DNA of 64,000 nt from Pseudomonas tensinigenes (GCF_014268445.2 NZ_CP077089.1:3961501-4025500); one strand, 5' to 3'; numbered from the stretch's first letter, positions 1 through 64,000 are shown. A program made the numbers and translations. Notes: generated by a model from the letters alone, not told the origin.

Positions 1-813
1 AAGGAATTTTCCCTGCCGTACCGCGACATCGCGCTGACGCTGGGCGTGGGCTGGCTGGCGTATCTGGTGGTCGCCGACGCAGTGATCTCGCCGAGCGGCT
101 GCGGCAACATCTACATGAACGCTACCCCGCGAGTGATTTACGGTTGGGCGCAGACCGGCACCTTCTTCAAAGTCTTCACCCACATCGATGAAAAATCCGG
201 CATCCCGCGACCGGCGCTGTGGCTGACCTTCGCCCTGTCGGTGTTCTGGACCCTGCCGTTCCCGTCGTGGGAGGCGCTGATCAACGTGGTTTCCGCTGCG
301 CTGGTGTTGAGCTACGCCGTAGCCCCTGTGACCGTGGCCGCGCTGCGCCGCAATGCGCCGGACATGCCGCGCCCGTTCCGGGTCAAGTGCATGGGTCTGC
401 TCGGGCCGGTGTCGTTCATCATCGCCGCGCTGATCGTCTACTGGTCGGGCTGGAACACCGTGTCGTGGCTGCTCGGCCTGCAAATCCTGATGTTCGTGGT
501 CTACCTGCTCTGCGGTCGTTTTGTGCCGACCGCTCACCTCAATCTGGCCAGCCAAGTGCGCTCCTCGGCGTGGTTGATCGCCTTCTACGCGGTGACCATC
601 GTGCTGTCGAAGCTCGGCACCTTTGGCGGCCTCGGCATCCTCGCACACCCGTTCGACACCATCGTCGTCGCTGCTTGCGCCACCGGCATTTATTACTGGG
701 GCGCCGCGACCGGTGTGCCGGCGCATCTGCTGCGTCTTGAAGAGGACGATGAGGAAAGCGAAGTCACCGCCTCCGCCGCGACCGTGGCTGCGCGCCCTGC
801 CGGCGCCTACTGA
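1..813 (+). CDS. APC-family amino acid permease, C-terminal part (cut by window edge)
   Basis: Frame 1 is open from the first base, so the gene begins before the window; about 270 residues are visible. They hold several hydrophobic membrane spans and the loop SGCGNIYMNATPRVIYGWAQ, then the run IPRPALWLTF, which is typical of the second half of amino acid-polyamine-organocation permeases. The C-terminus is a short acidic, Ala-rich cytoplasmic tail. It lies 22 bp upstream of the 4-hydroxyproline epimerase on the same strand, so it is probably the uptake protein of the hydroxyproline operon; this substrate is inferred from context only. Confidence 0.85.
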   Translation, partial: KEFSLPYRDIALTLGVGWLAYLVVADAVISPSGCGNIYMNATPRVIYGWAQTGTFFKVFTHIDEKSGIPRPALWLTFALSVFWTLPFPSWEALINVVSAALVLSYAVAPVTVAALRRNAPDMPRPFRVKCMGLLGPVSFIIAALIVYWSGWNTVSWLLGLQILMFVVYLLCGRFVPTAHLNLASQVRSSAWLIAFYAVTIVLSKLGTFGGLGILAHPFDTIVVAACATGIYYWGAATGVPAHLLRLEEDDEESEVTASAATVAARPAGAY

Positions 814-835
814 AATCACCTAAAGGAATCTATCC

Positions 836-1762
836 ATGAAAAAACTACACGTCATTGATTCCCACACCGGCGGTGAACCCACGCGTCTGGTGATGACAGG
901 CTTCCCCGATCTGCCCGGCAACAGCATGGTGGAAAAACGCGATGCGCTGCGCACTGAGCATGATCAATGGCGCCGCGCCTGCCTGCTGGAGCCCCGTGGC
1001 AATGATGTATTGGTCGGCGCGTTGTATTGCGCGCCAGTCTCGCCGGACGCCACGTGCGGGGTGATTTTCTTCAACAACGCCGGTTATCTGGGCATGTGCG
1101 GCCACGGAACGATTGGTCTGATCAACTCGTTGCAGTACCTGGGGAAAATCGAACCGGGCGTGCACAAGATCGACACCCCGGTCGGCCCGGTCAGCGCCAC
1201 TTTGCATGGCGACGGAACCGTCACCTTGGGCAACGTCCCCGCTTATCGCCACCGCAAACAGGTACCGGTGGATGTGCCGGGTTACGGCCGCGTGTTGGGC
1301 GATATCGCCTATGGCGGCAACTGGTTCTTCCTGGTTTCCGAGCACGGCCAGACGCTGACCATGGACAACGTCGAACATCTTACGGCGTACACCTGGGCGA
1401 TGCTCAAGGCTCTCGAAGACCAAAGCATTTTCGGCGAAGACGGTGCCGTCATCGATCACATCGAACTGTTCGCCGATGACGATCGGGCCGACAGCCGCAA
1501 CTTCGTCATGTGCCCCGGCAAAGCCTACGACCGCTCCCCGTGCGGCACCGGCACCAGCGCCAAACTCGCCTGTCTGGCCGCCGACGACAAGCTGCAACCC
1601 GGCGCAACCTGGGTGCAGGCGAGCATCACCGGCAGCCAGTTCGAAGGCCGCTTCGAATGGCAAGGCGAACGCATTCGTCCGTACATCACCGGACGCGCGT
1701 ACATGACCGCCGACAGCACCTTGCTGATCGATGAAGCAGACCCGTTCGCGTGGGGCATCTGA
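836..1762 (+). CDS. 4-hydroxyproline 2-epimerase (proline racemase family)
   Basis: This 308-residue protein has the two catalytic cysteines of the family: Cys88 in MCGHGT and Cys236 in [10 protein letters not shown]. Having Cys at both positions marks a racemase/epimerase rather than the Thr-containing 3-hydroxyproline dehydratases. It should interconvert trans-4-hydroxy-L-proline and cis-4-hydroxy-D-proline in the cytoplasm, the first step of hydroxyproline breakdown. The ATG follows AAAGGAATC closely. The next genes encode the remaining pathway enzymes, in the order known from P. putida. The proline racemase alternative is less likely given these neighbours. Confidence 0.92.
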
Positions 1763-1817
1763 GCCACCGCGCAGACTTTTCACCTTACTTTGAATGATGT
1801 GCCAAGGAGTTAAAACA

Positions 1818-2765
1818 ATGAGCGACAACATCTTCACCGGTTGCATGCCGGCCCTGATGACCCCGTGCACCGCCCAGCGCAAACCGGACTTCGACGCGTT
1901 GGTGGCCAAGGGTCGCGAACTGATCGATATCGGCATGAGCGCCGTGGTTTATTGCGGTTCGATGGGCGACTGGCCGTTGCTCACCGAGGCTGAACGGCAG
2001 GAAGGCGTGGCGCGTCTGGTCGCTGCCGGCATCCCTACGATTGTCGGCACCGGCGCGGTGAATTCCCGTGAAGCGGTTTCCCATGCGGCGCACGCGGCAA
2101 AAGTCGGCGCGCAGGGTTTGATGGTGATTCCCCGCGTGCTGTCCCGTGGTGCTTCGGCGACTGCGCAAAAAGCCCACTTCGCCGCGATTCTGCAAGCCGC
2201 ACCGAACCTGCCAGCAGTGATCTACAACAGCCCTTACTACGGCTTCGCCACCCGCGCCGACCTGTTCTTCGAACTGCGTCGCGAGTACCCGAACCTGATC
2301 GGCTTCAAGGAATTCGGCGGTGGTGCCGACCTGCGTTACGCCGCCGAAAACATCACCAGCAAAGACGATGACGTGACCCTGATGGTCGGTGTCGACACGC
2401 AAGTGGTGCACGGTTTCGTCAACTGCAACGCCACCGGTGCGATCACCGGTATCGGCAACGCCCTGCCCCGCGAGGTGCTGCAACTGGTGGCGCTGAGCAA
2501 GCAGGCGGCCAAGGGTGATGCCAAGGCCCGTCGTCAGGCGCGAGAGCTGGAATCGGCGCTGGCGGTGCTGTCGTCGTTCGATGAAGGCTGCGATCTGGTG
2601 CTGTACTACAAGCATCTGATGGTGCTCAACGGCGACAAGGAATACACCCTGCACTTCAACGAAACCGATGCGTTGAGCGATTCGCAGCGGCGTTATGCCG
2701 AGAAGCAGTACTCGCTGTTCCGTCACTGGTACGAGAACTGGTCGGCGGAACAGAACTTCGCCTGA
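1818..2765 (+). CDS. 1-pyrroline-4-hydroxy-2-carboxylate deaminase (DHDPS family)
   Basis: A 315-residue TIM-barrel protein of the dihydrodipicolinate synthase / N-acetylneuraminate lyase family. Schiff-base Lys164 sits in GFKEFGG and the conserved Tyr136 in VIYNSPYYG. The ATG at 1818 is chosen over an in-frame ATG at 1794 because AAGGAG at 1804-1809 lies at the right distance. Between the epimerase and the semialdehyde dehydrogenase it should deaminate and dehydrate 1-pyrroline-4-hydroxy-2-carboxylate to 2-oxoglutarate semialdehyde and ammonia. True DHDPS function is unlikely in this context. Confidence 0.88.
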   Translation: MSDNIFTGCMPALMTPCTAQRKPDFDALVAKGRELIDIGMSAVVYCGSMGDWPLLTEAERQEGVARLVAAGIPTIVGTGAVNSREAVSHAAHAAKVGAQGLMVIPRVLSRGASATAQKAHFAAILQAAPNLPAVIYNSPYYGFATRADLFFELRREYPNLIGFKEFGGGADLRYAAENITSKDDDVTLMVGVDTQVVHGFVNCNATGAITGIGNALPREVLQLVALSKQAAKGDAKARRQARELESALAVLSSFDEGCDLVLYYKHLMVLNGDKEYTLHFNETDALSDSQRRYAEKQYSLFRHWYENWSAEQNFA

Positions 2766-2779
2766 TCAACGCCTCCTCA

Positions 2780-2810
2780 CCTGCCGCGATGCGTTGTGCT
2801 ACGCGGCAGG
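2780..2810 (+). terminator. intercistronic hairpin (possible partial terminator or processing site)
   Basis: Arms CCTGCCGCG (2780-2788) and CGCGGCAGG (2802-2810) are perfectly complementary around a 13-base loop. The T-run (2818-2823) comes 8 bases later, so intrinsic termination would be weak. The hairpin lies between two genes of one pathway and could tune their relative expression. Confidence 0.5.
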
Positions 2811-2837
2811 CATTTCCCTTTTTATCAGGAAGACACC

Positions 2838-4430
2838 ATGACTCTGACGGGCCACATGCTGATCGGGCAGCACTCGGTTGCGGGTAATCGCGAGGCTATT
2901 CGCGGGATCAATCCGGCCACGAATGAAGCGCTGGAACCGGCGTATGCCGGAGGATCGACGGAGCATGTCGAACAGGCCTGCGCGCTGGCCTGGGCAGCGT
3001 TCGATGTTTATCGCGAGACAGCACTGAATCTCCGCGCCGAATTTCTGGAAAGCATTGCTGGAGAAATCGAAGGGCTCGGCGATGAACTGATTGACCGTGC
3101 CCATGCCGAAAGCGGTCTGCCGCGTGCACGGTTACTGGGCGAACGCGGGCGTACTTGCCAACAATTGAGAATGTTCGCCCGCACCGTCCGCGGCGGTGAA
3201 TGGCTGGACGTGCGCGTCGATAGCGCGCAGCCGCAGCGCCAACCGCTGCCGCGCGCGGATCTGCGTCAACGGCAGATTGCACTCGGGCCGGTCGCGGTAT
3301 TTGGTGCGAGCAATTTTCCGCTGGCGTTTTCAGTCGCGGGCGGTGACACCGCATCGGCACTGGCCGCCGGTTGTCCGGTGATCGTCAAGGCGCACAGTGC
3401 CCATCCCGGCACCAGCGAACTGGTCGGCCGCGCAGTCGCTCGGGCGGTAAAAGCCTGTGGTTTGCCGGAAGGCGTGTTCTCGTTGCTGTACGGTTCCGGC
3501 CGCGAAGTGGGCATTGCGTTGGTCACTGATCCACGGATCAAAGCAGTGGGTTTCACCGGTTCGCGCAGCGGCGGTCTGGCGCTGATTCAAGCGGCGCAAG
3601 CGCGGCCCGAACCGATTCCGGTGTATGCGGAAATGAGTTCGATCAATCCGGTGTTGCTGTTTCCAGCGGCGTTGGACAATCGCACGCAAGCATTGGCGGC
3701 AGGATTTGTGGCTTCGCTGACATTAGGCGCGGGCCAGTTCTGCACCAACCCGGGCTTGGTGATTGCCTTGAAAGGACCGGCGCTGGACAAGTTTGTCGCC
3801 GCCACCGCCGTAGTCATTCAACGCAGTCCGGCGCAGACGATGCTGACACCGGGCATCTTCAGTGCTTACGAGTCTGCCGTGAATGCAGTGGCCGAGAATG
3901 CCAGCGCGAACATCGCCGGTGTTGGTCAGAGCGGCAACGGCCCGAACCAATGTCAGGCCTGTGTATTCGTGACCGAGGCCGCTGACTTTCTCGCCGATCA
4001 CCGCCTGCAAGCGGAAGCATTCGGGGCGGCGGCGCTGATCGTGCAATGCAGCAGTGAGGCTGAAATCCGCGAGGTCACCGAACATCTGGAAGGCCAGTTG
4101 ACCGCCACGTTGCATCTGGATGACCAAGACCTGGAACAGGCGCGTGCATTGCTGCCGACGCTCGAGCGCAGGGCCGGTCGCTTGCTGGTCAACGGCTGGC
4201 CCACCGGGGTCGAGGTGTGTGACGCGATGGTGCATGGCGGGCCGTTCCCGGCCACGTCCGACTCGCGCACGACATCCGTCGGTACAGCGGCGATCCTGCG
4301 TTTCCTGCGCCCGGTCTGCTATCAGGACTTCCCCGACAGTTTGCTGCCTGACGCATTGAAACAAGGCAATCCGCTGCAATTGCGTCGCCTGCTCGATGGG
4401 CAAAGGGAAGCGCAGCACCATGACCAATAA
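2838..4430 (+). CDS. 2,5-dioxopentanoate (2-oxoglutarate semialdehyde) dehydrogenase
   Basis: A 530-residue aldehyde dehydrogenase with the variant active site [10 protein letters not shown] (Cys302), general base Glu265 and Asn159 in GASNFPL. The QFCTNPG form is typical of the 2-oxoglutarate semialdehyde branch rather than betaine or succinate semialdehyde enzymes. It would oxidise the product of the preceding deaminase to 2-oxoglutarate with NAD(P)+. The ATG at 2838 follows CAGGAAGA; an in-frame ATG at 2796 lies inside the hairpin and lacks a ribosome site. The end overlaps an upstream in-frame ATG of the next gene, suggesting coupling. Confidence 0.9.
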
Positions 4431-5682
4431 CGTCTCCCACGACATCGCTGTAGTCGGCGCCGGCATCATCGGTGTCGCCTGCGCACTGCGTCTGGCACGC
4501 CAAGGATTGCGCGTGGTGGTCATCGATTCGCAGCAACCCGGCCACGGCGCCTCGTTCGGCAATGCCGGGCATCTGGCGACCGAGCAAGTGTTTCCGATCG
4601 CCGATGCGTCCATCCTCAAGCGCCTGCCGGCCATGTTGATGGACCCAATGGGACCACTGCGACTGGACTGGAAGTACCTGCCGCGCGCCTTGCCGTGGTT
4701 CACGCGGCTGCTGTTGAATCTGCGCCCGGCGCCTTTTCAGAACACCGTGGCAGGTTTGCGCGCGCTCAATGAAAACAGTCTGCAGGCTTGGCAGCGCTTG
4801 CTCGCCGACATCCAGCGGCCGGACCTGCTGAAGATCGATGGCTCGTTGCTGGTGTTCGAACGGCCCGAATCACGTCAGGCAATCCAGGCACTAAAGGCCC
4901 GAATGCATCAGCAGCAGGTGCCGGTCGACTACTGGCAGGCCGGCGCCATCCGCGAAACCGCACCACAACTCAGCGAACAGATTCAGGGCGGCTTGTTTTT
5001 CCCGCGCACCGGGCATTTCATCGATCCCTACCGCGTGGTCTGTGAACTGGTCGAAGCGGCCAAGGCCAGTGGCGTGAGTTTTGTCCAGCAACAGGTTCAG
5101 GGCGGCCACGTGCAGGAGCACGGGGTCACGCTGACCACCGGCAATGGCGCTCTGACTGCAAGTCGCGTGCTGATCGCCTGCGGTGCGCACTCAGCGAAAC
5201 TCACCGCCGCCCTCACCGGCAAAAAAGTACCGCTGGACACCGAGCGCGGCTATCACCTGATGCTGCCGCAGGAGCGCGACCGCCTGCCCATCCCCGTCAC
5301 CTCGCTGGAGCGCAAGTTCATCATGACGCCGATGTCCGAGGGGTTGCGGTTGGCGGGCACCGTCGAGTTCGCCGGGCTGGAAAAGCCACCGAGCATGGAA
5401 CGCGCGTGGCAGTTGCATCGGTTGAGTCAGGGTCTGTTCCGCAAGGATCTGAGTGCTGAAGCGGCGACGCCTTGGATGGGTTTTCGACCGTCATTGCCGG
5501 ATTCGTTGCCGGTGATTGATCAGGTCTGTGAGGGCAAGGTGTTGCTTGCGTTTGGGCATCAGCATCTGGGGCTGACGCAGGCGGCGGTGACGGCGGAGAT
5601 GGTGGTGCGGATGACGGACGCAGATGCAATCCGGGCAACGGCTTTGCCAAGTGGCGCGCCCTATCGACTGGCACGTTTCTGA
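4420..5682 (+). CDS. FAD-dependent D-amino acid dehydrogenase, probable cis-4-hydroxy-D-proline dehydrogenase
   Basis: A 420-residue DadA/DAO-family protein. The Rossmann motif [19 protein letters not shown] begins at residue 11 and the C-terminal FAD contact is [10 protein letters not shown]. The ATG at 4420 is preceded by GGGAAG; an alternative ATG at 4396 would add 8 residues. It overlaps the end of the aldehyde dehydrogenase gene, so it is translationally linked. In this operon it should oxidise cis-4-hydroxy-D-proline to 1-pyrroline-4-hydroxy-2-carboxylate, passing electrons to the respiratory chain. A general DadA role is the alternative. Confidence 0.87.
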
Positions 5683-5797
5683 CGGCCACAGAACAGCAAG
5701 ATCGAACGTGAGCGTGCTTAGCGGCGCTGCCACCGTTTTATCTGCACATCACGAGCGCCTGATAGGAATAGGCAAGGCTGCAAGACAAACCGGCATA

Positions 5798-5822
5798 GGT
5801 TACCGCTTGGGTGGTGGTTACC
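5798..5822. promoter_or_regulatory. direct repeat GGTTACC x2 upstream of SDR gene
   Basis: GGTTACC occurs at 5798-5804 and 5816-5822, starts 18 bp apart, 32 bp before the SDR start. AraC proteins often bind direct repeats, and an AraC gene lies just downstream, so this may be its site. The link is inferred from spacing only. Confidence 0.3.
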
Positions 5823-5854
5823 ATGACGTCACACCCGAGTCATTGGAGACCGTC

Positions 5855-6688
5855 ATGAAACCCAGCAAAACCCTGTTCATCACCGGCGTCAGCAGCGGTT
5901 TCGGCCATGCACTGGCCAAGGAAGCCATTGCCAACGGCCACCGCGTGATCGGTACTGTGCGTAATGAAACCGACCTGAAAAACTTCCAGGCGCTGTCCCC
6001 GGAGAACGCTTACGGCGTGCTGCTGGACGTCACTGACTTTGAGCGGATCGACAGCGTCATTGCGCAAGTCGAAGCCACGCATGGCCCGGTCGATGTGCTG
6101 GTCAACAATGCCGGTTACGGTCACGAAGGCATTTTTGAAGAATCGCCGCTGGAGGACATGCGCGGTCAGTTCGACGTCAATGTGTTCGGCGCGGTCGCAA
6201 TGACCAAAGCCTTCCTGCCCTACTTCCGCCAGCGTCGCGCCGGCCACATCCTCAACATCACCTCCATGGGCGGCACCATCACGATGCCCGGCATCGCCTA
6301 TTACTGCGGCAGCAAATTTGCGCTTGAAGGGATCTCCGATACCCTGAGCAAAGAGCTGCGCCCCTTCAATGTCTTCGTCACGGCGGTGGCGCCTGGCTCG
6401 TTTCGCACCGACTGGGCCGGCCGTTCGATGCAACGCACCGCGCGCAGCATTGCCGACTACGACGCCAGTTTCGACCCGATCCGCCAAGCCCGGGAAGCAA
6501 AAAGCGGCAAACAGCTCGGCGACCCGCAAAAGGCTGCGCAAGCGATGCTGCAGATCATCGATTGTCCCGAGCCTCCCGCCCATTTGTTACTCGGCAGTGA
6601 CGCGTTGGGACTGGTGCGTGACCGACTGCAACAGGCGCTCGACGAGATTGATCAATGGCAAGCGCTGAGTTGCTCCACCGATCACTGA
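5855..6688 (+). CDS. short-chain dehydrogenase/reductase (SDR), classical type
   Basis: 277 residues. The NAD(P) motif TGVSSGFG starts at residue 10, NNAGYG is present, and the catalytic set is Ser (NITSMGG) with Tyr-x-x-x-Lys in YCGSK. The ATG at 5855 follows TTGGAG; longer in-frame starts reach back into the preceding gene and have no support. The stop lies 11 bp before the next gene, an AraC regulator, so the two probably form a transcription unit. The substrate cannot be predicted. Confidence 0.88.
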   Translation: MKPSKTLFITGVSSGFGHALAKEAIANGHRVIGTVRNETDLKNFQALSPENAYGVLLDVTDFERIDSVIAQVEATHGPVDVLVNNAGYGHEGIFEESPLEDMRGQFDVNVFGAVAMTKAFLPYFRQRRAGHILNITSMGGTITMPGIAYYCGSKFALEGISDTLSKELRPFNVFVTAVAPGSFRTDWAGRSMQRTARSIADYDASFDPIRQAREAKSGKQLGDPQKAAQAMLQIIDCPEPPAHLLLGSDALGLVRDRLQQALDEIDQWQALSCSTDH

Positions 6689-6699
6689 GAGAGAAAACA

Positions 6700-7638
6700 A
6701 TGACGCCGGCCGATGGCAGCACCGCGCGCATGGTGCAACTGATGGAAGTCCTCGCCCCGGTCGAGGGCTACAACCTCAGCGCGCTCGATGACGTGCGCTT
6801 CCTGCGCTCGAATCGCCCACTGACGCGCACTCCGGTGTTGTACGACCCCGGCATTGTCATCCTCTGCCAGGGTCGCAAGCGCGGTTATCTGGGTGAGGAC
6901 ACCTACGTCTATGACGCGCAGCATTATCTGGTGGTGTCCGTGCCCATCCCCTTCACCATGGAGACCGACGCCACGGCAGCCGAGCCGATGCTCGCGATTT
7001 ACATGCAACTGGACTTTCAGTTGGCCAGCGAGTTGATGGTGCAAGTCGATGAGGTGCATGGCGTCAGCGATGCTGAGCCAAAAGGCATGTACGCCTCGCC
7101 GATGGACGACGCGCTGCGCACCACGACCTTGCGTTTTCTCGAGGCGATGAGCGTCGCTGGTGAAGCGCAAATTCTCGGGCCGGCGCTGGTGCGTGAGATC
7201 TATTACCGCATTCTCACGGGCGAGCAAGGTGGATCAATGCGTGCCGCGCTGCATCGTCGCGGGCATTTCGGCAAGGTGAGCCGGGCGATCCGCAAGATTC
7301 ACAGCTGTTATCAGCAGCGCCTCGACGTCGAGCAATTGGCCCATGAAGCGAGCATGAGCGTGCCGAGTTTTCACCTGCACTTCCGCAATGTGACCGATAC
7401 CTCACCGATGCAATACCTGAAGTCGACACGCCTGCACCAGGCGCGGCTGCTGATGCTGCGCCAGGCCATGAGCGCATCGGCGGCAGCGTTCGACGTCGGT
7501 TATGAAAGCGCCTCGCAATTCAGTCGCGAGTTCAAACGGTTTTTCGGCCGGACGCCGCAGGCGGAGATTGAATGGATGAAGACGACGTACTCATTGCCGC
7601 CGCCGACAACGCCTTCCGAATTCGTATCGTCGCACTAG
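6700..7638 (+). CDS. AraC-family transcriptional regulator (AraC_N type)
   Basis: 312 residues. The N-terminal 180 or so match the AraC_N sensing domain, with FLRSNRPLTRTPVLYDPGIV and VILCQGRKRGYLG. The C-terminal third has two helix-turn-helix units, the second ending in FDVGYESASQFSREFKRFFG. The ATG at 6700 is preceded by GAGAGAG. It follows the SDR gene at 11 bp and probably controls it, since this family commonly regulates adjacent oxidoreductases. The end is 5 bp from the convergent TUDOR-domain gene. Confidence 0.9.
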   Translation: MTPADGSTARMVQLMEVLAPVEGYNLSALDDVRFLRSNRPLTRTPVLYDPGIVILCQGRKRGYLGEDTYVYDAQHYLVVSVPIPFTMETDATAAEPMLAIYMQLDFQLASELMVQVDEVHGVSDAEPKGMYASPMDDALRTTTLRFLEAMSVAGEAQILGPALVREIYYRILTGEQGGSMRAALHRRGHFGKVSRAIRKIHSCYQQRLDVEQLAHEASMSVPSFHLHFRNVTDTSPMQYLKSTRLHQARLLMLRQAMSASAAAFDVGYESASQFSREFKRFFGRTPQAEIEWMKTTYSLPPPTTPSEFVSSH

Positions 7639-7643
7639 TCCGG

Positions 7644-7856
7644 TCATTTCGCGGGATGAAGCGCCGCGCCGTGGTGCATTGCCAGATGCCCGGTCTTGTC
7701 ACTTTTGACTTCGTACTGCGGCTCGTCCTTGGAAGCAGGCCGATAGCGGCCCATGAACTCGACATCCCGGGTGTGCACCTTGACCACCTTGCCGCGAATC
7801 TCGCCGGTTTCGCTGTTCCAGTGAACCGCGTCGCCGACCTTGAATGACGTGCTCAT
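7644..7856 (-). CDS. small TUDOR-like (HVA1/DUF2945) protein
   Basis: A 70-residue basic protein starting MSTSFKVGDAVHWNSETGEI, with the pattern VGDxVxWxSxxGxxxGxV seen in hypervirulence-associated TUDOR-domain proteins. These are small beta-barrel proteins of unknown biochemical role. ATG at 7856 is preceded on its strand by GGGGGACA. A 66-residue acidic protein is encoded just upstream on the same strand and could be co-transcribed. Confidence 0.75.
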   Translation of the reverse strand: MSTSFKVGDAVHWNSETGEIRGKVVKVHTRDVEFMGRYRPASKDEPQYEVKSDKTGHLAMHHGAALHPAK

Positions 7857-7885
7857 GGCCTGTCCCCCACACTTATTCAATCCGG

Positions 7886-8086
7886 TCATTGCGACTCAGG
7901 ATGCTCGCTCGACACCGAGTTATTGGCCGCCACATCCGTCATGTCTTCATCGAGCGGCGACTCTTCATCGGCGGGCAACGGAACCTCGGGCGGGTTGCGT
8001 TTCGGATCATGCCCCGTCTCATTGTCCGTGGTCCGTGTCACGTCTTGCTGTGACCGGTTGCCCGGTGCATTTTCATCGATGTCCAT
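7886..8086 (-). CDS. hypothetical acidic small protein
   Basis: 66 residues beginning MDIDENAPGNRSQQDV, rich in Asp, Glu, Asn and Pro, with no hydrophobic segment; it looks largely unstructured. The ATG at 8086 has a good ribosome site (ACGGAGAAG) at proper distance, which is the main support. It lies 29 bp upstream of the TUDOR-like gene. I do not recognise a family. Confidence 0.6.
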   Translation of the reverse strand: MDIDENAPGNRSQQDVTRTTDNETGHDPKRNPPEVPLPADEESPLDEDMTDVAANNSVSSEHPESQ

Positions 8087-8188
8087 GCTTGCTTCTCCGT
8101 TCTTGTACGCGGGATATCCGCGCTTAAACGTGAGAGGCAACGGCACAGCGCAAGTGCCGGGCACTGGACGAACGGTGCTCCAACGAAA

Positions 8189-8214
8189 AAAGCCTGCCGT
8201 TCAGGGCAGGCTTT
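8189..8214 (-). terminator. intrinsic terminator of the galactose dehydrogenase gene
   Basis: AGCCTGCC (8191-8198) and GGCAGGCT (8205-8212) form a perfect 8-bp stem with a 6-base loop, extended by flanking A/T pairs. Read on the minus strand it is followed by a T-run, as expected for the end of the gene stopping at 8256. Confidence 0.85.
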
Positions 8215-8255
8215 CGCTTGGTGACTAAAAATAATCGTGCCGGGCCAGCCGCGCT

Positions 8256-9182
8256 CTAATCGTAAAACGCCTCAACCAACACCCGACTGCCGACAAAAAA
8301 ACTGTCCGCCACCAAGCGCAACGGCTGCACATCCAGGTCACTGGCCTTATCGCCAATCAACTGCTGAAAATGCCGATACACTGCCGCGTACTCACCCTCC
8401 CCCGACACGGCCTGACGCACGCCATCGATGCTCAACAACGCGCCGCCGTTATCCAGACGCAGAACACCCTCGGCGCAACGCACCTCGATACTCCACAGCT
8501 CATCATGGCCATGGTCGAAGTCGAACTCCGCACGCACATCGAGTTGATGCGCATCAGCCATTTTGATCGACGCAGCAATCGGCGATTGGCAGTTGCTCGG
8601 CACGCGCAGTTCAGCCGATTCGACAAACAGCGGCAGCTTCAGCAGATGGGTGACGATCGACAAGGCATTGATGCCCGGATCGAATACGCCGAGGCCGCCG
8701 GGTTGCCAAATCCAGGTCTGCCCGGGGTGCCATTTGCGTACATCTTCTTTCCAGTCGATCTGCACGCTTTGCAGCGTGCGCGAGGCGAGCCAGTCGCGCG
8801 CGGCTTCGATACCGGGCGCATAGCGTGAATGCCAGGCAAACAAGGCGCTGACGCCCCGCTCTGCTGCCTGATCAACCAAGGCCAATGCCTCACCCAAAGT
8901 GGCACACGGTGGTTTTTCCACCAACACGTGTTTGCCGGCGGCCAGCGCTTGCTGCACCAGGGCAAAACGACCTTGCGGCGGCGTGCAGAAGGCAATCGCA
9001 TCCACCGGCGGACCGTTTTCCAGCAACTCACTCAACGATTGGAAGTTCTCAACGCCCGCGCAGGGCTTGCCCTGGGTGGCGACGGAGACCAACTGGAAAG
9101 CGGGATTGGCGAGGATTGCCGGCACATGTTGATCCTGGGCGATCTTGCCGTAGCCCACCAGACCGAGACGGATTGGTTGCAT
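8256..9182 (-). CDS. gal: D-galactose 1-dehydrogenase (Gfo/Idh/MocA family)
   Basis: 308 residues beginning MQPIRLGLVGYGKIAQDQHV, which I recognise as the classical P. fluorescens D-galactose 1-dehydrogenase. It has the Rossmann start GLVGYGKIA and the family motif EKPP. It oxidises D-galactose to D-galactonolactone with NAD(P)+, the first step of the DeLey-Doudoroff route. The ATG at 9182 is favoured over a TTG one codon upstream because AGGAG is then 6 bases away. It stands alone with its own terminator; no galactonate genes are adjacent. Confidence 0.9.
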   Translation of the reverse strand: MQPIRLGLVGYGKIAQDQHVPAILANPAFQLVSVATQGKPCAGVENFQSLSELLENGPPVDAIAFCTPPQGRFALVQQALAAGKHVLVEKPPCATLGEALALVDQAAERGVSALFAWHSRYAPGIEAARDWLASRTLQSVQIDWKEDVRKWHPGQTWIWQPGGLGVFDPGINALSIVTHLLKLPLFVESAELRVPSNCQSPIAASIKMADAHQLDVRAEFDFDHGHDELWSIEVRCAEGVLRLDNGGALLSIDGVRQAVSGEGEYAAVYRHFQQLIGDKASDLDVQPLRLVADSFFVGSRVLVEAFYD

Positions 9183-9370
9183 CAATGACTCCTGTTTTGA
9201 TTTTGTTGTCGTCAGTGAATCGGGAGATTACCTGCAAACGCCACGAGCGTCTGTCCGCGCAATGTCACAACAACGCACAGGATCAGGCAAGGATTGCACA
9301 GGAATGCACTAGTGCCCGAAGCGCTGGAAAAGAAACAATGCCTTACGACAAACCGATCGAGGATGTTCCC

Positions 9371-10420
9371 ATGCTTGTACAAGCCTACGGCGCCCACGCG
9401 GGCGACAAACCCCTTGAACCGATGCAGATTAATCGCCGCGCGCCGGCCGCCCATGATGTGCAGATCGATATCGCCTTTTGTGGCATCTGCCATTCGGATC
9501 TGCACCAGGTGCGCGCGGAATGGGCCGGCACGCAATTCCCTTGCGTCCCGGGCCACGAAATCGTCGGCCGCGTTTCCGCCGTCGGTGCACATGTTTCGGA
9601 CTACAAGGTCGGTGATCTGGTCGGCGTCGGTTGCATCGTCGACAGCTGCAAACATTGCGATGACTGCGAAAGCGGGCTAGAAAACTACTGCGACGGCATG
9701 ATCGGCACCTACAACTTCCCGACCGCGGATGCGCCGGGCTGGACGCTGGGCGGCTATTCGCAAAACATCGTTGTGCATGAACGCTACGTGTTGCGTATCC
9801 GTCATCCTGAAGCGCAACTGGCCGCCGTCGCACCGCTGCTGTGCGCGGGCATCACCACCTACTCGCCGCTGCGTCACTGGAATGCGGGACCGGGCAAGAA
9901 AGTCGGCGTGGTTGGCATCGGTGGCCTTGGCCACATGGGCATCAAACTGGCTCACGCTCTGGGTGCCCACGTTGTCGCGTTCACTACCTCTGAATCCAAG
10001 CGTGAAGCAGCCAAGGCGCTGGGCGCCGATGAGGTTGTGGTGTCGCGCAACGCGGAAGAAATGGCCGCACACGCCAAGAGTTTCGACTTGATCCTCAACA
10101 CGGTCGCCGCCCCGCACGATCTCGATGCTTTTCTGGTGCTGCTCAAGCGTGATGGTGCCCTGACGCTGGTCGGTGCGCCGGCCACCTCGCACCCGTCGCC
10201 GAACGTGTTCAACCTGATCATGAAGCGCCGCACGATTGCCGGTTCGATGATTGGCGGCATTGCCGAAACTCAGGAAATGCTCGATTTCTGTGCCGAGCAC
10301 GGCATCGTTTCCGACATCGAACTGATCCGCGCCGACCAGATCAACGATGCCTACGAGCGCATGCTCCAGGGCGATGTGAAATATCGTTTCGTGATCGACA
10401 ACGCAACGTTGGCTGGCTAA
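9371..10420 (+). CDS. zinc-dependent alcohol/aldehyde dehydrogenase, YahK type
   Basis: 349 residues. The catalytic zinc site is in CGICHSD and GHEIVG, the four structural-zinc cysteines are in CKHCDDCESGLENYC, and the NADP fold motif is GVVGIGGLGHMG. Length and sequence match E. coli YahK, a broad NADPH-dependent aldehyde reductase of the cinnamyl-alcohol dehydrogenase group. The ATG at 9371 is chosen by alignment with YahK and by GAGG upstream; an ATG at 9338 adds 11 residues and also has a plausible ribosome site. It is divergent from galactose dehydrogenase, with 188 bp between. Confidence 0.88.
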   Translation: MLVQAYGAHAGDKPLEPMQINRRAPAAHDVQIDIAFCGICHSDLHQVRAEWAGTQFPCVPGHEIVGRVSAVGAHVSDYKVGDLVGVGCIVDSCKHCDDCESGLENYCDGMIGTYNFPTADAPGWTLGGYSQNIVVHERYVLRIRHPEAQLAAVAPLLCAGITTYSPLRHWNAGPGKKVGVVGIGGLGHMGIKLAHALGAHVVAFTTSESKREAAKALGADEVVVSRNAEEMAAHAKSFDLILNTVAAPHDLDAFLVLLKRDGALTLVGAPATSHPSPNVFNLIMKRRTIAGSMIGGIAETQEMLDFCAEHGIVSDIELIRADQINDAYERMLQGDVKYRFVIDNATLAG

Positions 10421-10428
10421 GCCTCAGC

Positions 10429-10459
10429 GCCCATTGGCCGTTCAGCGCGGCCAATGGGC
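10429..10459. repeat. perfect 11-bp inverted repeat after alcohol dehydrogenase
   Basis: GCCCATTGGCC (10429-10439) and GGCCAATGGGC (10449-10459) flank a 9-base loop. It could end the preceding transcript, but no T-run follows on either strand. Confidence 0.7.
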
Positions 10460-10543
10460 CATCGAATTCCGTCGCCGGGATTTGACAGGTCCGGCGTTGC
10501 TCGCCAGAGTCGCACCCCTTTGCCTGCCATCAAGGGGTTGCCG

Positions 10544-11239
10544 TTGAACGAACAGACATTGTCCATGCGCCTCGAGCGGGTGGCTGCCCACGTACCTGCC
10601 GGTGCGCGACTGGCGGATATCGGCTCGGATCACGGCTATCTGCCGGTGGCGCTGATGCGTCGTGGTTTGATCAGCGCGGCCGTGGCTGGCGAGGTTGCGG
10701 CGACGCCGTTCCACGCGGCTGAACGCACTGTGCGCGAAAACGATTTGCAGCAGCACATCTGTGTGCGCAGGGCCGATGGTCTGGCAGCAATCAAACTTGA
10801 CGACGGCATCACCGCCGTCAGCGTCTGCGGCATGGGCGGTGAAACCATCCGCGACATCCTCGACAGCGGCAAGGCTCACCTCAACGGCCAGGAACGTCTG
10901 ATCCTGCAACCCAACGGCGGTGAACAACCCTTGCGCCAGTGGCTGATGGAAAACGGCTACCGCATCCTCAGTGAAGAAGTGCTGCGGGAAAACCGCTTCG
11001 ACTACGAAATCATCGTCGCCGAACGCGCCGAACCGGTGAGCTATTCCGACCAGGAACTGTACTTCGGCCCGCTACAGATGCAGGCACGCAGTCCGGAGTT
11101 TCTGGCCAAGTGGCAACGCATACTGAACGAAAAGCAAAAGACCCTCGGTCAGTTCGCCCGGGCGCAGCAGGCTTTGCCCGAGGCGAAGGTACGAGAGATC
11201 ACGCGACAGGCTGAATGGATCGCGCAGTTGCTGGCTTGA
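10544..11239 (+). CDS. trmK: tRNA (adenine(22)-N1)-methyltransferase TrmK
   Basis: 231 residues. The SAM-binding motif ADIGSDHGYLPVAL is near residue 25 and ISVCGMGGETI-type motif IV (VCGMGGETIRDIL) follows, matching the TrmK/YqfN family, which methylates A22 of tRNA Ser/Leu in some bacteria. The start is taken as TTG at 10544 because AAGGGG (10532-10537) is 6 bases upstream; the first in-frame ATG (10565) has no clear ribosome site. The gene stands alone here. Confidence 0.85.
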   Translation: MNEQTLSMRLERVAAHVPAGARLADIGSDHGYLPVALMRRGLISAAVAGEVAATPFHAAERTVRENDLQQHICVRRADGLAAIKLDDGITAVSVCGMGGETIRDILDSGKAHLNGQERLILQPNGGEQPLRQWLMENGYRILSEEVLRENRFDYEIIVAERAEPVSYSDQELYFGPLQMQARSPEFLAKWQRILNEKQKTLGQFARAQQALPEAKVREITRQAEWIAQLLA

Positions 11240-11590
11240 GAAGCCGTGGCCGGCAGGTGCGCATGCGCCAATTCCGCGGGCAGGCTCGCTTCCAGATTCT
11301 GGTATTGACCTCACGTCAACACTTCGCCCTTTCGTCCCTGGGCTTTGCTTTTGTCACCGTCACACTTGAACGGGAGTCCAAGTGTGACGGTGACGTGATG
11401 CTGCCCTCCCTTGAATTACAGTTGAGGGATAACGTTGTAAATCTCTGGCGGAGAGAGTTCTGAGTTCGCTTGAAAACCCTGACGTCATTGCCTTCCTCCG
11501 CAGCCGCTACCGCCCACTGCATTCAAATTACATTTCTTCACTAAGGTCAAACGCCACGCCGCTGGCTCTCCGTCAGCGGCATTACAGCAC
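11240..11590. other. gene-free interval with REP fragment and long palindrome
   Basis: This 351-bp interval between trmK and the PAAR gene holds a half-REP (GCGGGCAGGCTCGCTTCC, 11276-11293) and a perfect 16-bp inverted repeat at 11353-11394. I see no gene with credible start and codon use. It marks the edge of the T6SS island. Confidence 0.7.
11353..11394. repeat. perfect 16-bp inverted repeat, 10-base loop
   Basis: GTCACCGTCACACTTG (11353-11368) and CAAGTGTGACGGTGAC (11379-11394) are exact reverse complements. There is no T-run on either side, so a simple terminator is unlikely; it could be an RNA hairpin, a regulator site or an integration remnant. Confidence 0.85.
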
Positions 11591-11854
11591 TCAGCTGACG
11601 ACCGCACCCTTCGGGCCACTGGCAATCAGCGCAGCGCCACAGGCGGTTTTCATGCCATCGAGCGCGATGGGCGTGCCATCGACGGTGTAGGCGCTGCTGC
11701 CCTCGGCAATCGGGAATATCCCTTTGCACAACGGGCAACTGACCTTGTGACCGACACCGGCAATCGGCTTGCCATTGAGGTCAGTCCGGGAGAAGGCTTC
11801 GAGGACCTTGCCACCGTGAGTGGTGGAGTCGCCCAAGCGAATGGCGTCTTTCAT
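11591..11854 (-). CDS. PAAR-domain protein (T6SS spike tip)
   Basis: 87 residues beginning MKDAIRLGDSTTHGGKVLEA, the diagnostic opening of PAAR proteins (GDxTxHGG), followed by GHKVSCPLCKG and a glycine-rich end. PAAR proteins cap the VgrG trimer and sharpen the T6SS needle. AGGAG stands just before the ATG at 11854. It is the last gene of the hcp-vgrG-rhs-immunity group, about 90 bp after the immunity gene. The Rhs protein has no PAAR of its own, so this one may cap the spike for it. Confidence 0.9.
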   Translation of the reverse strand: MKDAIRLGDSTTHGGKVLEAFSRTDLNGKPIAGVGHKVSCPLCKGIFPIAEGSSAYTVDGTPIALDGMKTACGAALIASGPKGAVVS

Positions 11855-11946
11855 GTTGTCACTCCTTTGACCAAGCCGCTGATATTCCATTTGATCCACG
11901 GGATCAATCAAACGCGAAACCGGTGGTGAACCGGCTTCAATACTCC

Positions 11947-12288
11947 TTACTCAGCCATCCAGACATCTTCATAGCCGGCTGTATCGATGATGAATTTTGC
12001 GCCAGTGGGCAGACAAAGATAATTCACAACCTGAGGCAACATTTCACTCAGGTGGTGAACATGGACAGGCTTGTAGAAGTCATCCGCGTCAGAGAACTCA
12101 CCACAGTGAATAAACCAGCTGATATTGCCGTCTTCCGGCAATTTAACTCTTGTGCCATAAATCGGCGACTTGCCAAGCGAGTCAATAGCGATCGCGACCA
12201 TCTCTTCGGGCGGTTGCACAGGCATTCCATACTTGCTACAGATTTCTGTTTGCGCCTGGTCCGGATAAACAGCGTCAGCCTTTTGCAT
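11947..12288 (-). CDS. putative immunity protein, Imm33-like
   Basis: 113 residues, acidic. The pattern SKYG..P.PEEMVAIAIDSLGKSPI, ISWFIHCGE, FYKPVHVHHL and a C-terminal YEDVW matches what I know of Imm33-domain immunity proteins of polymorphic toxin systems. It starts 3 bp after the rhs stop codon, the standard position of a cognate immunity gene, so it should block the nuclease tip of the Rhs protein in the producing cell. The family call is from memory of its motifs. Confidence 0.72.
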   Translation of the reverse strand: MQKADAVYPDQAQTEICSKYGMPVQPPEEMVAIAIDSLGKSPIYGTRVKLPEDGNISWFIHCGEFSDADDFYKPVHVHHLSEMLPQVVNYLCLPTGAKFIIDTAGYEDVWMAE

Positions 12289-12291
12289 AAA

Positions 12292-15200
12292 TCAGATTCC
12301 CAGCTTGGTTTTCATACATTTTGAATACGATGATGCATGCCCACCCTGTTTTTTTGAGCAGACGGGGCAGTGTGACTGCACAGCCAACAACGAGGACTGA
12401 TGCGTCACATCGTTAGTGCCCGTTCGATAATACTCCACCACCAAGGCATCTTTGTGATCAGCAACCATTTTAGGCGCCACGGTTCCACACACCACACAAG
12501 GTAGGCCCTGTACCGAGGCGGTTTGCGCCGTAGTAGGCCCACACGCCGAACTTCGAGCGTAAGGCTTTGTAATGCCAGGTTTTGGAGCAAATTGACTCTT
12601 GTCGGGAATACCCAGATTGTTCATCGGAACGGTTTTCCCCGTACCGTCTGGGGTATTCGTCAAGCCTAGAGGGTCAATCCAGCCTGTGGGGTTAGGCGCG
12701 TAAGCGTAGGTGTTCAAACCACCTGCATAACCTACCGGGTCCTTGCTTATGAATCGACCGACACCAGGGTCATAGTAGCGATGGCGGTTGTAATGCAGGC
12801 CGGTCTCGACATCGTGGTACTGCCCCTGGAAACGTATCGGGTTGGCCAACCCCAACTGCTGTGCTCGAGCGGAACGTTGCTCACGAACCTCTCCCCATGC
12901 CTTGTAGTGAGCACTCCAGGCAATCTCACCGTTCTCATCAGTGAGTTCTAATGGTGTCCCCATACGATCGCACTGGTACCAGGCAATCGCATCGAAACTT
13001 TGTACAGTCGGTTGGTGATTCCACAAGGGATCGTCGTCGAGCGTGTAGTCGCCAACATAATCGGGCAGTCCTGACAGTTGTATCGAGCCGTTGGAAACAG
13101 CCTGGGCTACCGGAATGTAAGTGCCTGGCTCAAAAACGTAATGAACCGTTCTCCCCGTTCCGTCATCTGCTTGAGCAGGACTGCTTTCCCACGCCAGGTT
13201 ATCTCCGTCCCAGCCAAATAACGTGAAACCGCAGCCTAACTCTCTTTGTTTACGAGCATGTTCGTTGTGATTCCACTGAGACCCTGCCTCTGGACGCTCC
13301 TTGTAGTGAGCATTGGAGTTTTTGTACAGGCGCCGGCCCAACGCGTCATAAGCGAAATCGACACTCAAACGTGCATCGTCGAAATTCACCATTCGATCAA
13401 ACAGATCCCAGCGCATACGGCTGTAACTTCCGTTGTGCCATCGCTGGATAAGATTGCCACGCTCGTCGTACTCATAGTGAGTACCGGCGTATTCACGCAG
13501 GAGGTTATCGAGCAACTTGCTGCGCGGCGTGTCCTGATCAAGCGGTCTTCGAACCTGCGTAACCGCGTCATCCAACAGATTACTGGCCGGATCGAATGCA
13601 AATGTTTCGGTGCCCAGTCGGTTGACGGCACTGATGAGACGGCCAACCGGGTCGTAGCGGTACGCCAATGGGCCCCGTCGAGTGTCGTTAATCTCGGTCA
13701 ACTGGCCCACTGCATCGTACTTATACTCGCGCTTGAGTAGAGTCGATTTGTCGTCAGAGTGCCCCAGCAGTTGCTCCTGAAGCCGCCCAGCCGGGTCCCA
13801 CTTCTGGGTTTGTAGTAGCCGATTACCTTGATGGCGTGCCACTTCACGGTGCAGATCGTCGCGCTCGTATGCAATCAGATCATGATCGTCCAGTCGTAAC
13901 CCCAGAAGGTGGCCACTTCCATAGGTCAACCAGCTCACCTTGTGCCCGTCTGGGCGAACCGTCGCTATGCGTAGATTGAGAACGTCGTATTCATGTTTCC
14001 AGACAGCGACAAGAGGCATGTCGAGATCCAGATAGTGCTGGTGTTCACGAATAAGATTGCCGGCAGGATCATGAAACCAGTTCAGGCGACTGTTGCCGTT
14101 GCTGGCCATGACCAGACGACCATTTCCGTCATAGGCATACGCTTCACTTTGAGACTCACCGCCCAGATTTGCATGACGATCAGTCAGGCGCCCCATGGAG
14201 TCGAAGTTGAACTTGATGACACGCTGGCCATTGAACTTGCTATCCAGGCGCCCGGTTTCAGGATTGTATTGATAGCGAGTCGTGCGTCCGTCGAACCCCC
14301 TCTCCTCCAACAAGCGGCCAAGCGGATCGTAGTGAAAGTGGGCGCGTTGTTCGTTCTCGTTCTCCAAGGCAACCAGACGACCCAAACGGTCCCAGCTGTA
14401 ACGCAGGCTCTGCTCGGCGGCATCTACACGCTCACTGACGAACCCGGCCGCGGTATAACTCCAAGTTGTGCATTGCGCCAATGCATCAACGTGCGCCAGC
14501 AGTCGCCCCTCTGCGTCCCGCTCAAAACGCTCTTCCGTTTTGTCAGGATGTTTGATCAGCACCAACTGACCATTTCTGTATTCGTATTCAGTGCTTTGTC
14601 CGGCGGCGTCAGTGAAGCAGATCATCTGGCCACGCGCATCGTACGCCCATGCGCTGGCCTTGCCAGAACAGTCAACGTACTTGGTCAGTTGGCCGGCCTC
14701 GTTGTATTCGATCGCTTTTTCATTGCCGTTGGCATCTTTGATGGCAATTGGCAGTCCGGCCTTGTTATAGGCGTACTCCGTCTTGTTGCCTAAAGGATCT
14801 ATCGCCTCAACAAGGTTGCCGCGGTCGTCATACCCTCTTTGCCACTGACCACCTTCTGCGTCACTGATTTTGATCAGTTGATCATGGTCGTCAAACGCGT
14901 AGTACTCGACGCTGTCATCCGGGCGGATGTGTTCAACCATGTTCCCGTGGGCGTCGTAGCTGAAGCGATCGGTACTTCCATCTGTATGAACATGACGAAC
15001 CAGATTTTTGGCGTCGTCACGAAAGAACCATTCAGAGCGCTCATCCGGATGACGGATGCGATAGGTATAGCCAAGGATGTCGTAGTAATGCCAGGTCTCG
15101 TTGCCATACGCGTCCGTCACATAGGTCAAACGAATATTGTCATCCCACTCAAGACGCGTATCGAAGCTGCCATCGTCCGCCCATTCCCGAATAGCCTTTG

Positions 15201-16980
15201 CGTCGGCGCCACGCCCCTGCCATTCGATGTTCATGCCCCGGGCGGTTCGATCGGTATAGCGAGTGATCAAGTGATGCTCGTACTGATACGACCAAGCGGC
15301 TCCATTTTCATCCTGGGCCAGAATCAGATTGCCGAAGGTGTCGTATTGATAACTGCACAGTTGACGCTGAGGCACGCCATCCTTGATCTCCCACAAACCG
15401 GTGAGACGTCCGTGATCATCAATTAACGTGCCCAGATGCGAAAGCACTTGAGTGACTTCGTCCTGATAAGTCATCAAGTCCGACAGGATCGATTCGTCAC
15501 CGTGACGATGCTCGTAATGAAGCATGATCCCGGCACCGTTACGAAGTACAACGCCAGCCAACAGATAGCGCCGACCATGACGGACGTAGGTTTCCTTGCG
15601 CTCAAAGCCGTGGCATAACAGCAACTGATCTTCTCTGCTGCGGATCAGCGTGACGTTCTCTATAGGGTCATAGTGAAACAGTCCGACCTTGGGGAGTGGG
15701 TAGTCGTGGCTTCTGCCATCGGAGCCAAAAAAGACCAGACCCTCTTCTCGGCAATCGAAGCGTGTGCTCAGTTCGGTTACCCAGCGTGCACCCAATGAGC
15801 CTTGGTCATAGGCATCCAGTCGAGAGTTATAGGTTCTCGACCACTCGATTGGAAAGGCACCGGGCAGACTGAAGTCGATATGACGAAGTAGCTCTGAGCC
15901 CAGCGAAAAACTAATACTGTGGCAGGTCCCCGTACAAGCGACGTTCTTGTTTGGATTGGCTGCACCTTTGGCCGGTGCTTGATGACTGGAGGCCTCTAAT
16001 CGACCTTCCCCGGCCTTGCGTTGTGCCTTGCTGGTCGCATTGGGTTTGACGCTCGCGCTCTGACCATGCCCACGGCGCTTGCGCCACGTCAAAACAGCAC
16101 CGCTGAGCATTTGCAATAACCAGCCGATCGAATGACGTGTACCTGGATCCCCCAACTTGCTCAGTTGGGTTTTTATCTCAGGCCCCATGGCTCGCAAGGT
16201 TCCGGTATGCGTCAACACCAGCTTCTTGGCTTGATCCGGAAGCAGATTCCTGGCTGCACTGTTGGCGACACCCTTACCTACTGCTTTGTAAGCACTGAAG
16301 GCGGCACCAAAAATGTTCCCGATGGCCGCTTTAGGATCACTGAGCAGTTGATTGCCCGCCGTGGTGATTTTCTGACTGGCCGCGCGTGCATCGCCTTTCG
16401 CGTCAAGCTTGCCGTTGACGACGGCCTCAAGCCCTTTGGCAATTTCGCTGACCGCGCTTTCGCCCAGTTTTCCAGCGTCAGCGAGTATCCCGGAAAGCTT
16501 TCCTTGGGCTTGTTTGACGAAGTCATCAATCGTGCCGACGATGGTTGCATTCAAATGACCGACCAATACTTCAATCATTGAATCGCCCAACAGCATTTTG
16601 ACGCTGTTGCGCAGTTCCTGACGAACAAGAAACAGGGTCGGACGCAAGCTCATGCGCGCTGCAGCCATCGTGGGAGGCGCGGGCAAGACACCAATCAGGT
16701 TGATGCCCAGGCTCACCCAGTCGAGCAGTTCGCGCTGCTTGCTTTTGGTGAGGGTCACGATATCGCCAAGCGCATCAACCAGCGCCATGATGTTGCCGAC
16801 AACAGGCAGGGCTCCAGCTACACCCTTGATACGATCCAGCGTAACCACATCGCCACTGATAGATCGCAGCCAGGCATCAAATCGAGCCGCACCGCGCCCG
16901 ACATCCTGCACATCCAGAGTGTTCAACGGTACAACGGCGACCTGTGGTTCACGTTTTTGCGCACCGGCTGCTTCAGTCAT
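12292..16980 (-). CDS. Rhs-repeat T6SS effector with C-terminal HNH-like nuclease toxin
   Basis: 1562 residues. About 1-340: N-terminal region with hydrophobic stretches near 53-75 and 88-105, without a PAAR domain. From about 345: VACTGTCHSISFSLG, the DUF6531 entry to the Rhs shell. About 500-1300: many YD repeats (YDxxGxL/NLxxxxDxxG). About 1400-1441: Rhs core with YYDPGVGRFISKDPVGYAGG and the cleavage signal WIDPLGL. Residues 1442-1562: a variable tip with CVVC (1495-1498), His1509 in ADHKD and CPVC (1538-1541), a zinc-bound HNH-like nuclease arrangement. The ATG overlaps the vgrG stop (ATGA), so the two are co-translated. The tip and the immunity gene look less G+C-rich than the surroundings, as expected for an exchangeable cassette. 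Confidence 0.9.
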   Translation of the reverse strand: MTEAAGAQKREPQVAVVPLNTLDVQDVGRGAARFDAWLRSISGDVVTLDRIKGVAGALPVVGNIMALVDALGDIVTLTKSKQRELLDWVSLGINLIGVLPAPPTMAAARMSLRPTLFLVRQELRNSVKMLLGDSMIEVLVGHLNATIVGTIDDFVKQAQGKLSGILADAGKLGESAVSEIAKGLEAVVNGKLDAKGDARAASQKITTAGNQLLSDPKAAIGNIFGAAFSAYKAVGKGVANSAARNLLPDQAKKLVLTHTGTLRAMGPEIKTQLSKLGDPGTRHSIGWLLQMLSGAVLTWRKRRGHGQSASVKPNATSKAQRKAGEGRLEASSHQAPAKGAANPNKNVACTGTCHSISFSLGSELLRHIDFSLPGAFPIEWSRTYNSRLDAYDQGSLGARWVTELSTRFDCREEGLVFFGSDGRSHDYPLPKVGLFHYDPIENVTLIRSREDQLLLCHGFERKETYVRHGRRYLLAGVVLRNGAGIMLHYEHRHGDESILSDLMTYQDEVTQVLSHLGTLIDDHGRLTGLWEIKDGVPQRQLCSYQYDTFGNLILAQDENGAAWSYQYEHHLITRYTDRTARGMNIEWQGRGADAKAIREWADDGSFDTRLEWDDNIRLTYVTDAYGNETWHYYDILGYTYRIRHPDERSEWFFRDDAKNLVRHVHTDGSTDRFSYDAHGNMVEHIRPDDSVEYYAFDDHDQLIKISDAEGGQWQRGYDDRGNLVEAIDPLGNKTEYAYNKAGLPIAIKDANGNEKAIEYNEAGQLTKYVDCSGKASAWAYDARGQMICFTDAAGQSTEYEYRNGQLVLIKHPDKTEERFERDAEGRLLAHVDALAQCTTWSYTAAGFVSERVDAAEQSLRYSWDRLGRLVALENENEQRAHFHYDPLGRLLEERGFDGRTTRYQYNPETGRLDSKFNGQRVIKFNFDSMGRLTDRHANLGGESQSEAYAYDGNGRLVMASNGNSRLNWFHDPAGNLIREHQHYLDLDMPLVAVWKHEYDVLNLRIATVRPDGHKVSWLTYGSGHLLGLRLDDHDLIAYERDDLHREVARHQGNRLLQTQKWDPAGRLQEQLLGHSDDKSTLLKREYKYDAVGQLTEINDTRRGPLAYRYDPVGRLISAVNRLGTETFAFDPASNLLDDAVTQVRRPLDQDTPRSKLLDNLLREYAGTHYEYDERGNLIQRWHNGSYSRMRWDLFDRMVNFDDARLSVDFAYDALGRRLYKNSNAHYKERPEAGSQWNHNEHARKQRELGCGFTLFGWDGDNLAWESSPAQADDGTGRTVHYVFEPGTYIPVAQAVSNGSIQLSGLPDYVGDYTLDDDPLWNHQPTVQSFDAIAWYQCDRMGTPLELTDENGEIAWSAHYKAWGEVREQRSARAQQLGLANPIRFQGQYHDVETGLHYNRHRYYDPGVGRFISKDPVGYAGGLNTYAYAPNPTGWIDPLGLTNTPDGTGKTVPMNNLGIPDKSQFAPKPGITKPYARSSACGPTTAQTASVQGLPCVVCGTVAPKMVADHKDALVVEYYRTGTNDVTHQSSLLAVQSHCPVCSKKQGGHASSYSKCMKTKLGI

Positions 16981-19883
16981 GACAGTACTTCTCCGGTCAG
17001 GAGGCTTGGAGTTTTAACAACAGATTTCGAAATCGTCGGCGCTGGCAGACTCGGCAATTTGCCCGCCTTGCTCGCCGCTCCAAGAAGACCCGAAGCACTC
17101 GGCAACGCCGCACTCGCCAGCTTCGGCAACCCGGCCACCCCGCCCTGCACCACGTCTTTCACCTGCTGCGCCGTTTGCATCGCGCCTTGCGCCGTCTGCA
17201 TCGCACTCATCCCTGTTTGCGCCATGTCCTTGCCCTTCTCCAACATGTCCCAACTCTTGCTCGGCAACACCTGCGCGACCATCGCCTGCACCTGACTCGG
17301 CACGTCTTCGGCACCCGGCGGATTCACCGGCCACTCCGGTTTGCCGATGTAACTGCCATCGCTCCAGGTATCCGCCGGATCCTTGCCGAACAGCACACGC
17401 GCCGGCCCCGGTGCGGCGCCGGCGACACTGGCGAAACCTTTGCCGTCGAGCTTGCCCTTGATGCTCTTGCCCAAGGCATCGATGACTTCGTAGTCGCCCT
17501 CCTTTATGCCCTGACGCCCGGCGTACTGGTTGAACAATTCCAGATTGCCCTTGCCCGGTTTCGGCGGTTCCGGGAACACCCCGGCCAGACTTTTCGCGCC
17601 GGTGTAGGCGAAGTTCGCCGCGTGTGCGGTGTAAGGGCCGCTGGTGGCGTGGGTGATGCCGCCGGCGTTGTAGGTGGTGGCGCTGCCGCCGCCCTGAATC
17701 ACCAGTTCGGTTTTCGCGGTGATGGTGATGCGGTCGGCGTTGGCGGTGATGTTGAGTTTGGCCAGCAGGTTGATGCTGTCCTTGAGCGCACGCACGTCGA
17801 TATCACCGGAGGCCGCCACCAGCCGCCAACCCATGCTCTGCACGAACAGGCGCATGCCGCGACTGGCGCTGGCGAGCAGGCGTTTGCCGATGGACAGACT
17901 GGTGTGGCCGGTGCTGCTCAGCGCCAGGTGTTCGCCGGTGGCGATGTGGCTGGAACGTGGCGTGGTCAGGGCGATGCCGGCCGGGCTGGCGAGCACCAGA
18001 TGCGGTTCGGTGAACTCGGGGAATTCGTTGGCGGTGAGGTTCGCCGGACCGCTACCGAGCACGCCTTGATGCTGGGCGTGCAGCGCTTTGGCGACGTCGT
18101 CCTGATCGCCGGCTTCCTGGGCTTGCAGCTCTTTGGCTTGCACCGCAAAACCGTCCTGCTGATCGCTGGCCGTCGCGAGGCGTTCAGCGGTTTCCGGCAG
18201 ATCTTTGTGGTGCTTGGATTCGTTCGGACGCGGCTCAGTGGTGATGAGCAGACCGGCCGCCGCACGCACCGCACCGTGGCGGTCGGTTCTCAACTCAAAA
18301 CCTTCACCACGCGGCTGACCACCGCTCGGACGTGGATGAGTCAGGTAACCGAGATTGATCGCACTCGCGCCGTGGTCGCTGCGCAGCGCGATGCTGATCT
18401 CGCTGGTGGTGTCGTCGATGCGCAGTTCGTTGGCGCGGCTGCCCTTGTATTCCTTGCTCTTGACCGTCGCCAGCGTCTTGAAATCCGGCAGTTTATACGG
18501 CGGCAGATTCGCGCCGTGGTACAGACAACCGGTGATCAGCGGCTGATCAGGATCGCCCTCCAGAAAGGTGATCAACACCTCCATGCCGACCCGTGGGATG
18601 TTGATCGAGCCAAAGGTTTCCGCGGCCCAGCTCGACGCGACGCGCATCCAGCAACTGGTCATGTCGTCGTGCTTGCCTTCGCGGTCCCAGAAGAACTGCA
18701 CCTTCACCCGGCCGTATTGGTCGCAGTAAATCTCTTCACCCTCGGGGCCGCAGACCACCGCGCTCTGGGTGCCGAGGACTTTCGGTTTCGGGTGATCGAG
18801 TGGCGGACGGTACGGCACGTCCCACGGGATCGCGCTGAAGCGGTTGCGGTAGCCCTGGTGGAAATCGTCCTTGAGGTCGGTGGTGTCGCTGGTCACCGAC
18901 TCTTCGAGCACCTGCGGCTGTTTGCCTTCGTGGAAAATTTCGGTGAGCAGCCACAAGTCATTCCACGTCGGGTTGGCGTGCTCGGTCAGGGCGAGAAAAT
19001 GTCCGCTGACCAGAATCGGCTGATCGCTGTTGCCTTCGGCCAGACGGTAGTCGCTGCGATGGCGTTCCAGCGCGCGATTGGCCAGGTGTTTACCACGCTC
19101 GCGATCGACGAAACGGCCCGGGTAATCGTAGTCTTCGAGGTCCGGTTGCGCGCTGCTTTTGGCATCGCTTTCCAGCTCGATCTTCGGTTTGACGAAGTCG
19201 TAATCGCGGCGCGTGGTGCGGCTGGTGCGGGTGACCAGACGCAGGCCGAAGCGCTTGACCACCGGTTTGTCAGCGACCAGTCCGGAGTCTTGCTGATAGG
19301 CCACTGGCGCGAGTTTCGGGAACACCGTTTGGTCATCGCCGAAGGTCAGTTTGTGGCCGCTGGACGTGTGCTGGAAGTGGTAGTGAATCCCCTCCTCCTC
19401 GCACAAGCGCTGGATGAAATCCAGGTCCGACTCGTCGTACTGCACGCAGTAAATCCGTTCCGGATAAATCGCGCTGAGCTGGAAGTGGTAATCGCTGGCA
19501 AGGATGCCGTGTTCTTCCAGCACCTGGATGATGATCTGCTGCACCGTCATCTGCTGGAAGATGCGCTGGTTGACCCGGTGCGCGAGGTAGGCCAGTTGCG
19601 GGCGCAAGGAGATTTTGTAACGGGTCAGACGCTTGCCCGCCTCGCCTTGGGCGATGCTGTAGACCAACCCGTGAATCCCCGTGCCGGTTGGCGACAGCTG
19701 AAGAAACGCCAGTTTGTGCAGCACGCTTTCGAGGTTGATCGAGGCCTTTTCGCTGACCAGTTCCAGCTCGAATTCGAACGACGTGTTGAGGGCCTCGCGA
19801 CCGGTGAAGGACAGCACCTGGAAATCGCTGTCGATGCCATCGACGGTCAGATTGAAATGAGGCTGGTTGGCCGGTGAGAACAT
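16977..19883 (-). CDS. vgrG: VgrG, T6SS spike protein with C-terminal extension
   Basis: 968 residues. The gp27-like part begins FNLTVDGIDSDFQVLSFTG; the gp5-like OB domain lies near residue 375 (CGPEGEEIYCDQYGRVKVQF) and ends around YHGANLPPYK. The DUF2345 beta-helix runs to about 750 (DRITITAKTELVIQGGGSAT). A further 200 or so residues contain Ala/Met/Gln-rich helical repeats (MAQTGMSAMQTAQGAMQTAQ), beyond the usual VgrG core. ATG at 19883 follows GAGGAACAAGGG; a TTG 11 codons upstream is the alternative. The extension next to a coupled rhs gene suggests it docks the Rhs cargo. Confidence 0.93.
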   Translation of the reverse strand: MFSPANQPHFNLTVDGIDSDFQVLSFTGREALNTSFEFELELVSEKASINLESVLHKLAFLQLSPTGTGIHGLVYSIAQGEAGKRLTRYKISLRPQLAYLAHRVNQRIFQQMTVQQIIIQVLEEHGILASDYHFQLSAIYPERIYCVQYDESDLDFIQRLCEEEGIHYHFQHTSSGHKLTFGDDQTVFPKLAPVAYQQDSGLVADKPVVKRFGLRLVTRTSRTTRRDYDFVKPKIELESDAKSSAQPDLEDYDYPGRFVDRERGKHLANRALERHRSDYRLAEGNSDQPILVSGHFLALTEHANPTWNDLWLLTEIFHEGKQPQVLEESVTSDTTDLKDDFHQGYRNRFSAIPWDVPYRPPLDHPKPKVLGTQSAVVCGPEGEEIYCDQYGRVKVQFFWDREGKHDDMTSCWMRVASSWAAETFGSINIPRVGMEVLITFLEGDPDQPLITGCLYHGANLPPYKLPDFKTLATVKSKEYKGSRANELRIDDTTSEISIALRSDHGASAINLGYLTHPRPSGGQPRGEGFELRTDRHGAVRAAAGLLITTEPRPNESKHHKDLPETAERLATASDQQDGFAVQAKELQAQEAGDQDDVAKALHAQHQGVLGSGPANLTANEFPEFTEPHLVLASPAGIALTTPRSSHIATGEHLALSSTGHTSLSIGKRLLASASRGMRLFVQSMGWRLVAASGDIDVRALKDSINLLAKLNITANADRITITAKTELVIQGGGSATTYNAGGITHATSGPYTAHAANFAYTGAKSLAGVFPEPPKPGKGNLELFNQYAGRQGIKEGDYEVIDALGKSIKGKLDGKGFASVAGAAPGPARVLFGKDPADTWSDGSYIGKPEWPVNPPGAEDVPSQVQAMVAQVLPSKSWDMLEKGKDMAQTGMSAMQTAQGAMQTAQQVKDVVQGGVAGLPKLASAALPSASGLLGAASKAGKLPSLPAPTISKSVVKTPSLLTGEVLS

Positions 19884-19960
19884 CCCTTGTTCCTCGCGCA
19901 ATGCTGCGACGCGCAACAGCCCTCAAGGGGCTATTGGCAAAAAATTCTTTAGAAGTGAAT

Positions 19961-19991
19961 CCGCCCCGACCAGTCATGCCGATCGGGGCGG
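19961..19991 (-). terminator. hairpin between hcp and vgrG
   Basis: CCGCCCCGA (19961-19969) and TCGGGGCGG (19983-19991) form a perfect 9-bp stem. In the minus direction a T-run appears only some 15 bases later, so it may terminate partially, which would explain high Hcp and lower VgrG output. Confidence 0.6.
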
Positions 19992-20009
19992 TACAACCAT
20001 CAGCCGTAA

Positions 20010-20525
20010 TTAAACGACTGGAGCACGCCAGTCATCGGAACCCGAAGTACCGGAGACTTCGTGGGTCCAGGTGATTTTGCGGTAGGTGAACTGCACTTCT
20101 TCCAGGTGGGTGAAGTGCGCGTTGCCTGGATCCTGGCAGTTGTGCATTTTGTTGTTGATGGCGACGATGATCGCGTCTTCCAGTTTGGTGGTGTAGTAGT
20201 GCTCTTGGGTGCCTTGCGCCGAAGTGCGGTACCACTGGATAACGATTTCGCTCATGCGCTCGCCGGAGGTCAGCGCTGCTTGCAGCAGCGGCGAAGCCTT
20301 GTCGTAGACCTTGGTGATGACCACTGGCTTGTGCACGCGCTGACCGGTTGGCTGACCGGATTGCGGGTCACGCGGGATGATCACGTCGTGGGTGAAAGCC
20401 TGAACCATGACTTGGTCTTCGTGGCCTTCCTGGTAGGTGTTGCCAACGGAGTCGGCGGTGAATGCGCCGGCAGTGATCAGACCTTGTTTTTCGCCGGTAA
20501 CCGACATGTACGCTGGTGTTGCCAT
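20010..20525 (-). CDS. hcp: Hcp, T6SS inner-tube protein
   Basis: 171 residues, MATPAYMSVTGEKQGLITAG with the Hcp hallmarks: an opening with glycine-rich turn, HDVIIPRDPQSGQPTGQR, HKPVVITKVYDKASP and HYYTTKLEDAIIV. Hcp hexamers stack into the tube carrying the VgrG spike. AAGGAG lies 9 bases before the ATG at 20525. It heads the minus-strand T6SS group; no sheath or membrane-complex genes are in the window, so it depends on an apparatus encoded elsewhere. Confidence 0.95.
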   Translation of the reverse strand: MATPAYMSVTGEKQGLITAGAFTADSVGNTYQEGHEDQVMVQAFTHDVIIPRDPQSGQPTGQRVHKPVVITKVYDKASPLLQAALTSGERMSEIVIQWYRTSAQGTQEHYYTTKLEDAIIVAINNKMHNCQDPGNAHFTHLEEVQFTYRKITWTHEVSGTSGSDDWRAPVV

Positions 20526-20593
20526 GGGGATGCTCTCCTTGCTTAAAACACACAACCGACAGGCACCATTGCCTGTCCGGGCAGGCTTGAGCT

Positions 20594-20609
20594 ATCAAAC
20601 TCCATGCCA
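20594..20609 (-). promoter_or_regulatory. possible sigma-54 (-24/-12) promoter for hcp
   Basis: On the minus strand the sequence TGGCATGGAGTTTGAT fits TGGCAC-N5-TTGCT spacing, with two departures (C to T after GGCA and GAT for GCT). It lies about 69 bp before the hcp start. Many T6SS hcp genes use sigma-54, which supports it, but the match is imperfect. Confidence 0.35.
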
Positions 20610-20695
20610 GCTATCACAAAACCATTATTCTTCAACGCCTTAAACAAACAGCCCGTACGCCGACCTTTGAATAAACGAGATTAAACAAATAAAAG

Positions 20696-20818
20696 TGCGC
20701 AACTTTTTGCGCAGTGGTGTGCAAGAAGTTGCGCACTTGTCTGAAAGCCTCGGTTCATAAGGCCTGCACAGACTTTCCCGGATGAAAACAGGCCAGGTAC
20801 TGCGCAACTTCTTGCGCA
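20696..20818. promoter_or_regulatory. three copies of TGCGCAA-N4-TTGCGCA palindrome
   Basis: Copy 1 at 20696-20713 (TGCGCAACTTTTTGCGCA), copy 2 reversed at 20718-20735 with one arm changed (TGTGCAAGAAGTTGCGCA) and copy 3 at 20801-20818 (TGCGCAACTTCTTGCGCA). Copies 1 and 2 are 22 bp apart, two helical turns, so a dimeric repressor or activator could bind both on one face. They sit upstream of hcp and of the divergent tautomerase gene. Confidence 0.75.
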
Positions 20819-20958
20819 CTTCACCGCACGCAGCCATTTGATACACCACATCACAAATGATGTACCTCAAAGCCTATTTATCAATCTTGCGTGGCTTCTT
20901 AAAGTTCACTCCAACAGCGGCCCATCATCCTGACGGGCTGGCCAGTGGAGCGATCCCC

Positions 20959-21174
20959 ATGCCTTTCATCAGCGTACGCATCACCCGTGACGGCGTGACC
21001 CGGGAACAGAAAGCCCAGGTCATCAAGGAAATCACCGAAACGATGCAGCGGGTGCTGCACAAGGATCCGAAACTCACCCACATCGTGATCGAGGAAGTCG
21101 ACACTGATAACTGGGGTTATGCCGGCATCACCACCACCGAGTATCGCCAACAGTTGGCGGATTCGCAGTCATGA
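20959..21174 (+). CDS. 4-oxalocrotonate tautomerase-family enzyme
   Basis: 71 residues starting MPFISVRITRDGVTREQKAQ. Pro2 is the catalytic N-terminal proline after removal of Met, which fixes the start at 20959 (GTGGAG upstream). The rest (VIKEITETMQRVL, HIVIEEVDTDNWGYAG) is typical of small tautomerases. The stop overlaps the start of the next gene (ATGA), so the two are co-translated. The substrate is unknown. Confidence 0.9.
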   Translation: MPFISVRITRDGVTREQKAQVIKEITETMQRVLHKDPKLTHIVIEEVDTDNWGYAGITTTEYRQQLADSQS

Positions 21175-21827
21175 GCCGGGCCGTGAAAATCGATTTCGTC
21201 TCGGATGTCGTTTGCCCTTGGTGCGCATTGGGCGCCACCGCTCTGGAGCAAGCAATCAAGAATCTGGCGGGCGAAGTCGATGTGGAACTGACCTACAAAC
21301 CGTTCGAACTGAACCCCGACATGCCCGCCGAAGGTGAACACGCCATCGAGCACATGATGCGCAAATACGGGCGCAGTGCTGAGCAAGTGGCGGATCGCAA
21401 CGCGATGATCATCGAACGCGGCGAGCAGATCGGTTTTCACTTCGACCTGGAAAAACGCAGCCATTTCCACAACACCTTCGATGCCCATCGATTGCTGTTC
21501 TGGGCCGCCACACAAGGACGTCAGCGTGAGTTGAAGCAAGCCTTGCTCAAGGCCTACTTCACTGACGGCATGAACCCGAATGACCACGCCACGCTGGTGA
21601 TGCTGGCAGGCGCAGTCGGGCTCGATAGCGAGCGCGCACAAGAGGTGCTGGCCAACGCTGAGTTCAGCCAGGCCGTGCGCGAACTTGAACGGTTTTATCA
21701 GCAGCGCGGCATCGATTCGGTTCCGGCCATGGTGATCGACGACAAACAGGTCATCCCCGGTTCCCAGTCCGTCGCTTATTACCAGCAAGCGTTACGTCAA
21801 GCTGCGCAGATTGCGGCTCACGCCTGA
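21171..21827 (+). CDS. DsbA-family oxidoreductase (FrnE-like)
   Basis: 218 residues with the thioredoxin-fold active site CPWC at residues 15-18 and the FrnE-type motif YKPFELNPDMP. No signal peptide, so it is cytoplasmic, unlike periplasmic DsbA. A cis-Pro loop is present near the end (SVPAMVI). It is coupled by a 4-base overlap to the tautomerase, and a SDR follows; the group may handle electrophilic or carbonyl compounds. Confidence 0.9.
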   Translation: MSRAVKIDFVSDVVCPWCALGATALEQAIKNLAGEVDVELTYKPFELNPDMPAEGEHAIEHMMRKYGRSAEQVADRNAMIIERGEQIGFHFDLEKRSHFHNTFDAHRLLFWAATQGRQRELKQALLKAYFTDGMNPNDHATLVMLAGAVGLDSERAQEVLANAEFSQAVRELERFYQQRGIDSVPAMVIDDKQVIPGSQSVAYYQQALRQAAQIAAHA

Positions 21828-21876
21828 CACCCGAACTTCGTTTTTTCAAACCATTCAGATTGCATGAGGAAACATC

Positions 21877-22587
21877 ATGAGCACGTCCAAAAAAGTTGTA
21901 GTGATCACCGGCGCTTCGCAAGGCATTGGCGCAGGTCTGGTCAAAGGTTTCCGTGAACGCGGCTATCAGGTTGTCGCGACCTCGCGCTCGATCAAACCGT
22001 CCACCGACCCGGATATTCTCGCCGTCGCCGGTGACATCGCCGACCCGCAGACCGCCGAGCGCGTGATCCGCGAAGCCGTTGCACGTTTCGGTCGTATCGA
22101 CACTCTGGTGAACAACGCCGGGATTTTCGTCGCCAAGCCTTTCACCGAATACAGCCAGGCAGACTACGCACAAGTGGTGGCGACCAACATGAGCGGCTTC
22201 TTCCACATCTCACAATTGGCGATTGCCGAAATGGAGAAAAACGCCAGTGGCCATATCGTCAGCGTTACCACCAGTCTGGTCGACCACGCGATTGATGGCG
22301 TGCCGTCGGTGCTTGCATCACTGACCAAGGGCGGCATCAACGCGGCGACCAAATCCCTGGCCATCGAGTACGCCAAGCGCGGCATTCGGGTCAATGCGGT
22401 ATCGCCGGGCATCATCAAAACGCCGATGCACGGCGAAGAAACCCACGCCGCCCTCGGCAGCCTGCACCCGGTTGGGCATATGGGTGAGATCGACGACATC
22501 GTGCAAGCGATCCTCTACCTGGACGGTGCGAACTTCGTCACCGGCGAAATCCTCCATGTCGACGGTGGTCAGAGCGCTGGCCATTGA
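21877..22587 (+). CDS. SDR-family protein lacking the catalytic Tyr
   Basis: 236 residues. The cofactor motif TGASQGIG and NNAG are intact and the C-terminal IDDIVQAILYLDGANFVTGE is normal, but the Tyr-x-x-x-Lys site reads ASLTK: Lys remains and the Tyr position is Ala. The Ser region is SVTTSLV. This suggests an altered mechanism or a non-catalytic role. ATG at 21877 follows TGAGGAAAC. Same strand as and 49 bp after the DsbA-like gene. Confidence 0.85.
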   Translation: MSTSKKVVVITGASQGIGAGLVKGFRERGYQVVATSRSIKPSTDPDILAVAGDIADPQTAERVIREAVARFGRIDTLVNNAGIFVAKPFTEYSQADYAQVVATNMSGFFHISQLAIAEMEKNASGHIVSVTTSLVDHAIDGVPSVLASLTKGGINAATKSLAIEYAKRGIRVNAVSPGIIKTPMHGEETHAALGSLHPVGHMGEIDDIVQAILYLDGANFVTGEILHVDGGQSAGH

Positions 22588-22599
22588 TACCTCCCCGCA

Positions 22600-22625
22600 G
22601 CACTGCCGGTATGTACCGGCGGTGC
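22600..22625. repeat. 26-bp near-palindrome after SDR gene
   Basis: GCACTGCCGGTA (22600-22611) and TACCGGCGGTGC (22614-22625) pair with one G-T wobble around 2 bases. No T-run follows. It could end the upstream operon or be a regulator site. Confidence 0.6.
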
Positions 22626-22635
22626 CGCTTCATGA

Positions 22636-22678
22636 GATAAGCCTGAGAATGATCCGTCAGTTGATCCTCAGGCTTATC
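22636..22678 (+). promoter_or_regulatory. perfect 12-bp hairpin abutting the LysR start codon
   Basis: GATAAGCCTGAG (22636-22647) and CTCAGGCTTATC (22667-22678) flank a 19-base loop and end 2 bases before the ATG at 22681. Any ribosome site would lie in the right arm, so the hairpin could limit translation, or the palindrome could be the autoregulatory site of the LysR protein. Confidence 0.7.
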
Positions 22679-22680
22679 CC

Positions 22681-23604
22681 ATGAAGCGCCACTTTGAAGA
22701 CTTGCAGTTAGGCAGCATCGAACTCTTTTGCCTCGCCGCTGAAGCCGGCAGCTTCACCGCCGCCGCGCAGCTCGCGGGTGTCACGCCGGCCGCGGTGAGC
22801 CGGTCGATTCTGCGTCTGGAACAGCGCTTGGGTTCGCGCTTGTTCGCGCGAACCACGCGCAGCATTCGTTTGACCGAGGCCGGTAGAAACTTTTTCGTCC
22901 AGTGCAGCCAGGCGCTGACGCAACTGGTCGAAGCGCAACAAGAGGTCATGGGCGCACAGTCGTCACCTTCAGGGCTGTTGCGCATCAGCCTGCCCACCAC
23001 TTACGGGCATCACCGCATCCTGCCGCTGCTGCCAAAATTCCGCGCGCTCTACCCTGACGTCAACGTCGACATCCACTTGGGCAACCGCAATATCGACTTC
23101 GTCGGCGAAGGCTACGATCTGGCGATCCGCGTACGCGCCCAACCGGATTCGACCATGGTCGCGCGGCTGCTGGAGGATGCAAAACTGGTGGTGGTCGCCT
23201 CTCCCGACTATCTGAAAAAGGCTGGCGTACCCGAAACGCTGGAAGATCTGGTGCAACACGAATGCATTCAGTTCGAACTGCCCAGCAGCGGACGGCGGAT
23301 CTCCTGGCTATTCCAGGAAAACGGCGATGATCGGGAAGTGATTTCCGAGGGGGGCTACTCCTGCTCAGACGATGTGCTCGGCGGCGTCACCCTGGCCAAA
23401 CACGGCGCGGGGGTCTTCCAGACGTACAAGTTCATCGTCGAAAAGGAGCTGGCCGACGGCAGCCTCGTTGAGGTGCTACAGCCTTACGCCGGGCGTTCGC
23501 GACCTTACACCTTGCTCTACCCGCACGGCCGCTATGTGCCGCAACGGGTCAGGGCGTTTGTCGACTTTCTGTTGCAGTTTCGTGATGAGTGGGCTGGGGC
23601 TTAG
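22681..23604 (+). CDS. LysR-family transcriptional regulator
   Basis: 307 residues: N-terminal winged helix (IELFCLAAEAGSFTAAAQLAG, AVSRSILRLEQRLGSRLF) and a periplasmic-binding-like effector domain (LLRISLPTTYGHHRILPLL). The ATG at 22681 has no clear ribosome site because a strong hairpin ends just before it. It follows the SDR gene on the same strand and is convergent with the Lrp-type gene. Likely regulates the tautomerase-DsbA-SDR set or itself. Confidence 0.9.
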   Translation: MKRHFEDLQLGSIELFCLAAEAGSFTAAAQLAGVTPAAVSRSILRLEQRLGSRLFARTTRSIRLTEAGRNFFVQCSQALTQLVEAQQEVMGAQSSPSGLLRISLPTTYGHHRILPLLPKFRALYPDVNVDIHLGNRNIDFVGEGYDLAIRVRAQPDSTMVARLLEDAKLVVVASPDYLKKAGVPETLEDLVQHECIQFELPSSGRRISWLFQENGDDREVISEGGYSCSDDVLGGVTLAKHGAGVFQTYKFIVEKELADGSLVEVLQPYAGRSRPYTLLYPHGRYVPQRVRAFVDFLLQFRDEWAGA

Positions 23605-23637
23605 CGCTGAAGTCCACGCGGTGGCAGCAACTGCAGT

Positions 23638-24126
23638 TCAGTGCCGCAGCAACTTGCGCAGCGGCACGCCATCCTTGAGTACGGGCGACTTGATGACGAT
23701 GTAACTGAAGTACTTGGAAATGCCGATATTCTTGTCCAGCAAGCTTTCGATCACTTCCTGATAATGCTGGATGCTGCGGGTCATGAAGCGCACCAGATAA
23801 TCGTAGCCACCGCTGATCAAATGACATTCAAGCACTTCGTCGACCAAACGAATATTGGATTCGAATTTGGCGAAATCCTCGCGTTTGTGATCGCTCAAGG
23901 TGATTTCCGTAAACACCGTGACCGAGTCGGTGATCTTCGCCAGATTCAGGTGCGCTTTGTAGCTGGAAATATAACCCGCTGATTCCAGTCGCTTGACCCG
24001 TTGCAGACACGGACTGGCCGACAGCCCGACGGCATCGGCCAGGCTGACGTTGGTCATGCGGCCATCCTTCTGCAACTCGACCAGAATGCTGATGTCGATC
24101 CGGTCCAGTTTTACTATCCCTTCCAT
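23638..24126 (-). CDS. Lrp/AsnC-family transcriptional regulator
   Basis: 162 residues: HTH (LDRIDISILVELQKDGRMTN, LSASPCLQRVKRLESAGYI) and RAM ligand domain (ECHLISGGYDYLVRF). The ATG at 24126 is preceded by AGAGGT; in-frame upstream Met is unsupported. Lrp-type proteins sense amino acids; the adjacent HAD and GabT-like genes on the same strand are plausible targets. Confidence 0.9.
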   Translation of the reverse strand: MEGIVKLDRIDISILVELQKDGRMTNVSLADAVGLSASPCLQRVKRLESAGYISSYKAHLNLAKITDSVTVFTEITLSDHKREDFAKFESNIRLVDEVLECHLISGGYDYLVRFMTRSIQHYQEVIESLLDKNIGISKYFSYIVIKSPVLKDGVPLRKLLRH

Positions 24127-24170
24127 TGCATACCTCTGACTGCCATTTGTAGGACAATCTTCTAGCAAAA

Positions 24171-24827
24171 TCAGCGCCGTAATGACAGCTGATGCTGAGT
24201 CACCAGGTCCGCCATGCTGTTGATGCAGTATTGCGCCGAGCAGGGCGTGGGTTGCCTGCCCCGATCACGACTGATCAGGCACACGTCATTCTCCGACCCT
24301 CGGCGCGCACCTGCGCGCGTGATATGGAGAATGTCGCCCGGTACCAGTGCGTTGGCGCTCAGCCAATTGGCGTCCTGCAACGGTGCGTCGGCCAATGAGA
24401 TGAAGTCGTCGGCATTGATCCCCAAACGCTCGCACAGCGGGCCACGATCTTCGGCATCGCGGTCACCCTGAACCAGCAGGCGGTAGAACTTGCGCAGGTA
24501 CAACATCGCACCTGGCGCGTCTTCGAACAATGACCATGCCGCCACCGACCGGGCAAAGCTCATGCCCTCCTCCCAACTGGCATTCAAGCCCCAGCGTTCT
24601 GCGAGTTGACGATGGGCGAAACACAACATGCCACTGAAGCCTAGCTCAGCGAAACGCGGATACAGCGCATGCAGCACTTCACGGTATTCAGCCAGCACCT
24701 GATCCTTGTCCGGATGACCACCCCGACTGACCAGCAGCGGTAGCAATGCCGTCCAGACCCCCGAGTCGCGGTCGACCAGCGCTTCATCGCAATCAATGAG
24801 CAACGCTCGATAATCAATCAGTCCCAT
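24171..24827 (-). CDS. HAD-superfamily hydrolase-like protein
   Basis: 218 residues beginning MGLIDYRALLIDCDEALVD. Motif I reads DCDEAL instead of the usual DxDGTL: both aspartates remain, but Gly and Thr are replaced. A Lys/Arg-rich middle and a later DDFISLAD-like acidic motif fit the fold. ATG at 24827 is chosen because GGAGG lies upstream; the ATG at 24866 has its ribosome site too close. It is 95 bp downstream of the GabT-like gene and on the same strand. Confidence 0.75.
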   Translation of the reverse strand: MGLIDYRALLIDCDEALVDRDSGVWTALLPLLVSRGGHPDKDQVLAEYREVLHALYPRFAELGFSGMLCFAHRQLAERWGLNASWEEGMSFARSVAAWSLFEDAPGAMLYLRKFYRLLVQGDRDAEDRGPLCERLGINADDFISLADAPLQDANWLSANALVPGDILHITRAGARRGSENDVCLISRDRGRQPTPCSAQYCINSMADLVTQHQLSLRR

Positions 24828-24922
24828 GGCGTGCGAAGCCTCCAATGATGCATTCCATCCGTCCATGCTCCACAAATGCTCACAAGCGATGCACTGCCGC
24901 ACCGCCGCGAGCGCACAGGCAC

Positions 24923-26215
24923 TCAGTTCAAGACGCGTGCCAAGGCGCTTTCGAGAATCTGCAAGGCTTCGTCGATCTGCGTCGGCGTGGCCACCAGTGG
25001 CGCGAGAAAACGCAGAACATTGCGGTGCACACCGCACTTGATCACCAGCAAGCCGCCCTTGCGCGCCTCATCGATCAAGCGTTGATTCAGATCCGCATCG
25101 GGTGTACGCGCGTCGTCAGGCTTGATCAACTCGATCGCCAGCATGAAACCGGTACCGCGCACGTCGCCGATTTGCGCGTAACGGCTCTGCAACTTCAACA
25201 AACCCTGACGCAAGTGTTCGCCCAGCGCCTCGCCGCGTGCCAGCAACTGCTCCGCCTCAAAGGCCTCGATCACCGCCAGCGCCGCTGCGCATGACAACGC
25301 GTTGCCGCCGTAAGTGCCGCCCAGACCTCCGGGCAACGGCGCGTCCATGATGGCCGCTTTACCGACCACCCCCGACAGCGGCAAACCACCGGCCAGACTT
25401 TTCGCCACGGTTACCAGATCAGGCTGGATGCCCGCGTGCTGGAAACCGAACCATTTGCCCGTGCGGCCGAACCCCGTCTGGATTTCATCGAGAATCAGCA
25501 CGATGCCGTGCTTTTCGGTCAGCGCGCGCAGGGCCTGAAGGAACTCGGCCGGTGCCGCGAGAAAGCCGCCGTCGCCCTGCACGGGTTCGATGATGATGGC
25601 AGCCACCCGCTCAGGCGCCACTTGCGTTGCGAACAGTTCCTCGAGGGCCTTGAGCGCCATGTCACTGGTCAGGCCGCGATAGGCATTCGGGTAAGGCGTG
25701 TGAAAAACCTCCGGTGCAAACGGGCCGAAGTTCTGTTTGTAAGGCTGGCTCATGCCGGTCAGCGTGGTGCCCAGCAAGGTACGACCATGGAAGCCGCCAC
25801 GAAAGGCAATCACCGCCGAACGGCCGGTGTGAGCCCTGGCGATTTTCACTGCGTTCTCGACCGCTTCGGCGCCGGAGGTGAAGAACGCGGCCTTATAGGC
25901 TTGCTGGCCGCCGATCATTTCACACAGGCGCTGGGCCAGATCCAGATAAGGTTGATAGGCGACCACCTGGAAGCAGGCGTGCGAAATTTTGTGCAATTGC
26001 TGCTGCACCGCCGCCACCACTTTGGGATGGTTGTGACCGATGTTCAACACGCCGATGCCGCCGACAAAATCCAGGTAGCGCTTGCCGTCCACGTCCCACA
26101 ACTCGGCGCCCTGGGCGCGATCAATCACCAATGGGTGAGCGGTAACCAGGCCACGCGGCACGAATTGATCGCGCTGACGGAGCAAATGAGGGGTGTCGTC
26201 GACTTTGCTATTCAT
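24923..26215 (-). CDS. gabT: 4-aminobutyrate aminotransferase-like (class III PLP)
   Basis: 430 residues. Class III motifs: FTSGAEAVENAVKIAR, EPVQGDGG, the Asp of DEIQTGFGRTG and the PLP lysine in TVAKSLAGGLP near residue 270. It should move an omega-amino group to 2-oxoglutarate, with 4-aminobutyrate or a related compound as substrate. ATG at 26215 has GGGAA upstream; an ATG 4 codons earlier has none. It probably leads the HAD gene in one transcript. Succinate-semialdehyde dehydrogenase lies about 2.4 kb further on, matching a GABA-type route. The symbol is by resemblance; paralogues are common. Confidence 0.8.
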   Translation of the reverse strand: MNSKVDDTPHLLRQRDQFVPRGLVTAHPLVIDRAQGAELWDVDGKRYLDFVGGIGVLNIGHNHPKVVAAVQQQLHKISHACFQVVAYQPYLDLAQRLCEMIGGQQAYKAAFFTSGAEAVENAVKIARAHTGRSAVIAFRGGFHGRTLLGTTLTGMSQPYKQNFGPFAPEVFHTPYPNAYRGLTSDMALKALEELFATQVAPERVAAIIIEPVQGDGGFLAAPAEFLQALRALTEKHGIVLILDEIQTGFGRTGKWFGFQHAGIQPDLVTVAKSLAGGLPLSGVVGKAAIMDAPLPGGLGGTYGGNALSCAAALAVIEAFEAEQLLARGEALGEHLRQGLLKLQSRYAQIGDVRGTGFMLAIELIKPDDARTPDADLNQRLIDEARKGGLLVIKCGVHRNVLRFLAPLVATPTQIDEALQILESALARVLN

Positions 26216-26486
26216 GGCATTTCCCATCGTGAGTCCGGCAACCTGGAGGTGGTTGCGATGGTGTTCAGATTAAGGCTTGCGCGAAACGAACTACGCCGAA
26301 CTTCCCCCCTGAGAAATTCGGATCGACTGTTTTGACCCTGCCAAACGGCAGATTCCTTCAGCCCGCCGAATCTGCCGCCGTCGCGTTCATCGAGCGTGAC
26401 GCAGACCGTTTGCACTGACGCTTTCGACAGATCCTGCGCCGGCATTGCGCGATCATGAAAGCACCTACCCCTTTCAGGAATTGCTC

Positions 26487-27413
26487 ATGGCCCTGCTTTA
26501 TAAAGCTGACCCTGTACGCGGCGAACAGTGGCAAGCGTTGTTCGCCGAACACGCCCCGGACATCGAATGGCGCGCCTGGCCAGATATCGGCGATCCGGCC
26601 GACATTGATTACCTGGCTGCGTGGCAAGCGCCGGACGATCTGGCTGCGGTGTTGCCAAACCTGAAAGTGTTGTTCGCGCTGTCGGCCGGTGTCGATCAAC
26701 TGGATCTGAGCCGCATTCCACCCAGCCTGCCGGTGGTGCGCCTGCTTGATCCCGGCATCACCCGTGGCATGTGCGAATACGCCAGTTTCGCCGTGCTCTG
26801 CCTGCACCGCGACATGCTGCGTTACCGTCAGCAGCAAATCGCGCGTTGCTGGCAAGCGCATATGCTGCAACCGGCGCACACGCGGCGGGTCGGGGTAATG
26901 GGGCTCGGTGCGCAGGCGCAACAGATTCTGGCGACGTTGCAGCCGCTGGGCTTCGCGTTGAAAGGCTGGGCGCGCAGCCGCCATCAAATTGCCGGCGTGG
27001 ATTGCTTCGCGGGTGACGCGCAACTGTCGGCGTTTCTCAGCCAGTGCGACATTCTCCTGTGCGTGTTGCCGCTGACCGAACAGACCCAAGGGATTCTTGA
27101 TCGTGACGTGTTCCGGCAACTGCCGCACGGTGCGGCGCTGATCAATATGGGCCGTGGTGGGCATCTGGTGGAAAGCGATCTGTTGCAAGCACTGGACAGC
27201 GGACAGCTCAGTGGCGCGGTGCTTGATGTATTACAGGAAGAACCAGCACCGGCGGATCATCCGTTCTGGGCGCATCCAAAGATTCTGCTGACGCCGCACA
27301 TTGCGGCGATGACGCAACCGCAAACCGCATTTGCGGTGTTGCTGGAAAACATTCGCCGGTTTCAGCGCGGGGAGCCAATGGCGGGCCAGATCGACCGCCA
27401 GCAGGGTTACTGA
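26487..27413 (+). CDS. ghrA: glyoxylate/hydroxypyruvate reductase A-like (D-2-hydroxyacid dehydrogenase)
   Basis: 308 residues matching GhrA: MALLYKADPVRGEQWQALF, LFALSAGVDQLD, cofactor region GVMGLGAQAQQI, catalytic Arg in INMGRGGHLVE, Glu in EEPAP and His in LTPHIAAMT. Reduces glyoxylate or hydroxypyruvate with NADPH. AGGA precedes the ATG at 26487; an ATG at 26445 has no ribosome site. It is divergent from the GabT-like gene, sharing a 271-bp promoter interval. Confidence 0.9.
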   Translation: MALLYKADPVRGEQWQALFAEHAPDIEWRAWPDIGDPADIDYLAAWQAPDDLAAVLPNLKVLFALSAGVDQLDLSRIPPSLPVVRLLDPGITRGMCEYASFAVLCLHRDMLRYRQQQIARCWQAHMLQPAHTRRVGVMGLGAQAQQILATLQPLGFALKGWARSRHQIAGVDCFAGDAQLSAFLSQCDILLCVLPLTEQTQGILDRDVFRQLPHGAALINMGRGGHLVESDLLQALDSGQLSGAVLDVLQEEPAPADHPFWAHPKILLTPHIAAMTQPQTAFAVLLENIRRFQRGEPMAGQIDRQQGY

Positions 27414-27430
27414 AAACATCAATAACCCAA

Positions 27431-27512
27431 GTGTGCGAGCCTGCTCACGAATGCGCATCGTCAGTTGATCGTCTCCGGGCTGACACCGCTTTCGCGAGCA
27501 GGCTCGCTTCCC
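27431..27512. repeat. REPIN (paired REP sequences)
   Basis: GTGTGCGAGCCTGCTCACGA (27431-27450) faces TTCGCGAGCAGGCTCGCTTC (27491-27510), the usual Pseudomonas REP core in opposite orientations about 40 bp apart. It sits between convergent genes. Confidence 0.8.
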
Positions 27513-27531
27513 CAGGCTGATTGACGTGGGC

Positions 27532-28611
27532 TTAAAGGATGTCGGCGATGGCTTTACCGACGTCTTGCGTCGCGCCTTTTCCGCCGAGATCCGGGGTAAT
27601 CGGGCCGTCGGCAATCACCTGCTCGATTGCCCGCAATATCCCGTCATGCGCGGCCCGATAACGCTCATCACCGTTGCCGAGAAAATCGAGCATCAAAGCA
27701 CCGGACCAGATCATCGCAATCGGATTGGCAATGTTCTGCCCGTAGATATCCGGCGCCGAACCATGCACCGGTTCGAACAACGAGGGAAAACGGCGCTCAG
27801 GATCGAGGTTGGCCGAAGGCGCAATGCCGATGGTTCCGGCACACGCCGGCCCCAGGTCGGACAGGATGTCGCCAAACAGATTCGAGGCCACGACCACATC
27901 AAATCGATCCGGTTGCAAGACGAACCGTGCGCAGAGGATATCGATGTGTTGCTTGTCCCAGGTAACTTGCGGGTAGTTCGCCGCCATCAACGCGGTGCGC
28001 TCGTCCCAGTAGGGCATGCTGATGGAAATGCCGTTGGACTTGGTCGCCGCCGTCAGACGCTTGCGCGGGCGGCTCTGGGCCAGATCGAAGGCAAATTTCA
28101 GAATTCGGTCGACACCGCGACGGGTGAACACTGACTCTTGCAGCACGAACTCATGCTCGGTGCCTTCGAACATTTTTCCGCCTACCGAGGAATACTCGCC
28201 CTCCGTGTTCTCGCGGATCACCACGAAGTCGATGTCGCCCGGTTCGCGCCCGGCCAGCGGGCACGGGACACCGGGAAACAGGCGCACCGGACGGATATTC
28301 ACGTATTGGTCGAAATCACGGCGAAACTTCAGCAGTGATCCCCACAACGAAATGTGATCGGGCACCTTGTCTGGCCAGCCGACCGCTCCGAAATAAATCG
28401 CGTCGAAGCCCTTGAGCTGCTCAAACCAGTCATCGGGCATCATCTGCCCATGCTCCAGGTAGTAATCGCAGTTGGCCCATTCAAGAACTTCAATGTTCAA
28501 GTCCAACTGCCATTTGCTCGCAGCCTTCTCCAGCACACGCAAACCTTCGGGCAACACTTCCTTGCCAATGCCGTCGCCGGCAATCGCGGCGATCTTGAAT
28601 GCCTTGCTCAT
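27532..28611 (-). CDS. tartrate / D-malate dehydrogenase (decarboxylating), isocitrate dehydrogenase family
   Basis: 359 residues. IAGDGIGKEV at the start, WGSLLKFRRDFDQYVNIRPVR, ASNLFGDILSDLGPACAG and EPVHGSAPDI are the signatures of TDH/D-malate dehydrogenase, related to isopropylmalate dehydrogenase. It oxidises D-malate or tartrate with NAD+. ATG at 28611 follows GGAGGCAGG; an ATG 7 codons upstream lies in the intergenic gap. It is 26 bp after the succinate-semialdehyde dehydrogenase and probably co-transcribed. Confidence 0.88.
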   Translation of the reverse strand: MSKAFKIAAIAGDGIGKEVLPEGLRVLEKAASKWQLDLNIEVLEWANCDYYLEHGQMMPDDWFEQLKGFDAIYFGAVGWPDKVPDHISLWGSLLKFRRDFDQYVNIRPVRLFPGVPCPLAGREPGDIDFVVIRENTEGEYSSVGGKMFEGTEHEFVLQESVFTRRGVDRILKFAFDLAQSRPRKRLTAATKSNGISISMPYWDERTALMAANYPQVTWDKQHIDILCARFVLQPDRFDVVVASNLFGDILSDLGPACAGTIGIAPSANLDPERRFPSLFEPVHGSAPDIYGQNIANPIAMIWSGALMLDFLGNGDERYRAAHDGILRAIEQVIADGPITPDLGGKGATQDVGKAIADIL

Positions 28612-28637
28612 TGAACCTGCCTCCCCATGCATGTGAA

Positions 28638-30095
28638 TTACAGCCCGCCGATGTGGAAGGCTTTGACTTCAAGGTATTCATCCAGGCCGTACTTGCTGCC
28701 CTCGCGGCCTAGCCCCGATTGCTTGATACCGCCGAACGGCGCGACGTCCATGGAGATGATTCCGGTATTGAGGCCGACCATGCCGAACTCCAGCGCTTCG
28801 CCGAACCGCCAGGAGCGGCGCAGATCCTGGGTGAAATAGTAGGCACCCAAGCCATACGGCGTGGCATTGGCCAGGGCGAGCGCTTGCGCCTCATCGTCAA
28901 ACCGCATCAACGGCGCCACCGGGCCGAAGGTTTCTTCGTTGGCCAGCAGCATGCCGGCATGCGCATCGCTCAGAACGGTGGGTTGCACGAACTGGCTGCT
29001 GGCATCCGGCATGCCGCCACAGAGCAAGCGCGCGCCCTGAGTCAGCGCATCGTCGATGTGCCGCGCGACTTTGCTTACCGCGGCCGGGTTGATCAGCGGG
29101 CCAATCGTGACGTCAGCCTCCAGGCCATTACCGACCTTGAGCTTGCCGACCTCTTCCACCAGTCGCTGAGCGAAGCGTTCATAGATGCCGTTTTGCACAA
29201 GGATGCGGTTGGCACACACGCAAGTCTGGCCGGCATTGCGAAATTTGCTGAGCATGACCCCGGCCACGGCCTGCTCCAGATCGGCGTCATCGAAGACAAT
29301 GAAGGGCGCGTTACCGCCCAACTCCAGACTCAAACGCTTGATGTGCTCGGCGCTCTGGCGCATCAGCAAACGGCCTACAGGGGTCGAGCCGGTAAAGGAA
29401 ATCTTGCGAACTGTCGGGTTGCCGGTCAGCTCTTCACCAATGCCGGCGGGCATTCCGGTCACCACATTGAACACACCGGCCGGAATACCGACACGTTCTG
29501 CCAATACCGCCAGCGCCAGCGCCGACAGCGGTGTGAGATCCGACGGTTTGACAATGATCGGGCAACCCGCCGCCAGCGCCGGCGCGCATTTTCGGGTGAT
29601 CATCGCATTGGGGAAGTTCCACGGCGTGATCGCCGCGCAGACGCCGACCGGTTGTTTCAAGGTCAGCAGCCGACGGTCGCCGCCAGGTGCCGGCATGGTT
29701 TCGCCGTAGACACGGCGGGCCTCTTCAGCGAACCACTTGACGAACCCGGCACCGTAGCGGATTTCGCCTTTGGCTTCGTTCAGCGGCTTGCCCTGTTCGC
29801 AGGTCATGATCAGTGCCAGATCATCGAGGTTGTCGATCATGGCCTGATACCAACGCTCGAGCAAAGTGGCGCGCTCGGCGGCCGGGCGCGCACGCCAGGC
29901 TGGCCAGGCCTTGTCGGCGGCCTCGATGGCGCGGCGGGTCTCCGTGCCTTGCATGGCCGGCACCCGGGCAAGCAACTGACCGCTGGCCGGATCAATAACG
30001 TCGAGGGTCGCGGCGTCATCGGCGCCGATCCACTGCCCGTTTATATAAGCGAGTTCTGCCAAAAGGCTGGAGTCTTTCAAACGATTCTTGAGCAT
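28638..30095 (-). CDS. gabD: succinate-semialdehyde dehydrogenase (NAD(P)+)
   Basis: 485 residues. The catalytic Cys is in FRNAGQTCVCANR and the general base Glu in LELGGNAPF; PWNFPNAMI and the CEQGKPLNEAKGE segment are typical of GabD/SSADH. It oxidises succinate semialdehyde to succinate, or a related aldehyde. It starts just after a REP-like palindrome that separates it from the deacylase gene. The tartrate/D-malate dehydrogenase gene follows at 26 bp. Confidence 0.88.
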   Translation of the reverse strand: MLKNRLKDSSLLAELAYINGQWIGADDAATLDVIDPASGQLLARVPAMQGTETRRAIEAADKAWPAWRARPAAERATLLERWYQAMIDNLDDLALIMTCEQGKPLNEAKGEIRYGAGFVKWFAEEARRVYGETMPAPGGDRRLLTLKQPVGVCAAITPWNFPNAMITRKCAPALAAGCPIIVKPSDLTPLSALALAVLAERVGIPAGVFNVVTGMPAGIGEELTGNPTVRKISFTGSTPVGRLLMRQSAEHIKRLSLELGGNAPFIVFDDADLEQAVAGVMLSKFRNAGQTCVCANRILVQNGIYERFAQRLVEEVGKLKVGNGLEADVTIGPLINPAAVSKVARHIDDALTQGARLLCGGMPDASSQFVQPTVLSDAHAGMLLANEETFGPVAPLMRFDDEAQALALANATPYGLGAYYFTQDLRRSWRFGEALEFGMVGLNTGIISMDVAPFGGIKQSGLGREGSKYGLDEYLEVKAFHIGGL

Positions 30096-30220
30096 GGTCG
30101 AGTCCTGATTCGAGACATGCTCCAGTCTAGGGAGGTACTACGGGGGAGGATGCTGAAAGCGCTTTGAGGACGGCGTCGGATGCTGAAATTTTCGCCGCAA
30201 CAGCAGATCAACACAAAATC

Positions 30221-30250
30221 CTGTAGGCGCGAGCCGGCTCGCACCTACAG
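30221..30250. repeat. REP-like palindrome between deacylase and SSADH genes
   Basis: CTGTAGGCGCGAGCC (30221-30235) and GGCTCGCACCTACAG (30236-30250) pair with one mismatch and no loop. This is a common Pseudomonas intergenic repeat and could act as a weak terminator between the two genes. Confidence 0.75.
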
Positions 30251-30256
30251 GCACCG

Positions 30257-31414
30257 TCATTGTTTCAGCGAACCCAGCAAACCCTGAAGAAACCGCTCCC
30301 CGGCCTCCATCTGACTGACCTCGATAAACTCATCCGGCTTGTGCGCCTGCTCGATCGAACCCGGCCCGCACACCACCACCGGCACATCCAGACGCTGCTT
30401 GAACAAACCGCCTTCCGTGCCGAAAGACACCTTGGACACACCGGTATCCGGCGCGGCGAAGTTTTTCAGAAAGCGCACGGCTTCGACGCTCGGATGCGTG
30501 TCGAGCCCAGGATAGACATTCAGCGTTTCGATCTCGATGGCGGCGACGCTCGACAGTAAACGCGCCTCGCGCACGATCAGCTCGGCGCGCTCCTGCATCT
30601 GCGCGAGAAACTGGTCCAGATCATCGGCCGGCAAGTTGCGCACCTCGAAGTCCAGAGTGCACAGATTGGGCACGATGTTCAGGGCCCGCCCGCCACCAAT
30701 CTGACCGACATGCACCGTGGTGTAAGGCACGTCGTAATCCGTATCCTGGGCGCCCTGCTCCTGCAATTGGCGCTGACTGTCGCGCAGTGCGGCGATAAAG
30801 TCGCAGGCCACGTGAATCGCATTGACCGAGCGAGGCGCCAGTGAGGAATGCGCTTCCAGGCCACGACAGTAGGTGCGATAGGAGCCCTTGCCCTTGTGCC
30901 CGAGTACGAACTGCATGTTGGTCGGCTCGCCAATCAGGCACAGAAACGGGCGCACCGGGGCTAGATGCAAAACGTCGAGCAAGCGCCGCACACCGACGCA
31001 GCCGGTTTCTTCGTCGTGGGACAATGCCAGTTGCAATGGCCGGTTCAGCGAATGGTCGGCAGCGTCGAGCATCGCGTCGATGGCCAAGGCAATGAACCCT
31101 TTCATGTCGCAACTGCCGCGCCCGTAAATTCGCCCGTCCTGCAGGGTCGCCTGAAACGGCTCAAGCGTCCACGCCTGCCCTGCCGCCGGCACTACGTCGG
31201 TGTGCCCGGACAGCAGGATACCCGGCACGCCTTGCGGGCCGGTGCTGGCGAACAGGTTGGCTTTCCTGCCGGTTTGGTCTTTGACGATCAGCGACTCGAT
31301 GCCCTTGCTCAGCAGCAATTCGCGGACGTAATCAATCAGGGCCATGTTCGACTCCGAAGAGACTGTGTCGAACGCCAACAAACGCTTGAGAATCTCCAGT
31401 ACGCGCGGCTTCAT
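30257..31414 (-). CDS. argE: M20 deacylase, acetylornithine deacetylase (ArgE) type
   Basis: 385 residues. Metal-binding motifs GHTDVVPA, GRGSCDMKG, DEETGCVG and GEPTN, and a closing PGSIEQAHKP, match ArgE. It removes an acyl group from the nitrogen of an amino acid. In Pseudomonas the arginine pathway usually uses ArgJ, so inside this uptake/oxidation cluster a role on another N-acylated amino acid is more likely; this is inference. The ATG overlaps the stop of the preceding FAD gene (ATGA). Confidence 0.85.
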   Translation of the reverse strand: MKPRVLEILKRLLAFDTVSSESNMALIDYVRELLLSKGIESLIVKDQTGRKANLFASTGPQGVPGILLSGHTDVVPAAGQAWTLEPFQATLQDGRIYGRGSCDMKGFIALAIDAMLDAADHSLNRPLQLALSHDEETGCVGVRRLLDVLHLAPVRPFLCLIGEPTNMQFVLGHKGKGSYRTYCRGLEAHSSLAPRSVNAIHVACDFIAALRDSQRQLQEQGAQDTDYDVPYTTVHVGQIGGGRALNIVPNLCTLDFEVRNLPADDLDQFLAQMQERAELIVREARLLSSVAAIEIETLNVYPGLDTHPSVEAVRFLKNFAAPDTGVSKVSFGTEGGLFKQRLDVPVVVCGPGSIEQAHKPDEFIEVSQMEAGERFLQGLLGSLKQ

Positions 31415-32565
31415 GAGGCTTTGCTCCGTTGCTCGGTCAGGGTGGCGAACCGGCGGATGGAGAACGGTTCAATCGAGGTGCTGGTGCTGCCGGTGCTGAT
31501 CAGTTCGGCCATGACGTCACCCACCCCAGGGCCGAGCTGGAAGCCGTGACCGCAGAATCCGAAGGCATAGAACAAACCGTCAACCGTGCCGCTCGGTCCC
31601 ATGATCGGCAAGGAGTCCGGCAGATAACCTTCAATGCCACTCCAGACGCGGATGATGTTCAGATTGCCGACACCTGGCAGCAGGCGCCGCATCTGTTCCA
31701 TCTGATTGAGCAGACTGCGCGGCTCGAAATAGGCGCGGCGATTGAGCATGTCCGGCTTGCTGCGGTAGCCGCCACCGATGACGATGTTGCCGCGCGGAAT
31801 CTGCCGAAAATAGATCACTTCCTCGGCGATCTTGGTGTAAACGCCAATCACCGTCGGCAACGCGTACGGCACCGGCTCGGTCACGGCCATTTGCGGGCCG
31901 TGGGTGCCCAGCGGCACCGGTTCGCCGAATTGTTGCGACAGCTTCTGCCCCCACGCACCGGCAGTAATCAACAACTGTGCCGCGCTGAACTGGCGGCCAT
32001 CGGTGGTGCTGACGCGAAAATCGCCAGCAACCTTTTGCACTTCGGCCACTTCAGTCTGTTCCTCGATCCGCGCCCCCTGACGCCGTGCTGCCCGGGCAAA
32101 TGCAGGTGCCGCCAGGCGTGGATTGGCGTGACCATCGTGCGGAGCGTAAGAGCCACCCTTGACGTCTGGGCCAAGGAAGGGAAAGCGCTCATGCAACGCT
32201 TGGCCACGGTAGATTTGCAGATCCAGTTGCGCCGCTTCCGGCGCGTTGGCATACGCCTCCAGTTCGGCAATTTCGTCGTCGCGATAACACACGCGCATGT
32301 GCCCGCTGGCGATGAACTCCAGGTCGTCATCGATCAGTTCCGGCAAGCGCTTCCACAATGCCCATGAACGGTTGGCCAGTTCCAGTTGCCCCAGATAGCG
32401 GCCCTGACGACGGACGTTGCCGAAGTTGACACCGCTGGCGTACTGGCCGATCTGGTCACGCTCAAGCAGGATCACCGAGTGCCCGCGACGACGCAGGAAA
32501 AACGCTGCCGCCGAGCCCATCAAGCCACCGCCGACAATCACCACATCAGCTTTTTCAACAGTCAT
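31411..32565 (-). CDS. FAD-dependent oxidoreductase, opine oxidase subunit B / D-amino acid dehydrogenase type
   Basis: 384 residues of the DAO family. FAD motif VVIVGGGLMGSAAAFFLRRRGH starts near residue 8; SGVNFGNVR and FCGHGFQLGPGVG near the end contact the flavin. GAGGAGGTG precedes the ATG at 32565. Together with the next two upstream proteins it matches the three-part dehydrogenases represented by octopine/nopaline oxidases and LhpBEF. It overlaps both neighbours by 4 bases, so the subunits should be made together. Confidence 0.85.
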   Translation of the reverse strand: MTVEKADVVIVGGGLMGSAAAFFLRRRGHSVILLERDQIGQYASGVNFGNVRRQGRYLGQLELANRSWALWKRLPELIDDDLEFIASGHMRVCYRDDEIAELEAYANAPEAAQLDLQIYRGQALHERFPFLGPDVKGGSYAPHDGHANPRLAAPAFARAARRQGARIEEQTEVAEVQKVAGDFRVSTTDGRQFSAAQLLITAGAWGQKLSQQFGEPVPLGTHGPQMAVTEPVPYALPTVIGVYTKIAEEVIYFRQIPRGNIVIGGGYRSKPDMLNRRAYFEPRSLLNQMEQMRRLLPGVGNLNIIRVWSGIEGYLPDSLPIMGPSGTVDGLFYAFGFCGHGFQLGPGVGDVMAELISTGSTSTSIEPFSIRRFATLTEQRSKAS

Positions 32566-33938
32566 GGCGACACCTCCTCGGTGAACATCGAAAGCGGTTT
32601 GACCGGCGCCTGGCCGCGTTGTCGACCGACCTGCTGCACGCTGACACCCGCCGCTGCCGCGATCACCTCGGCCCCGGCCTGGGAACAATAACGGCCCTGA
32701 CAGCGGCCCATGCCGACCCGGCTGAACGCTTTGGCACGGTTGACCTCACAGGCGCCCTTCTCGCTGACAGTGCGGCGCAGCTCACCGGCGCTGATCATTT
32801 CGCACCGACAGACAATGGCAGCGTCCGGCAACGCCGCAGCTTGCTGCGCAGGCCAGGGAAAGGCTTGCGCCAGACCAAGACGAAACTGATCCATCACCAC
32901 CAGCGCCTGCCGTTGTTGCTCACGCAGACCGGCGTTTACCGGTTGGTTCAAATCTTCCAGCAAGGCCATGGCCACCAGTCGCCCGGCGTGCTCAGCCGCA
33001 TCGGCACCGCGAATTTTCGCGCCGTCGCCGGCAGCGTAGACACCGCTGACCGACGTGCGCCCCGCGTCGTCGACCGCCAGCCACCACTGGCCGGACGCCT
33101 GGTCAAAAGCCATCCGGCATCCCGCCAGATCCGCCAACTGAGTTTCCGGACGCAAGTGATAACCCAGCGCCACGGCATCGCAATCCAGACTCAGCGTTTC
33201 ACCTTTACCGGTGCGTATCCGCACGCCGCTGACGCCGCTGGCTGCATCACCCAGTACCTGCAACGGCTCGACGCCGAGATGCACCGGTATCTTTGCCCGA
33301 TACAACTGCGCCAACAATTTCATCCCGGTCAACAGCACGCCGGGGCGCGCGAGCAATTTCGGCAGTGCGCCGATGCGCTTGTGCAGCGGCGAGGTGTCCA
33401 GCACCGCGGCCACCGTCGCCCCGGCTTTCACATACTGACTGGCAACCAGATACAGCAACGGCCCGCTGCCCATGAACACAACGCTGCGACCAATCGACAC
33501 CGCTTGCGACTTGAGCGCAATCTGCGCCCCGCCAAGGCTGTAAGTGCCCGCCAGTTGCCAGCCTTCAATCGGCATCAGCCGGTCAGTGGCGCCCGTGCAG
33601 AGCAGCAACGCGTCGTAATCCAGCGTCGAGTGCCGGCCCTGACTGACGCAGCACAATTGTCCCGGCGTGAGGTTCCACACCAGGGTGTCCGGGCGATAGT
33701 CGATCCGCTCGCGCAGGTGATCAAAGCTCTCATGCAGGTCTTGCGCCTTATGCGCTTCGCTGCCGTACAGCGTGGCGTAATTGCGGGTGAATCCCTCGGG
33801 CTGGCGACGATAGATTTGTCCGCCGTCGCGGCGATTTTCATCGATCAGCGTCGGTTTGAAACCGGCCGCCACCAACGTTTCGGCACAACGAATGCCCGCA
33901 GGCCCGGCGCCGACAATGACTATGCGTGCAATGGCCAT
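32562..33938 (-). CDS. FAD/NAD(P)-binding subunit with C-terminal Fe-S region (HcnB/OoxA type)
   Basis: 458 residues. IVGAGPAGIRCAE starts near residue 8; a second nucleotide fold is VFMGSGPLLYLVASQY. The C-terminal 80 residues hold CRCE and CQGRYC, four cysteines of a BFD-like [2Fe-2S] binding unit. Homologues are subunits of hydrogen cyanide synthase, opine oxidase and D-hydroxyproline dehydrogenase. It overlaps the ferredoxin-like gene before it and the DAO subunit gene after it. Confidence 0.88.
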   Translation of the reverse strand: MAIARIVIVGAGPAGIRCAETLVAAGFKPTLIDENRRDGGQIYRRQPEGFTRNYATLYGSEAHKAQDLHESFDHLRERIDYRPDTLVWNLTPGQLCCVSQGRHSTLDYDALLLCTGATDRLMPIEGWQLAGTYSLGGAQIALKSQAVSIGRSVVFMGSGPLLYLVASQYVKAGATVAAVLDTSPLHKRIGALPKLLARPGVLLTGMKLLAQLYRAKIPVHLGVEPLQVLGDAASGVSGVRIRTGKGETLSLDCDAVALGYHLRPETQLADLAGCRMAFDQASGQWWLAVDDAGRTSVSGVYAAGDGAKIRGADAAEHAGRLVAMALLEDLNQPVNAGLREQQRQALVVMDQFRLGLAQAFPWPAQQAAALPDAAIVCRCEMISAGELRRTVSEKGACEVNRAKAFSRVGMGRCQGRYCSQAGAEVIAAAAGVSVQQVGRQRGQAPVKPLSMFTEEVSP

Positions 33939-34228
33939 TTTGCCTCCGGTTGCGTGGTGACAATGTCCAGGCCTTCACGCACTTCATTGGAACAGGCGCG
34001 CAAACGCTCGCCGCTGCGCGTCCAGACCCAGCAATCCTGGCAGGCGCCCATCAGGCAAAACCCGGCGCGTCGACCTGAATCAAACTCCGATTGACGCAAG
34101 GCATTGCCGTGAGTCAGTACGGCAACCATCAACGTGTCACCCTGCAACGCTTGCACCTGCGCACCATCCACCGTCAGGTTGACGCTAGGTCGCCCCTGTT
34201 CGGCCAGCCTTACAAAACGCCCGCTCAT
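33920..34228 (-). CDS. [2Fe-2S] ferredoxin-like subunit of the dehydrogenase
   Basis: 102 residues with Cys58-x4-Cys63-x2-Cys66-x12-Cys79, the plant-type [2Fe-2S] pattern (GFCLMGACQDCWV). It is the small subunit of the same three-part enzyme, carrying electrons from the flavins. It overlaps the FAD gene by 19 bp and the ATPase gene by 4 bp, so it is in one tight operon with the importer. Confidence 0.9.
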   Translation of the reverse strand: MSGRFVRLAEQGRPSVNLTVDGAQVQALQGDTLMVAVLTHGNALRQSEFDSGRRAGFCLMGACQDCWVWTRSGERLRACSNEVREGLDIVTTQPEAKWPLHA

Positions 34229-36066
34229 GCATAGGCTCCCTGACTCAGATTGATGACATCGCGCTGGGTTTTCAGCAGTTCGACGCTGTCGTGGTGACAG
34301 AGAATTTCACTGCCGCCGTCAATGTTGCGACGCACAGGCGCGCTGCGATTGCACAGGCCATCGACCCGCACCGGACAGCGGTCGAGGAACGTACACAGTT
34401 CTGGTTCGTCGGATCTGGCCCCCACCGGCGGCAGTTCCCCACACGTCGTGCCGCAATTCTCCAGCCAGCCCTGGCGCAGTTCCGGGACAGAATGAATCAG
34501 CAAGTCGGTGTAGGGGTGAAACGGCGGCTGGGCAAATGCCTGACGCGTCCCAGCCTGAACTTTGTGGCCGCTGTACATCACCACAATGTCATCGCACAGC
34601 GCCCGCACGGTGGAGATGTCGTGACTGATAAACAGGTACGAAACGCCCAGCTCCTGACGCAGATCACGCAACAGTTCGAGAATCGCCGCACCCACCACCG
34701 TGTCCAGTGCCGAGGTCACTTCATCGCACAGGATCAAGTCCGGTTTTGCCGCCAGCGCACGTGCCAGGTTGACCCGTTGTTTTTGCCCGCCGGACAGTTC
34801 ATTCGGCCGACGTTCGGCCAGGGTTCGGGGCAAACGCACCAGATCGAGCAGTTCGCCGATTCGTTCGTGCAACGCCGCGCCCTTGAGGCCAAAATACATT
34901 TTCAGCGGCCGACCGAGGATGGTGCTGACACTGTGCATCGGGTTAAGCGCGGTATCGGCGTTTTGAAAGACCATCTGTATCCGTCGGAACTGCTCATCGG
35001 TGCGTTCGGACAGGCAGCCGCCGAGTGGCTGACCATCGAAGGTCAACCCGCCCAGCGCCGGACACAGCAACCCCGCCACCACCCGCGCCAGCGTCGACTT
35101 GCCGGAACCGGACTCACCGATCACGCCAATGGCCTGCCCGCGACGCACGGTCAGATCAATGTCTTCCAATACGCGGATCGCCGGCATGCCGTGCGTGTTC
35201 TTGTTGCCGTAGCCAGCGGTCAGGCCTTTGATGGTCAGCAGCGGTTGCTCTTCAGCAATGCCGCAGGGTGGCCGGATCGAGGTGTCCGGGCGCGCGGCGG
35301 CCAACAGGCTGCGGGTGTATTCATGGGCCGGCCCCTTCAACAACGGCGCGGTAGCGCTCTGTTCGAATATCCGGCCGCCATTGAGCACCACAATCTGGTC
35401 AGCCATTTGCGCCACCACCGCCAGATCGTGGGACACGTAGACAGCGGTCGCACCCCGTTCGCGAACCACCCGTTTGAAGGCACGCAACACGTCGATCTGG
35501 GTGGTCACATCGAGGGCGGTGGTCGGTTCATCGAGGACCACCAGCAACGGATCGCTGATCAGCGCCATCGCCGCCATCACCCGCTGCAATTGCCCGCCCG
35601 ACACCTGATGCGGATAACGTTGGCCAATGCGCTCAGGGTTCGGTAATGCGAGGTCGCGAAACAACGCGATGGCTTTGGCCTCGAGCACCGCACGGGTGCC
35701 CAAACCGTGAATCAATGCGCCCTCCACCACTTGATCTAGCAGTCTTTTTGCCGGATTGAACGCCGCCGCCGCGCTTTGCGCGATGTACGACACACGGTTG
35801 CCGCGCAGTTTTTGCAGTTCTTTTTCGCTGAGGGCCAGCATGTCGTGCTCACCGACCTGCACCACTCCGCCGGACAACCGGCAGCCACGCCGGGCGTACC
35901 CGAGCAAGGCCAGGGCGATGGTGGTTTTGCCCGACCCGGACTCACCGATCAGCGCCAATACTTCGCCTTTTTCCAGGGCGAAACTCACGCCTTTGACGAT
36001 TTCGCTTTCACCGCGCTCGCCACACGCGACCACCCGCAAGTCTTCGACTCGAATCAATTGGCTCAT
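34225..36066 (-). CDS. dipeptide/oligopeptide-type ABC transporter ATPase, fused two-domain
   Basis: 613 residues with two nucleotide-binding domains: Walker A GESGSGKTT and GESGSGKST, ABC signatures VSGGQLQR and LSGGQKQR, Walker B VLDEPTT and LCDEVTS, each followed by an SHD. It is a DppD-DppF-type fusion, energising the importer whose permeases are the next two genes. It is separated from the DppC-like gene by 1 bp. Confidence 0.92.
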   Translation of the reverse strand: MSQLIRVEDLRVVACGERGESEIVKGVSFALEKGEVLALIGESGSGKTTIALALLGYARRGCRLSGGVVQVGEHDMLALSEKELQKLRGNRVSYIAQSAAAAFNPAKRLLDQVVEGALIHGLGTRAVLEAKAIALFRDLALPNPERIGQRYPHQVSGGQLQRVMAAMALISDPLLVVLDEPTTALDVTTQIDVLRAFKRVVRERGATAVYVSHDLAVVAQMADQIVVLNGGRIFEQSATAPLLKGPAHEYTRSLLAAARPDTSIRPPCGIAEEQPLLTIKGLTAGYGNKNTHGMPAIRVLEDIDLTVRRGQAIGVIGESGSGKSTLARVVAGLLCPALGGLTFDGQPLGGCLSERTDEQFRRIQMVFQNADTALNPMHSVSTILGRPLKMYFGLKGAALHERIGELLDLVRLPRTLAERRPNELSGGQKQRVNLARALAAKPDLILCDEVTSALDTVVGAAILELLRDLRQELGVSYLFISHDISTVRALCDDIVVMYSGHKVQAGTRQAFAQPPFHPYTDLLIHSVPELRQGWLENCGTTCGELPPVGARSDEPELCTFLDRCPVRVDGLCNRSAPVRRNIDGGSEILCHHDSVELLKTQRDVINLSQGAYA

Positions 36067-36067
36067 T

Positions 36068-36943
36068 TCAATGACCTCCCGAACGGCGACTGCGGCGAGA
36101 CGACAGTCTGTCGATAAACAGATTCACGCCAATGGTCAGGGTGCCGATTGCCAGTGCCGGAATGACGATGGCCGGGGCGCCCTGATTGAGTCCGCCGATA
36201 TTTTCGCGCACCAGCGAACCAAGGTCGGCGTCGGGTGGTTGCACGCCCAGACCAAGGAAGCTCATGCCACTGAGCAGCAACACAATAAAGCCGAACCGCA
36301 GGCCCAGATCGGTCAGCACCGGGTTGAGCATGTTCGGCAGGATTTCCACACAGGCAATGTACAGGCGCCGTTCGCCACGGGTACGCGCCACTTGCACGTA
36401 CTCCAAAGCCTCGATGTTCACTGCCATGCTGCGGGCAATGCGAAAGGCCCCGGGAGCGAAGCTCAGCACGGCGGTGCATACCAGCAACATCACCGACGAA
36501 CCAAACGCCGAGACCATGATCAGCGCGAGCATCTTGCTCGGGATCGAGATGAACGCGTCCATCAGGCGACTGATCACTTCGTCCAGCCATTTTGGCGACA
36601 CCACAGACAGCAGCGCGCAACTGGTGCCCAGGCCACTGGCCAATATCGCCGCAATCAACGCCAGGCCCACCGTGAAGCGGGCGCCGACGAGCACGCGGCT
36701 GAGCATGTCACGGCCCAGATAATCAGTGCCGAACGGGTACAGGGCACTGATGCTGTCAAAGACATTGTCCGACACCACTTCGCCCACCGGATGGGGTGCC
36801 AGCCACGGGCCGAACATTGCCACCAGCAACCACAGAAGGCACATCGCAGCACCGATCAGACCCAGCCAGGCCGGGCCATGGGACACCTTGCCCACCGACA
36901 GGTCGGGCGCTGAAGGCGTCGATTTCACAATGAGATTGTTCAT
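36068..36943 (-). CDS. ABC permease, DppC/OppC type
   Basis: 291 residues with about six membrane spans and the permease motif region EALEYVQVARTRGERRLYI. A short extra N-terminal segment is typical of DppC. ATG at 36943 overlaps the stop of the DppB-like gene by 4 bp. A run of TDYLGRDMLSRVL is also characteristic. Confidence 0.9.
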   Translation of the reverse strand: MNNLIVKSTPSAPDLSVGKVSHGPAWLGLIGAAMCLLWLLVAMFGPWLAPHPVGEVVSDNVFDSISALYPFGTDYLGRDMLSRVLVGARFTVGLALIAAILASGLGTSCALLSVVSPKWLDEVISRLMDAFISIPSKMLALIMVSAFGSSVMLLVCTAVLSFAPGAFRIARSMAVNIEALEYVQVARTRGERRLYIACVEILPNMLNPVLTDLGLRFGFIVLLLSGMSFLGLGVQPPDADLGSLVRENIGGLNQGAPAIVIPALAIGTLTIGVNLFIDRLSSRRSRRSGGH

Positions 36944-37896
36944 TGGTTTCTCAGCCTCGGGTTGGACAAAATGGCGCACAGGTCGGCGAGCAGCACCAGC
37001 CCCAGGTACGCTGTACAGAACAACATGGTGCAGGCCTGAACCAGTGCCATGTCACGGTTGGTCACGGCATCGACCATCAGGCTGGCGATACCGGGATAGT
37101 TGAAGATGGTCTCGACGATGACCACCCCGCCCAGCAGGTAGGAAAGGCTCAGGGCGATGGCGTTGGCAATCGGCCCGATCGCGTTGGGCAAGGCGTGCCG
37201 CAGTACGATACGGATCGGGCTGACCCCTTTGAGCCGAGCCATTTCCACGTAAGGACTGTCGAGTTGATCGATCACCGCTGCGCGGGTCATGCGGGCCATT
37301 TGCGCGACGATCACGCAACACAGGGTCATCACCGGTAAAGCGTAAGTGCGCATGAATTGCCACGGTGAAGTGATGTCGCTGGCATAGGACAGCGCCGATA
37401 ACCAACCCAGGTTTACCGCGAAGATCAGCACCGCCAGGGTCGCCACCAGAAACTCCGGAACGGCGACCATGGCCAGGGTGAAAAAGCTCAGCAGGCTGTC
37501 GAGTCGCCCGCCCCTTCCCATCGCCGAACCGATGCCCAGAATCAGCGCCACCGGTACCGAAACCAATGCAGTAGCGCCGGCCAGCATCAAGGTGTTGGGG
37601 ACGCGCCCGGCCATCAGCTCACCCACCGGCATGGCGTTGGAAACCGACAGGCCCATGTCGCCACTGAGCAAGTTCATCAGCCAGTGCAAGTAGCGCAACA
37701 CGCCGGGCTGATCGAGGCCCAGTTTCAGGCGCAACGCCGCGACCTGCTCCGGCGTGGCGAACTGCCCAAGCGATTGTTGCGCGGCGTCGCCCGGCAATAC
37801 CGCCGTGATCGCGAACACGACCATGGACACAATCAACAACGTCACGATCGCGGCGCCCATGCGCCGGCCGATCAACCACAAGGTGTTGCTGTTCAT
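36940..37896 (-). CDS. ABC permease, DppB/OppB type
   Basis: 318 residues, six membrane spans, with PGDAAQQSLG after the first span and YVEMARLKGVSPIRIVLRHA, the usual DppB permease contact loop. ATG at 37896 follows GGAGG. Forms the channel with the DppC-like protein. The substrate-binding protein gene is 45 bp upstream. Confidence 0.9.
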   Translation of the reverse strand: MNSNTLWLIGRRMGAAIVTLLIVSMVVFAITAVLPGDAAQQSLGQFATPEQVAALRLKLGLDQPGVLRYLHWLMNLLSGDMGLSVSNAMPVGELMAGRVPNTLMLAGATALVSVPVALILGIGSAMGRGGRLDSLLSFFTLAMVAVPEFLVATLAVLIFAVNLGWLSALSYASDITSPWQFMRTYALPVMTLCCVIVAQMARMTRAAVIDQLDSPYVEMARLKGVSPIRIVLRHALPNAIGPIANAIALSLSYLLGGVVIVETIFNYPGIASLMVDAVTNRDMALVQACTMLFCTAYLGLVLLADLCAILSNPRLRNQ

Positions 37897-37941
37897 CGCC
37901 TGTCCTCCTGCACTGTTACTGCCGCTCAAACCGACGGCTTA

Positions 37942-39579
37942 TCAAGCGTCCAGCCAGACCTGCTCGGCGAACATGTAACCCATGAAGCCGCCCAGCGGAT
38001 TGCTGCTGTAGCCTTTGATGCGCTGGTCAACGCCATCGATGTTGCTGATGAACACCGGCACGCCGATGCCGCTGTGGTCGTGCACCAGCGATTGCATATC
38101 GGCGTACATCTTGCTGCGCTTGGCGTCGTCGGTTTCGGCGCGGGCGAGCATCAGCAGTTGGTCGAACTGATCGTTCTGCCAACCGGACTCGTTCCACGGC
38201 GCTTTCGACTGGAAGAACTGCGAGAACATCACGTCGGCGTTCGGCCGCGGGTTGATGTTGCCGAAGCTCAGCGGGTGCTTCATCCAGTGGTTGGACCAAT
38301 AGCCGTCGCTCGGCAGACGGTTGACGTCGAGTTTCAGCCCGGCCTGTTTCGCCGATTGCTGCAACAGCACCGCGATATCCACTGAACCGGTGGCGGCCGG
38401 CGATGCGACCAGCGGCATGCTGATGTTTTCCATCCCGGCTTTCTTCAGCAGGAACCGGGCTTTTTCCGGGTCATAGACGGTTTGTGGCAGGTCGGCGTTG
38501 TAATAGCGCGAACCCGGCGCAATCGGATGGTCGTTGCCGACCACGGCAAAGCCACGGAACACCGCCGATTTGACCTGCTCGCGGTCGAGCAGATACTTCA
38601 TCGCCTGGGTGAATTCGGCGCTTTTGCCGGGCATCTGATCCTGACGAATGATCAAATCAGTGTAGTTGCCCGACGGCGCATCAACGACCCGATGCTTGGC
38701 ACTGGCCTTGATCCGGGTGGTAGAACGCGGATTGACCTCATTGATCATGTGTACGTCGCCGGAAAGCAGCGCGTTGACCCGCGACGGTTCGTCACCAATG
38801 GCGATGAACTCGATTTCGTCGAGGTACGGCAGGCCTGGTTTCCAGTAACCGGTGTTGCGCGCAGCCACCGAACGCACGCCCGGTTTGAATTCCTTGACCT
38901 TGAACGGCCCGGTGCCGATGCCCTGATTGAAGTCGGTGGTGCCTTCGGGAACGATCAGCAGGTGCGACACCGCGAGAATCGACGGCAGCTCTGCGTTGGG
39001 GGCGCTCAGGCGGATCTGTACTTCGTTGGTGCCGGTAGCCTTGATCTCGACGAACTGCTCCATCAGCGGCATGACTTTCGAACCGGTGAGCGGGTCCTTG
39101 TGTCGCGACAACGAAAACACCACGTCGGCGGCGCTCAGGGTCTTGCCGTTGTGGAAGGTCACGTCTTTGCGCAGGGTGATGGTCCACACGGTGGCGTCGG
39201 TGTTGTCGATGCGCTCGGCCAGTTCCAGTTGCGGCACCAGATGCGAGTCGAATCGGGTCAGGCCGTTGTAGAACATGTAGTGGCGCACATAATCGGTGGA
39301 CAACGCGCCTTTGGCCGGGTCGAGGGTGTCCGCCGTGGAACTGGACATCCCGGCGACACGAATGCGCCCGCCCGGTTTGCCTTTGCCCGGTGTTGCCGCT
39401 TCATCGGCGAACAGCTTGCCGGCAGCGCCAAACAGGCTGCCGGCGCCCGCCGCGGCGACCCCCGCGACACCGAGCATTTGCAGGGCATGACGGCGTGACA
39501 TGCCACGATTGAGGCCCTCGAAAACCCGCAGGCTTTCTTCGCCGGAGATCAGGGGTGAGTCGTTCTTGTTGTCAGTCAT
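37942..39579 (-). CDS. ABC substrate-binding protein, family 5, Tat-exported
   Basis: 545 residues. The twin-arginine signal SRRHALQMLGVAGVAAAGAG lies near residues 28-47. The family 5 pattern DTLDPAKG, DVVFSLSRHKDP and IGTGPFKVKEFKPG follows. A Tat signal is known for some of these, and means it folds before export. ATG at 39579 has AGGTAG upstream. It supplies the ABC importer; ligand unknown, larger than a single amino acid is typical. Confidence 0.9.
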   Translation of the reverse strand: MTDNKNDSPLISGEESLRVFEGLNRGMSRRHALQMLGVAGVAAAGAGSLFGAAGKLFADEAATPGKGKPGGRIRVAGMSSSTADTLDPAKGALSTDYVRHYMFYNGLTRFDSHLVPQLELAERIDNTDATVWTITLRKDVTFHNGKTLSAADVVFSLSRHKDPLTGSKVMPLMEQFVEIKATGTNEVQIRLSAPNAELPSILAVSHLLIVPEGTTDFNQGIGTGPFKVKEFKPGVRSVAARNTGYWKPGLPYLDEIEFIAIGDEPSRVNALLSGDVHMINEVNPRSTTRIKASAKHRVVDAPSGNYTDLIIRQDQMPGKSAEFTQAMKYLLDREQVKSAVFRGFAVVGNDHPIAPGSRYYNADLPQTVYDPEKARFLLKKAGMENISMPLVASPAATGSVDIAVLLQQSAKQAGLKLDVNRLPSDGYWSNHWMKHPLSFGNINPRPNADVMFSQFFQSKAPWNESGWQNDQFDQLLMLARAETDDAKRSKMYADMQSLVHDHSGIGVPVFISNIDGVDQRIKGYSSNPLGGFMGYMFAEQVWLDA

Positions 39580-39672
39580 ATCAGTGCTACCTGTCGAAGA
39601 TGAGAAGGCTCGAGTGTTCCGGTTGACCGGAACGTCCTGAAACGCAAACGACGGTGACGCCACAACAGCAAC

Positions 39673-40947
39673 TCAATGCAGATAATCCTGAAAGCGGTAA
39701 TACGCGCCCACGAACGGCAAAAACCAAGGCTTGCCGAAATGCCCGGGGATGGCTGGCCATTCAAGTTCGCGCCACGGATTGGCCTCGACGTTACCCGCCA
39801 TCACCTCGGCCATGACCTGGCCCATGTGTACCGACATCTGTACACCGTGGCCGCTGTAACCCATGGAGTGAAAAACCCCGCCATGCTGACCGGCCCGAGG
39901 TAGCCGATCGGAGGTCATGTCGACCAGTCCGCCCCAGCAGTAGTCGATCTTCACCTCGGCCAATTGCGGGAACATCTGCACCATGGCGGCTTGCAGAACC
40001 TTGCCGCTCTTGACGTCGTTGACGCTGTCGGACATGGCGAACCGCGCGCGGCCGCCAAACAGCAAACGGTTGTCCGGGGTCAGGCGAAAGTAGTTACCGA
40101 TCATGCGGCTGGTGACATAGGCGCGACGACACGGCAGCAATTGTTCGATCAACGCGTCTGGCAATACCTCGGTAGCGATGACGAAACTGCCGACCGGAAC
40201 GATGCGCCGCCGATACCAGCTCAAGCCGCCGTGTTGACAGGCGCCAGTGGCGAGCAGCACCTGCCCGGCGTGCAGCGAACCCTTGCTGGTATTGACCTGA
40301 TAGCCGCCGGCCTTGGCCTTCCAATCCAGCACCGAAGTGCCTTGATGGATCAGAGCACCGTGCCGCGCCGCCGCTTCGGCCAAGCCGACGCCGAAGCGGC
40401 CGACGTGCATTTGCACGCCGTTGCGTTGCAGCAGAGCGCCGTGAAACTGTGCCGAATTCACTTCAGCGCGAGTCTGCTCGGCGGACAACAACTCGACATC
40501 GGCATCGACCTCACGACGAATCAGCTCACAAGTGCGCGCCAGGCCTTCGTAGTGCATGGGTTTGGCGGCCAGTTTCAGCTTGCCGTTGCGGATCAGGTCG
40601 CAGGCGATCTGCTCCTGCTCCACCAGCGAAACAACACTTTGCACTGCTCGCTCATACGCCTGGTAATAGGTGCGCGCCCTGTCCGCACCGAGGCTGGCAC
40701 TGAGGCCGGCGTAATCCTGGGCCACTCCGGTGTTGCATTGCCCACCGTTACGCCCCGAAGCTTCGCCGATCACTCGCCCGGCTTCGAGCACCACCACACT
40801 GGCACCCTTGAGCGCCAAGGCGCGGGCCGCCGCCAACCCGGTGAAACCACCCCCCACGACGGCCACATCGACCTGCGCGGGCAATGCGCCGAGTTGCCCA
40901 CCGGTGAAGGCCGGCGCGGTGTCGAGCCAGTAGGATTCACTGCCCAT
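39673..40947 (-). CDS. FAD-dependent oxidoreductase, PuuB/gamma-glutamylputrescine oxidase type
   Basis: 424 residues of the DAO family, beginning MGSESYWLDTAP. FAD motif VVGGGFTGLAAARALALKG; RNGGQCNTG is the PuuB-like flavin region; GYSGHGVQMSV closes the active site. It should oxidise a secondary or primary amine to an aldehyde and releases H2O2 or reduces a quinone. It lies 94 bp upstream of the importer's binding-protein gene on the same strand. Confidence 0.85.
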   Translation of the reverse strand: MGSESYWLDTAPAFTGGQLGALPAQVDVAVVGGGFTGLAAARALALKGASVVVLEAGRVIGEASGRNGGQCNTGVAQDYAGLSASLGADRARTYYQAYERAVQSVVSLVEQEQIACDLIRNGKLKLAAKPMHYEGLARTCELIRREVDADVELLSAEQTRAEVNSAQFHGALLQRNGVQMHVGRFGVGLAEAAARHGALIHQGTSVLDWKAKAGGYQVNTSKGSLHAGQVLLATGACQHGGLSWYRRRIVPVGSFVIATEVLPDALIEQLLPCRRAYVTSRMIGNYFRLTPDNRLLFGGRARFAMSDSVNDVKSGKVLQAAMVQMFPQLAEVKIDYCWGGLVDMTSDRLPRAGQHGGVFHSMGYSGHGVQMSVHMGQVMAEVMAGNVEANPWRELEWPAIPGHFGKPWFLPFVGAYYRFQDYLH

Positions 40948-40991
40948 GTCTGATTCGCCTATGCCAGAAAAAATGCCGATGCCGATGCAAC

Positions 40992-41660
40992 TCAGAGACC
41001 GACCAGCGCCGGCAGCCCGCCGATGTCAGTGATCTGCTGATAGCCGTAAAACGCATTGCCCGGGACTTCGTGACCGCGGGCGACGAAGGCCTTGTTCTTG
41101 ATCTTCATGTCGTGTGCCGGCATCAAGTCATAACGGAAGCTGGAGGACACATGCAAGATGTCTTCCGGGCCGCAGCCAAGGTTGTCGAGCATGAACTCGA
41201 ACGCCGCCAGGCGTGGCTTGTAGGCTTGTGCCTGCTCAGCGGTGAAGACCTTGTGAAACGGCGCGCCGAGTTTGTCGACGTTGGACATGATCTGACTGTC
41301 GCTGGCGTTGGAAAAAATCACCAGCGGGATCTTGTCGGCAATTTTCGACAGGCCGGCCGGCACATCCGCGTGTGGGCCCCAGGTTGGCACAGCGTCGTAG
41401 TACAGCTGACCTTCGTCGCGGTACTCGACGCCCCAACGCTTGCAGGTACGCGCCAGTGCTGTCTTGAGAATCTCGTCGTAAGGCATCCAGTCGCCCATGA
41501 CCTGATCCAGGCGATAAGCCGAGAAATCCTTGACGAACTGGTCCATCTGCTCCGCTGGCACGCGATCGGCGAAGAGTTCGCGCGTCATGGTGCCCATGTG
41601 GAAATTGGTCAGCGTACCGTAGCAGTCGAACGTAATGAATTTGGGACGAAGAAAGCTCAT
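40992..41660 (-). CDS. haloacid dehalogenase type II-like protein
   Basis: 222 residues. Nucleophile Asp12 in FDCYGTL, FSNASDSQ, Lys in AYKPRLAAFE and a SSSFRYDLMPAHD motif match L-2-haloacid dehalogenases. Whether it truly removes halogen is not known; the enzyme family has phosphatase and other members. Its gene is 44 bp upstream of the PuuB-like gene, on the same strand. Confidence 0.85.
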   Translation of the reverse strand: MSFLRPKFITFDCYGTLTNFHMGTMTRELFADRVPAEQMDQFVKDFSAYRLDQVMGDWMPYDEILKTALARTCKRWGVEYRDEGQLYYDAVPTWGPHADVPAGLSKIADKIPLVIFSNASDSQIMSNVDKLGAPFHKVFTAEQAQAYKPRLAAFEFMLDNLGCGPEDILHVSSSFRYDLMPAHDMKIKNKAFVARGHEVPGNAFYGYQQITDIGGLPALVGL

Positions 41661-41956
41661 TGGGTGCGATCCTGAAGTTCGTTGAGGTCATGGCGCGGCC
41701 AGCATTCGCTTGATTGGCAAGCGGTGATGCAACGCTGCAGCACACCGTCATTACAACACTGTGAATTCAGCAGATGGCGTTAAAAGCGACCTCTGCTCGA
41801 TACAAACCACCGTTTTGGCCACCTGCCTCAGCAGACTTTGCGGCTCGCTCCAGCGTTGGGCAAACCCTGTATTTGTGCGCCCTTATGGACCTCCTTTGGC
41901 TGTTTGCGCGCTGGTTTTGCGGCATTCACCGCAGAAACTGCGCCGCGCAAAACGAA

Positions 41957-41986
41957 AACGGGCGCGCCCCTAAGGACGCGCCCGTT
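41957..41986 (-). terminator. intrinsic terminator for the aldehyde dehydrogenase gene
   Basis: AACGGGCGCG (41957-41966) and CGCGCCCGTT (41977-41986) form a perfect 10-bp stem. On the minus strand it is followed by TTTTCGTTTT, fitting termination of the leftward transcript that stops at 42135. Confidence 0.8.
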
Positions 41987-42030
41987 TGGCGGCTGATGCA
42001 AGCGTTACTGATGCCACTGGATGACCCGAT

Positions 42031-42121
42031 CTCTGCGAGCGCGAACCTGCTCGCAAAGCGCTGTGTCAGGCAACATCAATGTCGCCTCAGACGCCCTCTT
42101 CGCGAGCAAACTCGCTCCCAC
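42031..42121. repeat. REPIN (paired REP sequences)
   Basis: CTCTGCGAGCGCGAACCTGC (42031-42050) and TTCGCGAGCAAACTCGCTCC (42099-42118) are diverged REP cores in opposite orientation about 50 bp apart. Confidence 0.7.
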
Positions 42122-42134
42122 GGTTTGATCGGCA

Positions 42135-43607
42135 TTACTGAACAATATCGATCAGCACACTCTTGAAGCGCAGATTGGCCTCGAACGCCTCGCGCCCCAG
42201 GTCCTTGCCGATACCGGAACGTTTATAGCCACCGGTGGGCAGGATGTAATCGTTACTGCGCCCGTAACGGTTGACCCACACCGTCCCCGCCTCCAGTTTG
42301 CGCACCAGGCGCAAGGCGCGATTGATATCGGCGGTGTGTACGCCCGCGGCCAGACCGTAAGTGGCGTGCGCAGCCAGACTGAGTGCCTGCTCCTCGTCAT
42401 CGAACGCCTGCACCGTCAGCACTGGCCCGAAGATCTCTTCGCAGACCGCCGGATTCTGATTGTCGACCCCGGTCAGCAACGTCGGTTGATAGTAAGCACC
42501 GCCCATCTCTTCAAACAGCCCGCCGCCGGTCAACACCTCAGCCCCGGCCTGGCGCGAGCGCTGGACGATGCCATCAATACGACTGGCCTGCAGCCGCGAA
42601 ATGATCGGTGACAGCGTGCTTTGCGACGACCAGGTAGGGCCGGGACGCAGCGTCTCGAAATAAGCCTGCAAGTGCGCCAGGAAGGGTTCCATGATCGAGC
42701 GCTCAATCAACAGCCGTGAGCCGGAGACGCACACCTGGCCAGCGTTACCGGTAATTGCCAAGGCCACGGTGCGCGCGGTTTTGGCAATGTCGGGGATATC
42801 GGCGAAGACCAATTGTGGACTTTTGCCACCGAGCTCCAGTGTGACCGGTTTGGGCCCGACCAGCGCGCACGTCGACATGATGCTCGAACCGGTTGCCGTG
42901 GAGCCGGTGAACGTCACTTTACCCACACGCGGATGTCGGCACAGTGCGTCGCCCGTCACACGGCCATCCCCCTGCACGACGTTGAAGATGCCGGCCGGCA
43001 GCCCCGCGAGCAACGCCAGTTCAGCAAAGCGCAGACTGGAGAACGGCGTCAGCTCTGAAGGTTTGAGCACCACGGCATTGCCCGCAGCCAAGGCTGGCGC
43101 GACCTTCCAGGACGCCATGCTCAGCGGAAAATTCCATGGCGCAATGGCGGCGATCACCCCATAGGGTTCAGCAATCTGCATGCCCAGGCGATCAGTCTGG
43201 GTGGCGGCGACCTGACCGCCATGCTTGTCCGCCAGTTCGGCAAAAAAACGAATGCCTTCGGCCACATAGGGAATATCCCAGGCGATCACATCTTTGTGCG
43301 GGCGGGTTGAGCCGACGGCTTCCAGAGGCGCAAGAATCTCCGCGTCCGCCTCAATCAGATCGGCCCAGCGCCGCATCACCCGCGCCCGCTCGCGCGGTGG
43401 ACGGCTGGCCCAGTCGCTGCGATTGAAGGCCTGCCAGGCATTATTGACGGCTTCGTCCACCAGGTCGGCATCCGCCACCGGTAGTTCGGCATAGACCTGG
43501 CCGTCGGAGGGGCGAACCACTTCCAGCCCTGAATGCGCATCGCGGTATTGACCGTCAATGAAGTGGGCGCTGCGAACAGCGATAAGGCGGGGATCGAAGC
43601 TATTCAT
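42135..43607 (-). CDS. aldehyde dehydrogenase, PuuC/betaine-aldehyde type
   Basis: 490 residues. Asn in PWNFPLSM, Glu in LELGGKSP, catalytic Cys in GNAGQVCVSG. The family includes gamma-glutamyl-gamma-aminobutyraldehyde and betaine aldehyde enzymes. With the PuuB-like oxidase nearby it may oxidise the aldehyde that enzyme forms. ATG at 43607 is preceded by GGAG. It is divergent from the acetyltransferase gene across 242 bp. Confidence 0.88.
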   Translation of the reverse strand: MNSFDPRLIAVRSAHFIDGQYRDAHSGLEVVRPSDGQVYAELPVADADLVDEAVNNAWQAFNRSDWASRPPRERARVMRRWADLIEADAEILAPLEAVGSTRPHKDVIAWDIPYVAEGIRFFAELADKHGGQVAATQTDRLGMQIAEPYGVIAAIAPWNFPLSMASWKVAPALAAGNAVVLKPSELTPFSSLRFAELALLAGLPAGIFNVVQGDGRVTGDALCRHPRVGKVTFTGSTATGSSIMSTCALVGPKPVTLELGGKSPQLVFADIPDIAKTARTVALAITGNAGQVCVSGSRLLIERSIMEPFLAHLQAYFETLRPGPTWSSQSTLSPIISRLQASRIDGIVQRSRQAGAEVLTGGGLFEEMGGAYYQPTLLTGVDNQNPAVCEEIFGPVLTVQAFDDEEQALSLAAHATYGLAAGVHTADINRALRLVRKLEAGTVWVNRYGRSNDYILPTGGYKRSGIGKDLGREAFEANLRFKSVLIDIVQ

Positions 43608-43849
43608 GGAGCACTCCAGAAGAGGGGCCGGCGAGTCATTACTCAGGCCTCCATCGTAGAAAAAAAGCCCAAGCATTTGCTGCCGACCTTGCCGTGCAAA
43701 TAAGTAGTAAGTGTGGTCTTGCGGGCATCGTCTCGCCGAATCTGCCGAATGCGCGATCGCCCCTTGTCAGCGCTTCACCCAGATGGGATACAGGCACCAT
43801 CGCGCCGCAAAACCGGGCGCTCGCGCACATTGTTCAACGGAGACTCGCC

Positions 43850-44707
43850 ATGTCCGCCTCACACCCGTCCGATTATGTTTATCGCCCGATGACCGCCGCC
43901 GATCTCTGCGCCGCCCATGCCTTGTCCGTGCAACTGAAATGGCCGCATCGACTGGACGACTGGGCGATGCTGCAACGGGTCAGTGCCGGTTTCGTCGTGC
44001 TTGATGGCGAACGCTTGATCGGTACGGCATTCGCCTGCCCGCAAGGTGATTTCGCCACCATCGGGCTGGTCATCGTCAGCGACGACTACCAAGGCAAAGG
44101 CATCGGACGCCAGTTGATGGAGCAAGCCCTCGATGCCTGCCAGGCGCGAACGCCCATGTTGAATGCGACCCTCGCCGGTGCGCCGCTGTATGCCAGTCAG
44201 GGTTTTGTCGAGTTTGGCAGGATCCAGCAACATCAGGGCCAGGCGCACGCACCGGCGCTGACCTCGCTGGCCGAGGGCGAAGCATGTCGTGCGCTGACGG
44301 CTGCGGATCAGCAACAACTGTTGACGCTGGCGAACGCTGCCAGCGGTCTGGATCGGCGCGCGGTGCTGGACGACCTGGCGCCGGTGGTGGAACAGTCCGT
44401 CGGCATTCAACGCGACGGCCAGTTGCGCGCCTTCGCGCTGATGCGCCCGTTCGGACGCGGCCGCTGCATAGGCCCGGTGGTTGCTGAAAACCTCGAACAA
44501 GCCGAGTACTTGATCGGCACATTGTTGAACCAAGTGCCGGACGCCTTTGTGCGCATCGACATTCCAGCCGATTGTGGCCTCGCCGAATGGCTGGAAACAG
44601 CCGGACTCAAGCAGATCGACACCGTTGCGCAAATGGCCCGGGGCACGCCTCCTGCGGCCGCCAATGGCGTGCGCCAGTTTGCTCTGGTTACCCAAGCCAT
44701 CGGTTGA
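43850..44707 (+). CDS. GNAT-family N-acetyltransferase
   Basis: 285 residues. An N-terminal GNAT fold carries the acetyl-CoA motif DYQGKGIGRQLM near residue 80 and LYASQGFVEFG; the second half (about 150-285) has a weaker second acetyltransferase-like region with AFALMRPFGRGRCIGP. ATG at 43850 follows CGGAGA. It is 47 bp before the cupin gene, so co-transcribed. The substrate is unknown. Confidence 0.85.
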   Translation: MSASHPSDYVYRPMTAADLCAAHALSVQLKWPHRLDDWAMLQRVSAGFVVLDGERLIGTAFACPQGDFATIGLVIVSDDYQGKGIGRQLMEQALDACQARTPMLNATLAGAPLYASQGFVEFGRIQQHQGQAHAPALTSLAEGEACRALTAADQQQLLTLANAASGLDRRAVLDDLAPVVEQSVGIQRDGQLRAFALMRPFGRGRCIGPVVAENLEQAEYLIGTLLNQVPDAFVRIDIPADCGLAEWLETAGLKQIDTVAQMARGTPPAAANGVRQFALVTQAIG

Positions 44708-44754
44708 TTGCGCTGTTGCAGTGCCTCAACGTTTTCTAATGGAGTGTTCTTCGT

Positions 44755-45462
44755 ATGTCGCAACCTACTGTTGTGCTGTTGGCTCGCGCCGACGGTGGCC
44801 GCATCGCTACGTCTTTCGAACAGATGGCGCTGAGCGCCAGAGATCCTTTTGCCGCTGGCCGACGCGTTGCTTGGCACGGTGCTGACGGCATCAGTGCAGG
44901 CATCGTTGAGGTTGGCGAGTCGATGGACATCGAGGATTTTGCGCACACCGAAACTATTGTCGTGCATGCCGGGCACGTGCGGCTGAAAGCCGGCGAACAG
45001 ACATTGGCATTGACTGTCGGCAGCAGCGCAGTGATCGGCCGTGGCACCTCGCTGCGAATAGAGGCTCAGGTCGGAACGCAATGGGCTTTCTGTGCGATGA
45101 CCACTGACACCCCGACACCCGGCCTCACCGGCCTCGATCCGTTGGCGATGCTATCGCCGTCGGCGGCACCGCAAGAGCAGATTCTGATTGGCGCGACACC
45201 ACAATGCCGTTCGCGCAATGCCTTCGAAGATCCGGTAACCGATCTGCGTGTCGGTGTGTGGGATTCGACGCCCTATGAACGCCACGGCCGAGCACACACA
45301 CTCAATGAGTTGATGCACCTGATCGAAGGCAGCGTCGCATTACTCGCGCCGGACGGATCGAGCGTTACAGTCGATACCGGCGACAGCGTGTTCGTACCGC
45401 GCGGTGCGTCCTGCGCGTGGAAGAGTACGCGCTATGTGCGCAAGGTTTACGCGGTTCGATAG
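44755..45462 (+). CDS. cupin-domain protein (two cupin folds)
   Basis: 235 residues. The first half is a beta-barrel with VGESMDIEDFAHTETIVVHAG, the second half is a cupin_3-like unit with HTLNELMHLIEGSVALL, DTGDSVFVPRG and CAWKS. Metal ligands in the second cupin look partial (His of HTLNELMH, Glu). Such proteins bind small molecules or act in ureidoglycolate or ethanolamine metabolism; function here is unclear. GGAG precedes the ATG. A terminator follows. Confidence 0.8.
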   Translation: MSQPTVVLLARADGGRIATSFEQMALSARDPFAAGRRVAWHGADGISAGIVEVGESMDIEDFAHTETIVVHAGHVRLKAGEQTLALTVGSSAVIGRGTSLRIEAQVGTQWAFCAMTTDTPTPGLTGLDPLAMLSPSAAPQEQILIGATPQCRSRNAFEDPVTDLRVGVWDSTPYERHGRAHTLNELMHLIEGSVALLAPDGSSVTVDTGDSVFVPRGASCAWKSTRYVRKVYAVR

Positions 45463-45500
45463 TCGCCTGTTTTTTTCAGAGCCATGAGGATCCACCATGA

Positions 45501-45541
45501 CTGTGGCGAGGGAGCAAGCGCCCTCGCCACAGGTTTTTTTT
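45501..45541 (+). terminator. intrinsic terminator after cupin gene
   Basis: CTGTGGCGAGGG (45501-45512) and CCCTCGCCACAG (45521-45532) form a perfect 12-bp stem, followed by eight T (45534-45541). The stem resembles a Pseudomonas REP sequence that has taken on a terminator role. Confidence 0.9.
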
Positions 45542-45584
45542 GCTCGTGCTATCGCTTGGTTGCGTCGGCTTGGAATTCAGAGAT

Positions 45585-46595
45585 TCACCTACCCGCTTGA
45601 TCAACCCGCGCCGTGCTGTCGCGCTTGGTCAACGCGAACGGCAACACCACATGCCGTTGCGGCAACGGCTGTTTCTCGATCAGCGCAATCAGCATTTCCA
45701 CGGCTTTCTCGCCAAACATTTCGGCGGGTTGAGCAATGGTCGTCAGCGGTGGATCGCAGTACGCGGCCATTGGAATATCATCGAACCCGGCGAGAGAAAT
45801 ATCCTCCGGCACGCGCAGCCCCTGCTCTTTGATCCACTTGAGCGCGCCGATGGCCATTTCGTCATTTTCACAAAACAGCGCGCTCGGTCGGTGGTCGAGC
45901 GCGAGCAGTTTGCCGGCACCTGAATAGCCCGCGTCGAGCGTGAAATCGCCGTGACAGATAAGCGTGTGATCGAGCGCGAGACCGGCATCGCGCAGGGCCG
46001 CCTCATAACCCGCCAGACGATCACGCGTGAGCGGGCTGCCTTTCGGTCCTTTGATCAGTCCGATGCGCTGATGCCCCATCGCGATCAGGTACTCGGTCAT
46101 GGCTTTGGCCGCCGCAACGTTATCCAGACTGATCGTTGGATGCCGTCCGTGCCGGATGACTTCGCAGGCATTGACGATCGGGGCCAGTGCTGGCTCGGCG
46201 GCAGATTCTTCGAAGGGATCATAGGCGCGCAACTGAATGACGCCATCGGCTTGATGGGCGTGCACCAGATCAGCGAACTGGCGCTCAAGTGATGCCTGGC
46301 CCCGGGTGTCGCACAACAGCAACCGGTAACCGGCGGCCTGCGCGGCTTTTTGTGCGCCGCTGATCACTCTGGCGAAAAAGGTGTTGGCAATGGTCGGGAC
46401 CAGAATCACCAGGTTTCCCGTTCTACGCGAGCGAAACTGCACCGCCATCAAATTCGGTCGATAGCCGGTTTGCTGGACGGCGGCCATGACCCGCTCGCGG
46501 GTATCGGGCAGCACCCGCTCGGGGGACTTCAATGTTCTCGACACCGTTGCCACCGAGACACCCGCCAGCCGTGCCACTTCGCGGATATTGGACAA
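45585..46595 (-). CDS. LacI-family transcriptional repressor
   Basis: 336 residues. N-terminal HTH NIREVARLAGVSVATVSRTL and a hinge, then a periplasmic-binding-like sugar domain (VPTIANTFFARVISGAQ, GFDDIPMAAYCDPPLTTI). The start is TTG at 46595 with GAGGCAG upstream; it fits the family start exactly. It faces a sugar operon across an interval that holds an 18-bp perfect palindrome typical of LacI-family operators. Confidence 0.92.
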   Translation of the reverse strand: MSNIREVARLAGVSVATVSRTLKSPERVLPDTRERVMAAVQQTGYRPNLMAVQFRSRRTGNLVILVPTIANTFFARVISGAQKAAQAAGYRLLLCDTRGQASLERQFADLVHAHQADGVIQLRAYDPFEESAAEPALAPIVNACEVIRHGRHPTISLDNVAAAKAMTEYLIAMGHQRIGLIKGPKGSPLTRDRLAGYEAALRDAGLALDHTLICHGDFTLDAGYSGAGKLLALDHRPSALFCENDEMAIGALKWIKEQGLRVPEDISLAGFDDIPMAAYCDPPLTTIAQPAEMFGEKAVEMLIALIEKQPLPQRHVVLPFALTKRDSTARVDQAGR

Positions 46596-46681
46596 GACTG
46601 CCTCGCTCTTTCAATCAAATCGGCCGTCGAGCTTACCGCACAGCGTCACGCGCTGAAACGTTGGCATTCGTCAGACACGGT

Positions 46682-46710
46682 TTGACACCCGGTAATTTCA
46701 GGCCTAGATT
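46682..46710 (+). promoter_or_regulatory. sigma-70 promoter of the LacI-controlled sugar operon
   Basis: TTGACA (46682-46687), a perfect -35 box, is followed after 17 bases by TAGATT (46705-46710), a reasonable -10 box. Expected start of transcription is about 46717, at the edge of the palindromic operator. Confidence 0.7.
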
Positions 46711-46718
46711 TCGCCGAC

Positions 46719-46736
46719 GATGTAACCGGTTACATC
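46719..46736. promoter_or_regulatory. 18-bp perfect LacI-type operator
   Basis: GATGTAACCGGTTACATC is its own reverse complement with the central CG step of LacI-family sites (AACCGGTT core). It covers the predicted transcription start, so binding would block initiation. Confidence 0.85.
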
Positions 46737-46772
46737 ATCGATATTCCGCACCACTCCACTGAGAAAATTGCC

Positions 46773-47963
46773 ATGATTGCTGCAGGTCGAAAAATAAGAA
46801 TGGGCTTCGTCGGCGGTGGTGAAGGTGCCTTCATCGCCCAGGCACACCGGCAAGCCGCCGGTCTCGATGGACGCTTCGAACTGGTCTGCGGTGCGTTCAG
46901 CCGCGACGCCCACAACAATCAACGCAGTGGTGCGGCGCTTGGGCTGCCTGCGCAACGCTGCTATGACGCCTGGCAAGACATGCTGACCGCCGAACAAACA
47001 CTGCCGGCCGATCAGCGTATGGAACTGCTGGTGATCGTCACGCCCAATCACCTGCACGCCCCTATCGCCAGTGCAGCACTGAGTGCGGGTTTCCATGTGT
47101 TCAGTGAAAAGCCTGCTGCGCTCAATCTGGCGCAAGTGCAGGACCTGGCCCGCGTGGTCAACAACAGCCAGCGAATTTACGCCCTGGCGCACACCTACCT
47201 GGGGTATGCGATGGTCTGGCAGGCACGCGAGATGGTCGCCAGCGGTGAAATCGGGCGTCTGCGCAAAGTCCTCGTCGAATACCCGCAAGGCTGGCTCAGC
47301 AGCGATGTGGCTGGCGAAGGCAACAAACAGGCGGGCTGGCGCGACAATCCTGAACAATCCGGCATCGGTGGCTGCATCGGTGACATCGGCACGCACGCGT
47401 TTTCCCTCGCGGAGTTTGTCGCCGGTCAACCCATCCAGTTCATCAGCGCGATGCTCGGGTCACATTTGAGCAGTCGCCAACTGGATGACGACGCCTCGAT
47501 GCTGTTCAAAATGGCCGACGGCGCCAGCGGCGTATTGATCGCCAGCCAAGTGTGCGCCGGCGAAGAGAACCCGCTGAAGATTCGTCTGTATGGCGACAAG
47601 GGCGGGCTGGAATGGCGTCAGGAAGAGCCCGCCAGTCTGATCCATCGCCCCTTGAATGAGCCGATGCGCGTGCTGCGCTCGGGCCTTGGTCAACCTTGGC
47701 TGTGCGCAAACGCCACGCGGCGCATGCGCTTGCCCGCCGGGCACCCAGAAGGCTACCTCGAAGCTATGGCCAATCTCTACGGTGACCTCGCGCAGGCCAT
47801 TTTCAACGATGCGAGCGGTCCTGACGCACCGGGCGTTCCCGGCATAGCCACCGGGCTGCGCGGCATGGCCTTCATCGAGACCGCCATCGCCAATCATTGT
47901 GGCGAAGCCAAATGGACCGCAATACCTGACCTTGCCAATGGAGCAACCGCCAATGAACGTTGA
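46773..47963 (+). CDS. Gfo/Idh/MocA-family sugar dehydrogenase
   Basis: 396 residues. Rossmann motif MGFVGGGEGAFIAQAHRQAA, family motif SEKPAAL (Glu-Lys-Pro), GCIGDIGTHAFSLAEF with the catalytic His/Asp region. It oxidises or reduces a sugar or polyol with NAD(P). First gene of the LacI-controlled set; ATG at 46773 follows GAGAAA. Its end overlaps the isomerase gene by 11 bases. Confidence 0.9.
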   Translation: MIAAGRKIRMGFVGGGEGAFIAQAHRQAAGLDGRFELVCGAFSRDAHNNQRSGAALGLPAQRCYDAWQDMLTAEQTLPADQRMELLVIVTPNHLHAPIASAALSAGFHVFSEKPAALNLAQVQDLARVVNNSQRIYALAHTYLGYAMVWQAREMVASGEIGRLRKVLVEYPQGWLSSDVAGEGNKQAGWRDNPEQSGIGGCIGDIGTHAFSLAEFVAGQPIQFISAMLGSHLSSRQLDDDASMLFKMADGASGVLIASQVCAGEENPLKIRLYGDKGGLEWRQEEPASLIHRPLNEPMRVLRSGLGQPWLCANATRRMRLPAGHPEGYLEAMANLYGDLAQAIFNDASGPDAPGVPGIATGLRGMAFIETAIANHCGEAKWTAIPDLANGATANER

Positions 47964-49035
47964 TCATCAAGGCCCGAGCGGAATGCGCGGCCCCGGCATC
48001 TTTCTCGCCCAATTCATCGCCGACGAAGCACCTTTCGATACCTTGGCCAACATCGCGCAATGGGCCGCTTCTCAAGGCTACAAAGCCATTCAGTTGCCAA
48101 CCCTCGGCACGCGCTTCATCGACCTTGAACGCGCCGCCGACAGTCAGGATTACTGTGACGAACTCGTCGCCGAATGTGCCAAGGCCGGCGTAGTGATCAG
48201 CGAACTGTCGACGCACCTGCAAGGCCAACTGGTCGCGGTGCATCCGGCGTTCGACGCACTTTTCGACGACTTTGCCCCGGCAGCGCTGCGTGGCAATCCG
48301 CAAGCACGCACCGAATGGGCGATCAACCAGTTGAAACTGGCAGCACGCGCCAGTCAGCGCTTGGGGTTGACGGCCCACGCGACCTTTTCCGGCGCCCTGC
48401 TCTGGCCGTACGTCTACCCGTGGCCGCAACGTCCTGCCGGTCTGGTGGAACAGGGCTTTGCCGAATTGGCGAAACGCTGGTTGCCGATCCTCGAGTGCTT
48501 CGATGAGGCCGGCGTCGACCTCTGCTACGAGATCCACCCCGGCGAGGATCTGCACGATGGCGCCTCTTTCGAGCAATTCCTCGAAGCGGTGAATCATCAT
48601 CCACGCGCGGCAATTCTGTATGACCCGAGCCATCTGTTACTACAGCAAATGGACTACCTGGGCTTCATCGATCGCTACCACGCGCGCATCCGCATGTTCC
48701 ACGCCAAGGACGCGGAGTTTCACGCCAGCGCGCGATCCGGCGTCTACGGCGGCTATCAGGGTTGGGTTGATCGCCCGGGCCGGTTTCGTTCACTGGGCGA
48801 TGGCCAGATCGACTTCAAGGCGATCTTCAGCAAACTGACTCAATACGACTTCAACGGATGGGCCGTGCTGGAGTGGGAATGCTGCCTGAAAGACGCGGCA
48901 CAAGGCGCTGCCGAAGGGGCGGCCTTCATCGAACGACACATGATCACCCGAACCCGCAAGGCATTCGACGATTTCGCCAGTGTGAGCGCTGACGAGCAAT
49001 CCAACCGGCGTCTGCTGGGCCTTGGCGAACGCTGA
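47953..49035 (+). CDS. TIM-barrel sugar isomerase/epimerase (AP endonuclease 2 fold)
   Basis: 360 residues. Glu in CYEIHPGEDLHD, Asp/His in ILYDPSHLLLQQMDYL, HAKDAEFH and Glu in AVLEWECCL are the usual metal-binding residues of xylose-isomerase-like barrels. Start ATG 47953 has GGAG 8 bases upstream. Overlap with the dehydrogenase gene shows coupling. It would interconvert the keto sugar made by, or feeding, that dehydrogenase. Confidence 0.9.
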   Translation: MNVDHQGPSGMRGPGIFLAQFIADEAPFDTLANIAQWAASQGYKAIQLPTLGTRFIDLERAADSQDYCDELVAECAKAGVVISELSTHLQGQLVAVHPAFDALFDDFAPAALRGNPQARTEWAINQLKLAARASQRLGLTAHATFSGALLWPYVYPWPQRPAGLVEQGFAELAKRWLPILECFDEAGVDLCYEIHPGEDLHDGASFEQFLEAVNHHPRAAILYDPSHLLLQQMDYLGFIDRYHARIRMFHAKDAEFHASARSGVYGGYQGWVDRPGRFRSLGDGQIDFKAIFSKLTQYDFNGWAVLEWECCLKDAAQGAAEGAAFIERHMITRTRKAFDDFASVSADEQSNRRLLGLGER

Positions 49036-49077
49036 TTACCACGCTGTTACCGACATAAAAATAATACGGTGATTGAA

Positions 49078-50316
49078 ATGAACGTAATGAATGCGCGACT
49101 CAGCGTCATGATGTTTTTGCAGTTTTTTATCTGGGGCGGCTGGTTCGTCACCCTCGGCACTTTCCTCACCACGACACTGGCAGCAAGCGGCGGCCAGGTG
49201 GGTATGGCTTTTTCCACGCAGTCGTGGGGCGCGATCATTGCGCCGTTTTTCGTTGGTCTGATTGCTGATCGTTTTTTCAATGCCGAACGCATCTTGGCGG
49301 TGTTGCACCTGCTGGGTGCGGTGCTGCTTTTTCAGCTTTATCGGGCACCTGATTTCAGCGCGTTTTATCCCTATGTGCTGGCCTACATGCTGGTCTACAT
49401 GCCAACCCTGGCCCTGGTCAACGCGGTAGCCTTCCGACAGATCAAAGACCCGGCCCGGGAGTTTTCCCGCATCCGCGTGTGGGGCACCGTTGGCTGGATC
49501 GTCGCCGGCATCGTGATCAGCTTCGGCTTTGCCTGGGACGCTCAACAGGCGATTGCTGCGGGCGGTTTACGCAACACGTTCCTGATGTCTGCCGTGGCCT
49601 CGCTGGTGTTGGGGCTCTACAGCTTCAGCCTGCCGAAAACCGCACCGTTGAAATCCACCGCCGATGCGCCTGGCATCAAACAGATGCTGGGGGCCGACGC
49701 GTTGGGCCTGCTCAAGGATCGCAGCTATCTGGTGTTCTTTCTTGCATCCATCCTGATCTGCATTCCTCTGGCGTTCTATTACCAGAATGCCAATCCGTTC
49801 CTGGCCGAAATCGGTGTCACCAACCCCACCGCGAAGATGGCCCTCGGTCAGGTCTCCGAAGTGCTGTTCATGCTTCTGCTACCCCTGTTCATCCAGCGTT
49901 TCGGCATCAAGATTGCCTTACTGGTCGGCATGCTGGCCTGGGCCTTGCGCTATGTGTTGTTCGCCTACGGCAACAATGGTGACCAAGCGTTCATGCTGCT
50001 GATCGGTATTGCGCTGCATGGCGTGTGTTATGACTTTTTCTTCGTCTGTGGGCAGATCTACACCGATGCCAAAGCGCCCGAGCGCTTCCGCAGCTCGGCT
50101 CAGGGCCTGATCACCTTGGCCACTTACGGTGTGGGCATGCTGATCGGATTCTGGGTGGCGGGTCAGATCACTGACCACTTCACCGCGCAAAATGGCCACG
50201 ACTGGAGAAGTATATGGCTGTTCCCGGCAGGATTTTCGGTGGGGGTTCTGCTGTGTTTCGCACTGGCGTTCAAAGGCCGAGGCGGCGAAAAGGAGGCAAT
50301 GCCGTCGACCGTCTAG
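49078..50316 (+). CDS. MFS symporter, nucleoside:H+ symporter (NupG) family
   Basis: 412 residues with about 12 membrane spans. MFLQFFIWGGWFVTLGTFL and FRQIKDPAREFSRIRVWGTVGWI are signatures of the NupG/XapB family. In this operon a sugar, sugar derivative or nucleoside is the likely cargo. ATG at 49078 is taken (GGTGA upstream); a GTG at 49069 and an ATG at 49087 are alternatives. A shared terminator follows. Confidence 0.88.
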   Translation: MNVMNARLSVMMFLQFFIWGGWFVTLGTFLTTTLAASGGQVGMAFSTQSWGAIIAPFFVGLIADRFFNAERILAVLHLLGAVLLFQLYRAPDFSAFYPYVLAYMLVYMPTLALVNAVAFRQIKDPAREFSRIRVWGTVGWIVAGIVISFGFAWDAQQAIAAGGLRNTFLMSAVASLVLGLYSFSLPKTAPLKSTADAPGIKQMLGADALGLLKDRSYLVFFLASILICIPLAFYYQNANPFLAEIGVTNPTAKMALGQVSEVLFMLLLPLFIQRFGIKIALLVGMLAWALRYVLFAYGNNGDQAFMLLIGIALHGVCYDFFFVCGQIYTDAKAPERFRSSAQGLITLATYGVGMLIGFWVAGQITDHFTAQNGHDWRSIWLFPAGFSVGVLLCFALAFKGRGGEKEAMPSTV

Positions 50317-50337
50317 AAACGCCGGCAGAAAAACAGA

Positions 50338-50365
50338 AAAAGCCTGCTTTTCAGGGCAGGCTTTT
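50338..50365. terminator. bidirectional terminator
   Basis: AAAAGCCTGC (50338-50347) and GCAGGCTTTT (50356-50365) form a stem flanked by A and T runs, so it can stop both the rightward sugar operon and the leftward isochorismatase gene. Confidence 0.88.
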
Positions 50366-50383
50366 CGTCTACATCGCGCAGGC

Positions 50384-51016
50384 TTACTTCTGCTGAGCGG
50401 TCAGCGCCGAGTAGCTGTTCATCAGATTGCGGTAGTTGGGGATTCGCTGCGACAGCAAGTTACCCAGCCCTTCAATGTCGTTGCGCCAGTCGCGGTGCAG
50501 CTCACACGCCACCGAGAACCAGTTCATCATCTGCGCACCAGCCTGAGTCATGCGGCTCCACGCGGCTTGTTGCACGGTGGTGTTGAAGGTGCCGGAAGCG
50601 TCGGTGACCACAAACACATCAAACCCTTCCGCCAGCGCCGACAAGGTCGGGAACGCTACGCAGACATCCGTCACCACGCCGGCAATGATGATTTGCTTGC
50701 GACCGGTGGCCTTGATCGCTTTGACGAAGTCTTCGTTGTCCCAGGCGTTGATCTGGCCTGGACGAGCGATGTACGGCGCGTCCGGGAACATCTCTTTCAA
50801 CTCTGGCACCAGCGGGCCATTCGGGCCTTGTTCGAAACTGGTGGTGAGGATGGTCGGCAGTTCGAAGAACTTGGCCAGATCCGCCAGGGCCAGCACGTTG
50901 TTCTTGAACTCGTTCGGCGAGAAGTCCTGGACCAGGGAAATCAGGCCGGTCTGGTGATCAACCAGCAGCACGATGGCGTCGTCTTTGTTCAAGCGGTTGT
51001 AGGTTGGAGTGGTCAT
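50384..51016 (-). CDS. isochorismatase-family hydrolase (YcaC type)
   Basis: 210 residues. Catalytic Asp in VLLVDHQTG and Cys in AGVVTDVCVAFPTL; the ending FSVACELHRDW..DIEGLGNL matches YcaC-like octameric hydrolases whose substrate is unknown. ATG at 51016 has AAGGGA upstream. It is on the same strand as the TetR gene, 128 bp downstream of its stop. Confidence 0.9.
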   Translation of the reverse strand: MTTPTYNRLNKDDAIVLLVDHQTGLISLVQDFSPNEFKNNVLALADLAKFFELPTILTTSFEQGPNGPLVPELKEMFPDAPYIARPGQINAWDNEDFVKAIKATGRKQIIIAGVVTDVCVAFPTLSALAEGFDVFVVTDASGTFNTTVQQAAWSRMTQAGAQMMNWFSVACELHRDWRNDIEGLGNLLSQRIPNYRNLMNSYSALTAQQK

Positions 51017-51144
51017 GGTGTGCGTCCCTTTTGAGTTTTTGAAGTTGTTGTTGCGTTCAAGTTGGGTACAGATTACTGACGCACAGGGACGGGATAAATC
51101 GGCTGAAAAGCGTTTCACCGTCAACTCAAAAAGGACAATGCCGA

Positions 51145-51741
51145 TCAACCAGCCACTTCTGCACTGTCGGCAGACATCAGCAACGACGCGGTCATCTCAG
51201 CGTGGCATACCGCAAGTATTTCATCGGCCAGCGCTGAATCAGCCGGACAGGCACGCGACAAAATAATCGCGCCAACCGCACGCGCCAGCATGTCGATCAT
51301 TTTCACTCGCCCCTCACCAGATGCCGCGTCTGGCCCTGTCGGGTACTTGTCGCCAAGCGTCTGCAGCGTGCGCTCGATGCCGTCGGCAAACGCCGTTTTC
51401 ACTTCGTCAGACTGACGCGCTGCGTCGCCGCACAAAGCGGCCATGGTGCAACCGCTGCCCCGCCCGTCCCGATGTTCTTTCGACACATAAGCGTCGATGA
51501 AGCCTTGAACATCGACCATTTCGGCACCGACCAACGAGCGCGCAAGGCTGTTGGCCGAGGCTTCGGACATCAGGTCGGCCTTCGAGCCAAAGTGTTTGTA
51601 GAAACCGCCGTGGGTGAATCCGGCCGCCGCCATGAGATCCGCGACGCCGACACCGTCAAAACCTCGCTCACGAAACAGCACCGAAGCGGTCTCGACGATG
51701 TGCTCGCGGTTTGCCTGGGCCTGGGCTTTGGTGACTCTCAC
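51145..51741 (-). CDS. TetR/AcrR-family regulator
   Basis: 198 residues. HTH: REHIVETASVLFRERGFDGVGVADLMAAAGFTHGGFYKHFGSK. The GTG at 51741 is chosen because GGAGG is 8 bases upstream; longer frames cross the divergent promoter. It probably represses the divergent Old Yellow Enzyme set, as NemR does for nemA, and itself. Confidence 0.88.
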   Translation of the reverse strand: MRVTKAQAQANREHIVETASVLFRERGFDGVGVADLMAAAGFTHGGFYKHFGSKADLMSEASANSLARSLVGAEMVDVQGFIDAYVSKEHRDGRGSGCTMAALCGDAARQSDEVKTAFADGIERTLQTLGDKYPTGPDAASGEGRVKMIDMLARAVGAIILSRACPADSALADEILAVCHAEMTASLLMSADSAEVAG

Positions 51742-51882
51742 GTGCAATACCTCCGCTGAAAAATCATGCGCCGATGATACATAGATGTCGGCCATAATCA
51801 AAACCGTTGACAGTTTAGATTTCGATCATCATCCTAATTACAGACATTATCGCTGCTCATCCACAGGCACGGATCCAACCCC

Positions 51883-52983
51883 ATGACCGATCAAAATCTG
51901 TTCACGCCGTACACGCTTGGCTCCCTGACGCTGGCGAATCGAATCGTTCTCGCGCCGCTGACCCGTAATCGGGCGGGCCAAGGCCTGGTGCCCAGTGAGT
52001 TCGCGGCCACCTATTACAGCCAGCGCGCCTCCGCTGGCCTGCTGATTTCTGAAGCGACGCAGATCTCCCGACAAGGCCAGGGCTATCAGGACACCCCGGG
52101 GATTTACACGCAGGCGCAGATCGATGGCTGGCGCAAGGTGACCGCTGCGGTGCACGAAAAAGGCGCGAAGATCTTTCTGCAACTGTGGCATGTCGGTCGT
52201 GTTTCGCACGTTGATCTGCAGGAAAACGCTGCTGCGCCGGTTGCCCCTTCCGCGATACGCCCAGCGACAAAAGTGTTCGTCAACAACCGCTTTGAAGACG
52301 TTTCCGCGCCGCGAGCACTGGACATCAGCGAACTCCCGGGGATCGTCAACGATTTCCGTCAGGCAGCGGTCAACGCGATCGCCGCAGGATTTGATGGTGT
52401 GGAGATCCACGGTGCCAACGGCTATTTGCTCGATCAATTCATCAAGGATGGCGCCAACGTGCGCACCGATGCCTACGGCGGCTCGATTGAAAATCGTGCG
52501 CGCTTGTTGCTGGAAGTGACGGCCGCGGTCGTCGCCGAGATTGGCGCAGATCGCACCGGCATTCGCCTCTCGCCGGTGTCGCCGGCCAACGGGGTGTCGA
52601 GCAGCGACCCGCAAGGGCAATTCGACTACATCGTCGAGCAACTCGATGCGCTGGGCATCGTTTATCTGCACGTGGTCGAAGGCGCAACCGGTGGGCCGCG
52701 CGATGTCGCGCCGTTCGATTTCGGCGCTCTGCGCCAGCGTTTCAAAAACACCTACATCGCCAACAACGGCTACGACCTCGAGCTGGCGAACGCGCGGATT
52801 GCCGAGGACCACACCGATCTGATCGCCTTCGGTCGCCCGTTCATTGGCAATCCCGATCTGGTCGAGCGCCTGGCGGCCGGTGCGCCGTTGGCCGGATTCA
52901 ACCCCGCCACCCTGTATGGCGGCGGCGCGGAAGGCTACATCGACTACCCGACCCTGGCTGAATGGAGCGCTGCGGCTCAGTAA
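51883..52983 (+). CDS. nemA: Old Yellow Enzyme family, NADPH:flavin oxidoreductase
   Basis: 366 residues. LFTPYTLGSLTLANRIVLAPLTRNR, LQLWHVGRVSH, and EIHGANGYLLDQFIKDGANVRTDAYGGSIENR (positions 165-195 or so, with the His/Asn pair HGAN) are OYE signatures. It binds FMN and reduces activated alkenes, quinones or nitro compounds, such as N-ethylmaleimide. Ribosome site is weak. First gene of a four-gene set. Confidence 0.88.
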   Translation: MTDQNLFTPYTLGSLTLANRIVLAPLTRNRAGQGLVPSEFAATYYSQRASAGLLISEATQISRQGQGYQDTPGIYTQAQIDGWRKVTAAVHEKGAKIFLQLWHVGRVSHVDLQENAAAPVAPSAIRPATKVFVNNRFEDVSAPRALDISELPGIVNDFRQAAVNAIAAGFDGVEIHGANGYLLDQFIKDGANVRTDAYGGSIENRARLLLEVTAAVVAEIGADRTGIRLSPVSPANGVSSSDPQGQFDYIVEQLDALGIVYLHVVEGATGGPRDVAPFDFGALRQRFKNTYIANNGYDLELANARIAEDHTDLIAFGRPFIGNPDLVERLAAGAPLAGFNPATLYGGGAEGYIDYPTLAEWSAAAQ

Positions 52984-53043
52984 GCCGAGCCCCGGCGCAT
53001 TTACTGCCTCTCCTTAATCGTTTTTTTGAAAAGAGATGACCCT

Positions 53044-53826
53044 ATGAACGCCCACCTTACTGTTCTTATCACTGGCGCCTCGACCGGCATCGGCGCGGTT
53101 TACGCCGAACGTTTCGCCCAACGCGGGCATGACCTGGTGCTGGTCGCCCGCGATCTTCAGCGCCTGGAAACACTCGCCGCGAAACTGCGTAGCGAACACA
53201 GCGTCGCCGTGGATGTGCTTCAGGCCGACCTGACCCAACTCAAAGACCTGACCACCGTCGAAACGCGCCTGCGCGACGATGCGCGCATTGGCATCCTCGT
53301 CAATAACGCGGGCGCCGCGCAGTCCGGCAACTTCATCGAGCAGAGCACCGACAAAGTGGCCAATCTGGTTGCCCTCAACACCACGGCACTGGTGCGGCTC
53401 GCCAGCGCCATCGCACCCCGTCTGGCGAAGGCCGGTAACGGCGCCATTATCAACATCGGCTCGGTGGTCGGTCTGGCCCCGGAGTTCGGCATGTCGGTCT
53501 ACGGCGCGACCAAAGCGTTTGTGCTGTTCCTGTCTCAGGGGCTGAGCCTGGAACTGTCGCCACTCGGCGTCTACGTGCAAGCCGTGCTGCCGGCCGCTAC
53601 CCGCACGGAAATCTGGGATCGCGCGGGCATCGACATCAACACCTTGAGCGAGATCATGGAAGTCAGCGATCTGGTCGATGCGGCGCTGGTCGGTTTCGAT
53701 CGTCGCGAACCGGTGACCATTCCGCCGCTGCATGAAGGTGAGCGCTGGGATGCCTTGCAGACCGCGCGGCAGGGCCTGCTGGCACAGATCCGCCAGTCGG
53801 CAGTCGCCCAGCGCTATCTGGCGTGA
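53044..53826 (+). CDS. short-chain dehydrogenase/reductase
   Basis: 260 residues. TGASTGIG near residue 11, NNAGAA, Ser in NIGSVVG and Tyr-x-x-x-Lys in YGATK. ATG at 53044 follows AAGAGATGA. It lies 60 bp after the OYE gene and touches the alpha/beta hydrolase frame (GTGA overlap). Substrate unknown. Confidence 0.9.
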   Translation: MNAHLTVLITGASTGIGAVYAERFAQRGHDLVLVARDLQRLETLAAKLRSEHSVAVDVLQADLTQLKDLTTVETRLRDDARIGILVNNAGAAQSGNFIEQSTDKVANLVALNTTALVRLASAIAPRLAKAGNGAIINIGSVVGLAPEFGMSVYGATKAFVLFLSQGLSLELSPLGVYVQAVLPAATRTEIWDRAGIDINTLSEIMEVSDLVDAALVGFDRREPVTIPPLHEGERWDALQTARQGLLAQIRQSAVAQRYLA

Positions 53827-53840
53827 GTCCAGTGGAACAA

Positions 53841-54671
53841 ATGCCGTTCATCACAGCCGCCAACCAATCGATTTTGGTTGGCGGCACGGCCTTCGCCTAT
53901 CGAGACCTCGGGCCGAAATCGGCGGTGCCGCTGATCCTGCTCAATCATTGGGGAGCGGCACTCGACGACTTCGACCCGCGAATCGTCGATGGTCTGGCGC
54001 GAACCCGGCGCGTGCTCGCCATTGACTATCGCGGTGTCGGTGGCTCAGGCGGCACCGCGCCCCTGACCGTCGCACAGATGGCCGACGACGTCATCAGCCT
54101 GATCGCTGCGCTGGAATTCACCAGCGTCGATCTGCTGGGTTTTTCCCTCGGCGGATTCGTTGCTCAGGACATCGCGCTCAAAAATCCTGCCTTGGTGCGG
54201 CGCCTGATTCTGACCGGCACCGGACCGGCTGGCGGAGTCGGTATCGCCAAGGTCGGTGCGGTTTCCTGGCCACTGATGCTCAAGGGCTTGCTGACCCTAC
54301 GCGATCCCAAATTCCATCTGTTTTTCACCACAACCGCCAACGGACGGCGGGCCGCGACAGACTTCCTGCAACGTTTGAAAGAACGCCGCAAAGATCGCGA
54401 CAAGCGCCCGACACCCAGCGCTTTTCTGCGGCAGTTGAAAGCCATCAAGGCATGGGGAAAACAGCTGCCGCAGAACCTTGGCGGCCTGCAAATCCCGACG
54501 CTGGTGGTCAACGGTGACAGCGACATCATGGTGCCCACGGTCAACTCGATTGATCTGGCGAACCGGATTCCCTACGCGCAACTGATCATTTATGAAGACG
54601 CCGGGCACGGCGCGATTTTCCAGAACTACGCTGACTTTGTCAGCAAGGCGCAGGCGTTTCTCGACAGCTGA
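53841..54671 (+). CDS. alpha/beta hydrolase
   Basis: 276 residues. Nucleophile Ser in GFSLGGFVAQ, Asp in NGDSDIMVP and His in DAGHGAIFQ form the triad; NHWGAALDDFD is the oxyanion loop region. ATG at 53841 follows TGGAAC; a GTG at 53823 overlapping the SDR stop would add 6 residues. No signal peptide. Substrate unknown, possibly an ester or lactone. Confidence 0.85.
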   Translation: MPFITAANQSILVGGTAFAYRDLGPKSAVPLILLNHWGAALDDFDPRIVDGLARTRRVLAIDYRGVGGSGGTAPLTVAQMADDVISLIAALEFTSVDLLGFSLGGFVAQDIALKNPALVRRLILTGTGPAGGVGIAKVGAVSWPLMLKGLLTLRDPKFHLFFTTTANGRRAATDFLQRLKERRKDRDKRPTPSAFLRQLKAIKAWGKQLPQNLGGLQIPTLVVNGDSDIMVPTVNSIDLANRIPYAQLIIYEDAGHGAIFQNYADFVSKAQAFLDS

Positions 54672-54727
54672 ACCCATCTGCTCAGGCAACCCTGCCCTCC
54701 CCCAGAACCGTGAGAGCCGTCCCCACC

Positions 54728-55726
54728 ATGAAAGCTTATTTTATCGATCGCTACGGCAAGCAGAACGGGCGTATTGGCGACGTGCCCGAGCATGTACCCG
54801 GCGCCCATGACGTGCTGATTGAAGTACATGCCGCCAGCGTCAACGTACTCGATTCAAAGATTCGCAGCGGCGAATTCAAACTGATTCTGCCGTACTCATT
54901 CCCCTTGGTGCTGGGCAACGATTGTGCCGGCGTGGTGATTGAGGTTGGCGCAGCGGTCAAGGGTTTCAAGCCCGGCGACGCGGTGTATGCGCGCGTACCC
55001 GAAGAGCGAATCGGCACGTTTGCCGAGCGAATCGCCGTCGAGCAAAACGCCGTAGCGTTGAAGCCAGCCAACCTCAGCATGGAACAGGCCGCGGCGATTC
55101 CCTTGGTTGCCCTGACAGCCTGGCAAGCGCTGGTCGACATCGCCCGTTTGCAAAAGGGTCAGAAGGTCTTGATTCACGCCGGTTCCGGCGGTGTCGGAAC
55201 AATTGCCATTCAACTGGCCAAGCACCTCGGCGCTGTTGTCGCGACCACCACCGGCACCGCGAATGTCGAATGGGTTAAAGCGCTGGGCGCGGACGTGGTG
55301 ATTGATTACAAACAGCAGAACTTCGAGCGCGAATTGCGCGATTACGACGTGGTGCTGAACAGCCTCGGCACCGACGTTCTGGAAAACTCGCTCAAGGTAC
55401 TCAAACCGGGCGGCCAGCTGATTTCCATATCAGGCCCGCCAACAGCCGAGTTCGCCAAGGCGCAGGGCCTGGCGTGGCCGCTGCGGCAAGTCATGCGCTT
55501 GTTGAGCCTGAGCATTCGGCGCAAGGCGCGCAAGCAGGATATCCGTTACAGCTTCCTGTTTATGCGGGCCAACGGTGCACAACTGCAAGAAATCACCACG
55601 CTGATTGAAGCCGGCGAAATAAGTCCTGTGCTTGACCGCACCTTCGCTTTCGAGTCAGCGGGCGAAGCCCTGTCTTACGTCGAACAGGGCCGTGCGAAAG
55701 GCAAGGTAATCGTGCAGATCAAATAG
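54728..55726 (+). CDS. MDR-family quinone oxidoreductase-like protein
   Basis: 332 residues starting MKAYFIDRYGKQNGRI. The NADP motif is HAGSGGVGTIAIQLAKHLGA; zinc-binding cysteines are absent, so it belongs to the zeta-crystallin/quinone oxidoreductase type. It reduces quinones or alpha,beta-unsaturated carbonyls with NADPH. Last gene of the OYE-SDR-hydrolase set. ATG at 54728 is chosen from alignment; an ATG 6 codons upstream is possible. Confidence 0.88.
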   Translation: MKAYFIDRYGKQNGRIGDVPEHVPGAHDVLIEVHAASVNVLDSKIRSGEFKLILPYSFPLVLGNDCAGVVIEVGAAVKGFKPGDAVYARVPEERIGTFAERIAVEQNAVALKPANLSMEQAAAIPLVALTAWQALVDIARLQKGQKVLIHAGSGGVGTIAIQLAKHLGAVVATTTGTANVEWVKALGADVVIDYKQQNFERELRDYDVVLNSLGTDVLENSLKVLKPGGQLISISGPPTAEFAKAQGLAWPLRQVMRLLSLSIRRKARKQDIRYSFLFMRANGAQLQEITTLIEAGEISPVLDRTFAFESAGEALSYVEQGRAKGKVIVQIK

Positions 55727-55758
55727 TTGCCTGCCTGTAATCATCTGGCGAAAGAACC

Positions 55759-55929
55759 ATGGATAACGTTGCCTGCGACACCGAAAAGCCCCCCGCCGAC
55801 GAACTGCAAGACACGGAGAACAAACACCCACCTGAACCCGCGAACCACGAAACGCCCGACCCTAAGCAGCACAACGCAATACTTGGTGTTGCTCCGATCG
55901 TCTGGCGGCCCTTGATGCTTGAGCCCTAG
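55759..55929 (+). CDS. possible 56-residue hypothetical protein
   Basis: An open frame of 56 codons beginning MDNVACDTEKPPADELQDTE, hydrophilic, ending VAPIVWRPLMLEP. GGCGAAAG lies upstream of the ATG, a weak ribosome site. It begins 33 bp after the quinone oxidoreductase and overlaps by 4 bases the end of the convergent AraC gene. Family unknown and existence uncertain. Confidence 0.3.
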   Translation: MDNVACDTEKPPADELQDTENKHPPEPANHETPDPKQHNAILGVAPIVWRPLMLEP

Positions 55930-56858
55930 GTGTTCAACGGCGATTGCGGCGTATCCGGATTGAGTTGCCGGCGGCGAAACTGTCCCGGCGGCTGGCCGTG
56001 AATCTGCCGAAAGCGTCGGGAGAAATACGCCTCGTCAGCGAAGCCGCACAACCGTGCGACCTCGCCCACCGAGCGCGTGCTGTTGAGCAGGAAATTGCGT
56101 GCCGCGTGCATCCTGCGTTCGAGCACCAGTTCGGTGAAGGTCTTGCCGATCTCCTTGCGCAACCAGTGCGTCAGATAGGTCGGGGACAGGTACGTCGCCG
56201 CAGCCACCTTGATCAGATTGAGATCGGGATCGGCAATGTTCTTGCGCAAGTATTCGAACATGCGGCCCAGCGCATCCCGGCGGCTGACCTCGGCCGCATT
56301 CTCCTCGGCCAGACGCTTGAGTGGCTCGGCATAAAGGAAACACACGCTGCCAATCAGTTGCAGCAGCAAGCCTTTGAGCATCTCGCGCGTACCAAACTGA
56401 CGGTTCTCGTCCAGCGTGCGCATCTGCTCGATCAAGGCACAGACCTTGGCGAAATCCTCATCCCCGAGAATGAAATCCAGATGCTCCTGAAAACGGAATG
56501 GCGATAACTCCGGCGCCAGCAGAATCGACACCTCCTCCAGGTCCATCGGGTCGCACTGCAAATGCGGCAAGAGAAAGGTCTGGGAAAAATTGATCACCAT
56601 GAAATTGCTGTCCGCTGGATGCGGGATTACGTGCACTCGGTGCGGCAGGATGAATGCCAGGGTATTGCGCGGAAACGGACGCTCGACGTTACCGATGTGC
56701 TGCACGGTGTCGCCACCGAGGTTGATCTGAATCTGGAAATACTCGTGCCGATGGGGACTGGTCTCGGCGCGCCGGCCCTTTTTGTCGCGAATATAGAAGT
56801 CGGTCAATTCGCTGCGCTGCTGCATGACATAGGTGGGAATACGGCTGAGTGACGACAT
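55926..56858 (-). CDS. AraC-family transcriptional regulator (cupin sensor)
   Basis: 310 residues: N-terminal cupin-like sensor with SPHRHEYFQIQINLGGD, then two HTH units (NLIKVAAATYLSPTYLTHWL, RSVGEVARLCGFADEAYFSR). ATG at 56858 has GAGGA upstream. It is divergent from the MFS gene of the sugar-acid-like operon and probably activates it; an inverted repeat lies in the interval. Confidence 0.88.
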   Translation of the reverse strand: MSSLSRIPTYVMQQRSELTDFYIRDKKGRRAETSPHRHEYFQIQINLGGDTVQHIGNVERPFPRNTLAFILPHRVHVIPHPADSNFMVINFSQTFLLPHLQCDPMDLEEVSILLAPELSPFRFQEHLDFILGDEDFAKVCALIEQMRTLDENRQFGTREMLKGLLLQLIGSVCFLYAEPLKRLAEENAAEVSRRDALGRMFEYLRKNIADPDLNLIKVAAATYLSPTYLTHWLRKEIGKTFTELVLERRMHAARNFLLNSTRSVGEVARLCGFADEAYFSRRFRQIHGQPPGQFRRRQLNPDTPQSPLNT

Positions 56859-57427
56859 CTGCGCAGAATCCTCGACAGGTATTGGCAGTGAGCTGACGAC
56901 CCTCATCTTGCAGACATGTACGCAATACACGCAAGCAGTCATACGATGACCTGCCTTTCCAAGGAATTTTTATCCTCGATATGGCGTTTAGCCTGTCCAA
57001 AACCGCCGAGAACGTATCAAGATTTTTTATTGTTAATAATCAATGTATTAACAGCCATACCTAAAAATACACTTAGGAAATCATCGGATTTATTTTTTGG
57101 ACAGGTTTTGCAACGCCGCCTCCATAGAAAAAAAACGTTCTAACCCCTCGGTTGCTTTACCAACGTTGTACGACCACTGTGAGCCGACGCAGCCCAACCT
57201 CTTCCAAAAACAATCACAGGTGTGCACGTCATGATTCTGCTATTCCCCCTCGCCACCCCTCCCGACATTGTCTCGATCACGCCGACTGGAAGACGTTTCT
57301 GAACGTCTGACGCCGGCTGTTCGCACCGTTCGTTTCAGTATCGATTGGCATGCCCCGACCATCGCGGGCAAACGCCTTCGGCTGCACGAAAACATCTCGA
57401 CTCTTCTAACAATAACGAGGTCTCTTC
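56859..57427. other. long A+T-rich divergent regulatory interval
   Basis: 569 bp between the AraC gene and the MFS gene. The stretch 56985-57140 is clearly more A+T-rich than its surroundings. It contains the inverted pair CCTGTCCAAAA / TTTTGGACAGG. Short open frames here lack credible starts. Confidence 0.75.
56992..57105. promoter_or_regulatory. widely spaced inverted repeat, candidate AraC looping sites
   Basis: CCTGTCCAAAA (56992-57002) and TTTTGGACAGG (57095-57105) are exact reverse complements 92 bp apart, on either side of an A+T-rich segment. Two half-sites at such a distance suit a looping AraC dimer. Confidence 0.5.
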
Positions 57428-58777
57428 ATGTCGAATTCACATTCTTCCCAAGCCACCGTGCCGCCGGTGATAGACGGCGCCCGGGACGCCGTCGTGCCGC
57501 AGCGTCTGCCCTCGCGGCGGCGCTGGTTCATGCTCTCGTTGCTGCTGATCGCGACGATCATCAACTACATCGACCGGGTCAATATCTCGATTGCCGCGCC
57601 GTTCATGGCCAAGGATCTTGGCTTGGACAAGATCGAGATGGGCCTGATTTTCTCGGCATTTGCCTGGACTTACGCCTTGGCCCTGGTGCCGGCCGGGTTC
57701 ATCGCCGACCGCTTCGGTTCGCGCTTCACTTACGGGGTTTCCCTGATCAGTTGGTCGACGGTGACCGTGTGCCAGGGCTTTGCCACGGGCTTCGCGTCCT
57801 TGTTCGGGTTGCGTCTGGCGGTCGGTGCGATGGAAGCACCGGCGTTTCCGGCCAACAGTCGTGCGGTGACGGTGTGGTTTCCGGCGCGGGAACGCGGTCT
57901 CGCCAGCAGCATCTACGTCTGCGGGCAATATCTGGGGACAGCGTTGTTTACTGGTGCCCTGCTCTGGCTGGCAACCACCTTCGACTGGCGTCACGTGTTC
58001 TACAGCACCGGCGTACTCGGCATCGTCTTCGGCGTGCTTTGGCTGTACCTGTATCGCGATCCGCTGAACTGCAAGAAAGTCAGCAAAGAAGAACTGAAGT
58101 ACATCGAAGCCGGCGGCGGTCTGGTCAAAAGCAGTCAGGAACGCACCCGCTTCAACTGGCGGCAAATTGCTGAACTGTTCAGCTACCGCCAGATCTGGGC
58201 AATTTGCGTCGGCAAATTCGCCAGCACCTCGGCGCTGTACTTCTTCCTGACCTGGTTCCCCACCTACCTGATCGAAGAACGCAAGCTGACCATGATCAAG
58301 GCCGGGATCTTCGCTGTTCTGCCGTTTGTAGGCGCGACGGTCGGCATCCTCCTCGCCGGCATCGTCTCTGACTTGTTGATCCGCCGTGGCTACTCGATGT
58401 CGTTCGCCCGCAAGTTGCCACTGGTGATTGGGTCGATGCTGGGGATGTCCATCGTTCTGGTGAATTTCACTGATTCGAACACGATCTGCATCGCCGTGCT
58501 GACCATTGCGTTCTTTGCGCAAGGCATCGCCTCGTCTTCGTGGGCGGCCGTGTCGGAAGTCGCGCCCAAGGAGCTGATCGGCTTGACCGGCGGAATCACC
58601 AGCCTGGCCGCCAACATCGGCGGCATCGTCACGCCGATCGTGATTGGCGCGATTGTGCATGCCACCGGTTCATTCGCCTGGGCCTTCTGGTTCATTGGCG
58701 GCGTGGCGCTGATCGGCACCCTCTCCTACTCGCTGTTGCTCGGACGCTTGTACCGCATCGAGTTGAAGGTGCGCTAA
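57428..58777 (+). CDS. MFS transporter, anion:cation symporter (ACS) family
   Basis: 449 residues, 12 spans. IATIINYIDRVNISIAAPFM after the first span and FADRFGSR-type loops are typical of ACS sugar-acid permeases (galactonate, glucarate). AACGAGGTC precedes the ATG. First gene of the AraC-linked set, about 100 bp before the FAH-fold hydrolase gene. Confidence 0.9.
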   Translation: MSNSHSSQATVPPVIDGARDAVVPQRLPSRRRWFMLSLLLIATIINYIDRVNISIAAPFMAKDLGLDKIEMGLIFSAFAWTYALALVPAGFIADRFGSRFTYGVSLISWSTVTVCQGFATGFASLFGLRLAVGAMEAPAFPANSRAVTVWFPARERGLASSIYVCGQYLGTALFTGALLWLATTFDWRHVFYSTGVLGIVFGVLWLYLYRDPLNCKKVSKEELKYIEAGGGLVKSSQERTRFNWRQIAELFSYRQIWAICVGKFASTSALYFFLTWFPTYLIEERKLTMIKAGIFAVLPFVGATVGILLAGIVSDLLIRRGYSMSFARKLPLVIGSMLGMSIVLVNFTDSNTICIAVLTIAFFAQGIASSSWAAVSEVAPKELIGLTGGITSLAANIGGIVTPIVIGAIVHATGSFAWAFWFIGGVALIGTLSYSLLLGRLYRIELKVR

Positions 58778-58882
58778 AGCCAACAGCACCGTTTTCTCCA
58801 ACTGGAGGCGGCTTTCGTCCAACTTCACCAACGACTGCCGCCGTACGCTGAAGCTACCAACAGGACTCATAACAGGATGAAC

Positions 58883-59569
58883 ATGACTGAATACGTCTTC
58901 ACGCCGGATCTGCCCGTGACCTTGCCCGTTGTCGGCAGTGAACAACGTTTTCCCGTTGGCCGGGTATTTTGTGTCGGCCGCAATTACCCGTGGCCAGATG
59001 CCGTCGGCCAGTCGCGCCAGCCACCGGTGTTTTTCATGAAACCAGCCAGCAATGTCGTCGACGCCGTTGGTGAGGTGGCATTCCCTTCGCTGACCGAGGA
59101 TTTCGCCCACGAAATCGAGTTGGTAGTGGCCATCGGTGAAGGCGGCGCGAATATTCCGGAGAGCGAGGCGCTGGCTTATGTCTGGGGCTATGCCGCCGGC
59201 CTCGACCTGACCCGCCGAGATGTTCAGCGTGCCGCCAAGAGCAATGGTTTGCCGTGGGAAGGTGCCAAGGTGTTCGACGGCGCCGCGCCGATGACCGCCA
59301 TCGTGCCAGTGACCCGCGCGGGCCATCCCGAAGGCGAATTGTGGTTGAACGTCAACGGCGAGGAGCGTCAGCGCGACAGCCTCGACAGCCAGATCTGGTC
59401 GGTGGCTGAAGTGATCAGCCGGATCTCCCGGTCAGTGGCGTTGAGGGCCGGCGACCTGATCATGACCGGCAGCCCGGCCGGCGTCGACGGCCTGCAACCG
59501 GGCGATGTGATCAACGCCGGAATCGACGGGATCGGCCAACTGGAAATGCGCGTCGGCCCGCGGGCCTGA
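58883..59569 (+). CDS. fumarylacetoacetate-hydrolase-family protein
   Basis: 228 residues. VFCVGRNY, FFMKPAS, HEIELVVAIG and MTGSPAGVDGLQPGDVI are the metal and substrate motifs of the FAH fold (Glu residues of HEIE). The family hydrolyses or decarboxylates diketo acids, such as fumarylpyruvate or 2,4-diketo-3-deoxy sugar acids. ATG at 58883 is chosen because CAGGATG is then at a proper distance; an ATG at 58877 is possible. Confidence 0.88.
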   Translation: MTEYVFTPDLPVTLPVVGSEQRFPVGRVFCVGRNYPWPDAVGQSRQPPVFFMKPASNVVDAVGEVAFPSLTEDFAHEIELVVAIGEGGANIPESEALAYVWGYAAGLDLTRRDVQRAAKSNGLPWEGAKVFDGAAPMTAIVPVTRAGHPEGELWLNVNGEERQRDSLDSQIWSVAEVISRISRSVALRAGDLIMTGSPAGVDGLQPGDVINAGIDGIGQLEMRVGPRA

Positions 59570-59604
59570 ACGCCGCAGTGATTTGAAGACAGGAGAACAA
59601 CAAG

Positions 59605-60369
59605 ATGTCCATCACTCAACCTTTGAAAGTCGCGCTGGTCACCGGTGCCGGTAGCGGAATCGGCCGCTCTGTGGCGCTTGGCCTGTTGGCCGACGGCTAC
59701 ACCCTGGTGCTTGCCGGTCGCCGGCCGGAACCGTTACAGGCGCTGGTCGAACTGGCGGCAAGCGAGGGGCACGAAGCCCTCGCGGTGCCCACCGATGTGC
59801 GCGACCCGGTCAGTGTCGATGCGCTGTTCGCAACCATTGCCGAGGTCTACGGAAGACTGGATGTGGTCTTCAACAATGCCGGGGTCAATGCCCCCGCCGT
59901 GCCCTTGGATGAGTTGACGTTCGAACAGTGGCGCAACGTGATCGACACCAACCTCAACGGGGTTTTCCTCTGTGCTCGTGGTGCCTTCGGACTGATGCGT
60001 CGTCAACAGCCTCAGGGCGGACGCATCATCAATAACGGGTCGATTTCGGCGCACACCCCGCGCCCGTTCAGCAGCGCCTACACCGCCAGCAAACATGCGG
60101 TGCTGGGCCTGACCAAATCGCTGGCGCTGGACGGTCGCGAATTCAACATCGCCTGCAGCCAGATCGACATCGGCAACGCCCTGACCGAGATGTCGGTACG
60201 CATGACCAAAGGTGTACGTCAGGCCAACGGCAGCATCGCCGTGGAGCCAATGGTCGACGTCAAGCATGTCGCTGATGCCGTGCGCTACATCGCCGGCCTG
60301 CCGCTGTCGGCCAACGTTCTGAACATGACCGTCATGGCCACCGCCATGCCGTTTGCCGGTCGCGGTTGA
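59605..60369 (+). CDS. short-chain dehydrogenase/reductase
   Basis: 254 residues: [14 protein letters not shown], Ser in NNGSISA, Tyr-x-x-x-Lys in YTASK. AGGAGAAC precedes the ATG. Its position between the FAH-fold hydrolase and a 2-hydroxyacid dehydrogenase suggests it oxidises a hydroxyl of a sugar-acid-like substrate. Confidence 0.9.
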
Positions 60370-60401
60370 ACCGGCCTTTTTATTCGGTAAGAGAGGTTTA
60401 T

Positions 60402-61358
60402 ATGAAGCCAGAAGTCTTGCAGTTGAGCCCGATCCTGATTCCTGAAATCAACACGCGTCTCGATGAACTGTTTACGGTCCGACGCTATTTCCAGCAGGCA
60501 GACAAACAGGCGTATTTGCAGGAACACGGCGTGAATATTCGCGGAGCGATCACCGGTGGCCATACCGGCATCACCCAAGCCGTCATGGCGCAACTGCCGA
60601 AACTTGAAGTGGTGGCGGTCAACGGCGTCGGCACCGATGCGGTTGACCTGGCTTATGCTCGGGATCGCGGCATCCGCGTGACGGCGACCATTGGCGCGTT
60701 GACCGAAGACGTCGCCGACCTTGCCATCGGTTTGCTGATTTCCGTGTGTCGCGGGCTGTGTACCAGTGATCGCTATGTACGCTCGGGTCAATGGCCGCAC
60801 AGCACCACACCGCTGGCGCCTCTGCCGCTGGCACGTCAAGTGTCCGGCATGCGTATCGGCATTGTCGGCATGGGCCGGGTTGGCCGTGCGGTAGCCAGCC
60901 GAGCGGCGGCCTTCGGCTGTCCGATCAGTTACACCGACCTGCAACCGATGAGCGATGTCAGCCACACTTTCGTCGCCGACCTCAAACAACTGGCCCGCGA
61001 CAGCGATGCGCTGATTCTCGCCGCCGCTGCCGACAAGGCTGAAGCCATCATCGATGCTTCCGTGCTACAGGCCTTGGGCAAGGACGGTTATCTGATCAAC
61101 GTGGCACGGGGCAAACTGGTCAACGAGGTTGATTTGCTGGCGGCGCTGAATGCCGGCGAGATCGCCGGTGCAGGGCTGGATGTGTTTGTCGATGAACCGA
61201 ATGTGCCAGAAGCCCTGTTCGGTAATGAGCAAGTGGTGCTGCAACCGCACCGCGCCAGCGCCACCTTGCAGACGCGCACGCGAATGGGAGAAATGGTGGT
61301 GGCGAGCTTGCTGGACAGCTTTGCCGGGAAAACGCCGCAAGGTTGTGTCACTGGCTAA
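60402..61358 (+). CDS. D-2-hydroxyacid dehydrogenase (NAD(P)-dependent)
   Basis: 318 residues. NAD motif GIVGMGRVGRAVA, catalytic Arg in NVARGKLVNE, Glu in DEPNVPE, His in QPHRASATL. It reduces a 2-keto acid, such as glyoxylate, hydroxypyruvate or 2-ketogluconate. GAGAGG precedes ATG at 60402. Last gene of the set; a repeat element follows at once. Confidence 0.9.
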   Translation: MKPEVLQLSPILIPEINTRLDELFTVRRYFQQADKQAYLQEHGVNIRGAITGGHTGITQAVMAQLPKLEVVAVNGVGTDAVDLAYARDRGIRVTATIGALTEDVADLAIGLLISVCRGLCTSDRYVRSGQWPHSTTPLAPLPLARQVSGMRIGIVGMGRVGRAVASRAAAFGCPISYTDLQPMSDVSHTFVADLKQLARDSDALILAAAADKAEAIIDASVLQALGKDGYLINVARGKLVNEVDLLAALNAGEIAGAGLDVFVDEPNVPEALFGNEQVVLQPHRASATLQTRTRMGEMVVASLLDSFAGKTPQGCVTG

Positions 61359-61767
61359 GTGGCGGGTGCCGAAACAGCTGCCCTCACCCTAGCCCTCTCC
61401 CCCAGGAGAGGGAACCGATTGGGGGATATTGGCGATGGACGCCGACGTGCAATAGCGGCTGTGAATCCAATGCCGCCAAGCACTGCGGATGGACCCGTAA
61501 TCACCGCGATCTGTCAGGTCGATGGATAACCCAAGACACCTCGGTCGGCCCCCTCTCCCGCAGGGAAAGGGGCCGATTGGGGGATGTTGGCGATGAGCAC
61601 CGACGTGCAATAGCGCCTGTGAATCCATCACCGTCAGGCATTACCGATGAATCCATAATCGACGCGATCTGTCAGGTCGATGCATAACCCAAGACACCTC
61701 GGTCGGCTCCCTCTCCCTCCGGGAGAGGGCTGGGGTGAGGGGCCGCCGTTGCAGCGTCGAACGCGGC
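61359..61767. other. gene-free interval filled by repeat element
   Basis: 409 bp between convergent genes, almost entirely the MITE-like repeat described next. No gene. Confidence 0.8.
61381..61741. mobile_element. MITE-like element with 21-bp inverted ends and a 158-bp tandem duplication
   Basis: Ends CCCTCACCCTAGCCCTCTCC (61381-61400, plus C) and the reverse complement at 61721-61741 match with one difference. Inside are two diverged copies of a 158-bp unit (61415-61572 and from 61573), both starting CCGATTGGGGGAT and sharing CTCGGTCGG. Each junction carries a GGAGAGGG/CCCTCTCC mini-hairpin. Confidence 0.7.
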
Positions 61768-63894
61768 TTACAAGGTGTAGGAAATCCCCACCTGCACCGT
61801 TCTCGGCGCTCCCGGATAGGCGTAGACATTACCGAACGCGCCCTCTTCATAATCCCGATCAAACAGATTCTTCACGTCAAGATTGAGCCGCACCTTCTCG
61901 TTGACCTTATAGAAGCCGAGCAAATCGACGACGGTGTAGCTGTCCATCGAGAACGCAGTATTGGCGGTTTGCCCAGCACGCTCGTCGACGTATTTGAGTC
62001 CGGTGCCCAGGCCCAAACCTTTAAGCGCTCCGTCCTGAAACTCGTAAACGTTGAGCAGGCTGAAGCTGTTTTGCGGAATGTTCATCAACCGTGTGCCGGA
62101 GCGGATCACATTGTCCTTAGTCACTTCGGCATCCACGTAGGCGTAGCCGCCGATCACCCGCCATTCGGGTGTCAGGTTGCCGGCGACGTTCAGGTCGAAA
62201 CCGCGGCTGCGCACTTCCCCGGCCGCGACGTTGAAGGTCGAGTCCACCGGATCGGTGGTCAGCACGTTGCGCTTTTCGATCTGATAGATCGCCGCATCGA
62301 CGCTCAACTGATGATCCAGCGCTTCCCACTTGACGCCCATTTCGTAGGATTTGCCTTTCTCCGGTGCAAAGCCTCCGCCCACGCGGCTCGCGCCGGTATT
62401 GGGCTTGAACGAGCGCGCAGTGTCGGCGTAGACCGCCAGCGTCTCGGTCAGGTCGTAGGTCACGCCGATGCGCGGGGTCACCGCGTTGTCGCTGGCCTGC
62501 CAGTTTTTACCGCCGGGTACGTAGGTTTCATAGTCGTGCTCGAAACGCTCGAAACGTGCCCCGGCCAGGACCTTCAGACGCTCGGTCAACGCCACCTGAT
62601 CCTGGACGAACGCGGCATAGGTCTTGAGGTTTTCCTTGTCGTGGGTCGGCGTGCGGGTCAATGCCGGACGCGGTTGGCCGTAAACCGGATCGAAGATGTC
62701 GATCGGGTAGGCGCCGACCGCGCCGCTGGAGCGCTGAATGATCGACTTGTAGTCGTAATCTTCATACTCGATACCGGTCAGCAAGGTGTGCTGCAAGCCA
62801 CCGGTGCTGAAATGACCGGTCAGATTGAGTTGAGTGTCCTTGTCGGTCCACTCCAGTTTGCGGTAGTTGAAATTGCGCCCCAGGGTTCGACCGTCATCGG
62901 CAATGCCGTTGGCTTCGATCGCGTTGCCTTCAAGCGAGCCGTCGAGCCACTGGAAGCCACCGCCCAGCGTCCAGTCATCATTGAGCAGATGTTCGACGCG
63001 CAGTTGCGCCATGTTGTTGTCGTTGTGCAACTTGCCGGCGTCTTTCTCGCCGAAGAACGTGTCGCGCGAGGCGGTGCCGATCTGTTTGGCGTAACGCGTC
63101 ACGCCGCGATCCAGTGGATGATTGTTGCGCATGAAATCACCCTCGAAGATCACTCGGGTGGTATCGCTGGCCTGCCAGGTCAGCACTGGCGTGATGCCGT
63201 AGCGCTCGGTCTCGACGTGATCGCGAAAGGTATCGCCGCCCTCACCCACCACGTTCAATCGATAGGCCAGACGACCCTCTTCGTCCAGAGGGCCGGAGGC
63301 GTCCAGCGTGCCGCGTTTCATGCCTTGATCATTCAACTGACTGCCCAACGTGACCGTGCGCTCGGCCAATGGCTGCTTGGACACAACGTTGAAGGTGCCG
63401 CCCGGATCGCCACGACCGTAGAGCATTGTTGCCGGCCCACGCAGCACTTCCAGACGCTCGATGGTGTTGGCGTCGGGCATGTTCGGGTAGCCGCGATTGA
63501 TCGGGAAACCGTTGCGGTAGAACTCGCCGGTGGTGAAGCCGCGCACGGTGAATGTGGTCAGCCCCTGCCCGCCGAAATTGTTCGCGCGGCCGACGCCGCC
63601 GGCGTAATCCAGTGCGTCTTGCAGACGGGTGGCGCCGAGGTCTTCGACCGCATCCTTGGTCACTACGCTGATCGATTGCGGGGTTTCATGGATCGAACTG
63701 TCGGTGCGCGTGGCGCTGGCCGAGCGCGTCGCGCGGTAACCCTGCACCGGGCCGTCGGCTCGTTCGTAATCCGCTGTACCGACCACGTCGGTCGCCTCCA
63801 GCTCTAGCGCTGAGGATGTTGAATTGGCCTGTTCGGCCCACGAGGAAGAAGACAACGCCTGCAGCACGCAAATGGAAAGCAGAGTACGACGCAT
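61768..63894 (-). CDS. TonB-dependent siderophore receptor
   Basis: 708 residues. Signal peptide MRRTLLSICVLQALSSSSWA; plug domain with DSSIHETPQSISVVTKDAVEDLG and the LEVLRGPATMLYGRGDPGG motif; a 22-strand barrel ending in VQVGISYTL with terminal hydrophobic residue. No N-terminal signalling extension, so no sigma/anti-sigma pair. Takes up an iron chelate. It follows a possible Fur site at the window's right edge. AAGG precedes the ATG. Confidence 0.92.
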   Translation of the reverse strand: MRRTLLSICVLQALSSSSWAEQANSTSSALELEATDVVGTADYERADGPVQGYRATRSASATRTDSSIHETPQSISVVTKDAVEDLGATRLQDALDYAGGVGRANNFGGQGLTTFTVRGFTTGEFYRNGFPINRGYPNMPDANTIERLEVLRGPATMLYGRGDPGGTFNVVSKQPLAERTVTLGSQLNDQGMKRGTLDASGPLDEEGRLAYRLNVVGEGGDTFRDHVETERYGITPVLTWQASDTTRVIFEGDFMRNNHPLDRGVTRYAKQIGTASRDTFFGEKDAGKLHNDNNMAQLRVEHLLNDDWTLGGGFQWLDGSLEGNAIEANGIADDGRTLGRNFNYRKLEWTDKDTQLNLTGHFSTGGLQHTLLTGIEYEDYDYKSIIQRSSGAVGAYPIDIFDPVYGQPRPALTRTPTHDKENLKTYAAFVQDQVALTERLKVLAGARFERFEHDYETYVPGGKNWQASDNAVTPRIGVTYDLTETLAVYADTARSFKPNTGASRVGGGFAPEKGKSYEMGVKWEALDHQLSVDAAIYQIEKRNVLTTDPVDSTFNVAAGEVRSRGFDLNVAGNLTPEWRVIGGYAYVDAEVTKDNVIRSGTRLMNIPQNSFSLLNVYEFQDGALKGLGLGTGLKYVDERAGQTANTAFSMDSYTVVDLLGFYKVNEKVRLNLDVKNLFDRDYEEGAFGNVYAYPGAPRTVQVGISYTL

Positions 63895-63979
63895 GAAATG
63901 AAAACCTTGTGAATAGGCCAGAACGAAGGGTGAAACCGCCAGAACAGCGGCGCGGATGGTATACCAGAGATCGTGTAAT

Positions 63980-64000
63980 TGAAACTTATTCTTATTTGTC
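63980..64000 (-). promoter_or_regulatory. possible Fur box upstream of the TonB receptor
   Basis: Minus strand reads ACAAATAAGAATAAGTTTCA: two AATAAG hexamers in the A+T-rich pattern of Pseudomonas Fur boxes. The window ends here, so the full site and the promoter cannot be judged. Confidence 0.4.

Follow-up and report, generated by a model that had tools for sequence, protein, structure and literature searches.

A conserved Pseudomonas cluster of importer, flavin enzyme and HAD genes as a candidate pathway for N-substituted azetidine-2-carboxylates

Pseudomonas tensinigenes carries a group of catabolic genes together with an importer of its own, which raises the question of what compound is taken up and degraded. 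An initial annotation had placed the group at 27532..43607 of the window (the whole 64,000-nucleotide stretch analysed) and proposed uptake and oxidation of an opine-like or acylated amine. An open-frame and profile scan of the window recovered these genes as minus-strand open frames with matching families and coordinates, including a conserved Opp-type ABC importer (binding protein, two permeases, fused ATPase) and the overlapping genes of a three-part [2Fe-2S]/FAD/FAD dehydrogenase at 31411-34228. The set is larger than first described: it reaches left to 23638, and Lrp, HAD2, GabT and a GhrA-like reductase (23638-27413) had been omitted. The features are given below, where AC2H denotes azetidine-2-carboxylate hydrolase.

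23638..24126, minus strand: Lrp/AsnC-type regulator (ATG at 24126; Pfam AsnC_trans_reg and HTH_AsnC-type), behind HAD2 in relatives
24171..24827, minus strand: HAD2, AC2H-derived HAD protein, probably inactive (AC2H clade, residue table, genome counts)
24923..26227, minus strand: GabT-type class III aminotransferase (TIGR00700), proposed 4-amino-2-hydroxybutanoate transaminase
26445..27413, plus strand: GhrA-like D-2-hydroxyacid dehydrogenase (in-frame ATG at 26487; PRK15469 GhrA 244 bits, cut-off 403 not reached)
27532..28632, minus strand: TtuC/DmlA-type tartrate/D-malate dehydrogenase, decarboxylating (TIGR02089; PDB 3flk)
28638..30095, minus strand: ALDH2, succinate-semialdehyde-dehydrogenase (SSADH) type (TIGR01780; PDB 3jz4 SSADH), proposed malic-semialdehyde dehydrogenase
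30257..31414, minus strand: ArgE/acetylornithine-deacetylase-type M20 hydrolase (passes TIGR01892, 355.7 against 297.7 bits, and NF005710, 507 against 412)
31411..32565, minus strand: DAO1, catalytic FAD subunit of the three-part amine dehydrogenase (Pfam DAO; PDB relatives 1y56_B and sarcosine/glycine oxidases)
32562..33938, minus strand: PyrR, FAD/NAD(P)-type subunit with C-terminal BFD [2Fe-2S] domain (Pfam Pyr_redox_2, Fer2_BFD, SO_alpha_A3)
33920..34228, minus strand: small [2Fe-2S] subunit, Fer2_4 (PF13510, 85 bits; C-x4-C-x2-C-x11-C)
34225..36066, minus strand: fused Opp/Nik-type importer ATPase (two ABC_tran domains)
36068..36979, minus strand: importer permease C (BPD_transp_1)
36940..37929, minus strand: importer permease B (BPD_transp_1 and BPD_transp_1_N)
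37942..39663, minus strand: family-5 solute-binding protein (SBP_bac_5; R57 R58)
39673..40947, minus strand: DAO2, AmaA-like FAD secondary-amine oxidase/dehydrogenase (Pfam DAO; AmaA model below cut-off)
40992..41660, minus strand: HAD1, type-II HAD hydrolase (TIGR01428), proposed to open the ring of an N-substituted azetidine-2-carboxylate
42135..43676, minus strand: ALDH1, betaine/aminobutyraldehyde-dehydrogenase-like (in-frame ATG at 43607; Pfam Aldedh; PRK13473 427 bits, cut-off 615 not reached)
43694..44707, plus strand: GNAT acetyltransferase, divergent (Acetyltransf_18, _10, _7)
44755..45462, plus strand: double-cupin protein after GNAT, membership uncertain (Cupin_3)

Taken as longest open frames, whose true starts may lie later, the ten genes from HAD1 to ArgE overlap or are separated by at most 44 bp. 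Terminator-like hairpins with 14-pair stems lie 3' of ALDH1 (41987-41956) and of ArgE (30251-30220), in a scan that gave 15 sites overall against 18.1 in shuffles, i.e. no excess; the second may be a REP element. ALDH1, HAD1 to ArgE, and ALDH2-TtuC may thus form separate transcripts.

The distribution of the set was surveyed in 79 named loci and in one draw of 149 genomes of the genus Pseudomonas, with at least 59% identity for the binding protein and at least 56% for HAD2. The binding protein was found in 30 of the 149 genomes and HAD1 in 31, namely the same 30 and G026, with the centres of the two genes 2.5-2.7 kb apart in all 30. HAD2 occurred in 28 genomes, every one importer-positive (Fisher 3e-28, shared ancestry ignored). 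In 23 of the 30 genomes no more than 25 kb separated it from the binding protein, and in 19 the same held for a TtuC homologue, some misses in both counts being contig ends; two further copies (G047, G067) sit on a different contig, but at its end, and are uninformative. At three named loci (L020, L027, L028) the GabT-HAD2-Lrp unit flanks the cluster on the opposite side, no more than 10 kb away. The tail is therefore not always adjacent, and yet the set does not dissolve, because HAD2 is found only in importer-bearing genomes. Among the named loci, HAD and DAO2 adjoin in 72 of 79, and both occur with the binding protein, permease B and ATPase in 67; by these raw counts, made without a random-neighbour control, the grouping exceeds chance. 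Many named carriers are plant-associated. Pairs of an APH kinase and a class III lyase stand beside HAD in some relatives.

These data also bear on whether the region is a mosaic of independent units (GNAT-cupin, ALDH1, HAD-importer-ArgE, ALDH2-TtuC, GhrA and GabT-HAD2-Lrp) that share a neighbourhood and form no pathway. The hairpins separate such units, GabT, HAD2 and Lrp stand with GhrA at a separate place in G018, G035 and G066, and neither ALDH1 (35/79 named loci) nor the cupin (40/79; GNAT 53/79) is universal. We nevertheless consider a mosaic improbable, as HAD2 is confined to importer-positive genomes even when distant, the displaced GabT-HAD2 unit of G035 has GNAT and cupin alongside (L167), and HAD, GNAT, GhrA, Lrp, TtuC and ALDH2 recur together in Acidovorax and Aquabacterium (L088, L093).

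The initial annotation had treated the HAD protein as a side item, yet HAD chemistry, together with the GabT-ALDH-TtuC tail, points to azetidine-2-carboxylate (AZC) chemistry rather than to some generic opine or acyl amine. In the tree, HAD2 nests with AC2H (support 96/95), and at E 0.001 its only matches among PDB sequences are AC2H-type chains. It has Asp at the position of the catalytic Lys and retains the nucleophile Asp in the window copy, and is probably an inactive, AC2H-derived pseudo-enzyme. HAD1 forms its own clade (100/100) outside the AC2H and HAD2 group and is 29.7% identical to AC2H; its Asp12 and Lys148 align with D12 and K152, the AC2H catalytic residues according to PDB mutant titles. 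AC2H-type structures take ranks 1-5 in the Foldseek search with HAD1, and its PDB sequence match to AC2H is not specific, since the genome also encodes a HAD paralogue (L008) that scores higher (94 against 72-77 bits). The visible neighbours of this paralogue differ from those of the cluster. HAD1 also exceeds the cut-off of TIGR01428 (162 against 125 bits) and matches dehalogenase structures well (1zrm at rank 18), as expected if it were a true 2-haloacid dehalogenase in a region degrading a halogenated compound. However, AC2H is itself filed in PDB as an (S)-2-haloacid dehalogenase, AC2H-type structures rank above the dehalogenases and the scanned genes held no halogen-related partner, which leaves this explanation barely credible.

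The link to AC2H extends to gene neighbourhoods. An enzyme 99.2% identical to AC2H 3SMV (L158) adjoins a GabT homologue (66%), with an ALDH homologue (50%) close by and a TtuC homologue (81%) ~16 kb off, the only TtuC homologue near an AC2H orthologue in three genomes. At the other two (L160, 78% to 3SMV; L161, 81%), a GabT homologue (63-66%) is adjacent or one gene away. A second cluster type (L154-L157, L159, L162) combines an AC2H-like HAD with GabT and a HAD2-like protein in 6/6 loci, and with Lrp in 5, TtuC in 5, ALDH2 in 4 and GhrA in 4. PMC8016842 states that the hydrolase product is 2-hydroxy-4-aminobutyrate, which is then transaminated, and that Aspergillus assimilates AZC via the GABA route. 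The PDB title of 8hp7, an AC2H-type enzyme, names trapped (2R)-4-amino-2-hydroxybutanoic acid. From its R configuration D-malate is predicted further down, which is the substrate expected for TtuC/DmlA-type enzymes, known for D-malate activity.

A lower route from (2R)-4-amino-2-hydroxybutanoate to pyruvate is accordingly well supported, and we regard it as probable. GabT passes TIGR00700 (530 against 507 bits) and falls below the finer NCBIfam equivalogs (NF005692, 541 against 724; NF005985, 522 against 713); its closest homologue elsewhere in the genome, 49% identical and so less similar to it than the GabT homologues near AC2H orthologues, is perhaps the housekeeping GabT. ALDH2 likewise reaches the TIGR01780 subfamily (682 against 646) and not the GabD equivalog NF008415 (718 against 828). 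TtuC passes TIGR02089 (550.1 against 470.4), misses NF006048 (476 against 501) and has as best PDB match the tartrate dehydrogenase/decarboxylase 3flk (669 bits). The GhrA-like gene, which adjoins GabT or GNAT in relatives, may encode a 2-oxo-4-aminobutyrate reductase. The GabT-SSADH-TtuC tail would equally suit malic semialdehyde derived from 4-amino-3-hydroxybutyrate (GABOB). If GABOB, a carnitine-like compound or another hydroxylated GABA derivative were the substrate, GabT would give an isomeric malic semialdehyde, ALDH2 malate and TtuC pyruvate while HAD1 acts elsewhere, and the kinase-lyase pairs of some relatives suit vicinal amino alcohols. As this would leave the HAD proteins, the AC2H descent of HAD2 and the AC2H linkage without a role, we find it distinctly unlikely.

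The importer and flavin enzymes bear on the upper part of the pathway. The binding protein has an RR motif (R57 R58, invariant in 15 aligned homologues), which we take to be a Tat-like signal; its best PDB match is AgaA (103.7 bits), which presumably binds an opine, and it misses the cut-offs of the nickel and staphylopine models (Opp5A_nikA, 157 against 600; CntA, 57 against 800). Its predicted structure was too poor for use (pLDDT 57). The fused ATPase reaches the NikD and NikE cut-offs with the scores of both domains added together. DAO2 is a DAO flavoprotein, as annotated, but 'PuuB-like' was a loose label, the best NCBIfam match being AmaA L-pipecolate oxidase at 178 bits against a cut-off of 600. 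The three-part dehydrogenase lies far under the NCBIfam soxA/soxB cut-offs, and its place as the core was not borne out: it is missing at seven loci (L044, L047, L062, L063, L072 among the named ones, and L176, L190), where HAD, DAO2, importer, ArgE and ALDH2 remain.

The original proposal, in which ArgE deacylates an imported opine-like or acylated amino acid or amine, flavin dehydrogenases cleave it, aldehydes are oxidised and HAD is minor, draws on AgaA, the opine-oxidase/LhpBEF-type layout of the dehydrogenase and ArgE behind the importer/dehydrogenase genes (16/79 named loci, a count limited by flanks; also e.g. L176-L181). One conserved catabolic set, plausibly for an N-substituted amino acid, does stand. 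But AgaA leads DppA (101.8 bits) by only about 2 bits, HAD1 accompanies the importer throughout while the dehydrogenase is dispensable, and HAD2 and the AC2H-GabT linkage are left unexplained, so the opine or acyl substrate appears unlikely. Free AZC would not call for such an importer or such flavin enzymes, whose types serve opines and secondary amines, and their presence therefore suggests an N-substituted AZC.

What the data show directly are the genes and their families, their synteny and co-occurrence, the descent of HAD2 and the proximity of AC2H orthologues to lower-module homologues; substrate and activities are inferred. Catabolism of N-substituted AZC is, in our judgement, an evenly balanced proposition, and its likeliest substrates, somewhat more tentatively, are the plant metal-chelators nicotianamine and/or mugineic-acid phytosiderophores. 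The binding protein and Opp/Nik-type importer would take up the chelator, and HAD1, by analogy with AC2H, would attack the alpha carbon of the strained ring and open it with inversion, either while the ring is still N-alkylated or once the alkyl group has been removed. DAO2, with DAO1/PyrR/Fer2 where present, would oxidise secondary-amine C-N bonds, each C4 fragment leaving as an aldehyde or a 2-oxo acid. ALDH1 would oxidise aldehydes, and GhrA might reduce 2-oxo-4-aminobutyrate. The C4 fragments would all end at (2R)-4-amino-2-hydroxybutanoate. GabT would convert this to 2-hydroxy-4-oxobutanoate (malic semialdehyde), ALDH2 would yield D-malate, and TtuC pyruvate and CO2. HAD2 would be a retained pseudo-enzyme and Lrp the probable regulator; acetyl protection of an amine or of toxic AZC is a possible role of ArgE and GNAT.

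Against the AZC reading count the position of HAD1 outside the AC2H clade with a paralogue nearer AC2H, the loci lacking the three-part dehydrogenase, the absence of a clear step for ArgE and GNAT, the limited presence of TtuC nearby (within 25 kb in 19/30 importer-positive genomes, near an AC2H orthologue in 1/3 genomes), the HAD-DAO2 pairs of Paraburkholderia (L081, L092) and Trinickia (L091) without an adjoining importer of this kind, and Vibrio salinus among the named carriers. In favour of plant chelators stand the plant association of many named carriers and the statement in section 10 of PMC7786132 that P. fluorescens SBW25 is reported to deplete Brachypodium phytosiderophores by unknown genes; on the other side, none of the four SBW25 genes induced under Fe deprivation is described there as such a gene. 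Also in favour, PMC7946895 states that soil microbes readily break down mugineic acids and that an analogue with proline replacing azetidine seemingly lives longer in soil. Against this, the difference was read from plant greenness, the authors consider ring strain the likely cause of instability, and the natural compound was not included in the biodegradation assay described there. If true, our proposal would give a gene-level handle on soil and plant bacteria that consume plant chelators with the rare four-membered azetidine ring.

Compared with GABA catabolism (GabT-GabD), the cluster shares the GabT and SSADH families above TIGRFAM cut-offs, whereas its enzymes miss the finer ones and are coupled to a D-malate/tartrate dehydrogenase. 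Opine oxidases (NoxAB/OoxAB), HcnABC and LhpBEF/D-hydroxyproline dehydrogenase have the same trio of Fer2_4, Pyr_redox/BFD and DAO with overlapping ends; here the trio is optional, and the locus keeps a second FAD oxidase and a HAD hydrolase more consistently. The Cnt/Nik/AgaA importers (staphylopine/nickelophore, agropine-type) are alike in family-5 binding protein, Opp/Nik-type permeases and paired ATPase domains, and differ from this one with its fused ATPases, Tat-like signal, catabolic setting and binding protein below every listed NCBIfam cut-off. The AC2H route (AC2H of Pseudomonas sp. A2C and AzhA of Aspergillus nidulans, as described in PMC8016842) is alike in HAD fold, catalytic Asp and Lys and downstream GabT/semialdehyde-dehydrogenase-type genes. 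The AC2H loci surveyed have a different ABC importer (in L160 with a Peripla_BP_6 binding protein) and, in L158, an amino-acid permease, whereas this cluster, which contains HAD1 from a separate clade and the AC2H-derived HAD2, also has ArgE, flavin amine dehydrogenases and an importer of Opp type.

The cluster lies in a host genome assembled as a single contig of 6.62 Mb, and the relatives of this genome in the searches belong to Pseudomonas. Every gene named in the initial annotation was recovered as a minus-strand open frame with a matching family, and the ten genes from the haloacid dehalogenase-like (HAD) protein HAD1 to ArgE overlap or are separated by gaps of at most 44 bp when taken as longest open frames. 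The main features are as follows:

40992-41660, minus strand: HAD1, type-II HAD protein, open frame with family match
30257-31414, minus strand: ArgE, open frame with family match
26445-27413, plus strand: GhrA-like protein, left of the region initially annotated
24923-26227, minus strand: GabT-type aminotransferase, left of the region initially annotated
24171-24827, minus strand: HAD2, a HAD protein between GabT and Lrp
23638-24126, minus strand: Lrp/AsnC regulator, open frame with family match
41987-41956: hairpin with a 14-pair stem, 3' of aldehyde dehydrogenase ALDH1, from a terminator-type scan
30251-30220: hairpin with a 14-pair stem, 3' of ArgE, from the same type of scan

A Pfam scan of HAD2 gave zero matches. 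The two hairpins suggest that ALDH1 and ALDH2-TtuC (the second aldehyde dehydrogenase and the tartrate/D-malate dehydrogenase) may be transcribed apart, the total of the hairpin scan taken whole being not above that of shuffles. The promoter scan was uninformative, with one site versus 4.3 in shuffles, i.e. fewer. Elsewhere in the window, VgrG, a T6SS spike protein, and an RHS protein of 1562 aa (12292-19916, minus strand) occupy a stretch that is partly lower in G+C (0.53-0.54 in the 12-16 kb bins). A TonB-dependent receptor (61768-63894, minus strand) lies ~16-18 kb right of the cluster. A LacI regulator, a GFO/IDH/MocA oxidoreductase, a xylose-isomerase-like protein and a Nuc_H symporter/MFS transporter (45585-50316) appear to form a separate sugar or polyol set adjoining the cluster.

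Conservation was assessed in 79 loci, which stem from the 80 best among at least 584 HAD1 matches and are biased to near relatives. Neighbouring genes were labelled by best blast match rather than by family test, and statements on Lrp in relatives are based on the sequence of family c19, that in the window on family models. DAO2, an AmaA-like FAD flavoprotein (39673-40947 in the window), directly follows HAD1 in 72 of the 79 loci, and HAD1, DAO2 and the binding protein, permease B and ATPase of the Opp-type importer are complete in 67. Among the 12 incomplete loci, some are contig ends, two (L068, L069) are centred on a second HAD copy, four (L048, L061, L065, L076) hold HAD copies with other neighbours, and at the Paraburkholderia/Trinickia loci L081, L091 and L092 an importer of the cluster type was not found. 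The three-part dehydrogenase (Fer2_4, Pyr_redox/BFD and DAO1 subunits) is missing from seven loci, five of the 79 and two others (L176, L190). Carriers outside Pseudomonas comprised Paraburkholderia, Trinickia, Acidovorax, Aquabacterium, Polaromonas, Cupriavidus, Vibrio and other Burkholderiales/Gammaproteobacteria. The clusters of Acidovorax (L088) and Aquabacterium (L093) additionally hold GhrA, Lrp, GNAT, TtuC and ALDH2, and their class III aminotransferase belongs to a subfamily other than that of the window's GabT.

The HAD1 AlphaFold model (pLDDT 81.6) had 8hp5, 8hp7, 8hp6, 8ywo and 8yvw at Foldseek ranks 1-5. The titles of 8ywo and 8yvw name L-azetidine-2-carboxylate (AZC) hydrolase and those of the other three (S)-2-haloacid dehalogenase; the 8hp7 title states that a K152A mutant traps (2R)-4-amino-2-hydroxybutanoic acid, the product from AZC. 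That HAD1 is a true haloacid dehalogenase was rejected, because structures of the AZC hydrolase (AC2H) type outrank dehalogenases in this search. The nearest-PDB match of HAD1 alone was set aside as an argument, since a HAD paralogue (L008) matches AC2H better than HAD1 does in PDB searches; HAD1 also falls outside the AC2H clade in a phylogeny built from 32 HAD proteins. If deaminated at C4 and oxidised, the R product would yield D-malate. D-malate is decarboxylated to pyruvate by TtuC-type enzymes, and the window's TtuC scores above the TIGR02089 cut-off, with a tartrate dehydrogenase/decarboxylase as its closest solved structure. Together, the R stereochemistry and TtuC would turn the combination of HAD, GabT, an ALDH of SSADH type and TtuC, otherwise odd, into a coherent lower pathway.

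A second link to azetidine came from HAD2, whose only matches among PDB sequences (E 0.001) were AC2H-type chains. HAD2 and AC2H formed one group in the 32-protein tree (support 96/95); the placement of HAD2 as sister to 8hp5 had lower support (88/85), and the HAD2 proteins sit on long branches. HAD2 lacks the catalytic Lys, and its counterparts in another cluster type (L155/L157) lack the Asp too, so HAD2 is probably a pseudo-enzyme, possibly a regulatory one given its conserved position between GabT and Lrp. Relatives of HAD2 occur in L163 and L154-L157.

Homologues of the window's GabT, which shares no more than 49% identity with its next homologue in the host genome, were also found beside or near AC2H orthologues. 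Genome G130 (L158) holds an enzyme with 99.2% identity to AC2H (3SMV); it adjoins a GabT 66% identical to that of the window, an ALDH (50%) is nearby together with an amino-acid permease, and TtuC (81%) is ~16 kb off. An AC2H orthologue (78% to 3SMV) adjoins GabT (63%) in G141 (L160), which has a second orthologue (67%) ~12 kb from the first, and in G044 (L161) the orthologue (81%) stands one gene away from GabT (66%). The L160 and L161 stretches showed no TtuC homologue. The other cluster type (L154-L157, L159, L162) always combines an AC2H-like HAD (35-38% to 3SMV), a DAO2-like flavoprotein (31-35%), GabT (69-72%) and a HAD2-like protein (6/6 loci), and mostly also Lrp (5/6), TtuC (69-79%; 5/6), ALDH2 (73-77%; 4/6) and GhrA (59-63%; 4/6). 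These loci indicate that a GabT-ALDH2-TtuC-Lrp-HAD2 module recurs with differing HAD enzymes, and that parts of it accompany the characterised AZC hydrolase.

Co-occurrence was surveyed in a single draw of 149 Pseudomonas genomes, which overlaps with the 79-locus set, several genomes seemingly being in both. Cut-offs were E 1e-50 for HAD1 and E 1e-120 for TtuC; identity thresholds were chosen after a gap in identities was seen, with binding-protein matches at or below 41% left out and HAD2 matches at or below 33% counted apart. The binding protein (≥59% identity) was present in 30 genomes, HAD1 (≥75%) in 31 and HAD2 (≥56%) in 28. HAD1 and the binding protein were 2.5-2.7 kb apart (centres) in 30/30 genomes. 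All 28 HAD2 genomes were binding-protein positive (Fisher 3e-28, shared ancestry ignored), and HAD2 lay within 25 kb of the binding protein in 23/30. The two binding-protein genomes without HAD2 proper (G022, G050) both carry the other AC2H-like/GabT/TtuC cluster (L159, L157). In three genomes (G018, G035, G066) HAD2, GabT, Lrp and GhrA stand at a separate place from the importer, and in G047 and G067 both parts stop at contig ends and are possibly one locus. A TtuC homologue (≥64%) was found in 28/30 binding-protein genomes versus 19/119 others, within 25 kb of the binding protein in only 19/30.

An Opp/opine-type importer and amine-oxidising flavoenzymes would be superfluous for free AZC, which points to an N-substituted AZC. 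The initial annotation had proposed uptake and oxidative dissection of an opine-like or acylated amine; this reading is supported in part: the conserved set with importer and flavin enzymes sustains its catabolic side, and the azetidine links favour N-substituted AZC as substrate, a class for which we consider the case evenly balanced. Fitting natural compounds are presumably nicotianamine and the mugineic acids, and these in particular are tentatively proposed at just short of an even chance. The chelator would be imported, its N-alkylated azetidine ring opened by the HAD enzyme and its secondary amines cleaved by flavin enzymes, with the fragments converging on D-malate. Counting against this proposal are the position of HAD1 outside the AC2H clade and the nearer paralogue, the loci that lack the three-part dehydrogenase or, in three Burkholderiales, the importer, the want of an assured step for ArgE and GNAT, and a TtuC that is not always near. 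The idea of the GNAT as an Mpr1-type AZC acetyltransferase was set aside, location being its sole support, and an AlphaFold model of the binding protein was discarded (pLDDT 57).

Relatives carry additional genes beside the cluster. An IlvD/EDD-type dehydratase lies between the HAD copies and GhrA in L187 (7344-9101, minus strand) and suggests processing of a 2,3-dihydroxy acid; its family (c83) also occurs in L066, apparently one record with L187, and in L070. Further HAD copies in L061, L065, L069 (6361-9806), L071 and L187 are accompanied by an APH-type kinase paired with a class III PLP enzyme, a combination that we take to resemble the hydroxylysine-type kinase-phospholyase pair. These pairs adjoin a regulator, Lrp or GntR-like, the latter label for c36 being a reading of the sequence, with no family model matched and none listed at 1e-30. 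EutB/EutC-like enzymes (L046, L071, L191) and a BhcC-like enzyme (L026) were below NCBIfam cut-offs in the representatives scanned. Such modules would suit fragments with extra hydroxyls, as in hydroxylated mugineic acids. In L190, a methyl-accepting chemotaxis protein (8124-10166, minus strand) lies between ALDH2 and ArgE and is possibly a chemoreceptor for the substrate.

Nicotianamine occurs throughout higher plants, and mugineic acids are secreted by grasses to fetch iron. Nicotianamine consists of an azetidine ring and two aminobutyrate units, according to passages of PMC10341464. Soil microbes readily degrade mugineic acids, and an analogue with proline in place of azetidine seemed longer-lived in soil, judged by plant greenness; ring strain is named as the likely cause of the instability, the natural compound not having been directly biodegradation-tested (passages of PMC7946895). 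Passages of PMC7786132 describe depletion of Brachypodium phytosiderophores by P. fluorescens SBW25, the genes being unknown, and report none by P. putida strains. These reports on soil microbes and on SBW25 lend the chelator reading indirect support; the Fe-deprivation list of SBW25 in section 10 of PMC7786132, which contains, by description, no cluster genes, counts against it, though Fe limitation need not induce the cluster. Among the matches listed from open-licence PMC papers (20 of 231 and 15 of 21 in two of the searches), no title or abstract opening named genes by which bacteria catabolise nicotianamine or phytosiderophores, which is weak evidence of absence. The cluster could give the first gene-level account of how bacteria import and catabolise nicotianamine and mugineic-acid phytosiderophores, a claim that we hold with more doubt than conviction. 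If it is true, a handful of knockouts and a single enzyme assay would put the question of chelator consumption to a direct test. Within the proposal the lower route has the strongest support and seems likely; its first part is known for AC-hydrolase and AzhA, according to passages of PMC8016842.
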